64,000 bases of DNA from Beroe forskalii (taxonomy: Eukaryota > Ctenophora > Nuda > Beroida > Beroidae): the NCBI GenBank assembly GCA_011033025.1, contig WFMF01000099.1:188369-252368 (forward strand). The letters run 5' to 3'. Numbering within the stretch: position 1 is the stretch's first letter; each line of letters begins with the position of its first letter. Positions 1-64,000 of the stretch are shown here, piece after piece. Under the pieces are notes generated by a model, which saw only the letters and a program-made list of their open reading frames with translations, was not told where the DNA came from and did not search any database. The position numbers and the translations under genes were made by a program.

Positions 1-89
1 ATGAACTGTGGTACTTATTGCTAATTGAATAATCGAATAATTAAATTTGTAAAATTGATTTTTTTTTTTCGGAAATTTCGGCCCCCGCA

Positions 90-893
90 ATAATTTTCAT
101 CTTCCGCCATGGCTGTTATGAGTGTGTGGATATTATTTGCACACGGACCAAACGACACGCACAAAATGCGACACATAAGGAGATGACCACTTCAATCTTT
201 GATTTTTCCATCTATTTGTCCAGTGTCCACTCTGTCTCAATGTGTTTAACTTATTAATTGTCTGCCTGTCTGTCTGTCAGTCTACCTGTCTGTCTGTCTG
301 TCTGAACTCTCCCTGTCTTAACTCTGTCTGTTGGAACTCTGTGTCTGTTTGTCCGTCTGTCTATCTGTCTGTCTGTATGTCTGAACCTTCACCCGTGAGG
401 CAGAGCGAATGTTTGGATAGCAGTGCTTTTATCTGACAGTGAATTCGCACTTTCGTAAAGCGAGAAATGTGTCTGAGAGTCAATTTGTCTGTTTGTTCCC
501 ACACTTTCACCTGTCTCGAAGTTGAAGTGACTGTTTGCAAAATGTCCGTCTGCAAGTAAGTATGATGTATGTTCCGGTGCAGGGATTTTCGTCTGTATGT
601 TTGTCTCTGTGTGTCTGTGAGTGTGAGATTGCATGTGCAGCCGCAAGAAAATTAATCTGCTCGGAGTGACAATCATAGTAAGTATATGCGACAAGCTGCT
701 GAGGAGAGGAGAGTTTATGCCAAATATGACAAGTTTAATATTCAATGTATATCCGACAAGATGGGAGGAGACTTTGTCAGAAGAGAAGAGTTAACATAAT
801 ATTATCCTGCAGATATATTGAGAACTGTGCGCGCAGATAAACTTCGAAAATTAAGACGAAATATCTCTAACAAAAGCATCAATTCAATTAATT
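90..893 (+). repeat. Long dispersed repeat, copy 1 (inverted partner at 32150-32892), with a GTCT microsatellite
   Basis: About 750 bp matches, in reverse complement, the stretch at 32150-32892. Shared blocks include the GTCT/GACA tract, the block with AATCTGCTCGGAGTGACAAT (near 657-676), the GGGAGGAGACTTTGTCAGAAG region near 763, and the block near 121-170 containing CACACGGACCAAACGACACG. The 262-380 part is a (GTCT)n tract whose apparent open frame is not a gene. No protein homology is recognised, so the nature of the repeat (solo element, LTR or segmental duplication) is open. Confidence 0.8.
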
Positions 894-1985
894 TGAGCGA
901 AACGGAGAGCGAAAATTGAAAGAAGTGAGTAAGTACCAAACATACTATACTAATCAGAACGTCAAAAAAGCAAACAAAATTTCAGAAAAACGTCTATATA
1001 TTGATAAACGGAAGTATAACAAGTTAAAACATAATGTATTATGTAATGTAAAATATGTCAACCGCCACTTACAACCAAGTCACGCATACGTAATAATAAC
1101 ATAACATATTTAGAACATTTTAAGTCTTCCACTAAGTTACATAACCAACTTCCTTGATATACCCTCCCTATATTGCTGCTGTATATAATCCCTCTCTAGA
1201 CGACACTCAGGCAGGGGTGTATAATATATTCGTCATTAATTCAGCAGGTTATGATATGAAAATGACGTCACTTTTGCTGGAATATTATATTGTGTGCGAG
1301 ACTATCACTCCGCAAGAATTCTGCTATATGCGTGTGTGTGTACTATCGTATGTTAGCTATTCGGAGCTTGTCAACACGAGGTATATATATATATATACAC
1401 CCTGCACACATGATAGAGCTCGGGTAGCCAATCAGAACGCTGGAAACCGGTCACGTGCTCGTTGCCAACCAATGAAATGTTTCCATTTCCCACGGAACAC
1501 ATATATGCAGGGTATCTCTAGATGTTGTGTGAGGGTGAATGTGTCTGGTAGGGAGAGGTGAGGTCAGCGCAGTTTTTGGCCCTGACAAATCTATCAAAAT
1601 ATATTACGTTTTATAATATTACGTTTTAGAGATGAAATGTGTTTGATGATTCGTGATGATTAGCAACACACGCCCTGACAATCTCTGTTTAATTCATTAG
1701 TTCATAATATATTCATTAGTTAATTAAAGCAATAATTGGCTCCATCAAGTTATACCAGTCAAAGGTCACACAGGAACGGAGAGGTGGTTTCGATGGCTTC
1801 CCTCAGCCACTAGGTTACTCGCTAATCTTATCAAAGTGTATCAACTTATCAAGAAGTCAAAGTCGTCTAAATGTCAATGTACTTAACACTCAAACTGAAT
1901 GTTTTAAGTCTATAATAGGTGACCGGCACTTTTCAAATGCGCTGAGTATAAGATGTACCCCAACCCGCACTTGCATACGATCTGC
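894..1985. other. Gene-free stretch
   Basis: A+T-rich sequence with no convincing exon. It holds a short TA run at 1381-1396 and a direct pair of CCAAT boxes listed separately. Open frames here (916-1104, 1154-1561) have no recognisable protein character. Confidence 0.5.
1428..1473 (+). promoter_or_regulatory. Paired CCAAT boxes (direct, 41 bp apart)
   Basis: CCAAT at 1428 within GCCAATCAGAACG and again at 1469 within AACCAATGAAAT, with a CACGTG E-box between them at 1452-1457. CCAAT in this context is the NF-Y recognition sequence. No transcript can be assigned, so promoter function is inferred. Confidence 0.3.
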
Positions 1986-2153
1986 ATGGGTGCTTAGATC
2001 GCTAAATTGAAATAACTAAAAAGTAAGATGGGTGCTTAGATGGCTGAATTTAAATAACTAAAAAGTAAGATGGGTGCTTAGATCGCTAAATTGAAATAAC
2101 TAAAAAGTAAGATGGGTGCTTAGATGGCTAAATTGAAATAACTAAAAAGTAAG
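1986..2153. repeat. 42-bp tandem repeat, four copies
   Basis: Four near-identical 42-bp units, each starting near GATGGGTGCTTAGAT and ending in AACTAAAAAGTAA. The copies alternate between GATCGCT and GATGGCT at one internal site, which suggests a two-unit block was duplicated. Confidence 0.9.
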
Positions 2154-2301
2154 ATTTCGGTTTACACGTTACAGCTCAGAGAGCATCTAGTACTATCTAC
2201 ACAGTATAAAACGTTACCAATTACTCCAAGTTGAACACTGGAACACTTAGCACTGGCGAGAAAACCACACACACCAACCACCCTTTACATAATAAACCCT
2301 G

Positions 2302-2352
2302 ACACTATGGCGTCATCAATTCCCCATTCTAACCCCTGATAATGACATCACT
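2302..2352 (-). repeat. Paired-CRE module (solo copy)
   Basis: Reads in reverse complement as GTGATGTCATTATCAGGGG, then a short spacer, then AATTGATGACGCC. It matches the consensus of the window-wide module: two TGACGTCA-like sites about 40 bp apart with the order CRE-TTATCAGGGTTTAGA-GAGTTGATGACGTC. It lies only 120 bp from a palindromic element carrying the same core. Confidence 0.6.
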
Positions 2353-2471
2353 CTCTTCCGCCTACTACATCTCCCACACACTCGCTCACTTACCGGAACA
2401 CCTAGCGGAACCGCTAATGCAAACCAGTTGTAATAATAATGTCCGGCTCCTTACGGTAGACTCAGTGACTC

Positions 2472-2564
2472 GAGCGCGAGAAATAGGCGGTTCAACGGCA
2501 TCAACTTACTACGTTGAGCTATGATAATGACGTCATCATCTACCCGACTATTTCTCGCGCGCGG
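2472..2564 (-). mobile_element. Family A palindromic MITE-like element
   Basis: Terminal inverted repeats GCGCGAGAAATAGGCGGTTC and GACTATTTCTCGCGCGCGG flank a core containing ATCAACTTACTACGTTGAG and ATGATAATGACGTCATCAT. The same ends and core recur at least nine more times in the window. It is too short to encode a transposase and is presumably non-autonomous. Confidence 0.85.
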
Positions 2565-3229
2565 CAGACTCGGCGACTCCAGCACGTGCAGGAAGTGGAG
2601 CAGTCGTCAAATTAATGCTTTGTGGTACGTGATAATGAAGTCATGATATAACCATTTTAAAATGATACAAAAAATCAAGAACAAAATTGGTACTATTTGA
2701 AAAAAAGATACACAGAATTAAGCCCTCCAAATTAGAGCCCCCTATGGGTGATTTTTATACCCACGAAGAGTTAGGATCAACTTACTGCTGTGCAAGTTTC
2801 TAAGTTTAAGGTGTTAAAACGATGTCGTATTGACCGTCTTTTAGATTGCACACGCTCGATGATAAGTCGATGATATAATGGAAGTGGACAGTAGAAAAGT
2901 AGTGCACAAACTAGTAAAATCAAGATAAGAAGATACTGCTAGAAAATTAAACACGTGACCAGAATTAAGTTAAGATCTGTTGTTTATCGCGAATAACAAT
3001 CCTGTGCGAGAAAATCAGGAATACAAAGTTTCGATATTACAGCGCGTTACCATGGTAAGATATACACGAGTAGATGTTACTCTATATTTAGCTTTCACAG
3101 CTTTGAAAACACGTGGGCAATAGTGGAAATTATGTGCCAAATATTTTACCACAACGACAGTCAAATTCTACATTCGCTTTGTTACGGCTTTGCAGAGGAC
3201 AGAGAGATGTAATAGTCGGATGTAAACGG
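2565..3229. other. Gene-free stretch
   Basis: No exon is visible. There is one degenerate CRE-like site (GATAATGAAGTCATGA near 2632) and otherwise unremarkable A+T-rich sequence. Confidence 0.4.
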
Positions 3230-3560
3230 GTACATCGGTCATGGTGTCAGAGTAAATCGGTGTCAGAGTGTACTGGTGTCAGAGTCAAATTGCAAATCGG
3301 TGTCAGAGTGCACTGGTGTCAGAGTAAAACTGCGAACCTGTGTCAGAGTGCACTGGTGTCAGAGTAAACCAGTGTCACAGTAAACCGGTGTCAGAGTAAA
3401 CTGGTGTCAGAGAGCACTGGTGTCAGAGTAAAACAGCGAACCGGAGTCAAAGTAAACCGGTGTCAGAGTGCACTGGTGTCAGAGTAAAACTGCGACCCGT
3501 GTCAGAGTGCACTAGTGTCAGAGACCAGAGTAAAATGGTGTCAGAATGACAGCGTTAATT
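3230..3560 (+). repeat. Degenerate GGTGTCAGAGT tandem array
   Basis: Short units of about 16-17 bp on the theme GGTGTCAGAGTAAACT or GGTGTCAGAGTGCACT, with variable spacers such as AAACTGCGAACC. The 16-bp unit of the array at 12298-12490 (GGTGTCACAGGAAACT) and the opposite-strand array at 57590-58440 (CACTCTGACACCAGT) look related. The open frame over it is a by-product of the repeat. Confidence 0.85.
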
Positions 3561-3718
3561 GAGGGATTAGCCGTGTGAGTAAACTGGTTTCAGAACTGAG
3601 AAACGGGTGCCAAATCGGCTCTCGACAACGAATTTCCAAAGTACCCACAAGTTTATAACAAAGACTGAGCGAGGCATCTAGAGAAGCTTGATGAGAGAGG
3701 AATCTATTACTATACTAC

Positions 3719-3822
3719 TAAACGGGGGATGGATCTACTACTAGTACTACTAAACGGGGGATGGATCTACAAGAGATCCAAACAGAGTCCCCAACACGGG
3801 ACCTCCCGCTGGGAGGTCCCTG
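3719..3822. repeat. Short direct repeat followed by a perfect 10-bp hairpin
   Basis: CTAAACGGGGGATGGATCTAC occurs twice (from 3717 and 3747). It is followed by GGGACCTCCC-GCT-GGGAGGTCCC at 3798-3820, a perfect 10-bp stem with a 3-nt loop. Its role is unknown. Confidence 0.7.
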
Positions 3823-4141
3823 TTGCCAGGGCTACTGTGGATGGGAACTAGTCCCGTACCTCCCAATAAGAGAGGAATCACGCCCCGTGTAGCTGGTGAT
3901 ATAACCACATAATGTGGAGAGTGATAACAACATATAATGTGTGATAAGAGGATGAGCTGCATATATTATGTACTGACAGCACTGTCAATATCCGGGGCAC
4001 CAGCTGGTCTCGACCGATTGCGGAGGAAAACCCTCAAGAGCGCCCTTTCTACATTACTTCACCACAGATAATGATTTGATATATTATCATACACTCATAC
4101 AGCTCATATATTATTCAGCGCTCAAGTGTATTATTAAACGT

Positions 4142-4235
4142 CGCGCGCGAGAAATAAGCGGTTCAACGTCATCAACTCACTACATCGAGCTATGATGATG
4201 ACGTCATCATCTACCCGTCTATTTCTCGTGCGCGG
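4142..4235 (-). mobile_element. Family A palindromic MITE-like element
   Basis: Ends GCGCGCGAGAAATAAGCGG and CTATTTCTCGTGCGCGG around a core with ACGTCATCAACTCACTACAT and GATGATGACGTCATCAT. The orientation is the same as the copy at 2472. Confidence 0.85.
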
Positions 4236-4430
4236 AGTTTAAGTTGTGTCCAACACTCAAACGAATGGTATATTTAAGCAACAGAACGTGACGTCACTAT
4301 GACACTTAAACGTGGAAGGTTGATGCCCTCGAATCGCTTAGTTTTATCCTCAAAGACAGATGAGGTACATGCTATTAGACACTTCGCCCCTTTTAAATAA
4401 GAATATCGTCTACATACATTCACCCGTTGT

Positions 4431-4540
4431 ATTATACGCCGCGCACGAGAAATAGGCGGTTAAATTTCATCAATTTACTGCACAATGATATGATAATGAC
4501 GTCATCCTACCCGACTATTTATCGCGCGCGGCGTATAATA
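4431..4540 (-). mobile_element. Family A element with extended termini ATTATACGCCGCG
   Basis: The left end ATTATACGCCGCGCACGAG is mirrored by TCGCGCGCGGCGTATAAT. The inverted repeat therefore runs beyond the AAATAGGCGG block and ends in TATACGCC. A flanking TA on both sides is compatible with a TA target duplication as in Tc1/mariner-derived MITEs, but the element could also simply end in TA. Confidence 0.85.
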
Positions 4541-4931
4541 TACAGATAGTCGGTGCATTAGCGTTTAGCATTATAAAAGTATAAATGATGATACGTGATC
4601 ATGAATACTTTTTCACACGTTTAAACTAATGAAGAGTCCTTATCAGTTATCACAGAATTGTTTGAAAATAAACGCGCCAATTAATCAATCATTCTATCAT
4701 CCGGCTAGCTTGATCATCTTGAACCCGCAAAAAACCTGAAACCCTTAATCAAAATACCCCCAAAGGGTCCTAAGACCTTGTCTTCATCGTTACGTGACAC
4801 TTTTGAATCACAGTCCATTTGACGGGGTGATGTCATTCATTTCACTCATTTACTCAGGTCTCAGCTGCTAGGCCATCACGCTACGATTCACGAAATTATG
4901 CATATGACTTTGACAACCCACATTTTAGAAT

Positions 4932-4985
4932 AGTGAGATGATGACGTCATTATCAGGGTTTAGAACTGTGAGTTGATGACGTCTA
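4932..4985 (+). repeat. Paired-CRE module (solo, best-preserved copy)
   Basis: ATGATGACGTCATTATCAGG, GTTTAGAACTG, TGAGTTGATGACGTC. Both half-modules are intact and there are no GGCGG palindromic ends. I use this copy as the reference for the module. Confidence 0.75.
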
Positions 4986-5084
4986 ATCGCCTATATTCTT
5001 CCCTAACTACCTACTCATCAAAGAATGATTAAGTAGGGCATGCGCAGGAGCAGAGCTAAACAGGCAATGGAATATCATATTCGG

Positions 5085-5130
5085 TATGGTGTCCCCAACT
5101 CACCATTCTAAACCATGATAATGACGTCAT
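5085..5130 (-). repeat. Paired-CRE module (solo)
   Basis: Reverse complement reads GTGATGACGTCATTATCATG, GTTTAGAATGG, TGAGTTGGGGA. The first CRE is perfect and the distal one is eroded. Less than 150 bp from the copy at 4932, in opposite orientation. Confidence 0.6.
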
Positions 5131-5280
5131 CACGCTCAAGATAGTCTGCAATCTGCGTGCACCAATCCTACTCCCTTTTCTTCTCACCTTAAGCGAAGCT
5201 CATGATTCTTGTGTCTACGTGAAATAAGGAGGTGTTTGCAATTTAAACATATACCCGGCGTCTAATGCATATTTTATTTT

Positions 5281-5299
5281 ACCCACACACACACGCACT

Positions 5300-5345
<46 letters not shown>

Positions 5346-5362
5346 CGCACACACACACGCAC
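5281..5362. repeat. (CA)n microsatellite
   Basis: A dinucleotide CA tract with occasional CG and TA interruptions. Confidence 0.95.
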
Positions 5363-5423
5363 AGACGAGTGCGCGACACGCAAACACATCACTTGAAAGA
5401 GCTCACTCAAGGAGCAAGGCTTG

Positions 5424-5475
5424 GATAATGACGTCATTATCTTGGTTTATAACGATGAATTGATGAGCTCAATGC
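5424..5475 (+). repeat. Paired-CRE module (solo)
   Basis: GGATAATGACGTCATTATCT, GGTTTATAACGA, TGAATTGATGAGCTC. The first half is an 18-bp perfect palindrome GATAATGACGTCATTATC. The second is degraded. Confidence 0.65.
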
Positions 5476-5530
5476 ACCAACTAACGGCACATATTATATG
5501 AAAGCACTCAGTCGATGAAGCTTGTGTGTG

Positions 5531-5632
5531 TAACGTCGCGTACGAGAAATAGGCGGTTCAACGTCATCAAATCACTACATCATGATATGATAATGACGTC
5601 ATCCTACCCGCCTATTTCTCGTGCGCGGAGAA
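5531..5632 (-). mobile_element. Family A palindromic MITE-like element
   Basis: TCGCGTACGAGAAATAGGCG at the left and CCGCCTATTTCTCGTGCGCG at the right, with the core ACGTCATCAAATCACTACAT and GATAATGACGTCATCC. Confidence 0.9.
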
Positions 5633-5714
5633 TAAACCTATTTCTCGGCGTGTAATCGTGTAATATGCCCCATTTTATGGAGCTCACTCCAGAGGGTGAG
5701 AGTAGAGTAGTAGA

Positions 5715-5802
5715 CTCCGCGCGCGAATAATAGGCGGTACAACGTCATCAACTTACTACATTTAGCTATGATAATGACGTCATCCTAACCGCCTATTTCT
5801 CC
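5715..5802 (-). mobile_element. Family A palindromic MITE-like element, right end eroded
   Basis: Left end CTCCGCGCGCGAATAATAGG. The right end stops at CCGCCTATTTCTCC without the GCGCGG tail. The core ACGTCATCAACTTACTACAT and GATAATGACGTCATCC is intact. It is only 83 bp from the previous copy. Confidence 0.8.
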
Positions 5803-7802
5803 TGTGAGAGTAGCAGTAGCTCACAGAGAGTTGTAGTGAGTCCTAATAGTAGTACTAATAATAGTACGCAATATTAGCAGGGGGAGGGGGAGGTAAGAGC
5901 ATACTTAGCTTCAACTGCTAGAGAGAGTGTTGCACTGTTGCAGGGTAAAGGGAAGGGGTACAATTTTAGAATCTTTTGAATCTGCTTCATTGAGTCAAAA
6001 GAGAAAAAATGAAGTGCACAATAATTTTACTTGTTGAATCATTTACATGCCTCCTGCTACATCAAAGTATTGAATAGATCCTACCAGAACCTCTAGAATC
6101 TAGATTTAACTTGAATCATTGAAGAGAATATAACAGTGCCTGGATCACTGGACACTGGACTCCCATTCTCTTTGTCCTAAGACCTAATAACTTAATAACA
6201 TTTTAAATAGCTAATTGTAACCTGGAAAAGAGAAGGATCAAGGCCCTATGCCCAGATCCCTTGACTTGAGGGACCTGGTATGGGTTTTCAGCTTTATCAT
6301 CCGAGTAGTTTCTATCAAAGGATCGGAGTTATAAATCTGTGGTTGTGTTGAGAAACACACTTTGTATATTCCAGGATTTGACACAATACCTAGCTGCTCG
6401 GAAGATTTTGTTAATATTTGAGAATATGACAAAGTCTTCTGCTTCAGAGGAATATTTATGAGAATATGGTGAAGGGGAAGATAGTAAGTACCTCTCAAAT
6501 ATACAAAACGAAACTGGGAGTCAATTAAAATGAAGCCCTGGTTTAATGAGGAAATGCAGCTAATGACATGAAGAAAGAATCCAGATCTTCAATACATATA
6601 TCATGCAATAGGTCCTGAGGAGTGATGTCATTATCTGGGTTTATAGAGGAGGACTGAAGATGTAGAAGTGCTTATTTTCATTTAGAAGAAGATAAAGTTA
6701 GAGAGTGTCTGGTCGTTGTCTGGCAGGTATTGCTCCTGAGAGTTAGGCAGAAAACGTATGAGTTGAAGTTAGGCAGGATTATATGTCTGCAGCTATCATA
6801 GTTAGAAGAACATGGAATTACTTCTTACATAGTATATCATTATGTATGAGATACAACCATTATGCACTGTACGAGATACCAAAATAAACAAAAAAAATAA
6901 GCTTAACTCAAAAGGTTAAGACTGAAGATACAGATATTATCAAACAAAATATCTGAAAATAGAGACAGAGAGGTTGAAAAGTAAAGGTCACATACGAGTA
7001 AAGATGTAACATCTTAACATCTTTTAACAGTGAGGGTAATTTAGATTGAAAAACAAAATGAAGACCTTTATCGTAGAAAAGGTAAGGTATCATTAAGGCA
7101 AAATAACTGTGTCTGTACTTAGACAGAAGTACCTACTACTCTACTAACCTGCTATTCAGAACATAGATCGTATGAAGTCTACCTGCTTTGACTACTCCAA
7201 GCACACTATCAAAGTCTACTTCTATTTACTTAATGAGGATAATATCAAGTCTACGACGTCTGCTTCATACATTCATTTCCATAGTTAGAATCTAGATAAC
7301 ATACAAGAAGATAAGTAGGAGCAATGAACAATATGCAATGTGCATGCAGAAAGGCAGACAAGTCCATCACAATATATTCTCTTTTATTAGAATTTAGTTG
7401 AACAAATTTTAGAGCATATTACTGCGCAGAACAAAGCGGACGAGTGCAGTGGGAAGAGAGTTTATTCAGAAGAATTCTCCGACTCGTCCAATTAGCAAGA
7501 TATGTCTGATTCATTAATATATCTTAATATGTTAATATGCAACTACAATGATATTATAATATTACTTTTTTCTATATATCACAGTAATTTTTTCTAAACA
7601 AAACTATAAAAACGTTCCAAAATATCTTAAAATAAATCATCATTGGATCGATTTAACATTATCGAATCACAGATCACTCAAGACACGAATGAACAAACAA
7701 ACACACTACTCTAAACCCTGAATTTGTACATACTTAGCATAATATAATTTACACAAATTATAGCTTTTATATAAGCTATTACTGAGTCCACTTAACATTG
7801 AC

Positions 7803-7860
7803 TACACACCGACACACATGCATACCGACACACATGCATACCGACACACACATGCAATAT
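7803..7860. repeat. 16-bp tandem repeat
   Basis: Units of the form CCGACACACATGCATA repeated about three times, then a partial copy. Confidence 0.8.
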
Positions 7861-9270
7861 GCATACTGTATACCGCTAATGGAGTACTAACCGTACTAAC
7901 ACATACCTTCAGGCAGAGAGTAATACCTACATGTCAGGTAATTTCTGATTGAATTGTTAAGAAGGTTCAGAAATTCAGAATCTCAAGGTAAATTCTGCGT
8001 AACTGAGCTTACCTACACTGCATTTTGATTCTTGACTTCTTGAGGAAAATCCTAGGGGGATCCTAGGTGCGCTTTTGAAAACTTGGGGTCTGTTTTCAGC
8101 CCCCGCCCTCGTGCTGCAATTTTCGTTCAACCAGCGCAGCATCTCAGCATTCTGCAATACTGTTGAAGGTTCCGCTCTGACACAAAAGCGCGCAAATGCT
8201 GCATAATGTTTGGTGTAATTAGGGTTTATAACCGTATGGAATATGGGCAGGCATAATATTCCCACGTAAGTTACTGGGTAAGTTCCCGCGTAAGTTCATG
8301 TAAGTTCCATGAATGTAAGTACTTGGATGTCATACAGCAGACTGGGTTATTACTGGAACTAACTGCACCAAAAACAAATTAAAAGTTTAAAATAAGAACA
8401 ACCATAGAATGTACAGAGAGAAGTGTATACCGAACGTTAATTTTGCAGGAGACTGGAAAACACTACTAGAAAACAGTACATTTACATTAGAAAAGTATAA
8501 AATAAACTGATATTAAAGTTTATCGTATCATTGAACGGTTAAAACTTGCTCCCTAAAATACACATTGCTTTGACGTACATCGTTTAAGCAAGACGTAGAA
8601 TCCAGGTAAAGATACCTACTATCTGCATAGTAAATACCTGGATGTGACAAGAGGAGTGTAAACCTATAATCGCATACCTTACATACTTAATGAGTAAAGT
8701 ACAGTAAAGTACACTGTTCATCTACGAATCTAGCAAGAGTAAGAAAATATATACTTGGCATGTAGGGATGTAAAGCTAAATTTAGAACTCTGGTTCAGTA
8801 AAACGTTGGTACACGGCCGAAAAAAACATACAGTTCATCTGATATGAGCTGTATTTCAATCTACAAACCACATTTCATAAGTACAGGAGTGCTAGAAGGG
8901 CAAGATGATTCATTTGAGGCCCAAATTTTGCAACAAATGGCTTTCGATCCCGAATAAATCTTATCAAATTACATGGTAGGTTGTTCATCATTAAAAAGAT
9001 TAATGTTGAAATGAAGCATGGTGGTGAGGTGGTGTTCCGCTGCATAATTTCGATTCAGTTCGAATGAAAACTTAAAACGGATGAAAAGCTTCCAGCAGTC
9101 TCGCTCTCGACTTTCTACCAAATCTCTTGTAACGATTATTTGTTAGAAGTTTGACAGGTGACAACCACACAAACACTCAGACAAACACAGAAAGGGAGCT
9201 CTCGCTCCCAGTCTGTTGAGGGACAGTATTATCATCGTCCGAATGTTTACCCCTGGAACAGCTTTGTTTG

Positions 9271-9316
9271 ACCAATGAACGTGGAAGATTCGTGTCAAAC
9301 TGCGTGTTGATTGGTC
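9271..9316. promoter_or_regulatory. Convergent CCAAT pair, 38-bp spacing
   Basis: CCAAT at 9272 (GACCAATGAACG) faces ATTGG at 9310 (TGATTGGTCAC). The offset of 38 bp is exactly that seen at 14328/14366 and 31260/31298, although the middles are unrelated. The sequence AACTATATACAG follows about 35 bp downstream and could act as a TATA element. NF-Y binding is inferred from the motif only. Confidence 0.4.
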
Positions 9317-10074
9317 ACTACAAACACATGGTACGGATAAACTATATACAGTTGCTGTCATGACCTGTCAAACCATTAGAGCAGCAGAGAAATTGGTAGA
9401 AGTTGATGCATAAATATGTGCATAAATATTCATGCATAATGATATATGCATAATGCATAAAAAGGGACCTGTAATTGTAAATAGTTAGTATTTCATCCTG
9501 TAGATCTCAGAATGAATGTCAAGGGAAATCATTTGGAAAACGTCTATAGGGACGGTGTAATTGCAGAAAAGCAATGAATAATTTACTGAAGTACTGATTC
9601 ATCGAAGTGCCACTTCACAATAAACTGACGAGGTAGTTAAGGTTTACTAAAAAGTAGTATTATCTTCACAGCAATTGCTGTGAAGATCAATTAACCCCAT
9701 AAGGCATAAAAGTAAAAACGGAGGCTATGAAACCCATTCCTATCTCAGTAAATGTGGTAGAGTTTTTTGCCCACTATTTCCCCAAAACGATTGCGAGAGA
9801 GAGGGGGCAGGTAAACCACTAGCGACGAATCACTCGAACTCAGATCAATTCCTGCATAAAATATATTAAAAAGCATTTACATATGCGAACCTAAGGATTT
9901 ACTGGTAGCACACACCTTTTGTACCTTTTAAAATAAAGAGGTACACGGGGAAATATATACAATTTAAATAGCACAATGAGCAAGTGGCAGAAAGCAGTGG
10001 AAAACATGACTGCCAGTGGTGGAAATCCTGCCTGGAGGGTGAGAAAGAGACAGAGAGAGCACTGAAAAAATATA

Positions 10075-10278
10075 CCTTAGGAGGTGTATTTATATGGGAT
10101 AAAATTTCGGTGTTTCAAATTTTGGTAAGTTGAAAATATGGGGATTTTCTCAATCATTGCTCTCGTTAAGATAAGATGATAATGACGTCATTTTGAACTG
10201 TCATGGTGTGTGGAAAAAATGGGGATTTTTCTGAAAAATCCCCAAATTACAACCTTTATAAATAAACCTCCTGCAAGG
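10075..10278 (+). mobile_element. 204-bp palindromic element with CCTTAGGAGGTGTATTTA ends
   Basis: Starts CCTTAGGAGGTGTATTTATA and ends TAAATAAACCTCCTGCAAGG. Its centre contains GATAATGACGTCATTTTGAA. It matches, in the opposite orientation, the element at 11632-11834, including the AAATGGGGATTTTTCTGAAA block and the CATGGTGTGTGGAAAAAA block. A TA dinucleotide precedes the left end. Confidence 0.85.
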
Positions 10279-10845
10279 CACATATTATATTCTTATAAAA
10301 TATATATACCAAAATTACAGGCTCTCCCTGGGCTGCTAAAAGGGGTTCATTTTATAGAATATATACGACCATGTAACCGATTTCGTCTGTGCAGGTGCCT
10401 GGGCGATTTATGAACAATGAGTTTATACACACTATTGACTATATGAATTGGAGTGGACATTGGACAATCCCAAGGCAGGGGCATAATGGCATATGCTTCT
10501 CAAGCGCTTACAGTGCAGAGGTTTTAAAAGGGAATATACTACTTGATATTTTAGTCTAGAGAGTACGGTTTATTACTTTATTAAATGGTTTTATCGGGCG
10601 CGGATTGCAATATTTGATGCACCGGAATCTACCAGACTAGAGATTAAATGGGCATCACGGACTACTGCAGAAAGTATTTAATAATTATCATCCTGCAAGG
10701 GTTATACTTTGCAAGAATGCAAGGATCGTACTTTATTCGCATCGTAGTGATTGCAGTGATTGCACAATCCGTGCATTTTAACTTTTTTGGAGCAATAAAG
10801 TATTTGCTGCAGCCCTTAAAGGGACCATTACATAATCCATTAACA

Positions 10846-10940
10846 ACGCTCAGAATAAATAGGCGGTTGCAATGATGTCATTTACACTGTGCGCGCTGCC
10901 AAATTGTTGAAAATGACCGCCTATTTCTCGTGCGCGGGGT
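10846..10940 (+). mobile_element. Family B element (variant core)
   Basis: AATAAATAGGCGGTTGCAAT at the left and ACCGCCTATTTCTCGTGCGC at the right are family A type ends. The centre is different: GATGTCATTTACACTGTGCG, CGCTGCCAAATTGTTGAAAA. The same centre occurs at 59073-59174 in reverse orientation, which defines a second subfamily. Confidence 0.8.
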
Positions 10941-11631
10941 TTAATCCAAAGATTGTAATGATATGGCGCATGCTGAAGCGTGTCAGCTTGATAATGGACG
11001 CTCCAATCATATTTTATTGGCATAATTTAACTTGAACACGGTATGATATTTCTGAAATTCATACCACAGAAAAATATGAGTAATTTCTGGCGTATAATCA
11101 CGAGTTAAAACATACACTCATACAATATACACTCATACATACAATCATACAGACGAGGTTCTGAACGGTGTTCATTAATACCTTTTTAAAACCCAGAGGA
11201 GACTGGCAAGGTTCCTCACAGTAAGAGACCACTTAGAAAGAATTGACATGTTTTTATCTTTATATTTATACCTCTCCGACTTGGGAGCGAACAGGTTCAA
11301 CCATAATTTAGTGGTAGTTTCAATTTACAATTAACATCCAAGCTCCGTGAAATATAATTGCTGTGTCGATGCATAATTCGTTGCAAATCATAGCAAGCAG
11401 CAGCTAAGGTCTGATATCATCAAAATATTTGCACGAATAAGAAAAAATAGCCTTATTCAACAACTCAACAACTCAACTAACCCAAAGTCCCATCAATGAA
11501 CCGATCCTGAATCCCAAGACATCCTGAGACCCACGAATTATCCACACATCTCGCACATAGTTGGAAAGGTTGTGCCAATGTCGGTGTTATTACGAACCAC
11601 AGTTGCAGGAGCTACTTCTACAGTTTATCTA

Positions 11632-11834
11632 CCTTAGGAGGTGTGTTTATGGAGGTTGTAATTTGGGTATTTTTCGGAAAAATCCGATTTTTTCACACAC
11701 CATGACAGTTCAAAATAACGTCATTATCATATGTTAACTAGAGTGATGACTTGCGAATCCCCAAATTGGAACCAACCAATTTTGTACTTTTGTAAACACC
11801 AAAATTATACTCCACATAAATACACCTCCTAAGG
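11632..11834 (-). mobile_element. 203-bp palindromic element with CCTTAGGAGG ends, second copy
   Basis: Perfect terminal repeats CCTTAGGAGGTGTGTTTATG and CATAAATACACCTCCTAAGG, bordered by CTA and TAG (TA duplication likely). The centre contains AACGTCATTATCATATG, a degraded CRE half-module. Confidence 0.9.
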
Positions 11835-11967
11835 TAGCTTCAAGAGACATGTATAGCGCAACAAACATACACTTGGTAGCAGAGCAAAGCCTGTCCATTC
11901 TACTACGCTAGACCTGTACGATATACGATGCTTTGCGGAGTGATATATAAGCGCAGTTTTAGGGTTT

Positions 11968-12012
11968 TACATCACCACCTGACAACATTAAGTCATGATA
12001 ATGACGTCATCT
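11968..12012 (-). repeat. Paired-CRE module (solo, one half degraded)
   Basis: Contains CATGATAATGACGTCATC preceded by CATCACCACCTGACAACATT, the eroded second half. Confidence 0.5.
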
Positions 12013-12297
12013 CTTCCTGTGTACGTGTCTGAAGGAGAGCTTTTACTCTTTTAAAATCACGATGAGAGAAGGACACTCAAAGACATGTCATTTTATGTAC
12101 AACATCATTAATGGTACATTAACCGTCCTGAAAAACCATGTGGGCTCCAGATGATAAATTGGCGACTGAGTAAGCTGTAAACTGGTGGGGTTTGACGTAG
12201 TGACTTGATGCTTAACTGGTATTCATGCAACTGATTGAGTGGAATGGTGCCAATGTGAAATTGCGAATTCAGAGTCGGATCAAAATAATTTTTGAGA

Positions 12298-12490
12298 GAA
12301 CTGTTGTCACAGGAAACTGTTGTCACAGGAAACTGGTGTCACAGGAAACTGGTGTCACAGGAAACTGGTGTCACAGGTAACTGGTGTCACAGGAAACTGG
12401 TGTCACAGGTAACTGGTGTCACAGGTAACTGGTGTCACAGGAAACTGGTGTCACAGGAAACTGGTGTCACAGAAAAGTGGTGTCACAGAA
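12298..12490 (+). repeat. 16-bp GGTGTCACAGGAAACT tandem array
   Basis: About twelve units of 16 bp with single-base variants (GGTAACT, GAAAAGT). Because 16 is not a multiple of three, the open frame across it repeats every 48 bp. The frame is an artefact of the array. Confidence 0.95.
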
Positions 12491-12619
12491 AGCTGATTGA
12501 AGATTAAAGACAAATCTCAAAGGGTTTACACAGAAGACTGATACGAGAGACCGATAGCTAAGTATAAACTGTACACACAGTTTATACCACTACAGATTAG
12601 AGCCCGTTTAATAAACTTT

Positions 12620-12677
12620 GGCATTTCAAACGTCACAAACTCATTACTTTGTGATATAATGATGACGTCATCATAAC
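12620..12677 (-). repeat. Paired-CRE module
   Basis: AACGTCACAAACTCATTACT followed by GATATAATGATGACGTCATC. Both half-modules are recognisable. Its layout is like the core of the family A element, but no GGCGG ends are present. Confidence 0.6.
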
Positions 12678-12753
12678 ACCAGGCAGCAGAGTGGTGTCTA
12701 CATGATAGGATTCTATGAGGATCCCGGCAGAGTTTAAAGAAATAAAAACTCCG

Positions 12754-13097
12754 GTTTTACAGCAATATATCTGTACGTAAACGGGATGGTTGGTAAGGTC
12801 ACCGCTTCATTCGAAATATAGCGGCTAAAACCGTCCTCGAATTAAATGAAAATTTATTTCAGAAATGGATTACTAACTAGAATGATGGGTCATAGGACAT
12901 ATTTACAATCCTTACAATCTAGATGTTTTACAGCAATTTATCTGTACATAAACAGGAAGGTTGATAAGGTCACCGCTTCATTCGAAATATAGCGGCTAAA
13001 AGCTTCCTCGAATTGGGAAAAAGATTTTTTTTTCAGAAATGGATTATTAACTAGAATTATAGGTCATAGGACATATTTACAATCCTTACAATCTACA
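12754..13097. repeat. Tandem duplication of about 170 bp
   Basis: The segments at about 12754-12924 and 12925-13097 share GGTCACCGCTTCATTCGAAA, TATAGCGGCTAAAA and TCATAGGACATATTTACAAT in the same order. Divergence is roughly a few per cent to ten per cent. Confidence 0.9.
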
Positions 13098-13523
13098 AGT
13101 AGAAGTATGATTGGCCTCGCAGCTCTGTAATCAGCTAATCTATATGAGTGTATGTGAAGGAACATTCACCAGGCATAACGAGCATATACCCAATAACCAC
13201 AAATGCTGCAGTAATGATAGCATATATAAATGACAGAGTTAATAGACAATCACGAAGGGAAATCTGGTTGATGGAGGACAACAGCTGATTTGCGGATACT
13301 AATTATTGACGCGAGGTTGAGAAGATTGGTAGTGTAGACATTATAATATATATTGGGCGTTGTTCGTGCAGTGAAACGTAAGAAGTGTGATGTAGAGTTA
13401 ATCAGTTAAAAGTTAATAAAGGTTGTGATTCCTAGGAGAGTGAGAAAGTGTGACCTGGGGAATAACAAAAGAGTTTTGAATTGGAATTGTGGTTCCGTAA
13501 GTTCGTAATACTCTCACCACAGT

Positions 13524-13630
13524 ATTAAACTCCGCGCACGAGAAATAGGCGGGTAGGATGGCCTCATAATCATCGCTCAATGTGGTGAGTTGATGACGTT
13601 GAACCGCCTATTTCTCACGCGCGGCGTATA
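13524..13630 (+). mobile_element. Family A palindromic MITE-like element
   Basis: TCCGCGCACGAGAAATAGGC at the left and CTATTTCTCACGCGCGGCGT at the right. The core reads GGTGAGTTGATGACGTTGAA, opposite in direction to most other copies. Its first CRE is mutated (GGCCTCATAATCAT). Confidence 0.9.
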
Positions 13631-13959
13631 GATTCTTCCCTTGAAATTGTTCCTCTTCGCTGGCTACAAACATTATGAACAGTGCTGTGCCTCCTTGTTA
13701 ATTTGTCTAAAATGAGCAATACAGCAGGAACAGGCTCCGTTTCACTTTGATTATACCGGGAGTCATATTCAGGGCTTATAATAGTGTCGAATATAGATGG
13801 CACATTTTCTACTTTTTCGTTTGAAAAAGCAGGAATCTATCATAAAAAAGATGTTTAGGCATTGAAATTATCAGATAGTGCGGTATTGCAGTCGAGTATT
13901 TTCACAAAACTTATCAGTAGTTATTCTCCATAAATTCCGGTAATATCAGCTGAATATGA

Positions 13960-14290
13960 CAAAAAAAGGGATGCGAGGAAATAGAGAGAGGTACAAGAAA
14001 ATTAATAAAAGAGGGGCGTGGGGAAATATAGAATGATGTGAGAGAGAGGAACACGTTCTTGCAAAAGCAGGAATTATTTTAGAATAGAGAAAGATGTGAG
14101 GAAAGGAGAGATGTGAGGAAATATTAGAATAAAAAACTAAGAGGGACGGGAGTGAGAGGGACACGGTTGCAAATTGCGCGCATAATAATATGAGAAAAGG
14201 TGTGACAAAAAGAGAGATGTGAGGACTGAGAAAATACTAGAATAAAAATAAGAGGGGTGGGAGAGAGAGCGACTTGGTTGCAAATACAGG
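13960..14290. repeat. Degenerate purine-rich tandem array of about 110 bp units
   Basis: Two to three units sharing AGAGAGATGTGAGGA, a run TAGAATAAAAA, GAGGGGTGGGAGAGAGAG and a TTGCAAAT-type end. It ends just before the CCAAT pair at 14327. Frames on the minus strand are repeat by-products. Confidence 0.7.
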
Positions 14291-14326
14291 CAGCGTATTA
14301 GCCACCAAGTGACCGCTTCAACATTG

Positions 14327-14372
14327 ACCAATCAGAGCAATAGTTGTACTTTAAATCGCACACTGATTGGTC
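14327..14372. promoter_or_regulatory. Convergent CCAAT pair, 38-bp spacing
   Basis: CCAAT at 14328 (GACCAATCAGAGC) faces ATTGG at 14366 (CTGATTGGTCAATG). About 35 bp further on is CGTGTATAGAAG. The spacing equals the pairs at 9272 and 31260. The nearest recognised downstream gene is the crystallin, 1.3 kb away. Confidence 0.4.
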
Positions 14373-15091
14373 AATGCCACGACGCCGCCAATAACATTAA
14401 ATCGTGTATAGAAGAAGACGAGAGCCCTGGAAAACTTGAGAAAAGTTGAAATGACGACAGGCAAAAGATCTTACTAAGCTGTGAATAGTTCCAGCTATTA
14501 CCAATGGGCTAACATATTTCTCTGTGTAGAATCCCATTATATTAGTTGAACGCTAAAAAATAATCCTGCTATCCAATTTAAGTAATAATGAGTAAAATTA
14601 CGTAGAATAGTAAAATTTCCGTGCGGATGCGTGATAATTTCTGCATAATTTCAAAATTTTTTCAGCAGAAGAACACATGGTGATCACGTGATGAGTTTCA
14701 TAACTTTTCAACAAATTGAACCTCAATCAATAGCCTTTTACTTGTTATATGTTGGGGTGTGGAAAAACTTTCTTTTTTTGGGCTTCAATATATTATAAGT
14801 CAAGAATTATTTTGTCAGGACATTGATATTGTGAAGTATGTGATTATACAGAAAAGATTTAGATTATAATTTGAAGCCCAAACAAAGGACATAAGAACTT
14901 ATTTACTAATTAAGAAATCTTTTATTCCTTTGGAAGTTGGAACGTAAAGAACAAAAGCCCATTTGCTAAAGTGATCACTTTACGTCTTTTGATGGATTAA
15001 ATTCCAAAAATAACCCTTTTGTGCTTTCTTCGGCATAACTTAAAAGTAAATGAGACTCTTTGTGACAAAGGATATCTTTGTATTTGTTTTA
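14373..15091. other. Gene-free stretch upstream of the crystallin
   Basis: A+T-rich. A modest inverted repeat (TTTTTTGGGCTTCAATAT near 14776 and TTTGAAGCCCAAACAAAG near 14870) surrounds about 100 bp. No exon is recognised. Confidence 0.4.
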
Positions 15092-15099
15092 TATATAAA
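15092..15099 (+). promoter_or_regulatory. Candidate TATA box of the crystallin gene
   Basis: TATATAAA followed by GAGAGGCCGG. The coding start is 574 bp downstream, so this assignment needs a non-coding first exon. A splice acceptor-like CCGTTTACAG lies at 15641-15650, 16 bp before the start codon, which makes that layout possible. No nearer TATA box is seen. Confidence 0.3.
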
Positions 15100-15665
15100 G
15101 AGAGGCCGGACCACAAGGTCTTATGGTTTGGAGAGTGCAGTAGCTGACTAGTCAGTCCATGCTGTTATTGTTCATGGTGTCGTTTATCGACTTATTGAGT
15201 CAGTATGTTCCGAGAGTGTTCATCAAAACGGGGTAACATTGAAAAAAAATGTACTCTCGAACTCCCCAAATTCCGACCCTTGTAAAGTTGTAATTATTGT
15301 TCTGCATAAATATTTCTCGTGAGGAAGAGATGCTCCGTTTTGCAACATCGTTACAATCTCTTCAAAGAGAGAAAAACAGTTATTAAGTAATTATCCGTGC
15401 GTCTTTATCGAGCCTTGGTCAATCGAGCGGTCTGCACACATACGTCTCATAAATTTTGTCAGAAAACCAAAGCAATTGCTTTGGTTTGCTTACAAAATGA
15501 GAAACGGGTAGAGAATCGAATTTCTCTAATAACGGTTTTCCTCTCTTCATTGACGAGCAACAGCTCTCAAATTACACGCGCAGTTGACAGTTGAGCCCCT
15601 TTGTTGCCCCAAATTCATCACCCATCTCATCACTTTTGACCGTTTACAGATAAAGATTTAGCAAC

Positions 15666-16461
15666 ATGAAGATGATTCATGGTTGGTTCCTAGTAGCTCT
15701 GACTATCAGTCTGGTGGAGGGTCAGTAACCAATTATTCTATTCACTCATTCACTCAATTATAATATTTTGGCCTAACATTATAATCCGTCCTTTTTAATA
15801 AGCTCTAAGGAGGTATACCGTACAGATTTTTCTTTGTATCCCTCAATAGCCTCATAATCCATATACTTCAATAGGGCTTAGGGCATGTCGCAAGAAACAT
15901 CGACTTAGCATGATATAAGTAATTGCTTTTCCGATTTCAGCCTGGACGTTAACGGTATCTTACGGATCTGAAAGTATGGATTTGGATGAAGATGTAAGCA
16001 AGTTCTCAGAACTTGGTATCAACGATAAAGTAGAGTCTGTGACTGCAGTGGATGGTAACTGGAAACTTTATCTGCATAAGGACTTCGAGGGAGATTGTGT
16101 CACCATTTGTGAAGGATTAACCTATGGTGCCGAAGAGTTGGAAGGATATGGTTTGTACCAAAATATATCGTCTGTAGAAAATGACAATACCGCATGCATT
16201 TTGCAACTGTCGGTAAATGACAACCTAGAAGGAACAACCATGAAAATCATCGAACCTGTCCCGAGAATGGGTCTAAAAGGCTTCAATGATAGAGTATCGA
16301 GTGTCAAAGCCCTTGGTGGTGCATGGATGGTGTATGGAGATAAAAATTACGAGGGAGTTAGTATGGCAATCTGCGAGGGACAAACAGTGTCTCAGAGTGA
16401 ATTAGCCGAGAATGGCCTTGACGACAACATTACTTCTGCCAAACCAGTAATATCTTGCTAA
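15666..16461 (+). CDS. Secreted beta/gamma-crystallin, two domains (four Greek keys)
   Basis: Two coding exons, 15666-15720 and 15941-16461, encode 191 residues. Exon 1 gives a signal peptide (start MKMIHGWFLVALTISLVE) and ends in phase 1. Exon 2 follows the acceptor CCGATTTCAG. The mature part has four Greek-key motifs of about 40 residues, i.e. two crystallin domains. Calcium-site signatures of the type N/D-N/D-x-x-S/T-S are seen as NDRVSS and DDNITS (both good), with NDKVES and YQNISS as weaker versions. The repeated pattern LHKDFEGDCVTICEG and GDKNYEGVSMAICEG marks the equivalent second strands of the two domains. Family knowledge: such proteins bind calcium and are very stable. Vertebrate lens members lack signal peptides, whereas invertebrate and microbial members are often secreted. 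A role outside the cell is inferred. The start codon is chosen because it yields the signal peptide. No clear AATAAA follows the stop. Confidence 0.92.
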
Positions 16462-16601
16462 GGACTTAAGGAAGGAAATAGAAGAATCTCACAGTTGGCA
16501 GCGCGGTATAAGATGATTGATTGTGAGCAATCCTTACTTTCTTACCGTAATTAATAGATTAATGCATTGAAAACAAACGCTTGTATTATTTTATCTGCTT
16601 T

Positions 16602-16612
16602 AGGGGGGGGGG
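16602..16612. repeat. Poly-G tract
   Basis: A run of about eleven G residues 140 bp after the crystallin stop codon, a possible G-quadruplex element or simple repeat. Confidence 0.6.
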
Positions 16613-16838
16613 GTTACAAACTTGAGATATGAGTAGGCCAGGATGGCCAGGGCGTGTTCCAACATTTTGACAGTGGTCTTGAGTCCATAGGTCCAACATT
16701 GCCAATGTGAGGCCTCAGAGCAAAAATGGCGTCCAAAACAGGAAATCTTACCAGTAGGAGAATATAAAGCTTAGCTTTTCCTTGCATTCTATTCGTCGCG
16801 ATGAGCTGATCATCATCGGGAGTGATAATCTAGCTATG

Positions 16839-17077
16839 GGGCCATCCATAAAGGACGTCCGCAATGAGGGGGGAGGGGGGAGTCTGGCCAGATGCGGACG
16901 TCCGCAGTTTATGGAAATTTTGGTCGATTTGACCAAAATTTCACTAGAAAATTGTGAAATTTCGGGCTCAGAAATGATGACCCAAAAGGGGTTTCTGAAA
17001 TGCGGACGTTTGCGGACAAGGGGGAGGGAGGGGTCTAAAATGATCGAAATTTTGCGGACGTCCTTTATGGATGGCCC
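16839..17077 (+). mobile_element. 239-bp palindromic element with GGGCCATCCATAAAGGACGT ends and 5-bp target duplication
   Basis: Left end GGGCCATCCATAAAGGACGT and right end ACGTCCTTTATGGATGGCCC are perfect inverted repeats. The element is bordered on both sides by CTATG (16834-16838 and 17078-17082), a clean 5-bp target duplication. The interior includes a hairpin GAAATTTTGGTC/GACCAAAATTTC. A second copy lies at 24056-24524 in reverse orientation. Confidence 0.93.
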
Positions 17078-18947
17078 CTATGGTGTTTTTTAAATTTATT
17101 CCGACATGATTATCTAGTGAAATGAAGTTAGTCCGGCGTGATAATCAAGTAATAGATTGCTTGCCTGGCTTTTATACCACTTTATAAACGCTGATGAATA
17201 AAAAATAACATTGGAAAATGGGCTGTTAGGAAGAATAAATACAAACTAACATCAAAAAGACATCAAGAATAAGACAGATGGGGAGATGTTAAATATAGAT
17301 GTTATGGGGAACCTAAGACGAGACGGCCATTATACCAACAAGAGCCACTAAATGAAAATATGAAAGGCTTGTTATCGATGGACGCGCTGGTTATATCTAT
17401 CTGATAATATAAATTAACGATTTACATAGCATTTGTAAGGAATAATCAGCCATTTAACAACCCATAACTATTAACGGCACACAGCATAATATGTGGCACT
17501 GTGACGTCACTATGAGAGCGTAGCATGGGGAAGTGATGCCAGCTATATATATTACCAAGAGTTGGGTATAATGTTATTATTATAGCAGGAAATAAAGCCA
17601 CCAGGAAATCTCTGGATCATTAGACTCAGCACACGCAGTCTAAACATACGACGCAGCTGCTGGTGAGAGCAGAGTATGAATATATAATTAGCATATATTC
17701 TCATATATTCAAAATATAAGATAATCATTAGGACTTTCTGAGCATGTGAAATGATAATGTACGATGCTTCAATACTTCAATGTCAATATGAAATTGCTGT
17801 CAAATGACATCTTTCTTTCAAATAAAGCCTCTCACAACACCTGTCTTTTGAAGCTTTGGGATGCCCTTACTCATTATTCCAAAAGTCTAAAGTTCTCACT
17901 CCTGTCATAAATAAATTGCCATGGAATTTGTACTGTGACAATTCGTGGACTTCTAGGTTTGAAGCGAAGTGGGGAAGTTTCAACTTTATACAACTATTGG
18001 TGTGAAGGTGTGCACTGGAGATTCTGGAGAATCAGGACGTGTCAATGTGAATTCCCGGTAGTGTGTAGCGTCACAGCGATATTTATACTTTTGTAAAACT
18101 CCCTAGCATTAAATATTTGATGATACCCGTCACCAGAGAGTTCACAATTTTCTCTTCTTCCTTGGCATTATGTAAAAAGTAACTTTCACACAATCCGTCA
18201 TGCAAGAAAATAATAAGGAATAAATCAATGCTGTGACTCGCATGGAAAGTCGTGTAACGCCTCTCAGTCTTACGAGTAGGGTATTAAGTGCAAGAGGTAT
18301 AACTACAAACCATAGCAATGAAATTTGCTTGATACTGAATACATTACTTATTGGCGCAGATTTCCACTCCGGCACCAAAAAATTATCCGGGTGTACAACT
18401 GATATCTTGATGTACAAAATGTACAACACAATGTGGAGCAAAGTAAAACTTGGAGCAAGTCATATGGCTCTGTAAACGGAGCTAAGTTTGGAGCCAACTC
18501 TGAGTTTCCATGAGGGGCCCCGAGGTTAGAGGGAACCATGATCTGCCTTCAGAGTTCAGAAAGTGATGTGTAAGAGTGAGAGTGATGTGCAAGAGTGATG
18601 AGTCATATTTCAAGTGGAGGGAATAAGTGATATATTTCAAGTGATTTTAAGAGAGATTTATCAAGAAATTTATCTTGCAGCTTCCACAAAAACTAGAAAT
18701 ACTCCACACACACAAGATGAGCAGTGCTTTGTACACACACACACACACACACACTCACATCCTATAACACACTCTATGAAGTTGGGAGGAAGTCGCAACA
18801 TATTAGTAAAGGTGTTTAGGATATACCACGGCTAGTAACTCTAATGTACTTTAATTGAGGAGAGTGAGAGTGATGGTTTACAGACTAAAATGAGTGGAGT
18901 AATATATATTATATGCGGGGCTGTTTACAGGATGAGTTGGAGGCAGG

Positions 18948-18999
18948 GAGTGATGTAATTATCTTAGTTTCATGTGGTGAGTTGATGACGTCGAAGGTC
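18948..18999 (+). repeat. Paired-CRE module (solo, first half degraded)
   Basis: GAGTGATGTAATTATCTTAG, TTTCATGTGG, TGAGTTGATGACGTCGAAGG. The second half is perfect and the first is mutated from GACGTCA to GATGTAA. Confidence 0.6.
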
Positions 19000-20724
19000 C
19001 ATTTTTCAGGAATTCATGATCATATGTAGGTATGTGAGTATGATCATTTTAATATTTATGTGAAGCTGCAGAAAGGTGGGAAATCGAGGGGAAGTGTAAG
19101 TTACTGGAGCTCTCTTCTTTTTAAAAGGAATGAAGGAACGGAGATTGGGGCTGCAAGGGAATACTAAGGAGAAACTAAGTAGGTTTATACGTAGGTACTA
19201 CATCTTCAGGCAAGGACTTTCTGAGTAAGGGAGACAGTATAAGTCACTAACCATTCTCCAGATACAGAAACTGTACATTATCATTCAGGATAGGGTCGAT
19301 GCGCATGACGAATTAAAGAAATAAAGCACACATTATAGGAAAAATGGACCTGTTTAGATATGACAGAATAGGTAACATAGCTGGAACAATTCATTATTAC
19401 CCCTTACAGGGCAAAATAGAAAGGTATTAATACTAATAATCAATAAAAGAATTTGTGCACAACATGACATATTATAATATGACAACAGGTATTTCAGTCA
19501 ATTAACATAATAATTTGTGACTATAAAAGTTCCAGCTCCAAGAGGAATTGAATAGTCTAAGACATACCAACCTAATTCAATACACACTATCTAAAACAAA
19601 TGTACAACGACTCTAAAAGTGTGGAAGACCAAAATTCTTGTGTACCTATAGCAGATGTGTACGAACATAGCATAATATATTAATGCTTGAAGTTTTACAA
19701 CTTTTTATTGCCATCTATCAACACCCCGATAAGGAAATTATGCATTATTTCCTAGTAATATTGCATCATTTGCACTAACCCTACGTTTCTGCAGGGCGTG
19801 GTCCTGATGACAGAGTTAATTGCAGCCTCCCTTCACTATTTTTTCATGCAAGATGTTTTGACTTTGACAAATTACACTTGGCATGCTTTAAAATAAATGT
19901 GCTAGATAAACCTACAACATAATAATGATATCTTATATATAATTTGGAGATGGCACGTGAATTTTGTCTGTTTGTGCGGGCGCACAGTTTAAATTTGAGC
20001 TTGCCAAGAAATTATCAACTTATCAAGAGAAACGAACGGGGAAAATGTGCTTATTGGTGCCGTTGTCATGGTCACTGGAAACTGCACGTGCAGGTTATGA
20101 TCAGTTGTATGCGAGTGCTTTCTGATACGCTGCTAATTGCTGCGTCGTGGTTTTGTTAATTTTACGTTTTCTACATTTAAAATTGAAGATCTAAAGATAG
20201 TGAATGGGTATGGCTGGCATCGGGGAGGCTATAGGCGATAGAATTCCCTTTCTGAATCAGTGGCAATGGTCGGTCAATTTATCAATCGATGATTAAAATG
20301 GTTTCAACTAAATAATGTTAATCGAGCAATTATTGAAAGAAATTTAAGATTAACCAAAGCAAAATCAAATTGATCAAATTGGGCATGGCATATATTATTG
20401 CGAATTTGGGAATCTTGGCGTAAATCAATGCGCTATTCAACGTTCAGTATGCATTTACGGTTCTCAGATTGCAGTTAAACTAACTTGGTCGTACAATTGC
20501 AATTAGACAAAACTGGCCTTCATGGGACAGCATTACTAAAAGTGACAGACGTGTTATTGTAAATTTTGCTCCTTCATAAACTTTTTCATATTTCAAAATT
20601 TGCAGCTGGCGTAAATGCATTAATTGTTTTCATTCTTCACTGCGGTAAGAAAAGAAAAATTGTCTTGATAACTTGAATTGCAATTTTGGAATTCTGCGAG
20701 GGAGGCGCCGAGTGAGCTACGTTT

Positions 20725-20747
20725 TAGCAGGCCCAACGGGCCTGCTA
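20725..20747. other. 10-bp perfect hairpin
   Basis: TAGCAGGCCC-AAC-GGGCCTGCTA: a 10-bp stem with a 3-nt loop. There is no T run after it, and the role is unknown. Confidence 0.6.
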
Positions 20748-21707
20748 GTAGCTATATAAACAGGAATGAATCCAGTAACATCACGAAAATCTACCTTAAA
20801 CAGGGTCAACAAGTGTCACGTTTAATTGCCACAGTACATGTGAGAGGTGTTTAATGAAAGAGAGTGGCTTCTCTCTCCCATAGAGTATAGTGGCTATATA
20901 TGCCCTAAATGGGATAATCTCATGAACATGTACATGTTTCTGATTTTAGAGTAATAGCCTGGAGAATACTGCCATGTGAATATTACAGGATTATGTCATG
21001 TATCCTACTGAACTACCAGAACTTTGAGCAAGTAACAGGGTGGTGTCTTTGATTTTAATAATTCAATTGTTGAAATATTGGTTGGTAGTACGTACTTGCA
21101 AGTACACTTGTAAGTAAGTGACAAGGAATCAATAATTGATGAAGGCAATTTCATCATATTTTACAAGACCCATTTTTCCTTCCACCCACTTCCGCCACTT
21201 ACCTTTTCGTTTTACAAAAAGTCATTGAAGAAGGTTAGAAATAGAAAAACCTCTGAAAGGGCCAGGAAAATAAGTTGTACCTACTTCCTTCATTGTGGTA
21301 ACCATGCTAATATGTAACATCCAATCAGAAGGCAGTTTTCACATTGCATCTGTATGCACATCTTGTCTGATGATGTCATGTGTCATACCTGAGAGGTGGC
21401 TTTGACAACTCGATTTAATTTAGTGTTCAAACCATGGTCCATGATACTCATCACCTGCCCTTTGGAACATCGACGCTGTTGTCCAGTGGCCATCTCTAAG
21501 TAACGCAAATCTTCAAAATCAAAACTTTTCTATCATAGTTTCATATAGGTTTGATGTAAGTACTTACTCATTACTCCTATGAGGGTTTAAAAGTGGCAAA
21601 TACATTAGCCTGCCATTGTTGCCTGTGCAGGTAACAAAAAGTTATTGAAAGGGCACTAAGTACAAGGCATCACACAGACTCACCTTTAACATTGCATATG
21701 ATAGCCA

Positions 21708-22347
21708 GTGTCACATAACCTGACACATAACCTGTTTGGGGACAAGGAGGCTTTCCTTGAAAAGTTTCGCACTTGTGTGCGAGCTCGAGAATATGGAATG
21801 CAGAAACTTGATAAGGAATTTTACTCTAGAGAACCCTCTAAACCGTTATTCAAAAAGCATAATCTATTGACTGTACAAAATATATACTTACGTTTGAGGT
21901 GTATCATGGAAATTGTGAAAATAGTACACTGTAAAGAACCTGTATCCTTATATCAAATGGTCAATTTATCTAAAAGGAATCTAAACCGCTTTCTTACACC
22001 CAATCCCTCAAAGTTCTTCACATACAAAGCCCCCTGGCTCTGGAATAACTTTATCAAAATTCTTGATGTTGGAAAATGTGGCCTACACAGTGACGAAAAC
22101 CTGATCAAAAGTTTACTCAAGAGATCTCTCCTTGAAGGGCAGGTTAAGGACATGGATACCTGGAGCAACGAAAACTTTACTGAATTTTCTAAAGTCGAAT
22201 CTACTAACTGAAACTTCTGTTGCAAAGCAGCTGACCAATGTTAATGCCATTTTTGAACCCAAATTTCAAAATTATCACTGTAAAAGTGAACTGGTTCAAC
22301 AGGTCGACCATGACAAACGGATGGAATTTTATATAGGTAAGGTGTAA
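21708..22347 (+). pseudogene. Remnant of a non-LTR retrotransposon reverse transcriptase, C-terminal end
   Basis: An open frame of 167 codons (21708-22211), continued by another frame overlapping its end (22132-22347), has the character of the region after the catalytic domain in LINE reverse transcriptases. It has the order HNLLTVQNIYLRLR, an IMEIVKI helix, EPVSLYQM, then TPNPSKFFTYKAPWLWNNF. Family knowledge: CR1/jockey-like LINEs end in a similar LTV.NLY..., SLY..., LWN... series. The catalytic core with its YADD box is not present upstream, and the frame is broken near 22190, so this is a 5'-truncated, decayed copy. The first codon used here is not ATG. Which LINE clade it belongs to cannot be told. 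Confidence 0.55.
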
Positions 22348-22349
22348 AT

Positions 22350-23890
22350 CATGTGAATAATTTCATAATTTCATCTCTATCTAATTTGGATAATATTAAT
22401 ATACTGTTATGCATATTCTATGCTAATGAAAACGTACTTTATCATCCACTATTTTGGTATGTTAATGAAATGTGTTGTAGAGTTGACGTCAAATTCAAAC
22501 TTTAAACCAAAATATTATAAGTCGACGACTTTCATGTTCTAATGAGAGTTCAACATACATGGGTCATCAGGCAACCCTTGTCAATTAATGATATACATTT
22601 ATCACATTATGTATATCCGAAGTTATCTTGAAGTATCTCTCTTTTTTTTTTTTTGAAATTTTGTGACCATGATCAGTGGGACAGGTGGTCCCAAGGGGCA
22701 CAATGAAGCAAATCGCCACTGTGTCCTTTCTCCAGCCACAACTTCTGTTCTACTCGTTTATGGTCACTCCTCTATTAAAATTGGTCAACGTTCGCCCTTA
22801 GCTTGCTTATGTCCTTAGACAGCAAGATTATCTGACCAATTTTGGAAAGCCTGATTCGCCACATGTGACCTGTCAATATCAGGTAGACAAAAAGCTTTAA
22901 CCAGCTGTGCATTGTGCAATGGTATATTTGGTTGATAATTCGTCCAATATACCATAACTGATGCTCTCGTGTTCAACAAGGGAGCCTTAGAAAGCAGAGT
23001 GGTGAAAGATTTTTGTTGAACCATTTGTTTTTTGACTTGCTTTTCTCAAACCCATCTTATTGGGTAAAACGAATGCTGCAATGCTAGGACTACTACTAGC
23101 AACCATATAAACTTATGATTTGAGAAACGTAAGTATACTATATCTTGAACTTAATGGAAAATACTGTTACAATTACATAGATAATTTACATTATGAAATA
23201 TACATATTATAATGATACATGACAAAGATCTTTCTACCTACTGTGTCGAATACTGTCAATTGCCTGTCTTGCATTACACAGGCCACATCCTGTAGCTTCC
23301 TAGCGTTTACATTCGTATTTTTGCGTGTGAGTGTGATTGTATTTATTGAATATGGAGATTAATAAAACAATTCTTTTACTTAAACAATTCTTTTGCCAAT
23401 CTAAAATTTTAAAATCTCAAAATTAGAAATCCTATTTTGGTGCTAATATGGCCTTTGTGGGATATAAGGGGGTAAGGGGATGTGGTCTTCACGAAATTGA
23501 GTTTTTGTTAATTTAAACATTAGGCACCTACCTACTTGTTTCTTGGAACAGATCCTACTCATCCCTGAAGTTTCATGATTAAGTAATTATAATGAATAAA
23601 AAGTTCATTATGAAATAACAAGTTCATTATATAGTCAAAAATAATATAGCAGAAACACATTATAAGATTAATCACTATATACATTTCAAGAAATTTTAAA
23701 TATTTTTGCTTCAAGGAAACAAATCCATGTTCAGTGTTGAAATCATGCATTGGAAAATCAAACCATGCAATATAAGCAATCTAGATTCATGGTTTAAAGA
23801 CCAGCAGTAGCAATGTTCCAAAATGGGCTGCAGTAGAAGTAGATAGGGAGGAAAATCTCATATTTGAGGACCTGGAAGAAACAATATGAT
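22350..23890. other. Gene-free stretch
   Basis: A+T-rich with a 13-T run near 22642. No exon is recognised. The first part may be the 3' tail of the LINE remnant. Confidence 0.4.
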
Positions 23891-23904
23891 AGGGACCATC
23901 CATT

Positions 23905-24600
23905 AAGGATGGGTCAGTGGTGTAGTGGTATCGATTTGAGCACAGGGTCGAAAGATCCTGAGTTTGAATCCTGGCCAGGGCCACTAAGCTAAGGGTAAGA
24001 GATTTATCTCGAGCCTATGCAGCCCAATGGTTCACTCAGCCATACATACAGGAAGGGGCCATCCATAAAGGACTTGGCAAAATTTCGGCCATTTTAGATC
24101 CCTCCCTCACCCTTGTCCGCATTTCAGAAACCCCTTCCTCCCCCCTCTCCCCCTCTCCCCCCCCCCCACCCCACGACATCTGCATTTTTCTTAAAACTAT
24201 TTTGAGTCATCATTCTGAGCCCGAAATTTCACGATTTTCTTGTGAAATAAATGTCAAATCAACCAATATTTCCATAAACTGTGGACGTCCGCATTAATTG
24301 GCCAAACACCACCCTCCCCCTTATGTCGGCAAATGTCTGCATTGGCCAGACTCCCCCCTCCCCCTCATTCAGAAGAAAACTAAAATTAAAATTTCAGAAT
24401 AAAACTAAAATTTATTTTGCATTTCATTGAACACTATAAATATATCAAAATAAATCAACAAAAATTTTCCATTATTAGGATTCTGATTTCAGGGTGATAT
24501 GCGGAAGCCCTTTATGGATGGCCCCAATACTGTGTGGGAGGGGTAAATGAGGAGCTGCCCATTGCAGCTAAGTCTCCAGTGAATAAACTATTAAACTTTA
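23905..24600 (+). mobile_element. tRNA-derived SINE, split by a palindromic insertion
   Basis: The head carries pol III promoter boxes: A box TGGTGTAGTGGTA at 23918-23930 and B box AGTTTGAATCC at 23961-23971, about 40 bp apart, as in a tRNA gene. The acceptor-stem pairing of a functional tRNA is not evident, so it is a SINE head rather than a tRNA gene. The body continues to about 24050 (CAGCCATACATACAG), is interrupted by the element at 24056-24524, and appears to resume with AATACTGTGTGGGAGGGG to about 24600. The resumption is inferred from the similar ATAC junction and needs another SINE copy to confirm. Confidence 0.6.
24056..24524 (-). mobile_element. 469-bp palindromic element, second copy of the GGGCCATCC family
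   Basis: Begins GGGCCATCCATAAAGGACTT and ends CCTTTATGGATGGCCC. The inside matches the 16839 element in reverse complement: CCCTCACCCTTGTCCGCATT, TGAGCCCGAAATTTCACGAT and GTGGACGTCCGCATTAA. It is longer because of C-rich and A+T-rich expansions. No clean target duplication is seen. A third terminal fragment, GGGACCATCCATTAAGGAT, lies at 23892-23910 directly before the SINE head. Confidence 0.85.
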
Positions 24601-25199
24601 TGGATTACACTTCCTTAACAGTCACTGGCTTGATTATATACTTGGATCCATCAATTCCTGTCATTGGCTGTACAGCTGTTGGAATATAAGTCAAAGCTTT
24701 GAGATAAAAAAGGACATCCAAAAAATTTGGGCCATTATAGACCCCTAGAGGGCAGGTACTCGACGGGCGATGTCCGTCCCTTTCTTCTGACTTGTTGCGC
24801 AAAGTGACGTCCAAATGTGGAACGTTGCGCCGCGCGCGAGGGTAGGGTAACATCCTACGAGCAGGTACCAGGTTCTTTCCAGTCAAGGCCTCACACACCT
24901 CCCTCTCCTGTCCTCCTGAGTGTACCAACTGCACTTCCCAACTGCAGTTGGTATCATCCACAATTCCACACCTTCCACCTGCTGGAAACTCTCCAGTATC
25001 ACTAACCAGCTAAGCTAAGCTAAGTATCTGACCTCACCATCAAACTCCTCATTTAGTCATTTATTATTTATTAAGTTTTAATTTAAAATTATAACCACCC
25101 TCGCCCGTTCTTTTTATGCATCGCTTTACTTAATCATTAAAATTCAGGCACATGAATGACACTAATTAACTCAGTCTACCTTCAAAGTATGAGCAATGA
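24601..25199. other. Gene-free stretch
   Basis: A minus-strand open frame of 118 codons (24605-24961) has no recognised motif. It is not called as a gene. Confidence 0.35.
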
Positions 25200-25900
25200 T
25201 CAATTGTCAGACGCGCGCGCCCGCCCGCCGAAGGCGTAGGGGTCAGACAACGTCTGACAAATGATCAACCCACAGTCCACACATATTATTCATTGTAACA
25301 ACAGTATACTCACGTTGTACAATACAACACCCAATATGACTTCCTCCTCAAACTTTCAAAGGCAACCTGGCAACCCTTTTCAGACGTTGTCTGACCTTCG
25401 GCGCCTCGGCGGACGGCGGACGGTACGCGCGCGCCGAAGGCGAAGGGGTCAGACAACGTTTGACAAACTCCGCCTGATCGGCACCGACTGAAGCCCGTCC
25501 GGCGCCGGACTACGCCCGCGTTCTGCACTGGCGTTCTGCATGTGCATGCTGAGCTACATTACACCCTTGAATCCTTCCGGCGCTAGGATCAATGCTGATT
25601 GACGTCTGATCTGTGCTCATCGACGCCCTTTTGACTTCGATGGCCACCTGTTAGGTGCCGATATGCGATTTCACTTAACCAGGTGCTAAAGAGGGCTCTG
25701 CTTAAAGTAAATATGCGATAGACGTCTCATTTGCACCGATCGATGTCTGATTTGCACCGATTGACGCCTGTTTGGTACTTTGGTGCTGATCAACGCAGTT
25801 TCTGTGCGTATCGACATCGTTTCGGTACTGATCGACGCCTTTTCGGCAGATCAACGCCCGTTCGGCGCTGATCGACGCCGAGAGTGTCTATTCACTTCCA
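25200..25900. repeat. GC-rich degenerate array with GTCAGACAACGTCTGAC palindromes and GATCGACGCC units
   Basis: This is the most G+C-rich stretch of the window. The first part has the palindrome GTCAGACAACGTCTGAC (25242-25258) and close copies at 25381-25396 and 25448-25464, with GCGCGCGCCGAAGGCG-like blocks between. The second part (about 25560-25880) is a decayed tandem series on the theme GATCGACGCCTGTTCGGTGCT. Base composition differs sharply from both flanks. No coding frame is supported. Confidence 0.75.
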
Positions 25901-27730
25901 GGGGTTTTTGAGCTCTGGTTCACTGATTGCATAGTGCTCATCTGCCGAGTGCCGGTGGCTGAATTGGAGGAGTTTCTTCTTGAGAGCTTCGTTCGAGGAA
26001 TGGGGATCCGAAATGGGCTTTTCAACTTTATACATCTGTCTATAATAAAGCAATGAATGGCCTATATCATGACCATACAGATAATTTCACCATTTATGAT
26101 CTTGGTAATTACTCAGCAGCTGAGTTCACCCAATCATCCATCAGATCAAATTCAGAAACGGTATTGCGATGCGCGCCGCACGCGCATTACTCAGAAACTA
26201 GCATAGAATGTTCACAAATTGTTGTTGTTATTAAGTTTGATCAAAATCTGAAGACCCTTCCAACCACGCGCGCGTAATTTTGCGACCAAAACACACGTTT
26301 GGCAATTTTGGATTAGTTCCAAGATTAAGATCAGTCGTCAGTCCTTCATTTTTGGAGAAAATTATTCTAATTTCTAATTTGCATCATCATTTAATTAGCA
26401 TCGATAGTTGATGCATTATGAATGAAAGCCGTCGTTATTCTTCAACTTGTTATCACGTAAGAAGCTTCCGACAACAAAATTAAACAATTAATTGGGGTGG
26501 GTATGAACGAAATTTCAAAATGATCAATGACAATTTGATTTAGGACAGTATATCATTAAGAAAATAAGTTAAAAACCAAACTACACGTTTATTCACAACT
26601 TTACGACAAGGAGGAAGGAATTTGATCTCCTTATATTTCAGGGTTAGGGTAAGGGCCAGGACAGGGAGATGTCCTTGTCCTAACCCTAGCCTTTAAGGTC
26701 TCAAAACAATAACTTCGATGACGAACTTCTGAATAAGATATAACTAAGTAACTACATGAAGTTATTTATGGATGGTTCAAGATTTGCAAACTCAAATTAA
26801 AGTTTAAATAATATAAATATAGTCAGAAATTTAGCCGATAAGATCATGATAAATATTCATTCTTTCATGAGATCTGGGAGCTGATGATACATCAGTGATC
26901 TGCAGACTTTAAGACAGTTATCATTTGCTTGCAGTATGTCGCATCTTAGGAAGTCTTTTCTTTGAGGTGTCTTGTTGCCGTATCTTCCACTGTCTACCTG
27001 AAGATAAATCTCATTATAATAAGATTAAATGTATAATAAAACTACAAAAGATTTGTGGGAAAACTACCAGAGGGAAACAATACGAAGAGTCTAGTCTTTT
27101 AGTTTTGATTCCTATTGAGTAACATTCCTAGCTGAATAGAATAGTACGTGCTTTTGAAGGACTGAAATAGACTGAAAGATTAAACCAGGGCTATATTTAG
27201 ACCACTGAAACATGAATTGATAGAGCTAATTCGAGTCAAGGGCGTATATTTCAGTTTCTGAGTGGTGTAATATCCTGTAAAATAAGAAACAGTGATAGTG
27301 CTACTGAAATCTCCACCCCCAACACTCGATCATAGCACCCTTACTAAACCATGGCTAAACCATGACTAAATTTCCATGAATTATAAAAGATATTGAGTGT
27401 CCAAGCACTGTTTTCAAGCGGGTGGAAGACACTTTTCTAAAGTTCTAGTGTACTAGCAAAGCGATGATTTGTCCCCAGAAACACAGTGGCCTGAGTCACA
27501 AGTCACATGTCCGATTGCTACCCAGGCGACATGATGAGGTAATCCTTGGCCCAGTGCCCCAGAGGACAATGTCCTGATATAACGTTACACACGGCTAATC
27601 TGTAGGTAATCTCATTACCTTGTCTCTGACTTGAGACTCTTAACGCGCGTGAAGGATTGGTGGTCAGTTGCCGCCATTCCATCGCAAGGAGAAGAGCGGG
27701 AGAGAAGGAGAGAGGGAGACTGGAGAGAGG
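25901..27730. other. Gene-free stretch
   Basis: No exon recognised. A small inverted repeat around 26640-26692 (AGGGTTAGGGTAAGGG and CCTAACCCTAGCC) looks telomere-like but is only one copy long. Confidence 0.4.
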
Positions 27731-27734
27731 GGGT

Positions 27735-27960
27735 GGGTTCCCGCCATTTTGTAGCACATTAGCTTTTTGTGGTACATTAGTTGTACTTATTGAGTTCTGT
27801 ACTATTCAAGACTTGTACTGTTTCAAAAACTTTCAAAAATGAGAAAAAATCTGAAATTTTTCTAGAGAAAGAAAAAGAGGAGGATGAAATTAAGGTTGAA
27901 CATGATGCAGTGGAGAGAGTTATTCCCGCCATTTCGTATTACATTAGCTGTACAGTAATG
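27735..27960. repeat. Direct repeat containing CCCGCCATTTCGTA...CATTAGCTGTAC
   Basis: Similar blocks at about 27738-27788 (TTCCCGCCATTTTGTAGCAC, ATTAGC) and 27920-27956 (TTCCCGCCATTTCGTATTAC, ATTAGC), roughly 180 bp apart, separated by a purine-rich stretch. Confidence 0.6.
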
Positions 27961-28852
27961 CACAAGAGGAGGAACGTACACATTCTCTACATTCCTTTGT
28001 GAGGTAATTGCTATTTACAGAAGTATTTGCAGCGGGGATTGTGTTTGTGTACACAGGATCTGCGTGGTATTGTACGCTGTAAACACAAACTCGGTGTGTA
28101 TTATGATGTAAAGATGTTGGTAAATATATTGTATACACCATACATTGTTTACACAATTATAAACTGCACACAGTACATCGGAATACACAATATTAGGTCG
28201 TCCTAGCAAAAAATGTCAACGGTTTCAAAGTGAAAATAATCAAAATCCCGATTTTTTATCTGATAGATGGTGGCCTCAACTCTCAGCAGCCTTATTTTCC
28301 GACCCTTCAAGATGTTGGATTTACCCTTTTATGCTGAAACAACGTACAATACCTTGCCTTGCATTGGTAGTGTTGGATAAATGCCCATAGTGCCGGACCA
28401 GAATGCCACATAGCCACGAAAATTGACAGATACATTCCGAGACTGTAAATTCACTGATTTCATTTGGCTTGTCCAATTAAATCATATAGAGATATAGCGT
28501 CTCAAAAATAAACTGTATTCTTGACCAAATCCTAATGCGTCCAAATTCTTAATTAATTCTGCTGAACTAAAGTTGCTTAATAACTGTTTTGAAGCTCAGT
28601 TCGTTGATCCTTCCCAGTCCCACTCCCTATTGTGATAAGGTAATAAAGCTGTGAACATCCAAATGAGAATCAAATGTTTCAGGCATACTTATCACTTACT
28701 TATTTATCTATCTAATGAGCTAATAAGCTAATTTTACTTTATTTTCTGCCCTTTCCACTTTTTTCATTTTATTTAAGTGTTAAATAGATGGTAAATGAAA
28801 GATTTTGGTAAATCTCCATAATTCAACCCATTTATAGTCATAAAATGATGAG
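27961..28852. other. Gene-free stretch
   Basis: Nothing gene-like is seen. The TGTAAACA-like sites near 28078 and 28147 are forkhead-type motifs but could easily be chance. Confidence 0.35.
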
Positions 28853-28960
28853 TTATAAAATGGGCGGCTCTGATTGGTCAGTGATAATAGGATGATTTAG
28901 CTGATTCGCCCTCCTATTGGGTGATAGACTTCCCTTTCCCGCGAGCTTGTGTGGGAGGTA
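28853..28960 (+). promoter_or_regulatory. Promoter-like cluster: TATAAAA, GGGCGG, two CCAAT boxes
   Basis: TATAAAATGGGCGGCTCTGA at 28855 is followed by ATTGG at 28873 and 28916 (43 bp apart, same direction), then CCCGCGAGCTTGTGTGGGAG and a splice-donor-like GTAAGAG at 28957. The cluster could drive a transcript rightward with a short first exon, but no coding exon is identified downstream. Confidence 0.3.
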
Positions 28961-29075
28961 AGAGCCAAAACAAGCAAGAGAGGAAGAAAACAAGCAAGGG
29001 AGGAAGAGAGAAGAGGAAGAGGGAGAGAACCAAAACAAGCAAGACTCAAGAGGGGAAGAGAGAGTGTCGTTGTGC
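28961..29075 (+). repeat. Purine-rich ACAAGCAAGAGAGGAAGAG repeat
   Basis: Three or more copies of ACAAGCAAG followed by GAGGAAGAG-type sequence. The open frame (28949-29350) is Lys/Arg/Glu-rich because of the repeat and is not called as a gene. Confidence 0.7.
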
Positions 29076-29227
29076 AGTGTGCATATAAAAAGTTCTTAAG
29101 TTTATTGAAGAGCGGGAAAAATACAAGGTCTTCATCGTGTCATCAATTCACCATTTCTAAAACATTAAAATATGAATTCCCGCTCAGTCACTATAAGATT
29201 GCCGCGGAAACTGGAGCACATATGTCC

Positions 29228-29745
29228 AGTGATGTAGGAAGTGGGTGGGCCAGTAGGGCCATGGCCCTACTGCGTCTCAGGCTTGTAGGGCCAAAGTATA
29301 CTTTGGCCCTACTGCTTTTCAAGGCCAGAAAACATAGATTTATTCAATAATCTTCGTTCTTTTTCCATGTTTCACACAGAATCAACAGGGCAGTTCCCCT
29401 ACTTTTATTTCACCTAATTTGATTTCACTAGAATGTAACTGTAAACTTGGTAAGCAATGCAGCAATCAAAGCCTATAATAGCTCTATAGTGTTTATTTAA
29501 CTCATGGCCTTGGGCTATCACAAGGCAATACCATGTAATGTCTGATGAGTTATGGTCAGAAGGAGTCTCGAATTTCTTGTTAAGATGATCGTGTGCAACA
29601 TTGATTTTTAGTGCCTTGCCAAAATTTCTAAAGATGATCACGTGACGTCAAGTCACGTGACATATGGTCACGTGACATGACGTCACGTGACCACTTTTGC
29701 ATCAAAATTGGCCCTACTGCCTCATGACATCTTCCTACATCGTTG
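29228..29745. mobile_element. 518-bp terminal-inverted-repeat element with 9-bp target duplication
   Basis: GATGTAGGAAG and CCAGTAGGGCCATGGCCCTA at the left answer to TTGGCCCTACTGCC and CTTCCTACATC at the right. Both sides are bordered by CATATGTCC (29219-29227 and 29746-29754). A 9-bp duplication is typical of Mutator-like elements by family knowledge. The interior has repeated GGCCCTACTG blocks and, at 29638-29693, a cluster of TCACGTGA and TGACGTCA palindromes. No transposase frame is seen, so it is non-autonomous. Confidence 0.8.
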
Positions 29746-29920
29746 CATATGTCCTATCATGGCGGGAAACTGCAGAATGTGCCATGTAAGATTTGTTTAC
29801 TGAGTTCTGTGCAAGAGGAGTCTAGCATTTGTACGCACAAGTTCACTGATCATTGGGGGACATTTGAAGTGATTTGTAATCCTATCTACAGGGGGATTTA
29901 GAGTTGTTTGTAATTCTATC

Positions 29921-30025
29921 TAAACGCCGCGCACGAGAAATAGGCGGTTCAACGTCATCAACTCACTACTTTATGAAATGATAATGACGTCATCCTACCC
30001 GCCTATTTCTCGTGCGCGGCGTATA
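29921..30025 (-). mobile_element. Family A element inserted in a tandem repeat
   Basis: Ends AAACGCCGCGCACGAGAAAT and ATTTCTCGTGCGCGGCGTAT around the usual core (ACGTCATCAACTCACTACTT, GATAATGACGTCATCC). The flanks are copies of each other: GATTTAGAGTTGTTTGTAAT before and GATTTGAAGTTGTTTGTAAT after, and a third, more diverged copy starts near 29850. The element therefore sits inside, or created, a roughly 33-bp direct repeat. Confidence 0.92.
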
Positions 30026-30254
30026 GAGGGGGATTTGAAGTTGTTTGTAATTCTATCTACACGATTGAGGTACAGTGACGTTATATTATTTGAGTGTGGG
30101 GAGCCTTCTGGGTGACACCAAATAGCACATAATTCGTCAGTGAAGAAGCGGGGTGCTATTACGCGGGGGATGTTTGAAATTCACATGGATACTCTAGTGA
30201 TTCACGGGAATCACTACTTGTTGGTTGCTCGGGAGAGTCATATAGGACTTTAAA

Positions 30255-30402
30255 GGAGCGCGCGAAAAAGGGCGGTTTTTCGAATAACAACAATAAATCG
30301 TTATGAACACAGAGACAGGAGTTGGTCGAATCACTGAACTTCTTTGCACTGTGGTTTGTGGATTAGAATAATCACAGAACCGCCCTCTTTTTTATCAGAG
30401 TT
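30255..30402. mobile_element. Palindromic element with AAAAAGGGCGGTT ends
   Basis: GCGCGCGAAAAAGGGCGGTT at the left and AACCGCCCTCTTTTTTATCA at the right are inverted repeats related to, but distinct from, family A ends. The centre shows no CRE module. Confidence 0.65.
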
Positions 30403-31258
30403 TGAACTGTGAATGCACCTGGATCAAGCCAAGTAATTATTTTCAGCACACGTACTAAATACAGCAGTTCTGTGAATATAATATGTACATCTTTTAAAAG
30501 CGATTAATAGGAAACTTTACAGCGGCCGTTCATACGTTCATATGGAATTCATCGTGAAAACGCTGGACCATAAAAACCGGTTTAATGAACTCAAAAACCG
30601 GTTTAAACCAGTTTCGGAGACATGTCACAATAATATATCAGCCGGTATAATCGTTCGGTTTGACGCAATCGATTAACTGTTGTATTTCCTGACAATGACG
30701 CTTCACTCAGAGCCGTCAATATCAAGCCTTACATTCTTATCAAGACTTCCGAAATGTTTATCTGACAGAAAGCGACACAAATAGGAAATATTTTCTAGAA
30801 AGTTTATCTCACAGTCATATAGTACACCAGCAGTTTATCTCACAGTTTATCTCACAGTACGCTAGCCGTTTGTCTCTCGGGAATCGGCGAGTAAGCTACG
30901 ACATTGGTGTTGGGGCTAGCGGCTGGTGAGTGGTGACCTTGTAAGAAGAAGATCTGGGGGGTTTATCTGACTCAAGAAAGTATTTGACAATTCAGGACAC
31001 TTCACCATCACTGCGACACTTTCTTACATGAGTTCAGCTTCAGCTGATATGTTTGATTATATGTTAGGTTCAATGCCTTAACACAATGAACTCGATGCTT
31101 TGTCTAATGCTTGGTCAATAGATTAATAGATTAACATCCCTGAAAGGGCCATGAGGTCGCATAGAAGTGGGCACAAGCTGGGAACTGGTAATAGTTAAAG
31201 TGTGTCAGACCTTATCATGAAACACACCATGATGTGGAACATAATAAGAGGCTAAACA

Positions 31259-31303
31259 ACCAATCAGAGGACAGTATCTCACCCATTCTGCTCTCTCATT
31301 GGT
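31259..31303. promoter_or_regulatory. Convergent CCAAT pair, 38-bp spacing
   Basis: CCAAT at 31260 (AACCAATCAGAGG) faces ATTGG at 31298 (TCTCATTGGTCC). ACGGTATAATTC lies about 30 bp downstream. Third example of the identical 38-bp spacing. Confidence 0.4.
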
Positions 31304-31374
31304 CCAACAGTGCTTGAGTTTGACGGTATAATTCTACTGAAGCAGGGGGTTCCCACACTTCAGTGAGAACTGAG

Positions 31375-31420
31375 AGTGACGTCATTATCAGGCGTTAGAG
31401 TAGAGAGTTGATGTCATTAC
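31375..31420 (+). repeat. Paired-CRE module (solo)
   Basis: GAGTGACGTCATTATCAGGC, GTTAGAGTAGA, GAGTTGATGTCATT. The first half is perfect and the second differs at one CRE base. Confidence 0.65.
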
Positions 31421-31448
31421 GAGGAGTTAGATCTAGGAATTCACAGTT

Positions 31449-31590
31449 GGGCCAGGGCTCATTAACCTTAACAATTTACTATAATTACAGCAAATGTTAC
31501 GGAATCAATAACTCCGACTTCATTTTATTGCTAGCATAGTTAACCTTAATTCACTATAATTACAGCCACGGTAACGGAATCAATTTTTCA
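31449..31590. repeat. Direct duplication of about 65-95 bp
   Basis: TTAACCTTAACAATTTACTATAATTACAGC (near 31450) and TTAACCTTAATTCACTATAATTACAGC (near 31541) are each followed by a TTACGGAATCAAT or TAACGGAATCAAT block. Confidence 0.8.
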
Positions 31591-31714
31591 TTGTCGGTGT
31601 GTTTCACTCTAACAATGTCAGATATCACAGACACACGTTACTTTCACGAGTACTGTGTGAAATGAATTCACAGCTGACTGTGTCAAATGTATCAGATGCG
31701 AGGACAGGTGACAA

Positions 31715-31762
31715 TATGTCGACAATTTCCCATTTTAAGCCCTGATAATGACGTCATTCTCT
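31715..31762 (-). repeat. Paired-CRE module (solo)
   Basis: Reverse complement reads GAATGACGTCATTATCAGGG, CTTAAAATGGG, AAATTGTCGAC. It carries the same CRE-TTATCAGGG half as the reference copy. The second half is degraded. Confidence 0.6.
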
Positions 31763-32149
31763 AATATTTCTACTGTATGTGACCCAGTGCCCCTGAGGGG
31801 CTCGGACTTTAACACCACGTACCTTTTTACTGTTACAATACGAGGTTCCTGGTAGTGTGTGAGGGCAGTAAGTCACACAGTGTTGTCATCGTTAAGTTAT
31901 ATGTCTCGGAATTTTTCTCAAAGAAGTATGTGACGGTAAAAACTGCAAATTCTATTTTAATCCACAGACTGCAAACCACAGTGCAGAATAGACTGATGTG
32001 TCATGTCTATTACTCATGACTCACAGCTAATCCTAAACTGAAATTCTAATATTTGTTAGCTGGATTATGGATAGTATTTTTATCTACATACTACAGTACA
32101 GAATTGCTATTATATATAGTCTGTTTAGCCATGTCAATAAGGTTAGTAA

Positions 32150-32892
32150 AGTAAATCAATTGAAGTGATGCTTTTGTTTGAGAAATTTCGTCTTAATTTT
32201 CTGAGTTTATCTGCGCGCGCAGTTCTCAATATATCTGCAGGATATGTTTACTCTTCTCTTCTGACAAAGTCTCCTCCCATGTTGGATATATACATTGAAT
32301 ATATAACTTGTCATATTTGGCATAAACTCTCCTCTCCTCAGCAGCTTGTCGCATATACTTACTATGATTGTCACTCCGAGCAGATTAATTTTCTTGCGAC
32401 TGCACATCCAATCTCACACTTACAGACACACACAGACACACACAGACACACATACAAAAGTACAAACATCCCTGCACAGAAACATACAGCATACTAACTT
32501 GCAGACATTGTAAAAACAGTCACTTCAACTTCGAGACAAGTGAAAGTGTGGGAACAAACAGACAAATTGACTCTCAGACACATTTCTCGCTTTACGAAAG
32601 TGCAAATTCACTGTCAGATAAGAATACTGCCGTCCAAACATTCCCTCTACTTCACGATGAAGGTTCAGACAGACAGACAGACAGACAGACAGAATTTCAG
32701 ACAGACATAGTTCAGACAGACAGAGTTGAGACAGACAGAAAGACAGACAATTACTAAGTTAAACACATTGAGACAGAGTGGACAAACAGGTGGAAAAATC
32801 AAAGATTGAAGTGGTCATCTTCTTATGTGTGGCATTTTGTGCGTGTCCTTTGGTCCGTGTACAAAAAATATCCGCACACACATAATATGTCT
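32150..32892 (-). repeat. Long dispersed repeat, copy 2 (inverted partner of 90-893)
   Basis: Matches the first copy end to end in reverse complement, including CTGCGCGCGCAGTTCTCAAT, ATTGTCACTCCGAGCAGATT, the GACA microsatellite (32665-32755) and GTGCGTGTCCTTTGGTCCGT. The open frames in it are not genes. Confidence 0.85.
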
Positions 32893-33949
32893 AATGATTG
32901 AGCCGTGTGACCAGAGCAGGTCCTTTTGATTTGATCATTAGCTAGTGGCTTAGACTCTAAGAGAGCTAGAGGCTGAGAGATCTAGAGGGACTGTTGCTGC
33001 TTCTTACAGAGGTTTCGATGCGTGGAGACTGGCGTATTGCAATAAGGATTTAATGGGCTGCTTTCGTTGTTATAGCCCGTGTTGATATGTTTATCGCTAC
33101 ATATTTAGCTCAATAGGTCACTAAGAAATGGTGCAGGGATGAAGGTTTGAAGTTCTGGAAAACCTCATTAAATTTTGTTACAATATTTGGGCCCTTACCA
33201 AGACCAAGACGTCTGTGTCAATTTTCTTAAAATATTAGAATATAAAGTTGTCAATTATCTTAATAACACTCATTGCTCGCATACTCATGGGTTTATAGCT
33301 AGGTTTATGAGTATAAACAAGTTCACTTTAATTGTTGGCAATTACGGGGACAATAATTCATTGCCTCCAAATAATAACCTATAAATTCTTCTATTACAGA
33401 ATAGTAATATTACTAATTTATTCGTCATTGCTCTGTGGGGACATACAAGACGTGTGCTCAGTTGTAACTGCAAATTAAATCCATATTAGCATATTATTGT
33501 GGTCACGACCCTATGCAGATGCTTAATGTGCACATGAGATTCTTAGGATGGAAGGAAGGAAGTAGGGGAGGGGCAGTAGATGCACTGTATCTTTTTTCTT
33601 TAATTTTCGAATTAATTAACCATAGATAATCATCTTTATTTTCAAATACTGGCATTTTTATCTCATGCATAATCATCAATATTGGACCATTCCTTCTCAA
33701 TGATAGTTAAGGGCTAGTAAATCTGTTCATTTTTCGTGGCTCGTGACTTTTGGTCTTTAGCTTTTTGGCGAACTTTCGCAGTTTAATGTTGGAATTTGAC
33801 AATGGACATATTATATCAATTGTAGCCTGTAAGTCTCAACTGAAATGCCTTATTTGGGATTGCTTTTTGAGTAGCAGCACATCTTGATTGTCGCTAAAGC
33901 GTTTTATTAAAAGTTTCGTTAGTCATTTAAGAGGTTATAAATATGAATG
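32893..33949. other. Gene-free stretch
   Basis: No exon recognised. The short frame at 33175-33384 has no known motif. Confidence 0.35.
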
Positions 33950-34396
33950 TCAGTCATTTAAGACAGTAGTTAAATGCTTGTTGATCTTCCATGAGAGCCA
34001 ATTATGCTGTACAGTATTTGATAAAATCCAATATATCGGTTTACCTTCAGTAGGTTGGTACTCTATATTATGCGATTTTTGCCTCCAGTTCCCCATGATT
34101 TCGAAATGGTTCCATATTTGCTCATTTGCTCCGATTTTTGGTACAAATTTCTGAAATGGTACCTTTCTTCTTAATTCTTGTTCTTTTAATTTTTTTAAAC
34201 ATTTCTCTTGTTCTTCTTGATGAATACCATTCAATTTAGGGAGTTTAAATAATTCAACCCCCCGCCCCAAGAGCCCAAGTGGGATATAAAATTGCCAATA
34301 GGGATTAGGAGGTTTATTCTTTGGGGGGTTTGAGAAGATATCGATAGTTATTTTATTCCAAGCTTTGCATTAGAGCGTGGCCCATGTGTGTATTTT
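33950..34396 (-). CDS. Unrecognised open frame, possibly a transposon fragment or exon
   Basis: An uninterrupted minus-strand frame of roughly 145 codons that opens without an obvious ATG and ends at a stop near 33950. Its composition looks protein-like: the stretch PPNPYWQFYIPLGLL is followed by a charged helix (QEEQEKCLKKLKEQELRRK), then aromatic residues spaced through IWNHFEIMGNW and NWLSWKINKH. I do not recognise the family. The upstream side runs into the tandem repeat at 34350-34735. It could be a retrotransposon fragment, an exon of an unidentified gene, or a chance frame. Confidence 0.25.
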
Positions 34397-34735
34397 TGAA
34401 GTTTTGAGTGTGTACTTTGCAGTGTGTTACTGTGTAAGTTTTAGTTAGTGCGTAAGTGTAACTGTGTTAGTGTTACTGTGTAGGTAAATGTTACTGTGTA
34501 AGTGTAACTGTGTTAGTGTTACTGTGTAGGTAAGTGTTACTGTGTAAGTGTAACTGTGTTGTGTCTGAATGGATGCGAATTTATTTTAAGTTTTGCATTT
34601 GATCGCGACCCATACAGTGTATTTTTGAGTGTGTACTTTGGTCTTCTAGGTAAGTGCTAGTGTGTAGATAAGAAAAACTATAAAGATAAGTGTTACTGTG
34701 TAAGTGGTGTTACTATGTTGTGTCTGAATGGATGC
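34350..34735 (+). repeat. Tandem GTGTTACTGTGTAAGTGTAA array in a larger duplication
   Basis: Short units (GTTACTGTGTAAGTGTAACT, GTTAGTGTTACTGTGTAGGT) fill 34425-34560. The larger block from TTTTGCATTAGAGCGTGGCC to GTGTCTGAATGGATGC is repeated from 34575 to 34735, as TTTTGCATTTGATCGCGACC and GTGTCTGAATGGATGC. Confidence 0.85.
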
Positions 34736-34885
34736 ACAGGTCGTATTACGGTTCGGGCACCCCTTATAGTCGGGTACAATCACCAGAACCCTACCAAATG
34801 AGCAAGTGTAAGAGAGTCAAGAGAGAGTGTCTGTCAACAACTTTCTGTCCAGCAGAGCAGCTTATACAGGTCCTTCTCAAACAAT

Positions 34886-34942
34886 AGGCGACTGAGAATG
34901 ACGTCATTATCAGAGTTTAAACTGCCAATTTGATGACGTGAA
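34886..34942 (+). repeat. Paired-CRE module (solo)
   Basis: GAGAATGACGTCATTATCAG, AGTTTAAACTGC, AATTTGATGACGTG. Close to the reference in both halves. Confidence 0.65.
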
Positions 34943-35284
34943 ACTGTCTGTTTCCCATGCACGAGCATTAAATCAACTTATCTGTTGTCGAGAGAGTGAG
35001 TAATGTGTCATGTGACATTATATCATCTTATCTGTAGAATGTCAATGAGTGGTGGTGACATCCACTACTTCCATATTTGGAACTAAATCAGTGGTTATTG
35101 ACCATATATGGTATTATTGTGACGTCACTGGTTGATAAGGCCCCGTGAAAGACCCCTGATTTATCTAGGTAGTGATCCGTGAAGTATAAAGTGGTGTAAA
35201 ATCGTGTCAATTTGTTAATTAGCCCGTTGAAATGCAACACTCGAGTGTAGAAATTACATGCTTCTTGTAGATAAATGATGGTAT

Positions 35285-35332
35285 TTTGTCATCAGTTTGC
35301 CATTTGAAGCCCTATTAATGACGTCACTCCAA
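35285..35332 (-). repeat. Paired-CRE module (solo)
   Basis: Reverse complement reads GAGTGACGTCATTAATAGGG, CTTCAAATGGC, AAACTGATGACAAA. Confidence 0.5.
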
Positions 35333-37860
35333 ACTACACCTTCTATTTGTATGTAGTCTCTTGACATATGTTGTGTGTGTGTTTTGAATGGTGAAAGTCC
35401 GGTTATCCGGTTTGCTGCAGCAGCTTGGGGGATTCCTTTGTTGTTTTGTCAGGGTTTCCTGTCATTTAAAATGTTAAAGCAGGGCTCTTAGTGTTACATC
35501 AATTGTTTTTCTTTTACGCGTGCATTGGCTATAGGAACTTAGGTAGAAATTGCTGAATACCTATCTGTCACCCTGAACCCTTTCTTTCCCGAAGAGGCCT
35601 GGTTTTCTTCATTTTTATACTTTTTGTAGTTTGCTACATAAGTTCAGTTCCATTTTACGTGCCGGATTCCTCAAGAAATTCCAGCTAACGTTTTGGAGTT
35701 TTATCATAAAAAGATAAAATGATTCCTGAAGTCCTGCTATCAATTTCAGAATGGATCACATCCAGAACATAAGTTAGCCATTTTTGACCTTTTATTAAGG
35801 CATCTGTGAAGTAAAATAAGTATTTTAAATCCGTATAAGGGAATTCCTGGTAGATTTGGCAGTAGGTTAGCTGTCACGCTTGTCACACTGGCAATGATGG
35901 TTATGTCAGAGACCCGGTAGTTGGTATATTATTAAAGTTCATCCTGTCAAACCTGCGATGTTGCTATTTCAGGAAATTGGGAATTCGTTCATGTTTGTTC
36001 CTCATTTGATATTTACAGTTTGTCCCTATCTACGTATTTTTATATTTTGTTTTAAGTTGACTGTTGAGCAACGATTTTTTATCTTATGAATCTTACCATT
36101 AAAATTCCTGACCAGATGTTCATAAATATGAAGTAATTAGTTTCACACTGAAATAACTAAACAACTAAATAGGTTAAATTCCTGAATTAACGGATTTTGA
36201 TTTGTTTCAATAGAATTATTGCTATGCCAAGAACTTTTAAGGGTTCCTTGATGCTTTTCTTTCTGCGCAATGTCCTAAAAATCTACCAACTTACCAAAAT
36301 ACAAAATTAGAACTATGACAACATCATTTTAACGACGTTTTGCCTGTTACATTCCATTTTCATTACATTCCGGCGATACCCTTCACGACATTGCGATGAT
36401 GATATTGCCCTTATATTCACGCTATGTCGATTGTTGATGATGTCAGTTGATGAGCTAGTCAACAGTCAACACTTGTAACTTGGTCATGTTATGACGAAAG
36501 TTGTGATTTCAAACCCTCATTCTGATGCATTAGGCTGATCAATAGACTGTTGAGCGTCATTTTTCATTGCAGCGATAGTGTAAGTAGGGTTTAGTTGCAA
36601 TTTCGTTTCTAGGTTTTTGTTTTCTTTTTTTCGAAGTTGTTCGAACTTTCTAGTTACTTTGAGAAGCAAATTCAAAATTTGTGGAACTTGGTTAACGTTG
36701 CTATTTTCGGCTGGGTTGATTCTGGTTGGTGTCACTCGTCCAAGAGTACACAAAAAGCGAGTTTTCAAAAGGTTCCGATAGTTATAGTCGGTTGGTGTCA
36801 CTGAGTTTATCGTAGTACATTTCCGAATGTTCGTGTTGTGTTTTTGTGTAGAAAACATGTTAAAATAATATATCCGGGAAGCCTTAGAGCTTTAGAAAGA
36901 CCTGTAGCTTCGACATACCCATGATAAACTGCATGGTAAATTACATCACGGAACTGGAAGACATTTTATTGAGTTATTGGAGCATTTTATTGGAGATAGC
37001 CATTTCCCACTTCCTTGAAAATACGTCATATCAGACAATATTCATCATTGATGTCTTTGATAAAATAATAAATTGCTAAGCTATCAAATATCGTGATTTT
37101 AGTGTTACATTGCTAGGATATTATATGTTGAATATATGAGCTGACCGAGCTGTCAAGAATCTTGGCTTTATCGCTACTCTGCTGTTTAAGTCGAGATAGC
37201 AGACTAGCGATAAAGTCGCTCACATGAAGAAATACAAGTATTAAAGAAATACAAGTATTAAATTCAGCAGTATTAAAGTCAGCAATAAACCTCTTGAACT
37301 ATAATAGTATGCACCATCCTACATTCAATATGATAAGAAACGACGCCAGAATCAAACTTGATAGGAAAGGATGACAATAGGCAGCCCGGAAACCTTTTGC
37401 TATCGCCCTAACATCTGATTGTATACAGCTAAGTAGTGTTATGAAGTTTAAAATATAGTTTGCTTGTCGTAGCTTTGCTCTAGTGATAATCGGAAATATG
37501 TTTTTTTCCTAAAATTCCAAAATTTCCTTCCACATAAATATAGCTCCTACTACATTCTCAAAAACATTATTTTTGAAATATTGTATCGTAAAGTGTAATA
37601 ATTTAATTTATTTATATATTGAAATAAATGAAAGTGGGAAAGTGTGATTTTTGAAAGCGTAAGAAGTCGGTGTCCGTAGAAACTGTGAAAGTGTCAGTTT
37701 GCGCTGAAAGTGCGAAAAATGAAAATGTCAGCATTCGGTGTAGCTTAGTAGCTTGATGAAATCACCTGAGTTGTTAGTTTAGTTTATTTTAGGACGCTGT
37801 AGGTCTTGCAGTTTAATAAGATTCATGAATGAAAGCTTGCAGTAGTAATAGTGTGAGAGT
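35333..37860. other. Gene-free stretch apart from one unrecognised frame
   Basis: A+T-rich with no recognisable exon. The only frame with any protein-like look is the minus-strand one at 36517-36858. Confidence 0.4.
36517..36858 (-). CDS. Unrecognised 113-codon open frame
   Basis: Starts with ATG at 36858 and ends at 36517. The sequence is hydrophilic and Asn/Lys/Thr-rich, with a possible amphipathic helix (QILNLLLKVTRKFEQLRKK). There is no signal peptide, membrane segment or family motif that I recognise. The repeated VTPT phrases (SVTPTDY, RVTPTRI) give a weak internal repeat. It may be an exon, a transposon fragment or chance. Confidence 0.2.
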   Translation of the reverse strand: MFSTQKHNTNIRKCTTINSVTPTDYNYRNLLKTRFLCTLGRVTPTRINPAENSNVNQVPQILNLLLKVTRKFEQLRKKENKNLETKLQLNPTYTIAAMKNDAQQSIDQPNASE

Positions 37861-37864
37861 GTGA

Positions 37865-38050
37865 GGCAATATTCTGTTTCTCAGCAGTGTGAAATATCGA
37901 ACTCTTGATCACTCTCAGTTTCTCAGCCGAATTGTGTGAAATATATCGAACTGTTGGTCACACTCACAGTCGACTGTGCAGGACTTGATTAAGTCACAGA
38001 CGGCTGAGAGTGACGTCATTATCAAAGCTGGAAATGGTGTTTTATCCATC
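37865..38050 (+). repeat. 45-bp direct duplication followed by a CRE half-module
   Basis: TGTGAAATATCGAACTCTTG and TGTGAAATATATCGAACTGT mark two copies of a block with TCTCAG. It is followed at 38004 by GCTGAGAGTGACGTCATTAT and a degraded second half. Confidence 0.65.
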
Positions 38051-38607
38051 ACATTTAGCCATATGAAACGGGTATTATTGTGTGGGGAGTGAAACCAGGG
38101 AAGTGTCGTTAACTTGTTTTGTTTGTTGTTGGAATGCTTTCTTTGGAAGACATACAACCACCGCATTTTCCGGAGTGATTTAGTGATTTTCTGTTCACAC
38201 AGTTCCGTTCCTAATCTATTTCCATCTGATGATGCCTACATGGGATCGATCAGGGGCGTCGATCGAGCCATGGTCCATATTTTCCTTTTATAAAACCACA
38301 GGGAGTCAATGAGTCGCATTCCCTTCATGATTTAACCGCAGCAGCGGGACCCAATGGCCATCGTAATAATAATTTGAGTCCCCGTCCATAATACGATGGT
38401 GTAAGATAATAGATTTAAAATACCTCTGTTCTTTAAAATTCAAATATAAAATATATTCCCGTTATTATAGCTCTGGATTGTGATATATGACAAAGCTTCT
38501 TCTATCACATCACCAATTTTCCACGTACAGTCCTGACCATGACATCCCATTCGAACTCGTTTTATATATTTGTACGCAGCATATGAGCTATTTAAAGGAG
38601 AAGGAGT

Positions 38608-38705
38608 AAACGCTGCATAAGAAAAATAGGCGGTTTAACGTCATCAACTCACTACATTGAGCTATGATAATGACGTCATCGTCTACTCGCCTATTTCTCG
38701 TACTA
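38608..38705 (-). mobile_element. Family A element with duplicated flanks
   Basis: The core (ACGTCATCAACTCACTACAT, GATAATGACGTCATCG) and the inner ends (AAAATAGGCGG, CGCCTATTTCTCGT) are clear. The flanks TATTTAAAGGAGAAGGAGTAA and TATTTAAAAGAGAAGGAGTAA are near-identical direct repeats, one on each side of the element. Confidence 0.85.
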
Positions 38706-38875
38706 TATTTAAAAGAGAAGGAGTAATGCCCTCTATATTTACTCTTCGTTTAAATATAGCGGGTTTCACGCTAAGATTCGGAAATCCCAGACTTTTGATT
38801 AGTTTCCCATTAATTTCCTCGACCTGTGTATATTATTTATATTCCTCAATCTTTAATAAGCTAATAGTAGTATAT

Positions 38876-39225
38876 TTTAAGGTTGTGCTCATACTCTGGT
38901 CGGAGTTAGGCAACCGTTTATTAAGTTCCTGTAAAATAAGTTGGAGTATTCGTTACGTATTTTTTACGTATTCGCTCCGTATTTTTTCACGTTATCACGT
39001 ATACGTAACGTAGTTTTCACGTATTCGTTGCGTATTTTTCACATATTGTTATTAAGGTTGTGCTCAATATATTCTGGTCGGAGTTAACAGTGCCCGGAGT
39101 TAGGCAGCCGTTTAATAAGTTCCTGTATAATAAGTTGGAGTTCCGCTCGTTGCTGTTAGATTTTAGCGTATTTTTCACGTATTCGTTACGCATTTTTTCA
39201 CTTATTCGTTACGTATTTTTCTGCA
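38876..39225 (+). repeat. Tandem duplication of about 175 bp with ACGTATTCGTTACGTATTTT motifs
   Basis: Two blocks begin TTAAGGTTGTGCTCA (38879 and 39053), continue with CTGGTCGGAGTTA and TAAGTTCCTGTA, and end in a series of CACGTATTCGTTACG/TATTTTTCACG units. The long plus-strand frames here are by-products. Confidence 0.85.
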
Positions 39226-39518
39226 GAAGGGTCGTTTTTTAGACGATTTTGGCACGCTGCTTGTGCGTACCTGCATATTTGTTGCGGACATTGCTACATT
39301 CACACTGAGCACCTCAGCGTGAATATTGATGTTCATAAAAATCCATGTCCGTGAAAATAATGTCCGTGATACTCATGTTTGTGATAATGTGATAAGTGTC
39401 AAGTGTCCGATAAGTGTACACAGTACACCCGCGGTACAAAGTGTCGAAGTACACAGGCTGCGGTATAACATACCTCTCTCTCCGTCCTCCGCTACTTTTG
39501 CATTTCAGAACTCTAATA

Positions 39519-39624
39519 AATGCCACGCGCGATAAATAGGCGATTAGATGATGACGATATAATCATAGCACGATGTAATAAGTTGATGACGTTCAACTGG
39601 CTTTTTTTCGTGCGTGGGGTTTTA
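39519..39624 (+). mobile_element. Family A palindromic MITE-like element, diverged
   Basis: CCACGCGCGATAAATAGGCG at the left and TTTTTTTCGTGCGTGGGGTT at the right, with the core GATGACGATATAATCATAGC and AAGTTGATGACGTTCAACTG. Several CpG-type substitutions are seen. Confidence 0.8.
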
Positions 39625-40118
39625 ACCTGTTGACGTATTCTAAAAAAAGCGGAATTTTAGAATATCTGATATGAAAATATGTGTACCGTGTAGTCAGTTG
39701 TCGCGTCAAAAATCGTATTGCAATCAGGCCGGCTTTTCCTTCGCTCGGTCGTTTTGTACATTATAAAATTTCCCAGTGAAATCTTCGACTATATTCTTAG
39801 CATTATTACCAATAATTTCCCAGCATGAAATCGGGTTAAATAATTATGAAATTCTTTAAAGTAGATCGCTCTCTGAGATAATTTTCTTAAACTTTCGTCG
39901 TGAACTTCAATCACCATTCAGTATCCCATGCTGCAAACCATGATTTTATAATTACTGCCTTCCTATAAAATGCAGCTCAATTTTTTAATGTTCATGATTT
40001 TGTAATTTTCTGCTAGTGATAATTACCTTTACTTCTTTTCTACTGGAATTTCTTGTAGACGTGATCACAATTTGCTCTGCTGTTACAAATCTCCGCTAAA
40101 ATTCATGTGATTAATAAG

Positions 40119-40266
40119 GGCCCTTACCTTCTTGTGCGCCTCCATTGACAAATATTCAAATTTATCAACCGTCCATCTTTCTTCACACATATACAAACGT
40201 TTTACAATTTCTGTTCGAAAAGGTGGAGGCGGTTGCCTGTGACACCTTCCCCCTGGCTACGCCCCT
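40119..40266 (+). mobile_element. Terminal fragment of a GGCTACGCCCC-ended repeat
   Basis: TTCTGTTCGAAAAGGTGGAG, ACACCTTCCCCCTGGCTACG, CCCCTG matches the right half of the element at 61218-61420 (TCTGTCCGAAAAGGGGAGGT, ACCTCCCCCCGGCTACGCCC). No matching left end is present here. Confidence 0.65.
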
Positions 40267-40457
40267 GATATCATGAGCAATAACCAACCAATGATCAGGC
40301 ATCATAAAGAATATATTTTTCTTTAGTCTTTTGTTACAATAATCTCCTCACTATGTTATTACGGAAACATGATATACCAAAATCATAAGTCACCACCCTC
40401 GATCATTCAACGCACATTCAATTGCCCGGCAGTTTTATTGAGATAATGTTAATATAC

Positions 40458-40631
40458 GCTTAGAGCATGGCTTGGGATGCGCTAATAAAAATTATTGCAC
40501 GAGGCGAAGCCGAGTGCAAATAATTTGGGTTATCGTCACGAGGCGAAGCCGAGTGCGATAACCCCAGTTATTGCACGAGGCGAAGCCGAGTGCAATAACT
40601 GTAATTAGCGTATCCCAAGCCATGCTCTTAG
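40458..40631. mobile_element. 174-bp palindromic element with AGAGCATGGCTTGGGAT ends
   Basis: TTAGAGCATGGCTTGGGATG and ATCCCAAGCCATGCTCTTAG are inverted terminal repeats. The inside consists of three copies of GCACGAGGCGAAGCCGAGTG or GTCACGAGGCGAAGCCGAGT, each bounded by ATTATTGCA/GCAATAAC-type inverted sequence. Confidence 0.85.
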
Positions 40632-40664
40632 TGTATTAGCCAATGTGAGGAAAACGATATTAAA

Positions 40665-40792
40665 ACTTATTTGCATGAGCATTTTAATTGCAAAATGCTG
40701 TATTATAAATTATTGCACTTTCGATTCAACTTATTTGCATGAGCATTTTAATTGCAAAATGCTCTATTATAAATTATTGCACTTTCGAGGAA
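40665..40792 (+). repeat. Tandem hairpin repeat with ATTTGCAT octamer, cluster 1
   Basis: Two tandem units of about 65 bp. Each has AACTTATTTGCATGAGCATT, a hairpin GAGCATTTT-AATTGC-AAAATGCTC (second copy; one mismatch in the first), then TATTATAAATTATTGCACTT. Confidence 0.85.
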
Positions 40793-41642
40793 AAAAAAAT
40801 TGTTCGTCAATTTGGCTTATGAAAAGGTGAAAAGATGAATCACAGCTGCTATATGATAAAGTTGGTCACGTACCGCGCAGTGACAGCTACAAATCATGTT
40901 ACCGTGTGTTACAAATAAGTCTAAAATTCATTACGATACGCCTTTTAAAATAAAACAATTTGTTAACTTAAAAGGAACGAAACCATGGAAATTATGATAC
41001 AAATAAAAATTATGATACAAATAATCACTGAAGGAGAAGGATGGTTCATGAACAGAAATAATTGATAATTTAATGAGTTAAACAGGATTATGTCTCAAAG
41101 AGCACTATTGTACGATTACAAATGCAACAGCAAAAACAATATCGATCAAAGAATCAATACAACAAAAGCAATATTAACGAATAAGGGCATTGCGATATAA
41201 TCTGCAGAGCATGCAAAAGAGGTAAATGGACTTTCTCGCCGTGAAAACAAGTCAAGCAGAGCCAGAACGGCGAAACAAAACAGAAACTGTGAATGAGAGA
41301 ATGAGAAACCGTTTGCACCGAAACCATTGGCACGTGCGCGCGCGCAACACCTGACCTTGATTTGGTACAGTAACAGTGGCACGTGTGCGAGTCACGTGGG
41401 ACGGTAATTACATGTTTAGAGAGATTCTCGCGGGAACGAAACATTTGCATTTGATTTGGTATACATTTGCTAGTAAGAGTGCGTGTTGTTTGAAAGGAGT
41501 ACAATACACTGAAACTATGTGATAGAGACAGTGAATGTATTTGATAGAGGGATTCTGCCAGCTTGTCTATCGCTCTTTTTTCTATCCCCTCTCGCTGGCT
41601 AAACCCTCACGCAATAGCCCAGACGAATCTATGAAATACATA

Positions 41643-41769
41643 GACACACGCCTATCGGGTCCATTTTGGGATGCTTCCAGAGGGCGTTAGCCCGAGGGAT
41701 GTATCCGGTTTTGGCCCGAGCCCGTAGGGCGAGGGTCTAAACCAATATGGACCCGATCAGGCAAGTGTC
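41643..41769. mobile_element. 127-bp palindromic element with GACACACGCCTATCGGGTCC ends
   Basis: GACACACGCCTATCGGGTCC and GGACCCGATCAGGCAAGTGTC are inverted repeats, bordered by TA on both sides. The interior contains GAGGGCGTTAGCCCGAGGGA and CCCGAGCCCGTAGGGCGAGG. Confidence 0.8.
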
Positions 41770-41845
41770 TATATATTACAGAAAACGTCAGAGGGTTCTA
41801 TAATCATCATCCCATTACTATTCAGAGCATAATTTTTAGGAGTGC

Positions 41846-41972
41846 AATAATAGAACTTATTTGCATGAGCATTTTAATTGCAAAATGCTCTATTATAAAT
41901 TATTGCACTTTCGAACAACTTATTTGCATGAGCATTTTAATTGCAAAATGCACTATCATTAGTTATTGCACG
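41846..41972 (+). repeat. Tandem hairpin repeat with ATTTGCAT octamer, cluster 2
   Basis: Two more units identical in layout to 40665-40792 (AACTTATTTGCATGAGCATT, AAAATGCTC or AAAATGCAC). The clusters are about 1.2 kb apart and flank the element at 41643. Confidence 0.85.
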
Positions 41973-42154
41973 ATGAGCAGAAATGATGCCAAAACAAATA
42001 ATCAAATCGGTCATGCACTGTTACAAATTATTGCACGCTTATAAGTACCCTCAAAATTGGCTAATATAACTTATTTACTAATATCATTATTTAATATTGC
42101 TCATAATATTGCCTTAAATTATTGCTCTGACGTTACTTTGGTTTGCATGGCATG

Positions 42155-42245
42155 CGCGCGCGTTGGTGCGCGCATTTTCCCGTTTCACACGTGCGCGTTG
42201 GCACTTGTCACGTGCGCATTGTCACTTGTCACGCCTATCACGTGA
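42155..42245 (+). repeat. Decayed CACGTGCGCGTTGGCACTTGT repeat
   Basis: CACGTGCGCGTTGGCACTTG, TCACGTGCGCATTGTCACTT and GTCACGCCTATCACGTGATG are consecutive units of about 21 bp. They are rich in CACGTG E-boxes and alternating GC. Confidence 0.6.
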
Positions 42246-43080
42246 TGGGAGTGTTTACCGTTATTCCGGCTGACCCACCTACAGGTGAACATATGGCGTA
42301 ACAATTGAATATCTATTGAATATGTAATTTCGTCAGCGCACGTGAATAATGTTTGTGCCGCCGTGGCCTAATTGAATTTGACCTCGCCATGAAATAGTCA
42401 ATGGTAAAAAAAGAGATGTCGTTGCTATTGAGAGTGAGTATTTGCACGTGCAATGAATATTAGTGTGTTTTATTAAGTGCTGTCTCTGTTACGTTAATAA
42501 AAGCTGTGGAGCGTGGAGTTGGTGTTTTGTTTATGCCGTTGATTTTGATTTTTGTTGTTCATGAATCATGGAGGGCAGCAATTGATAGAACAATCTTAGA
42601 CCTAAAAGACAAAAAGTGCTCTGAGCTCTGGGCCAACAATGGGTCATCAGTTGGGCAAGGGTTATTATATTAGGCGCAAAGGACACCGCAAACGGTTTTT
42701 CGGCTCCCTTTAGCCCTATATTCGAAGATACGAGTTTTTAAGGGAAATATCATTCACGGCGACATCAGCGACTTTTTACGTTATATTGCGGGCCTTTGCG
42801 AGCATTATCATAATATCTTGATATATTTTATTTTATTACGCATATTCCTCCCCTTTTTGCTGATTTTACTACAATGAAATCACGAGTGCAACAGCTCTGT
42901 ACTGTGGTTTGTAGATTAAAATATAGACCAATCCAGTCTACCATATAATATTATGAATTAAATATGTCTTATGAGCATAATAACCTCGCTACACACTCCT
43001 CGGGATGTACGGTATTTAGCCCGGACCATTTAACTGTTTATACCTTAGCCAGGGTTTTTAAGCTGTTTCCGATAGATATT

Positions 43081-43150
43081 CTGCAACCATTGATGGCTTT
43101 GATGGCCAATCAAAACGTTCCATTGATGGCTTTGATAGCCAATCAAAGCG
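43081..43150 (+). repeat. 33-bp tandem repeat carrying CCAATCAAA
   Basis: Two units: CCATTGATGGCTTTGATGGC, CAATCAAAACGTT and CCATTGATGGCTTTGATAGC, CAATCAAAGCGCT. Each has one CCAAT box (43106 and 43139). Confidence 0.85.
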
Positions 43151-43837
43151 CTCCAAGATGCGGTCAGGTGGTTTATTGACCGGGCTTCTTATTAGCATGA
43201 CATCGGAGAAATTAATAATATATATTGCATATATAGATAGCTTTCTTTCGCTTGGGTTTAATTCGGTTATATGAGCTGATAATGATATAGCTCAATTTAG
43301 CTATAAACTACCTTCTTACCTTTCTGACCTTTATTTAGTTGGCTTCTTTTTAACGGGCCTTTTTAACGGACCCTATGCTCCTATGGAAGTAAGGAAGTAT
43401 GGACATTTGCTTTGAGCAGCTTTGAACATTGGAATTCAAAATCTTTCTGTTTCATCGTTTGAAATCCTCCTTTATCGAACCCGCTATGTTCAGTTTTTCA
43501 AGTTAAACGTACCTCCGCAGATCATTGCAATGCAGCATAAGTTCTCAATAGTCAATATTTCCTTGTTTCTGTAATCATGATGTCATTTGTGTCTTGAACG
43601 AAGCATCTTCAATGCAACTCATCTAACCCACACTGCTTGAATTTCCTTCTCAATTACACTCTGACATGACTTCCTCGTCTGAAGTTCATCTCCCAAATGT
43701 GTTATATTTGCATTTTAAACAAGCCTCCCGTCAACAAAGGAAATCCATGCCACGTTATAATTAAGAAGTCCTATTCTAATGCAAATATCTCACCAGAGTG
43801 TGTGAGATATTTGACTTGAGCTCCGACTGGAGGATTG

Positions 43838-43890
43838 GGATTTGGTGATGACGTCATTATCACGGTTTACAGTGGGGTTGTATCGACGGC
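43838..43890 (+). repeat. Paired-CRE module (solo)
   Basis: GGTGATGACGTCATTATCAC, GGTTTACAGTGG, GGTTGTATCGACGG. The first half is perfect and the second degraded. Confidence 0.6.
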
Positions 43891-45690
43891 AAATCACCTA
43901 ATTTCTCTTCCTGACCTTCAGGTTCTTCCCTGAGCCGCCGCAGCTAAAAGAGTGTCTAATTATTAAACACAATACACCAGAATATTATGGTTAATATGCA
44001 TATATTTTGAGTAAGATTTGTGCTCAGGTTTCTCTCCCACGGAGCTCAATTTAGCATTGCAGAGCATCTAGTTAATTAGGCAATTAATTAGTTAATTAGG
44101 TAAACAGCTCATGCTTTTCATATCAAAAATGCCGTTATAGTTTCGTTGTATGAAGGTATTATATGACAGCATTTCACCACGGTAACTGCTGATATTATGT
44201 TGTCTTTCGATTATAGTTTGGTTTTTGTGTTCGTATTATGATTTATATTTCATACTTCATGCCACCATTATTTTCTGTGTAGGTCCTCAAAAACAACTTG
44301 AGCGTGAACAACAGTATTACAGCAAGGTGGTAAAATTTTGAGCTTTTTTGTCTGCTTGAACTAGAAAGCTAAATTACTGATTTCTGATACAGCATGCATT
44401 GATACCACTAATTGGGTTCCCGTCATACGGAATACACTCTCAGGCACATGATAATTGGATATCGAAAAAGACGAATAGGGGTTAAAGTTTTTGAGGATTG
44501 CTGGAGTTGCCTTCCTAAGAAGTCGTAACTATTAAACTATTAGCAACCTGGACAATCCATCTGTAGGCCTTGTAAAGTTGTACTCTTGTAACATGTGTTC
44601 AAATTGTAAACATTAATATGATTTTAATGCCCTATTATCATAGGGAGACTAATGCCCATCTTCATATGGTAATGTTAATTGAGCCCCCACCGGGAAGTCA
44701 TGTTATAAGTACAGGCCAGTACATGCATAGCTATATTAACTACAGGTTGCAGCTGAGATTATAGGTGATTGGTAGTGACTTAACTATCATGGATTAGGAT
44801 GGTGTTTTGTGATCAAATTGCCTCTTAGAAAAGTATACCATATTATACAGCAGCTACCAATGACACCAAAACACCTGGACACACCATAATGTGGCTTGTG
44901 AGTCCTGTAGGGTGTACTTCAATATAATGTTATACCAGCTCAGTTATACCAGCACCTATACCAGTGCAGTTATAGGAACTTAGTATTTAGCTCGTGATGT
45001 ATGTCATGGGAACTTGCGAGGTTAGAACTGTATTATATATTTTTGGGGTTCCTACGTACTGTATTACCAACGTTATTTTTACTTTGGTTTGGAATTTGCT
45101 TTGTTGTTTCATAAGTTCATAGTGCCAATTTGAATGCAAATATTTTCATTTTAGTTGGAAGGGACTCCTTCATTGTTTATTTTATAGCAATTTGTTTTTC
45201 TGTACATGAATTTTCATTTTTCATATTATGATCACTTGTGCTTTAGTGAACAATTCTTGTGTTTAAAGTATAATACTTGTAACTCTGTAAAATTGTAAAG
45301 TGAAAATCCACTGCAGATTGCCATAAATGGCATTATTGCTTTTTACATATCGTCACCTTAATGTAGAAAGGGCCTAAGTGAAAAAATCAAGTTTCGAGAA
45401 AAACGCGTTTAAAGTTTTTTATCGCAATGTAAATCTGTTCAACCTGTTCTAATCATGGTTTAACTTACTTTTTTGATTAAAATAATAGATTTATTAATAA
45501 AGCAAAATTCTATGTGAACTTAAGCCCTTTCTATGTTTAGGTGACGATATTATGAACTTATGAACAAGATATTCATCGTGTGGGTTAATAAAGAAGTGAA
45601 TTTAAATTTTCGTAATTTGGACCCACAATCATGGTTTTAGCAACTTTCCTGATTACAATTATAATTTATTAAAACATAAATTCTCAAGGT
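43891..45690. other. Gene-free stretch upstream of the acidic/KTP-rich gene
   Basis: A+T-rich. No exon can be read with confidence, though untranslated first exons of the following gene could lie here. Confidence 0.35.
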
Positions 45691-45963
45691 CATTATGTCT
45701 GAAGACTTTGATGAACATATGAAATTTTTGGGACTATCTTTGGGATTTGCCCAAAGCAACTATTCACGTAATATGATCATGACGCGAAATTTTGAAATTT
45801 GTGGATATCTTTGGGAATATCATGAAAAGGTATGGATGTCATTTTGTAATTTTTTGGCGAATAAAATATGGTTGTTTTTTTCGAAAAATCCCCAAATTTC
45901 GTACCTGATAAATTTGTCTCGTATATAACCTGCAAGGTTTAACCATTAAGTCAGTAATTCCAG

Positions 45964-46279
45964 CAGGAAGACGACGACTCAGTGGGGGCTCCTGCTGATG
46001 TCATCGATCACAATGACGACATGGAGCACGCAGATCCGGCTTTACAACCCCCAGAATCGCCCTCAGAAGATTTAATTGCCTTAGGGGATCCTGCTCCTCC
46101 TGGAGAGGGAGCTTCATCAGAAGCACCCTTCTCTCCCAGACGAGCCTTCCTCAACGGAAGTTGAGAGCACGCCTGAAGTGGATAGTGGTCATGTGGAAGC
46201 TGGAGTGGTTGATGAAGGAGCATCTGATCATGTTGATCCTATTGATAATACACCCATTGACGAGCTTCCTTCAGAAGAG
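45964..46279 (+). CDS. Exon: acidic region start, with apparent one-base insertion
   Basis: Follows the acceptor AATTCCAG and ends at GAG/GTAGTT. The upstream half reads QEDDDSVGAPADVIDHNDD and so on, then hits a stop at 46164. The downstream half is open one base later (EVESTPEVDSGHVEAGVVDE) with the same Glu/Val/Pro/Asp character. Dropping one base within CCCTTCTCTCCC (near 46119-46130) gives a single open frame of 105 codons. Assembly error is likely, a real mutation possible. Confidence 0.75.
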
Positions 46280-49200
46280 GTAGTTATGTTAACATGTGGA
46301 GCTTCATTTTCTCATTTATAGTTTGCATGTGGTCTTGGGCCTTTTCTCTTCAAAAGCTCGAGACTTTGATAGATTACAACGGTGATAGCACTCTGGCACA
46401 TGAATAAATTATATATTGGCTTTAACTAATTAAAGACGGTTTCAAACTCTTGACGTTCTGATTTTCTTCCCAATCAACTCACGATACATATAATTTTGTG
46501 ATCAATGATATATATTACGATTAAATGTAAATCTTTGTAATTTGGATCACATCTTTGAAGTGAAGCATTTCAGCCGGTGCCACTGAGTCCAGACGACGTG
46601 TTGGTGTCTGTTGAGGACAACACTGAAACTGCTGAACCAGTTGAGCAGGCAGAGGAGAAGGCAGAGGAGGAGGAGGAGGTAAAGGAAGAGGAAGTGAAGG
46701 AGGTAGAGCCAGAAGAGGTCAGAGAGGAAGAGATCACGGGGGTTCAGGAGGAGGAAAGTCATGTCGATCATGTGCCATCTGTCGAGGAGGTTCCTCAGGA
46801 AGAGAGTTGTCCAGGGATGGAAGAGACTGTTTTGCAGCCTTCTGAGGAAGCCCACGAAGACATTGAAGTGTCTGAGGCTCCTGGTGAAACTCCAGTTGAA
46901 CCAGAGAGTGATCATGCCCATGAAGAACAGGTTGATCTGATTGGTAATGTTGAGGAGCCCAGTGAGGCCCCTGAAGCTCCAATGGACAGTCAGTGCCTTT
47001 TAATGGTAGATGAACCTGTAGAGTCAAATGAACCAGTCGTTGAAGACCATGCATTGCCAGTAGTAGAACCAGAGGTTGTAACTGAAGAACAATGTGCGAA
47101 TTGCAGTGAAAACTTTGATATTCCTGAGCATGAATCTCCTGCTCAAGTAGAAGAGTTAGTTGACTTATCAGGCATTGAAACTGCTGAAACCAATGGAGAT
47201 CATATTGATGCCCCATCTAATGATGAAGAACATGATAAAGTGGAACTAATTGTCTCTAATCACCAAGATCAGCCCGAGGGTAATGGTGAATCTCATCACG
47301 ATGAAAAGCCTGGCGATGCTTTGATCATTGAGGTAAATTTAACACTGCTTTGGAATTGTTGGAAAACTTTTACAGTTCTTCATTGTCCAAATTCAATCAT
47401 TAGAGAAAACATCATTTTCTTGTCAACCAATTCTTTATGTTTAACATTTTGCATTGTTCTAACTTCCCATTACAATCGAAACATAGGTAGATAATTGTCC
47501 AACCTAATTGAAAGTTTTTCTAACAAAATAATTATTTTGTATTTTATTTTTTATAGGATCAACAGACCCAGGATCAACATACTGACGACTTAGATAAATC
47601 TCCACTTCTTCACAGCCTTAACCCAGAAGACCAACCTGCATGTCCATTTGATCAAACTATTGACATTGAACCCGAAACTGAGTTTACATCTGTCATTGAA
47701 CCTGAAATAGAATCGAGTACACCAGCTATAAAAGCTGAAATAGAACTTAGTGAACCTGCAGTTGAACCAGAATTTGAATCTATTTCACCTGCCAATGAAC
47801 CTTTATTCCAATCAAGTGCACCTCTCATTGAGTCAGATGATTCTATCATCAAGAACCTTTCTGAGGAGTTTATTGCAGAGCCTTCTGAACCATTGCACTT
47901 TATAGAAAATACCCAAGATGAATTCATCAGTGAAATCCCTGTTGAGTCAGATCTGTCTCCAGTTGCATTGGTTTCTCATGAGGACGAATTGCAAGTTGGA
48001 AGTCCGGCCAGTGATTCAACTCCAACTAATGTGTTTGACAACTTCCCAGATGATAAAGAACTCGGAACGTCAACCATGCTTTCAAATGATCCGGCTGATA
48101 ATCTCAGTTCTACAGAGTCTCTACCCTATGAAGAAGTGGTTCCTGTGGAAGAGCAACCTATTTCACCAACCATAGATGAATCCCACGTTGAAGAAGCACC
48201 ATTCCCACCTGAGCCTGATCAACCAGTCATTGAACCAAATGAAGAAACGACTGAAATAAGCGATGTTGTGCCTGAAATGACTATTCCTGCACCTTGTGAA
48301 CATGAATCTGACTTGAATGAACCAAAACAGGAATCTAACACCCCCTCATCTGGAGAAATTTCACCTCCTTGTGATATGGCTAAACTAGAATTGTTGGAGG
48401 AAATAGCATCAAAAATAGAAATTGTTTCACCTACTCATCCAGAAGCTTCCCCAAAATTAGATGTTATTCTCGAAGACCCTGTAATTGAGCAAATAGAACA
48501 CACTGAAAACCTGACTGAGGCTGTTGATGAAGTCACCACTGAACCAGAAACGACTGCAACAACAGATGAAGTGAAAGACATTGAGATTGAAGAATCCTCT
48601 ATTGCACAAGAGGAAGTTCCTTCAGAAAAACAGGAATTTGATATCGAGAAGAATGATTTAACTGCACCTACTGATGAAGATCCCATCCAAGTTGAGAGTG
48701 CCAGTGTGAAGCCCCATAACGGTGCTGCCATCTCTCAAGTCGTTGAGGAAACCAAGGAAAGAGTGTTAGACACACTAGATGCTATGACTGAGAACGAGAC
48801 AGAAATTGATGAATATTCCATGGAAGCAGAGACGTGTGTTGTCAGTCCTGAAGAGGAGGAATTTGTGCCAGAATTCGAAGAATCAGTTCAAGAGCATAAG
48901 GAGGAGAAACCTGTGTCTGATGTAGTCGAACAAGTTGCTCCTCTTCCCATTCAGGAGGAGACAAATGATGTATTGCCAGCTCTTGTTGTTACTGAGGAGC
49001 TCCCAGCAGCAGATGTCACTGGGGAGTTGCCAGCAGCAGATGTCACTGAGGAGTTGCCAGCTCCTGATGTCACTGAGGAGTTCCCAGCTCCTGATGTAAC
49101 TGAGGAGTTGCCAGCAGCAGATGTTACTGAGGAGTTCCCAGCTCCTGATGTCACTGAGGAGTTGCCAGTTCCTGATACCACTGAGGAGTTGCCAGCAGCA

Positions 49201-52200
49201 GATGTCATTGGAGAGTTGCCAGCTCCTGATGTCACTGAGGAGTTCCCAGCTCCTGATGTCACTGAGGAGTTCCCAGCTCCTGATGTCACTGAGGAGTTCC
49301 CAGCTCCTGATGTCACTGAGGAGTTGCCAGCAGCAGATGTCATTGAGGAGTTCCCAGCTCCTGATGTTACTGAGGAGTTCCCAGCTCCTGATGTTACTGA
49401 GGAGTTCCCAGCTCCTGATGTTACTGAGGAGTTCCCAGCTCCTGATGTTACTGAGGAGTTCCCAGCTCCTGATGTTACTGAGGAGTTCCCAGCTCCTGAT
49501 GTCACTGAGGAGTCCCCAGCTCCTGATGTTACTGAGGAGTTCCCAGCTCCTGATGTGACTGATGTATTGCCAACTCCTGATGTCACTGAGGAGTTGCCAG
49601 CTCCTGATGTCACTGAGGAGTTCCCAGCTCCTGATGTCACTGAGGAGTTCCCAGCTCCTGATGTCACTGAGGAGTTGCCAGCAGCAGATGTCATTGAGGA
49701 GTTCCCAGCTCCTGATGTTACTGAGGAGTTCCCAGCTCCTGATGTTACTGAGGAGTTCCCAGCTCCTGATGTTACTGAGGAGTTCCCAGCTCCTGATGTC
49801 ACTGAGGAGTTGCCAGCTCCTGATGTTACTGAGGAGTTGCCAGCTCCTGATGTTACTGAGGAGTCCCCAGCTCCTGATGTCACTGAGGAGTTCCCAGCTC
49901 CTGATGTTACTGAGGAGTTCCCAGCTCCTGATGTTACTGATGTATTGCCAACTCCTGATGTTACTGAGGAGTTCCCAGCAGCTGATGTCATTGGCGAGTT
50001 GCCAGCAGCTGCTGAAGACATTGAATTGCCAGAAGAAACGCCTGTTGAGTTGCATGAAGTAGAAAGTGAAGATATGATTTCTGGAGAAGTTAAAACTGTC
50101 AATGATATCGAGGAAACTGCCAAAACCATGCCAACCCCTGCTGATGAAGCCGCCCCTGATCAGGTCATTGAGACAAGTATTGAAGAAGCTATGAACGACA
50201 CCGAAAAAAACATCTGATGAAATCATGGAAGCTGCAGAAGCTATTGAAAACACTGTTCTAACTTCAAGTGAACCAATAGAGGATGAAATTGTTACTGAAC
50301 CTATAGAAACATCTTCAAAAGTTGAGGATGAAGTTGTTGTGGAAAAGGAAGCCCTCATTCCTGAGGCTGATCAGAAGAGTGAATTTAGTCACGAAGTATG
50401 TAATGAAATGGTTGCTGAATTCATTCCACCACCGCCTCCACCAGCAGCCGATGACATGCCCAGCACAATATCTGACATTGATTCTCAATTAGATGCTTTA
50501 ATTCATGAGGACTTTGTTATTCAGCCTCCCGCCGAAATCAATGATGAAAGTCAGGTTCCGGATGATAGTCAGGTACCAGATGAAAGTCAGGTTCCAGATG
50601 TTAGTCATGTTCCAGATGACATTCAGGTTCCAGAAGAAGTTGAAGCCGATAAGATCGATAATGAACTGAAAGATACATGTGATGAAGAACAAAACATCGA
50701 TGATGTATTTGATAAGCTCACTCCAGAAACAGAAACACAGAAAGATTTCTCGCCGATTACACCTGATAAGGACGATAAATATTCAACTGATCTGAACATC
50801 AATCATGATAGTGCTGAAAAGGAATACTCTTTCCGAACCAAAGACTTGAGTCTAGGGTTTGAAGTGGCACATCTTGAGGAAAAAGATGATAACAGAAAAT
50901 CAGTAGACACACCCACAACCAAATTAATCCCTGAATTCCCAAGTACAGAAAAATTAAATATTATAAGTGAAGGGACTAATATCATTGTCGGAAATGCTGA
51001 AATGGCCCCAAAAAACGTTGAATGTGGTTCCGATTTGGAATTCAAGTCTCCAGGAAAAGAATCGACTGAAGATGAAAAGGCCAAAGTTTTTGTCGACGAC
51101 ATTATTCGAAAATCAGAAAATGACCTTTTGGACCTTATCGACACTTCTACAGATGCTTCCTCAGATATTCTTATTTCAGACGATAACAAAGCAGTATATA
51201 AACCCCAGCAAATCGAAAACGAGGAAAATGTTTTGAATATTTCCTGTGAGGAAACTGCAAACCTACTTCCCCCAGATCAGACCCTTGATGAATCACCCAG
51301 TGACAAATCCCCTTCTCCCATTGACAACACCACAGTAACAGAATCATCTGCACCTGAATCCACCGAGCTTGCTACCTCTGAACCTGAGCAGAATATAACC
51401 CCAGTCCAAGTTCCTTCCACTCCAATCACACCAACTTCTCCCTCGATAACTGGAAAGGAGGATAAGGTTAAGGAACTGGAAAATCTGGTGGAAGAGGAAA
51501 AACGGCTGGAGCATGAAGCAAAAAGGAGGCGGGTTAAGGTAACAAAGATGAGCAGCCTCAGCAGGATATCAGCAGCTTTTGTTCTTCCGATTCTGCAAAT
51601 CAATGCTTCTTGGGTTTATCAATAAAATGTGATCATCTTCCCCTAAAACACTTGCTCCAGAGGGTCTGTGTATGATTAATATGCTGAGAAATCCATCCTG
51701 ATCATCTATTGGCACCGGCACAGAGGCACTATTTATATTCTCCACTTGATCTTTCTCTTATTATGTAGACACATATATTATGATTTTATCGTTTCAATTT
51801 ATAGCACCATTCCTTACTCGTTATGTTCCAAATTGACAGTTCAAGCACTTCATCAAAACTCGGTGTGAGATAATGGGTTATCTCATCAAAAGCTCTCGAT
51901 TAAACTTTTAGCCTATTTTAACTACCTTTGATTTATATACGTGTTATTATATTTTCTATGTTTTCGATTAACACTGCAGATGCCTGATGAAATACACTTC
52001 CGAGTGATCAGGTCTTATTTCAAACTCATTTATGCTCCAGTATATTTTGAATTTCCCTGTATGATACGCAGAATTTTACAAAACTCTTGTCTCGTGACGT
52101 CAATTCTTGCGATTTAAGCTGAGAAACTACTTAACTGAAATACTAATAGAGTACTAGCAGCTCTTACTACGCTTTGAATTTGCCAGTACATTATCTTCAT

Positions 52201-55200
52201 AACCCTTTCCTCACCGCCCTTCCTCCCCTCAGGAACTGCAGGCTGAGATTAAATCTCGTGATCAAGTTATCGAAGCTGACAAAGCCAAGATCACCGAGCT
52301 ATCATCCCGCATTTCCGAACTGGAAACTACCCTTGAAAAACTCCAGGCTGATAAGGCTATCCAAGATGAAACCATCAAGACTTTGGAGGTATGTATCGTG
52401 ATGATTTTTATCAGATTATATGCTACATATTATGTTGGGTATCAATTAATTTCTTCACTGGATTTCTGATCGGTGTCTTCTGGAACGATGATATGAGAAG
52501 ATTCCTCTGATTTATTTATGAAGGGAATGCCAATTAATCATTAAAATATCTATTGATAAGGGACCGTTCACTGAGAAAAATACTTTTTGTCCTAAAGGTT
52601 TTCAATGTTTGCCCTGATAAGTATTTTTCAATCTGCTCCTGATCAAACAACTCATTAACACGTCGATAATCAACCAATTTTCTAACTTAGTTTTTGAATG
52701 GAAAATCAGTCACAAAAACCTGTGTGAAGAGTGAACGGTCCTTTGTCACTCGAATTGTACCTTGAGCCTTGAAATCGCATTGTTTCACAACACTGCCCTT
52801 TTCTTGGTTTTGTTCCTTTCTTCATTTTCTGAAAATCTTATATATTTCCTATGCAATCAAGGAAAAAGAAGCAAAAAGGCTCGAAGCGGATAAGAATAAA
52901 AAATCTACGGTATGTGAATTCTGTGTCCCGTTTTTCACCTTCCAAAATTCGTTCTTTTGCTACATTCTTAAGTTCTAACCAATCATCGAAGTTCCAAAAG
53001 CTGTTTTTACTCAAATATTCCCTTGCTAATCTTTTGATTTAAGTTATTGACAAGACTTGCTTAAAAGGCTTAAAACGCTTCAGATGCTAGTTTTTGCTGT
53101 AATTATCTTAATAGCTGACTCAAATTTATGCTGCTTTCATTGAAATTTTAGTAAATGTGGAATTCCGATAACTTTGCGGAGGCATAACATAAAGTACTAA
53201 AATAAACATAATTTACGAGTTACCTTGCGGTATTGAATTAAGGTGTTGAGTAGCTTTACACTTATCGACAAAAGTCATCCATAGGTACCTACTTATATTA
53301 TGCATTTAGAAATATTTCAAAAATAAAGCATATCTGAGTGAAAATATGTCCCTATGTTCATAAAACTACCTATTTCTGTTTCGCCGAATGTGGAACAAAA
53401 TTGCAACAATTTTTGATCATATCGATATATGCTTATACAGGGCCTATTGGATATTTCCGGATAAAGATCTTGACCAAAAACAGTTGATAACACTTTTCTG
53501 TTGCCAATAAATAAAACATTATTGATATCTACTCTTCAGCTTTGAAAGTTTTAAGATAATATGATGAAATTTTGTCCCAAATTTGTGCCACTTAGGCGAA
53601 ACATCATATGACACTACCGCTGGCGCGAAATTTTATACGAATTTCCTGATCAAAGGACCTAGTATGCCTTGCAATTTTTACGCGCGCAAGGTGCGCGCGC
53701 AAAAGTTGTGCACATTTTTAGTCCGAAGTGGATTTTTTCGACAAACCGATTCTCCTCATAAACTTGAAATGACGCTAAATTCCCGACCCACAACCAGTTA
53801 TCCGGCAAGAAGGCAACCTCGTCGCCCCGTCCTACGACGCCGAATAAGACCACCACGCCTAACAGAACAACAACACCCAGTAGAACCACAAAAACGAGCA
53901 ATTTGGTCGCTAAAGCGGTCACTCCAAACTCAAAAAGCACGCCAGGAACCAAGCCCAGCACACCTAAAACCCCCAAAACCGCCACCCCCAATCGAACGAT
54001 CAGTAAAACTAGCACTCCGACAAAACCGAGTCTGCCGCCGAAATCTAACGGAATTCCGCCCGCGCTGCCGCCCAAAACCAGAGAGAAATCCACGCCTCAA
54101 GTTTGTTTGCTGTCCCCCATATGATTCTACATGTAATTCAGCATAACTCTGACAGTTTCTGTTGGGTGCATTCAATCCATGCTCATATTGCATGGTCTCC
54201 AATTTCTACCGCATGACCAAGGGCATATTTCTATCTGTTCATCCTGCTTATACAGCAGCTTCATTCATTTTTTTCATTCTTACAAAAAAGCCCTGATGAC
54301 TTGATGATAAACTTTTAAATTCATTGGATATATATAGAAAGCTAAAAGCATAAACATAGAACTGGTTGGTGTATGCTTCATTTCAGACTTCTGACTTTCT
54401 GGGTCTGAGTAAATGTTTAGCATATGATATGGATATGTATCATTTCAGCTTTTTGAACTTTTGAGTTTTGTAAGTTTTTACTTTTTAACCTTAAATAACA
54501 ATCACATCCAAAGCCGCCCTAAAAAGATAAAATAGGAATTTTGATTTTTCACTGTAGTTTCGCCAGCAATTCTATGCGTTAAAATCTAAAACTATTCCAC
54601 TATCAACAGGACAAAAAGACTCCCGGAGCTAAGACGCCCGGCACCAAAACGCCTGCTAAAACCGGAGCCAAGAAGCCCACAGACACGCCCACTAAGACGC
54701 CCTCCAAACCGGCTACAAAACCCACCACGAGACCAAGCAGTGCCGCAAAACCCGCAACGACAAAGCCAGCTACTAAACCTGCTGCTAAGAAGCCATTGAC
54801 TAACGGTAGGCTGGGTTGAAGCTGGCTAGATTTTAATATATGATCAGTTTTTTAAGAGAGTCAAAATGTGAAGTAATTGTCAATTGCGTCACAGGATTTA
54901 GAGCTTTAATATGCTGATGAAGGCGAATATCTATTTACGCTATTTTGCTTTTCTTTTTTGATATAAGAGCGATCACTGATTAAATTCAGAATCCCCTAAC
55001 CCGACCTCTCTCAGGGGTGACCCCTTTTAGACCCCCTAACATAACCTTTCTCAGGGGTATCCGGATCCCCCTCTAATAACCCCCTAACATAACCTTTCTC
55101 AGGGGTGACCCCCTCCAAGACGCCCTCCAAGCCAGGAACCCCCACTCGAACAACAGGGACCCCCACAAAAGCCCCAGGAACCCCAAAGACTACCCGGACA

Positions 55201-55932
55201 AAGCCAGGTTTTTACCATTCGAACACGTTTCTTTGTAATATGAATCGTTCGGATCTTATTGGAATTATGTATTTGGGCTGATTTTTTGGGCAGAAAAGAA
55301 AATTGATTTTGTAACTAGCGTTTAATCGAATTCGAGAAACTTCGCCTGTAATATTTGAAGATTTGAACTCCAAATCCAAAGCTACACTATAAGAAATGTC
55401 CAATGACCTCATAAGGTGGGAAAATTCCTGTAAAAGCTGATTATAGTGCTGATTATATGGCACCAGCACCCTGGCAACAGGAGTGCACTATACATACATA
55501 CATACAGTGCTGTTAAAAAAACATCATTATGTTATCAATGTGCCCCATACTCCAGTGTATAATATAGCTGCAAAGTCGGCCTCGTAAATTAGCTTGGAAC
55601 CCCGATTTAAATGTCCCTCTCATATGGTTCTTGCTGGCTGATCCTATATCCGCATCGCCCTGATCTCTAGAAGTCGATAACACGTAGTTGTTCATAACTC
55701 GTACTCTAGGCTAGAAGTAAAAAAAAAGTTGGCTGCACAATGTACAGGGTCGATAACTACGCGTCGTGCCCTGTGTTGGCACTCTGCCAAATAACCATAT
55801 AAGGAATAATGCCCCGCCCATTATTCCTTATAAGGAATAATACTCCTGATATTATATACTGACAATGTCATTGCCCTCAGTGTCAGCCACGAGTAAACCT
55901 GCTGCCGGAGCCAAGTCAGCCGCTAGCCCAAA
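45964..55932 (+). CDS. Large acidic-repeat, coiled-coil, KTP-rich protein (MAP/neurofilament-like), partial at both ends
   Basis: Nine exons are read: 45964-46279, 46574-47332, 47557-51538, 52233-52388, 52862-52909, 53798-54100, 54610-54805, 55103-55207, 55881-55932. All junctions are GT-AG and every phase agrees once one surplus base is allowed in exons 1 and 3. Together they give about 1,970 residues. Order: Glu/Pro/Val-rich acidic region (about 1,680 residues) with a 9-residue repeat array; polyproline IPPPPPP; a charged coiled coil (from KVKELENLVEEEKRLEHEAK through ELETTLEKLQADK); then a basic Lys/Thr/Pro/Ser/Ala tail with KTPGAKTPGTKTPAK-like phrases. Family knowledge: tau/MAP2/MAP4 proteins combine an acidic projection domain with a KTP-rich region before microtubule-binding repeats; neurofilament heavy chains have related low-complexity tails. 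No microtubule-binding repeat is seen before the window ends, so the name is an inference. No in-frame stop follows the last exon before its donor, so the gene probably continues. Confidence 0.85.
46574..47332 (+). CDS. Exon: Glu-rich region
   Basis: 253 codons between GCATTTCAG and GAG/GTAAAT, phase 0 at both ends. It starts PVPLSPDDVLVSVEDN and is dominated by Glu, Val and Pro, with EEKAEEEEEVKEEEVKEVEP near its beginning. No domain is recognised. The frame runs on 162 bp into the intron, so the reading depends on the donor at 47333. Confidence 0.88.
47557..51538 (+). CDS. Giant exon with 9-residue repeat array, apparent one-base insertion
   Basis: 3,982 nt starting after TTTTTATAG and ending AAG/GTAACA. 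Once one base is dropped it is exactly 1,327 codons. Frame 1 is open from 47557 to the stop at 50217. From about 50204 the +1 frame continues with the same composition (SDEIMEAAEAIENTVLTSSE) to 51538. The switch falls in a run of seven A (50204-50210); six would keep the frame. Contents: irregular acidic sequence, the 9-residue array (48991-50010), FIPPPPPPAADDMPS, five 6-residue units of the SQVPDD type (50549-50630), and the beginning of the coiled coil. Confidence 0.85.
48991..50010 (+). repeat. 27-bp coding minisatellite, about 37 copies (TEEFPAPDV)
   Basis: Each 27-bp unit encodes TEEFPAPDV or a variant (TEELPAPDV, TEELPAADV, TEESPAPDV, TDVLPTPDV, IEEFPAPDV). Rare variants recur at multiples of the unit: GATGTATTGCCAACTCCT at 49561 and 49939 (378 bp, 14 units) and CAGCAGATGTCATTGAGGAG at 49331 and 49682 (351 bp, 13 units), so a block of 13-14 units was itself duplicated. 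Because 27 is a multiple of three, all six frames stay open over long stretches, which produces large false open frames on both strands. Confidence 0.95.
52233..52388 (+). CDS. Exon: coiled coil
   Basis: 52 codons after CCTCCCCTCAG and before GTATGT, phase 0 at both ends. ELQAEIKSRDQVIEADKAKI and the following TELSSRISELETTLEKLQADK show leucine/isoleucine heptads typical of a parallel coiled coil. Confidence 0.88.
52862..52909 (+). CDS. Micro-exon: charged helix extension
   Basis: 48 nt, EKEAKRLEADKNKKST, phase 0 at both ends, donor GTATGT. The acceptor GCAATCAAG has a weak pyrimidine tract, so skipping of this exon is plausible and would keep the frame. Confidence 0.6.
53798..54100 (+). CDS. 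Exon: basic Thr/Pro/Lys/Ser-rich region
   Basis: 101 codons (LSGKKATSSPRPTTPNKTTT and onward, through TPGTKPSTPKTPKTATPNRT to REKSTPQ), phase 0. The acceptor CCACAACCAG is weak; an alternative AG twelve bases downstream is also in frame. The SP/TP-rich sequence offers many proline-directed kinase sites. Overlapping long frames in this stretch are shadows. Confidence 0.75.
54610..54805 (+). CDS. Exon: KTP repeats
   Basis: Begins DKKTPGAKTPGTKTPAKTGA after TATCAACAG and ends phase 1 at AACG/GTAGG. If this donor is not used, translation stops at TGA 54817, which would be an alternative short C-terminus. Confidence 0.85.
54992..55102 (+). promoter_or_regulatory. Triplicated branch-point/acceptor unit
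   Basis: Three tandem copies of CCCCTAACATAACCTTTCTCAGGGGT, with branch-like CTAAC at 54996, 55036 and 55084 and AG ends at 55014, 55054 and 55102. Only the third AG joins the upstream phase-1 donor without meeting a stop. The first two would give short, different C-termini. Confidence 0.8.
55103..55207 (+). CDS. Exon: SKTPSKPGTPTRTTGTPTK
   Basis: 105 nt, phase 1 to phase 1. Reads VTPSKTPSKPGTPTRTTGTP and continues TKAPGTPKTTRTKP. The repetitive TP/KP pattern agrees with the neighbouring exons. Confidence 0.82.
55881..55932 (+). CDS. Exon: last one recognised in the window
   Basis: 52 nt, VSATSKPAAGAKSAASP, after TTGCCCTCAG and before a strong donor GTAAGTAG, ending in phase 2. The strong donor shows that at least one more exon follows. 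Confidence 0.78.
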
Positions 55933-57589
55933 GTAAGTAGTGCTTTCCTGCGTTTGCCTGACCCATTATTATAGATAAATTTTATAATTGTGAGTTGGGT
56001 CGCGCACGAAAGGGGCCAAGTATTGAGCAGATCAATACTTGGTCTTGATCAGGTTCATTCTCAGATAAGGATTGAGACATTTCTTCGATGTTCCTTCATA
56101 AATTTTTAGGAATTAACTAGTAACCAGTGACTTCGTTTGGTTGATTAGCTGAATGCACAGGGATAGTCGTATTTCAATTAGTTTAGCTTTCGTTGAACTT
56201 ATGGATGAGCTTCAGTATCATACAGTGCCATAGTCGAAATTTCAGTACCTAGATGTCAAATTTGGTGACACTAACTCACTAATCGATAAATAATATTGAA
56301 TGCTTACCTTTAGCATATTATGTTTACTGGTAGTTACTATAAAATGTCCAATGTTTGATTGACACACAAACATTATTAATAGGTTAACGAATAACAGTTC
56401 GCGACGTTAAAAATTCCTTGCATATCTTCCTCACTGTCCTGAAACTTCATAACAAGAAACAGTTAAAAAACGTAATTTAAACGGCCTAAATATTGCCTTA
56501 TCAATTATCTGCTGTCAAAACGTATCATGTTGCGGGTATTTTTCTAATTTCTGAAATTGTTTTGTGGAAGTGTTGTGACATCTGCTAACCGAACCAGTTC
56601 ACGTTTTCTGCAAAAATATTTGCTGACTTTTTATCCGCCCTTCTTGCAGCAATGTTGTTCATTTTCTATAGAAAATATGAGTTTTAAACCGGGTTAAAAA
56701 ACTTTAAATGTTGTCCCTTTTGCATAATTTGTCCATATTTAACCGTTTTTCTTTCATTTCTGGGGGTGTCGTAAAATATGAATTTCTTTTGTATTTTATC
56801 GCATCATTGGCTATAAATTCCCATGCTCATTACTCAATCCAAACAAAAACCTACATGCCGAAAATATTTCGTCTTACATATTTACTACAACCATTTCCTT
56901 CCCACAATAATTAGCCGTATAATCAAACCGTCATTACTATTCGTCGTAATACAGTATTCCCATGCTTTGCTTAAGAAAAACCTATATGATTTTAAAACTT
57001 AATCAATTCCCTTGTCATATCCATGATAATGACGTCAACTGGTAGTGCTACCTATTTTTTGGGGCACGTTAAGTAGCATCTGGCATCTATTCGATGATGA
57101 TTTATCCTCTAATAGTTACCGAATGTTAACTTAAAGGGGTTCTCTGCTCCAGAAAAAGTGCTATTTTTCATGATCCAATTTATTAATTAGTTCTGTAACA
57201 ATAATCATGGTGAAATTCCCATGTTTCTAGGTGCCTCCTATCGCGAGATATCGCACCTTTATGTTACGGCGCGATGACGTCACTACTGCACCAGACCGCA
57301 ACTGACTGCTATGCGCGCTATTAAAATACGTGATAAAATTGGTATTTCCCACATTACTTTTATTGTTTGCTTCACTTTTAGTTTTCTTATTTTTTTTAAA
57401 TGATTGTTTGCTGATTAGATATGTTAGTTAATTGATACACTCAACTATTTATGCATTCATTTTGGGACAATAGGATGGGAAATGAGCCCATCTTGCCTGC
57501 AGTAAATTCTGACAGTTTTCATTGTGAAATCAGTACTTTAAGGCATCAGCTATCTCCGAGATACCTTCACTCACCCCTTATTTGATCTG
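55933..57589. other. Presumed intron or gene-free stretch
   Basis: A+T-rich. One CRE half-module near 57020 (CATGATAATGACGTCAACTG) and one GATGACGTCACTACTG near 57275. No KTP-like exon is visible. Confidence 0.4.
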
Positions 57590-58440
57590 ACTTCAGTTCA
57601 TTCTGAAAGTGAAACTCGTCACTCTTCAGTAGCAATTTACTCTTCAGTAGCAAGTTCCTTCTTACCGTAATACCGGTCGACCAGTTCAATTATATTTTGA
57701 CAACTGTTCAGTCCGACTAAAATTCACTTTTAACAAGTTTTGACAAGTTTCAGTTCTGAAAAGAGTGCAATGTAGGACCTGTCCTCTCTAACACCAAACA
57801 CTCTGGCTCACGAACTCATGAAAATAGTCCCGGTTTAAACAAGTTTTATACTCTAGCCGATTCCGAAGTAGGTTCACTGTTTCTTCTAACACCAGTTCAC
57901 TCTAACAACAGTAAACGACCGAGTTCAAGGTCTTAGCCGAGGCCGAGTTTGCGTGTTTACTTGTTTTCTGTCTGACGCCAGTCTACTCTAACATCAATTC
58001 AATCTGACACTAGTCCGGATTCAAACAACAGCTCAGTGATCACTCGGACACCAATTCACTGATCACTCTGACACCATTCCTGATTCCAACATCAGTTCAG
58101 TGTTGGACTTCCGACTGATGCCAGAGTGAATAAGTGCGAGAGTGACTCTGATACTAATTCACCCTAACACCAGTCTGGATTCCAACAACCTTCAGTGTTC
58201 ACTCAGTTGCTCTGACAACAGTTCACTCTGACTCAAGTCCGGATTCCAACAAGCGATCAGTGTTCACTCAAATGACAAAAGTTCATTTTGACACCAGTCT
58301 GGATTCCAACAACCATTCAAACAAGAGTGTAAACTCTGACAACAGTTCCCTCTAACATCAGTCCGGAATCTGGATTCCAGCAACAGTTCATAAGACTATT
58401 TGGTTTACTCTGATATCTTTTCACTGTTCATTGTCCATGT
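57590..58440 (-). repeat. Degenerate CACTCTGACACCAGTTC array
   Basis: About 800 bp of loosely repeated TTCACTCTGACACCAGTC and GGATTCCAACAACAGTTCAG units. Its reverse complement (GGTGTCAGAGTGAA) matches the unit of the array at 3230-3560. Confidence 0.75.
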
Positions 58441-58922
58441 AAAAGTGCGTTACTATACCTATGTTAATATTACTGTGAATATGCATTATGATTTGTACGT
58501 AGTAATAGTATCAATAATCATATTTAGTCAATCATGATGAATAAAACCGCTTCAAAATGTATAATTTGGAAAATCATCCAAAACCTAAGGTGAATGTAGT
58601 AAATTCCGTCCATGAACTAGGATGAAATACTAGATAAGCATGCTAAAAGCTTAACAATTTCACTAGATTTCACACCTATTTCCTACTACAATAGTACAAT
58701 AAGCTGTTTCACCTTTAATATAACACTGTGCGACAACATGTTGGTGCTGGAGTGACGTCATCGCGCTAAATTTTTAAACCGCAATAACTCGCGAAATAAT
58801 AAGGATAGAGGGATGGGGATTTCAACATTTTATAACATGTAAGGTGAGATATGATAAAATCATAATGATTTCAATTTCATATAAAGTCAATTCTATACCA
58901 GAGAACCCCTTTAAGTATTAGG

Positions 58923-59025
58923 TTCGCTGCGCACGAGAAAAAAGCAAGTATGATGACGTCATTATCATAGCTCAATATAGTGAGTTGATGACAATGAACC
59001 GCCTATTTCTCGTGCGCAGAGTATC
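58923..59025 (+). mobile_element. Family A element with duplicated flanks
   Basis: CTGCGCACGAGAAAAAAGCA at the left and CGCCTATTTCTCGTGCGCAG at the right. The core is GATGACGTCATTATCATAGC and GTGAGTTGATGACAATGAAC. The flanks AGTATTAGGTTCGCTGCG and AGTATCAGGTTCGCTACG are near-identical direct repeats. Confidence 0.9.
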
Positions 59026-59072
59026 AGGTTCGCTACGTAATTACATGAAGGAAGGATCGTTACACCATCTGT

Positions 59073-59174
59073 ACCCCGCGCGCGAAAAATAGGCGATTAT
59101 TTTCAGCAATATTTGGCAGCGCGCACAGTGTTAATGACGTCATTGCAACCGCCGATTTGAATTCTAAGCGTATA
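59073..59174 (-). mobile_element. Family B element, second copy
   Basis: CCCCGCGCGCGAAAAATAGG at the left. The centre TTGGCAGCGCGCACAGTGTT, AATGACGTCATTGCAACCGC is the reverse complement of the centre at 10846-10940. The right end is degraded. Confidence 0.8.
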
Positions 59175-59339
59175 TAACGAATATTGGGAAGATTGCGTGA
59201 GCTTAATATTATGCGCTCATGTTTGTCATATGCTGCATAAAACTAAGCCTTTTACTGCTATAAATTCTTAACGCTTTGTTTTGCATCTTGAATGGGGCAT
59301 TGGCAGTTTTATATCCAATCAGATAAATCCAACGTGTCG

Positions 59340-59700
59340 GCACCATGTCAAATATGACAACATCATAATGTCCTATGTTATAAATATGACAGCATCATAG
59401 TGTCCTATGTATGCATTACTCGGTTCCTCCTTACAAATCACTCTGTTCCTGATTCCTCCTTACAAATCACTCTGTTCCTGATTCCTCAATGCTGCTGTGG
59501 TGTCACTTTGTGCTAAGTCTCCGATTTGAGTTTGACATTTGACAGCTTTTGTTGGCATATTAATTAGTGACGAAATCTTGTGCATCCTTTTTCTATGATA
59601 GAATTTATCGAGTGAGGGGTTTGCTCTTATCGAGTGGGGGGTTTGCTCTTATCATGAGGGGTTTGCTCTTATCGTGAGGGGTTTGCTCTTATCACATTGG
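59340..59700. repeat. Three small adjacent tandem repeats
   Basis: AATATGACAACATCATAATG/AATATGACAGCATCATAGTG with GTCCTATGT (two units). CTCCTTACAAATCACTCTGT with TCCTGATTC (two units). GAGGGGTTTGCTCTTATC units of 19-23 bp (four copies, 59613-59692). Confidence 0.85.
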
Positions 59701-60306
59701 TGATCAGTAAACTAGTAAATAACATTCTGGAAGTTTCTCGGTAACTTTGATCATTTCATATAAACATTAGCTCCCTCCTCTCACACAGTCTTTGTCACTT
59801 ATAGAGTACCTACAGAGCACCTATTGATGTCAAATGAGATGACACCGCGCCAATATGACAGTTTTACGTCGTCTATATGTACTGTTTTTGCTCGATAATG
59901 ACGTCAGTTTCCACGTATTACTCTAGCAGTGCTGTAAAGTGATTGATCAACAGTATGAGTAATTGTACAACCTAAAGTGATTGATCGAGGTGTATGAAGG
60001 GTTATGCGCCTTTTCTTTGATGAGAAGTACACTTGCCCCTTCAACTCAATACACGTGACGTATCACGTGACCTTTCACGTCACGGGTTATCACGCGCTAC
60101 CAATGACAGGTCTTAGATAGAGTCTGCATTTGCGCGTCATGACTGCTGAATAATTACGTCCATTGTGTGTCTTGGTCAGCTTGTTGCGTGAGTGATTGTC
60201 TACTGTGAAGTGTGATCCGGTGAAATAACCCGGTAATTTTAAAAATATCTTGTCGCTCATTAAAGCTGTGATTCTCCCTGATTGTTTGGTCGCAATACTT
60301 CTCGTT

Positions 60307-60343
60307 CATTGGTCACCGGTATAAACCCCCGTAGCTGATTGGC
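60307..60343 (-). promoter_or_regulatory. Paired CCAAT boxes (direct, 30 bp apart) with TATA-like site between
   Basis: ATTGG at 60308 (TTCATTGGTCACC) and 60338 (CTGATTGGCTAATG), with GGTATAAACCCCC between them. Function is inferred from the motif only. Confidence 0.3.
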
Positions 60344-60876
60344 TAATGGGAATGATACTCAGTGGTCCCTATTCCCTCTTGAAGTTCTCTAATAACAGGT
60401 TACAATGTAGGATGAAATTAGTGGTGCTTTGAGTGTTATTATTCCATTTTGAATTAACTACCTAATAGCTACTACTGAATACAGATATGCAAGGACACAT
60501 CTCATAGTCATATGATGTAGCTCGTTAATAAATAATGAACTCCATAATTTAAATCAACTACTTTTAATTATGATATTAATTGTTTTATAATAATTTACAC
60601 ATTCATTGACTGTCCATGAATCATCTATTGAATGCTGAACCAGGTGAGGTATTGAATGTACTATTGACCACTGTGACGTAAAAACTACGTAATAAACTCG
60701 TATAAACCCATGTTACGCACTTCGTTAACAGCGCTATACAGGCTTTCACTGAGCGTACTGTCATTGCGATCGGTTTGTAGGTTTCATATATTCGTAACCT
60801 CTTTCAAATTGATTGTGTGAGTAGTTGAGAACGGTATAGAAATTGGAAAATATGTCTTTCCATGTTTCCCATTTTT

Positions 60877-61075
60877 CACTAATGCGCCAATTTATTAGGT
60901 GCTTGAAGTTTTCTTTCTATTTTTCCAATTACATGGCGTAACCGGTGGATATTGCTACTCACTAATGCGCCAATCTATTAGGTGCTTGAAGTTTTCTTTC
61001 CATTTTTCCCAATTTCCCATGAAGTAACCGGCGGAATTTACTAATGCGCCAATTTATTAGGTGCTTGAAGTTTTC
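60877..61075 (+). repeat. Tandem repeat of about 80 bp, three copies
   Basis: ACTAATGCGCCAATTTATTAGGTGCTTGAAGTTTTC starts at 60878, 60961 and 61040 (periods 83 and 79; the motif is described here only by its ends ACTAATGCGCC and TTGAAGTTTTC plus the middle). The third copy is truncated. Confidence 0.92.
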
Positions 61076-61217
61076 TGTGCGTGCTATCAGACAATGCGGC
61101 AGCAAGTTCGTGTGGGACCATGCCCCCTCAGAGATCTGGGGCCACGCTTACCTGCCCTATTTAGCCATGTAACTATACGCCTCCCTCTGTGAGACTGTCA
61201 TGTGATATGGGGCATGT

Positions 61218-61420
61218 GGGGCGTAGCCGGGTTCTGGGAAAGGGTTCGGCGAGTTACTATGGAGCCAAGCGAAATAAGACATTCGAAATGTTTTGAATGT
61301 AACTTGCATTCAAAACATGTCGAATGTCTCATTTTGCCAAGCTCTTATCATTACAAAAGTTTCTCAATCTCTGTCCGAAAAGGGGAGGTGACTGTATCAC
61401 CTCCCCCCGGCTACGCCCCT
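61218..61420 (+). mobile_element. 203-bp element with GGGGCGTAGCCGGG ends
   Basis: GGGGCGTAGCCGGG and CCCGGCTACGCCCC are perfect inverted ends. The interior has ACATTCGAAATGTTTTGAAT mirrored by TTCAAAACATGTCGAATGT. GCATGTG borders the left end directly and the right end after CT. Confidence 0.8.
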
Positions 61421-63050
61421 GCATGTGATCCATATCATGTGATATGGGCATGTGATATGATTCAGAGCTTCTTTTGCATCACACGGCACATAGATAGATA
61501 TTGTGTTCTTTCGATGCATGTTTGTTCATTAAATATCAGTTGTTTATACTATAGGTATCGACAGTTCTCGTAGGTTTTCGGCATGGTTCCCATCAAATTC
61601 ATGAAACTTTTGTACATGTATATATTGGTCTTCAAACATGCATATTGCATCCTTCTAAAATTGATTATTCCTCGTGCCCTTTTCTTTCTATAGATTTATG
61701 TGGTCAGTGGTGTCGGTCTTTCTTTGAATTCTCCTTTAATACAGGAGCGTGTCGAACTCCTTAGTGCGCGGCTTTTTCAAGTGCGGCGTAAGGCAGGTGT
61801 CGCCACCTCGAGAAATGAGAATTCTTCTGAAATTTCCGATCGTGCGGCGCCATGTACGTAGGTGAATATACTGTTAAATCAGTATCACACGCGTACAAAT
61901 TGTGGTTTTGTGGAAAGTTCAGACACCGATCTCAGAGGTGGCGACACCTCAGTTATCCATAATCGTGCGCGGTTCACTGCCTGTAACTAGAGGCAGTGAG
62001 CCTGGACTCTGGAGCCGCGCACGTTGACGTAGGAGTTCCACACGCAGCCGATTATAATGTAGTCCAGGGCTTACTATCCCGAACCCACGGAATCTCCACT
62101 GAATGACGCAGATTGCATGGTGGATTATCAATGTTCCAAATATTACTGCTGAGTTATAAATTTCGCTTTAGTAATTATAATTTTGCGAAATTATTGCATA
62201 AGTCGTTTTTATGGAGGTGCGTTACAAACCACATAAGCAAATCATGTTTTCCAAGTGCGTAGATTAATGCTTTTCACTTGCAAAGTATCGACTGCTATAT
62301 CTTCCTTTTCAGGTTGTCTGCATTCACAAGGCCAGTCACATGGCCAGTCACCTCATCAGTCACATGACCAGTCACATCACCTAATTCACCTCTCACTGAT
62401 TGGTAAGGATATATAGTTTCGTTTTCACGGGTGTTTCAAATTTAAGAGTACGGATAAAGGTAATACACACACGAAGCACGATCTCTGCTTCCCCTAATCC
62501 CCTTCCCTATTTCCTAAATTCCTTTTTTAACCAGTAATTGCTATTGGGGAATCGTTGAGAAGGGAAATGAGGAGCTGGGAAGAGTTTACAACAGCAAGAG
62601 ACACTCGAAAAGAAAATATTGGTTCTATCTATTTTTTTATAGTGAAGGAATTTTGGTTTTATAGCGAAGGAATTTTTATGTTGAACCTTTTGAAAGTGCT
62701 ATAAGAAGGCGCAAAGCCGACACCGATTCATTGAAAATATTTCTACTTATAAGTGCCGAGGCCCAAATAACGATGCCATAACTTATACAAGACTCAACTA
62801 GACAGTTTTTATTATGTGAAGACTCACATTTTTCCTGAATATGTTAATTAGTCTTCTGATTTTACAAGTGGCAATACTACTAGGCAGCCTTAGTAAAGCA
62901 TTTATTTTTATCAAATGTTAATTGACTTAATGAAGTAACAACTACAGATACTTATCGAACCCTTTTCACTAAAGTAGCACCTGCTTACAAATAACTTAGG
63001 AGAAACATGCACTCATTCATTTCTTCTATATTTACTTCATTTCATCTCCC
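61421..63050. other. Gene-free stretch
   Basis: A weak inverted repeat (AGGTGTCGCCACCTCGAGA near 61795 and TCAGAGGTGGCGACACCTC near 61932) and a short AGTCACATGRCC tandem near 62333-62375. An acceptor-like TTTAATACAG at 61735-61744 precedes an open stretch but lies in the inverted repeat. Confidence 0.4.
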
Positions 63051-63054
63051 TCTG

Positions 63055-63090
63055 ACCAATCAGAGCACAGGGATTTCCCGGCAACCAATC
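63055..63090 (+). promoter_or_regulatory. Paired CCAAT boxes (direct, 29 bp apart)
   Basis: CCAAT at 63056 (GACCAATCAGAGC) and 63085 (AACCAATCAAAA). The first is the same extended sequence as at 14328. Confidence 0.3.
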
Positions 63091-63197
63091 AAAAAACAGC
63101 TGTTCGTCACATGACCCCATTTTCATATCTGTCGGAGATATGTGAGCACTATGAATCACTCACTGTGTGTGCCGCTCAGATAGGTTTATCTCGCTCG

Positions 63198-63235
63198 GAA
63201 TGACGTCATAACGAGGGTTTAAAATGACAAATAGT
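63198..63235 (+). repeat. CRE half-module
   Basis: GGAATGACGTCATAACGAGG, GTTTAAAATGAC. The first half is recognisable and the second is lost. Confidence 0.5.
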
Positions 63236-64000
63236 GATGGGAAAAAGTCTATTTTTTGCGTGGGGCCTATCCCAGCATATAAACGAGTGGGTGTCATAGC
63301 AAACTCAATCAAATTAAAAACTGTTGTGAGTCTAGCAGAGCCATGCCGTCATTATTGATTTGTGTGAGAGTAGGTTTTATCAGTTATAAACGAGTGTCGT
63401 ACGGTAAGTTTTCAGGTGACCAGTTAGCTGTGGGCTGTCTTTATCAGGTTTTATTTTTATCTCCAAACCACAGGACTGAAGTGCAGCTGTTATTTGACCT
63501 GTTCTTATATCTCCTTCAATTTAACCGGCCCTACTTCAACCGGCCTTTTCAAACGGCCTTTTTTACCGTACCCTTGGACGATATAAATCTCAAAGTCGTT
63601 TTTGTTTGTTTCAAGGGTCGGTTAGATAAGGACCAAAAAGTTACCTGTTTTTTCTAGGCCCCGACAGGCATGTTAGGTGTTACAATGCAGTAGGTATTGT
63701 GATGTTGCAGTTCATTAAACTTTGAGACCCCCAGTTTCAATGAAATTGATCCATTTTAAACAGCTCCCGAGGAATAAGAAGTAAATTTGTGTTCCAGTTA
63801 GTTAGTTAATTTCTGTGACAATCAGCATTCAGCACTTTCAATAACTTGTTGTCCTACATAATCTCAAATTTGATGTATAAAGTAGTGTTATAAAGTTTAA
63901 AAGTCAGGTCATAACCTGTTAAACTCTGAGACTCCCAGTTCCAATTTGTTTATTTGTCCTGTTGAGGCTTACAGAGGTATTTGTGAACTTTGAAATGTTT
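63236..64000. other. Right edge of the window, no firm gene
   Basis: ATATAAACGAG at about 63280 and an ATG at 63343 followed by a strong donor-like TACGGTAAGT near 63402 could be a promoter and first exon, but the short peptide has no recognised character. Confidence 0.3.

Follow-up and report, generated by a model that had tools for sequence, protein, structure and literature searches.

A dispersed module with a CREB/ATF-type site, derived from a short near-palindromic transposon in an invertebrate genome

Short mobile elements in which one domain persists while the remainder changes quickly have been described before. SINEs with a highly conserved domain are known, and the V domain of about 120 bp sits in the MITE MER6; the excerpted text of that paper proposes a regulatory role for such domains (PMC6887750). 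IAP LTRs carry TGACGTCA and binding of CREB1 was shown, according to the excerpt of the report concerned (PMC9729108). In carrot, MITEs were linked to LHY/RVE-controlled genes, as stated in the part of the article cited (PMC13102513).

The element described here was found in a 64-kb stretch of DNA analysed as a whole (the window). It resembles the conserved SINE domains and the V domain in that a short domain, which can sit in a MITE, persists in fast-changing short elements. The V domain is about 120 bp long, whereas the best-kept unit here is 12-14 bp with a recognisable transcription-factor site and no tRNA-like head was found; the likeness is drawn without sequence comparison to the SINE domains and from the excerpted text (PMC6887750). 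With the IAP LTRs it shares the state of a mobile element carrying TGACGTCA, but the excerpt places the IAP CRE in a retroviral LTR promoter, whereas the putative site here lies in the old remains of a tiny element without coding capacity (PMC9729108). The carrot MITEs offer a parallel, as MITEs whose cis-regulatory effects involve a transcription factor, although the cited part of that work concerns a plant and a different factor (PMC13102513). No literature on the element itself was found, by title and start of abstract, among the matches listed, and we do not claim that it is unpublished.

Copies of the module and the elements that carry it

The word TGACGTCA, which has the sequence of a CREB/ATF response element (CRE), occurs exactly 34 times in the window against 0.85 expected (20 Markov sequences), and 26 of these 34 exact CREs lie inside module copies when class C, defined below, is included. 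Six of the seven other motifs counted sit at background, for example TGACTCA (11 vs 10.95). TGATGTCA/TGACATCA is above background (24 vs 4.05), with 14 of the 24 words in a coding 27-bp repeat; three of the 24 are first sites of copies described below, the word at 31409 stands where the 31377 copy has its second site, and none of the other 20 had significant module context (lowest p 0.1). Exact counts in the window were 20 for TGACGTCATTATC, 6 for TGAGTTGATGACGT and only 1 for AGGGTTTAGAACT.

The profile scan ended at 34 matches, from which 59387 (score 14.2, within a tandem repeat) was removed and 10873 (score 18.4) was reassigned to class C. The 32 copies left comprise 10 of class A, located within near-palindromic elements of 93-95 bp, and 22 solo copies of class B, the latter at a density of about one per 2.9 kb; class C denotes two related elements with the same ends that stand outside the module count. 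All 32 score at least 24.2 against a top score of 9.2 in 15 order-1 Markov sequences, the former being flattering values since the copies partly trained the profile. An unmasked profile grown from class A only gave 23 non-A matches, namely the same 22 class B copies and 30696, which was left out as marginal (score 13.2 vs threshold 12.8) and reads AAGCGTCA at the CRE position.

The sequence-only reading had proposed a conserved, paired-CRE module repeated more than twenty times across the 64 kb. It was right about the number, with 32 copies by profile scan, and all 15 of its solo coordinates fall on module copies; the scan added seven further solo copies (CRE at 1263, 4289, 17502, 38540, 44776, 57030 and 59899). 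The arrangement is conserved in that the module of about 43-50 bp has fixed spacing, but its middle varies between two core types, about ATAGCTCAATGTAGTGAG in class A and about AGGGTTTAAAATGGTGAG in class B. Of the proposed pair the first CRE is real, whereas the second is a decaying half-site, reading TGACGT in 11 of the 32 copies and the full TGACGTCA in none.

The ten class A elements were delimited by ends and alignment, and in all ten both ends match the terminal inverted repeat CCGCGCACGAGAAATAGGCGG at 15/21 or better. Four of the five elements with direct repeats are on the minus strand. The element at 2470..2564 has 22-bp repeats (4 mismatches; 2454-2475 and 2562-2583) that overlap its ends, that at 5717..5809 a 10-bp exact repeat GTGAGAGTAG (5696-5705 and 5804-5813), that at 29927..30019 repeats of 40 bp (4 mismatches; 29887-29926 and 30024-30063), and that at 38613..38707 repeats of 21 bp (1 mismatch; 38589-38609 and 38706-38726). 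The fifth, 58927..59019 on the plus strand, has 18-bp repeats (2 mismatches; 58914-58931 and 59020-59037). The segment 29923-30023 folds as a hairpin (z -11.7), as is expected of a palindrome. No clear direct repeat was seen at 4141..4235 (minus; score 7.5, p 0.091), and none was found at 4439..4531 and 5536..5628 (both minus) or at 13532..13624 and 39523..39617 (both plus), the last two having degenerate CREs (TGGCCTCA and TGACGATA, respectively).

The class C element at 10846..10937 (plus) has the same ends and keeps the CRE position (TGATGTCA) with a different core and no clear direct repeat. Its counterpart at 59076..59171 (minus), assigned by ends and alignment, has an intact CRE at 59135, one clear end and one eroded end, and no direct repeat was found with the right boundary taken as 59150. 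Classes A and C thus have common ends and a CRE equally far from the end, with unlike cores.

These 92-96 bp elements are MITE-like in being short, without coding capacity, near-palindromic and present in many copies with terminal inverted repeats (21 bp scanned). They differ from MITEs in that the flanking direct repeats, clear on 5 of the 12 A/C elements and not found as such on the other seven, range over 10-40 bp rather than having a fixed target site duplication length. Pfam found no transposase in the 18 ORFs of the window that were scanned, a minority of its total. SINE-type duplications would be of variable length; the direct repeat lengths here do vary, but on only these five elements. 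An RNA-gene-derived SINE head (tRNA, 7SL, 5S) was not found, as Rfam gave no match at the gathering threshold and ARAGORN predicted no tRNA in the window, a search that a degenerate head would escape; inspection of the 12 elements by eye showed no A-rich or simple-repeat 3' tail at their ends. TAGCTCAATGTAGTGAG presumably resembles a tRNA box A, and its tRNA-like reading was rejected on the same Rfam and tRNA results. A hammerhead ribozyme was dropped for lack of an Rfam match at the gathering threshold.

Exact patterns of the core and ends had no match in viral contigs in each of four scans; in genome contigs one scan gave no match and another gave one. This lone match (L001, a bacterial MAG) was set aside, as by eye it lies without the rest of the element in coding-like sequence and about 0.5 matches are expected by chance arithmetic.

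Solo copies and intact elements form one family

The module is transposon-derived, because the flanks of class B retain a weak trace of the class A ends and because direct repeats of 10-40 bp flank five of the A/C elements. The right flanks of class B match the class A ends at 9.7/24 positions vs 8.2/24 at random window positions (P 0.0002) and the left flanks at 10.5/25 vs 8.5/25 (0 of 5000 resamplings). Single remnants can be seen at 34899..34941 (both ends; right p 0.002, left p 0.011), 43849..43891 (right end, p 0.023) and 63201..63243 (right end, p 0.002), all on the plus strand. Flanking direct or inverted repeats were found on none of the 22 class B copies (lowest direct p 0.026, lowest inverted p 0.067). 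The intact and solo copies were shown to be one family in which the ends of the solo copies are eroded, and the solo copies look like old members of the element. A reading of the solo copies as 43-bp transposons ended by two CREs is disfavoured by the poor conservation of the second CRE (67 %).

Retention of the CRE in old copies

Retention was assayed with a profile built from class A only, whose members are defined by their ends, with the CRE masked and the training copies scored leave-one-out. Thirteen of the 22 solo copies passed, and they kept 100 of 104 CRE bases (96 %); three of the four changes are C to T at the CpG of the CRE. On the plus strand the copies detected are 4942..4984, 5429..5471, 6623..6665 (reading TGATGTCA), 18951..18993 (TGATGTAA), 31377..31419, which is duplicated internally (TRF unit of 32, 31372-31431), and the above-mentioned 34899 and 43849 copies. 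Those on the minus strand are 2308..2350 (CRE 2343, reading TGATGTCA), 5087..5129 (CRE 5122), 11967..12009 (CRE 12002), 12628..12670 (CRE 12663), 31714..31756 (CRE 31749) and 35284..35326 (CRE 35319).

The other nine escape detection unless the CRE contributes to the score. They are, on the plus strand, 4289..4331, 17502..17544, 38011..38053 (right half eroded), 44776..44818 (degenerate CRE, TGACTTAA) and the 63201 copy with its end remnant, and on the minus strand 1228..1270, 38505..38547 (weak, with the degenerate GGATGTCA at the CRE position), 56995..57037 and 59864..59906, in which little is left beyond TGACGTCATTATC. A possible extreme relic outside the 32 copies, 10148..10190 (minus; TGACGTCATTATCA, CRE 10183, right half unrecognisable), appears when the right block is masked.

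Other blocks masked likewise were retained at 82 % (8-13), 62 % (14-22), 62 % (23-30) and 78 % (31-34), the second CRE at 67 % and the edges at 46-54 %. A sliding mask with jackknifed consensus gave for the old copies a peak of 0.95-0.96 at offsets 0-4 and 0.35-0.50 outside; five of its 31 runs (offsets -6, 14, 18, 42 and 44) drifted to 41-45 matches and were dropped as unreliable. Class A had no such peak, the right end (0.91-0.95) being kept as well as the CRE (0.95). Under an alternative null, which combined an order-3 Markov model trained without module copies and the window in reverse, the CRE was retained at 95.8 % in 12 old copies, the 43849 copy being absent. Decay of the first CRE as fast as that of its neighbours, which the sequence-only reading had named as refuting, was not seen in these masked-profile tests. 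The second CRE does decay like its surroundings, and 'paired CRE' was therefore an overstatement.

The 13 old copies, whose identity to the consensus is 71 % (over 31 columns, leaving aside the first 14 bp), fit a star phylogeny: the variance of pairwise identity is 0.0084 vs 0.0093 simulated (P 0.57). A 20-copy star test left out 38540 and 59899. Since the 13 copies are star-like, most change looks post-insertion and the CRE looks retained after insertion. With all 14 bp masked, nine old matches were obtained, one of them (29170) without a CRE, and CRE retention was 63/72, or 61/64 excluding 29170. Relics that lost the CRE may exist, because the marginal CRE-less match 30696 was dropped. Block 8-13 was kept at 71/78 in the same 13 copies, not significantly below the CRE (Fisher 0.21), and what is kept is therefore a unit of 12-14 bp rather than a clean CRE; about TGACGTCATTAT survives preferentially in old copies detectable without it.

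Competing explanations and significance

It is highly improbable that no mobile element is involved and that ancient host regulatory modules were duplicated locally as an array. Twelve of 34 copies do lie in one 5.5-kb stretch (P 0.002 vs uniform placement, with the window size picked post hoc), but the inverted ends are defined, direct repeats border five of the A/C elements, and copies occur in both orientations over 62 kb. An artefact, in which neutral relics were sampled by profiles and thresholds favouring CRE-bearing copies and 13 copies from one window are too few, is unlikely. The small sample speaks for it, together with the nine solo copies seen only through the CRE, the CRE-less matches 29170 (14 bp masked) and 30696 (marginal, unmasked) and the drifted mask runs. 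On the other side, training never used the CRE, scoring was leave-one-out, two different nulls agree, other blocks under the same procedure gave lower retention, and the 20 remaining TGATGTCA/TGACATCA words lack significant module context.

A closer rival, which we take seriously without expecting it to hold, is that the CRE and its extension serve the element itself, by binding a transposase or host factor or as promoter of a retroposed RNA. Many diverging active lineages would then all have kept the CRE, and the differences among solo copies would reflect lineage divergence and not host selection. It accords with the shared ends and CRE-to-end distance of classes A and C despite their different cores, with the known conserved domains inside fast-changing short elements, such as the V domain of the excerpt (PMC6887750), and with the CRE driving IAP LTR activity, as the excerpted report has it (PMC9729108). 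The old copies are also slightly more alike pairwise than a star predicts (mean identity 0.558 vs 0.528). Against it, pairwise identity among the 13 old copies is no more variable than simulated for a star, so that subfamilies went undetected, although a few copies drawn from a very large family might look star-like too. The flanking repeats that a recent insertion should show were found on none of the 22 solo copies.

Over this rival we tentatively favour a CREB/ATF-type site that was dispersed by a transposon and kept by selection. A metazoan genome would have been seeded repeatedly with copies of a short, non-autonomous and near-palindromic mobile element of 93-95 bp whose CRE lies just inside one end, and a bZIP factor of the CREB/ATF type would bind the surviving site. 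Copies in which such binding helps would be kept by purifying selection, the element being the vehicle that spread a regulatory site and its remainder decaying around the retained 12-14 bp. The sequence-only reading, which had posed a choice between a dispersed cis-regulatory element and only a transposon core, is partly supported: a short element resembling a transposon carries the module, and any cis-regulatory role would be putative. Judged from sequence, there are hints that the predicted CRE sites in old copies may be in use. If a genome of at least 100 Mb resembles the window, tens of thousands of sites under selection would be required, which counts against the favoured reading.

In its widest form, which we consider doubtful, a tiny palindromic element whose insertion leaves long direct repeats of variable length would have wired much of an invertebrate genome with CREB/ATF-type sites, with purifying selection preserving a site of 12-14 bp in most old copies as the surrounding element dissolved. 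The unequal flanking repeats also leave one asking by what mechanism a palindrome of this size inserts. That mobile elements disseminate regulatory sites has often been suggested, but evidence of a specific factor site outlasting the element that brought it is hard to come by. Here the contrast is legible within single copies, between 12-14 bp kept at about 95 % (in copies found without it) and 45-80 % for other blocks. If true genome-wide, it would make the number of transposon-delivered sites under selection something that can be tested by counting.

Copies of the CRE module and anatomy of the elements

The window contains 34 occurrences of the CREB/ATF-type site (CRE) TGACGTCA, where 20 Markov sequences predict 0.85. 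Six of seven further motifs counted there were at background, and TGATGTCA/TGACATCA was found 24 times against a background of 4.05, with 14 of these words falling in the coding 27-bp repeat near 49 kb. That tandem repeat (48976-50006, 38.2 copies) reads as a 9-residue repeat such as PAPDVTEEF within a long acidic ORF at 47557-50217. A second CRE-bearing repeat, GCGCGATGACGTCACTNCNGCACC, had two exact copies, at 57269-57292 (+) and 58743-58766 (-), in comparison to a mean of 0.00 in 100 shuffles, and a short tandem of TCACGTGACAT-like units at 29634-29691 contains two more exact CREs (29643, 29678). The window also comprises tandem pairs of ~64 bp repeat units with ATTTGCAT and TTGCAAAATG (40664-40788, 41838-41977), an inverted duplication in four reported pieces (116-894 and 32153-32885, 92-94% complementary, arms 31-33 kb apart) and a beta/gamma-crystallin ORF at 15919-16461, where Pfam Crystall matched in two stretches. 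This ORF and the intron-rich appearance of the DNA would be compatible with a metazoan source.

Profile scanning of the window gave 34 matches scoring over the best of 15 Markov sequences. The match at 59387 (score 14.2, within a tandem repeat) was left out and 10873 was assigned to class C, a pair of related elements, so that the final census of 32 copies comprised 10 near-palindromic elements (class A) and 22 solo modules (class B). All 15 solo coordinates proposed by the sequence-only reading coincided with class B copies. A search grown from class A copies only recovered the same 22 and, in addition, 30696, a marginal match that was excluded. Twelve of the 34 copies, class C included, crowd within 5.5 kb (1263-6623; P 0.002 vs uniform placement, for a window size picked post hoc).

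The class A elements are 93-95 bp long, a 2-bp longer form occurring in four of the ten, and all ten have ends like CCGCGCACGAGAAATAGGCGG on either side. In the alignment the CRE sits 6 or 8 bp inside one end and is followed by the core, with a half-CRE 35 bp beyond the first CRE. The module had been read as a paired CRE, which held for the first site but not for the second, where full TGACGTCA was found in 0/32 copies and TGACGT in 11/32. The class C elements (10846-10937, 59076-59171) share the class A ends, one side being eroded, and carry the CRE in the same aligned position, with a different core. Class B shows the core but no clear ends.

The left and right flanks of the 12 class A and C elements were compared, with 132 mismatched pairs as a control and the right boundary of 59076 taken as 59150. 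Five elements, all class A, stood out for direct repeats: 2470 (22 bp, score 12), 5717 (10 bp, exact, score 10), 29927 (40 bp, score 30), 38613 (21 bp, score 18.5) and 58927 (18 bp, score 13), the exact lengths being uncertain because several repeats run a few bases into the element ends. The top control score was 8.5, excepting two pairs with overlapping flanks in the window (44 and 12). Such variable lengths are at odds with a cut-and-paste MITE, whose duplication has a fixed length. The other seven elements had no clear flanking direct repeats, and none of the 22 solo copies had convincing direct (lowest p 0.026) or inverted ones (lowest p 0.067). Class B flanks matched the class A ends at 9.7/24 on the right (random window positions 8.2, P 0.0002) and 10.5/25 on the left (8.5, 0/5000 resamplings), the best individual remnants being at 34899 (both sides) and 63201 (right). 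Since this signal is weak on average, the ends of the solo copies are largely gone.

Retention of the first CRE

The masked test started from class A copies, chosen by their ends, and one block was hidden during the search and read only afterwards. The threshold was the highest score reached by 30 Markov sequences over the remaining columns, training copies were scored with themselves omitted, and retention was expressed as the agreement of the non-A copies with a consensus built from them. Retention of the masked CRE was 96.2% (13 copies), in comparison to 82.4% for block 8-13 (18 copies; offsets from the CRE start), 62.2% for 14-22 (20), 61.8% for 23-30 (19), 77.9% for 31-34 (17), 66.7% for the second CRE (21), 45.7% for 41-47 (20) and 54% for the left block -5 to -1 (20). 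Decay of the CRE as fast as its neighbours, the outcome which the sequence-only reading had set against its own proposal, was thus not seen for the first CRE. The CRE-masked search recovered 13/22 solo copies, with 100/104 CRE bases intact; the other nine were detectable only when the CRE was counted.

Within the same 13 copies, where non-CRE columns had served detection and are therefore inflated, the CRE was better kept than 8-42 (340/455, Fisher 1e-7), 31-38 (85/104, Fisher 0.0015) and the edges (69/117, Fisher 8e-12), and not significantly above block 8-13 (71/78, Fisher 0.21). What is retained is thus about TGACGTCATTAT(CA), longer than the octamer by itself.

The block-mask test was borne out by sliding an 8-bp mask along the module and jackknifing the consensus: the old copies (those outside class A) gave 0.95-0.96 at offsets 0-4 and 0.35-0.50 outside, five of 31 runs that drifted (41-45 matches) being disregarded. 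Class A was not uniform, ranging from 0.68 to 0.96 (CRE 0.95, right end 0.91-0.95, mid-core 0.76-0.78), with a left end at 0.68-0.74, where the 2-bp length difference shifts four copies out of register. Another null gave 95.8% in 12 copies with the CRE masked. Masking all 14 bp left nine old matches with 63/72 CRE bases kept, or 61/64 on omitting 29170, a match without a CRE; masking the right block 31-43 gave 64% in 19 copies.

Three of the 24 TGATGTCA/TGACATCA words, CpG-decayed forms of the CRE, are first sites of known copies (2343, 6623, 10873) and one (31409) stands where the 31377 copy has its second site. The other 20 had no significant module context (lowest p 0.1), and at this sensitivity these words gave no sign of an unrecognised set of modules whose CREs have decayed at the CpG.

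Age of the copies and origin of the retained site

Outside the first 14 bp (31 columns) the 13 old copies have 71% identity to the consensus. The variance of pairwise identity among them matches a star phylogeny (0.0084 vs 0.0093, P 0.57), with mean pairwise identity slightly over the star expectation (0.558 vs 0.528), and 20 of the 22 class B copies (without 38540 and 59899) gave P 0.54. On its own, class A is younger (88% identity) and likewise star-like; pooling it with the 13 old copies departs from the star pattern (P 0.02), as two families should. It therefore seems that the old copies changed after insertion and that the CRE was maintained where it stands, which is support rather than proof because about 20 copies were sampled from a possibly very large family.

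A close rival explanation is that the element itself depends on the site and that the copies derive from many lineages, which the high copy density and the CRE common to classes A and C favour. The star-like pattern and the solo copies without insertion marks favour usefulness to the host instead. Exact pattern scans (core and ends) of viral and genome contigs found no relatives. Precedents are the V domain in MER6 (PMC6887750), CRE evolution through C-to-T change at the CpG of the site (PMC1796609) and the CRE in IAP LTRs (PMC9729108). The best supported reading is that a small mobile element would have dispersed a CRE-type site, and that the host may benefit from the retained copies through a CREB/ATF-type bZIP protein, whose involvement is suggested by the sequence of the site.
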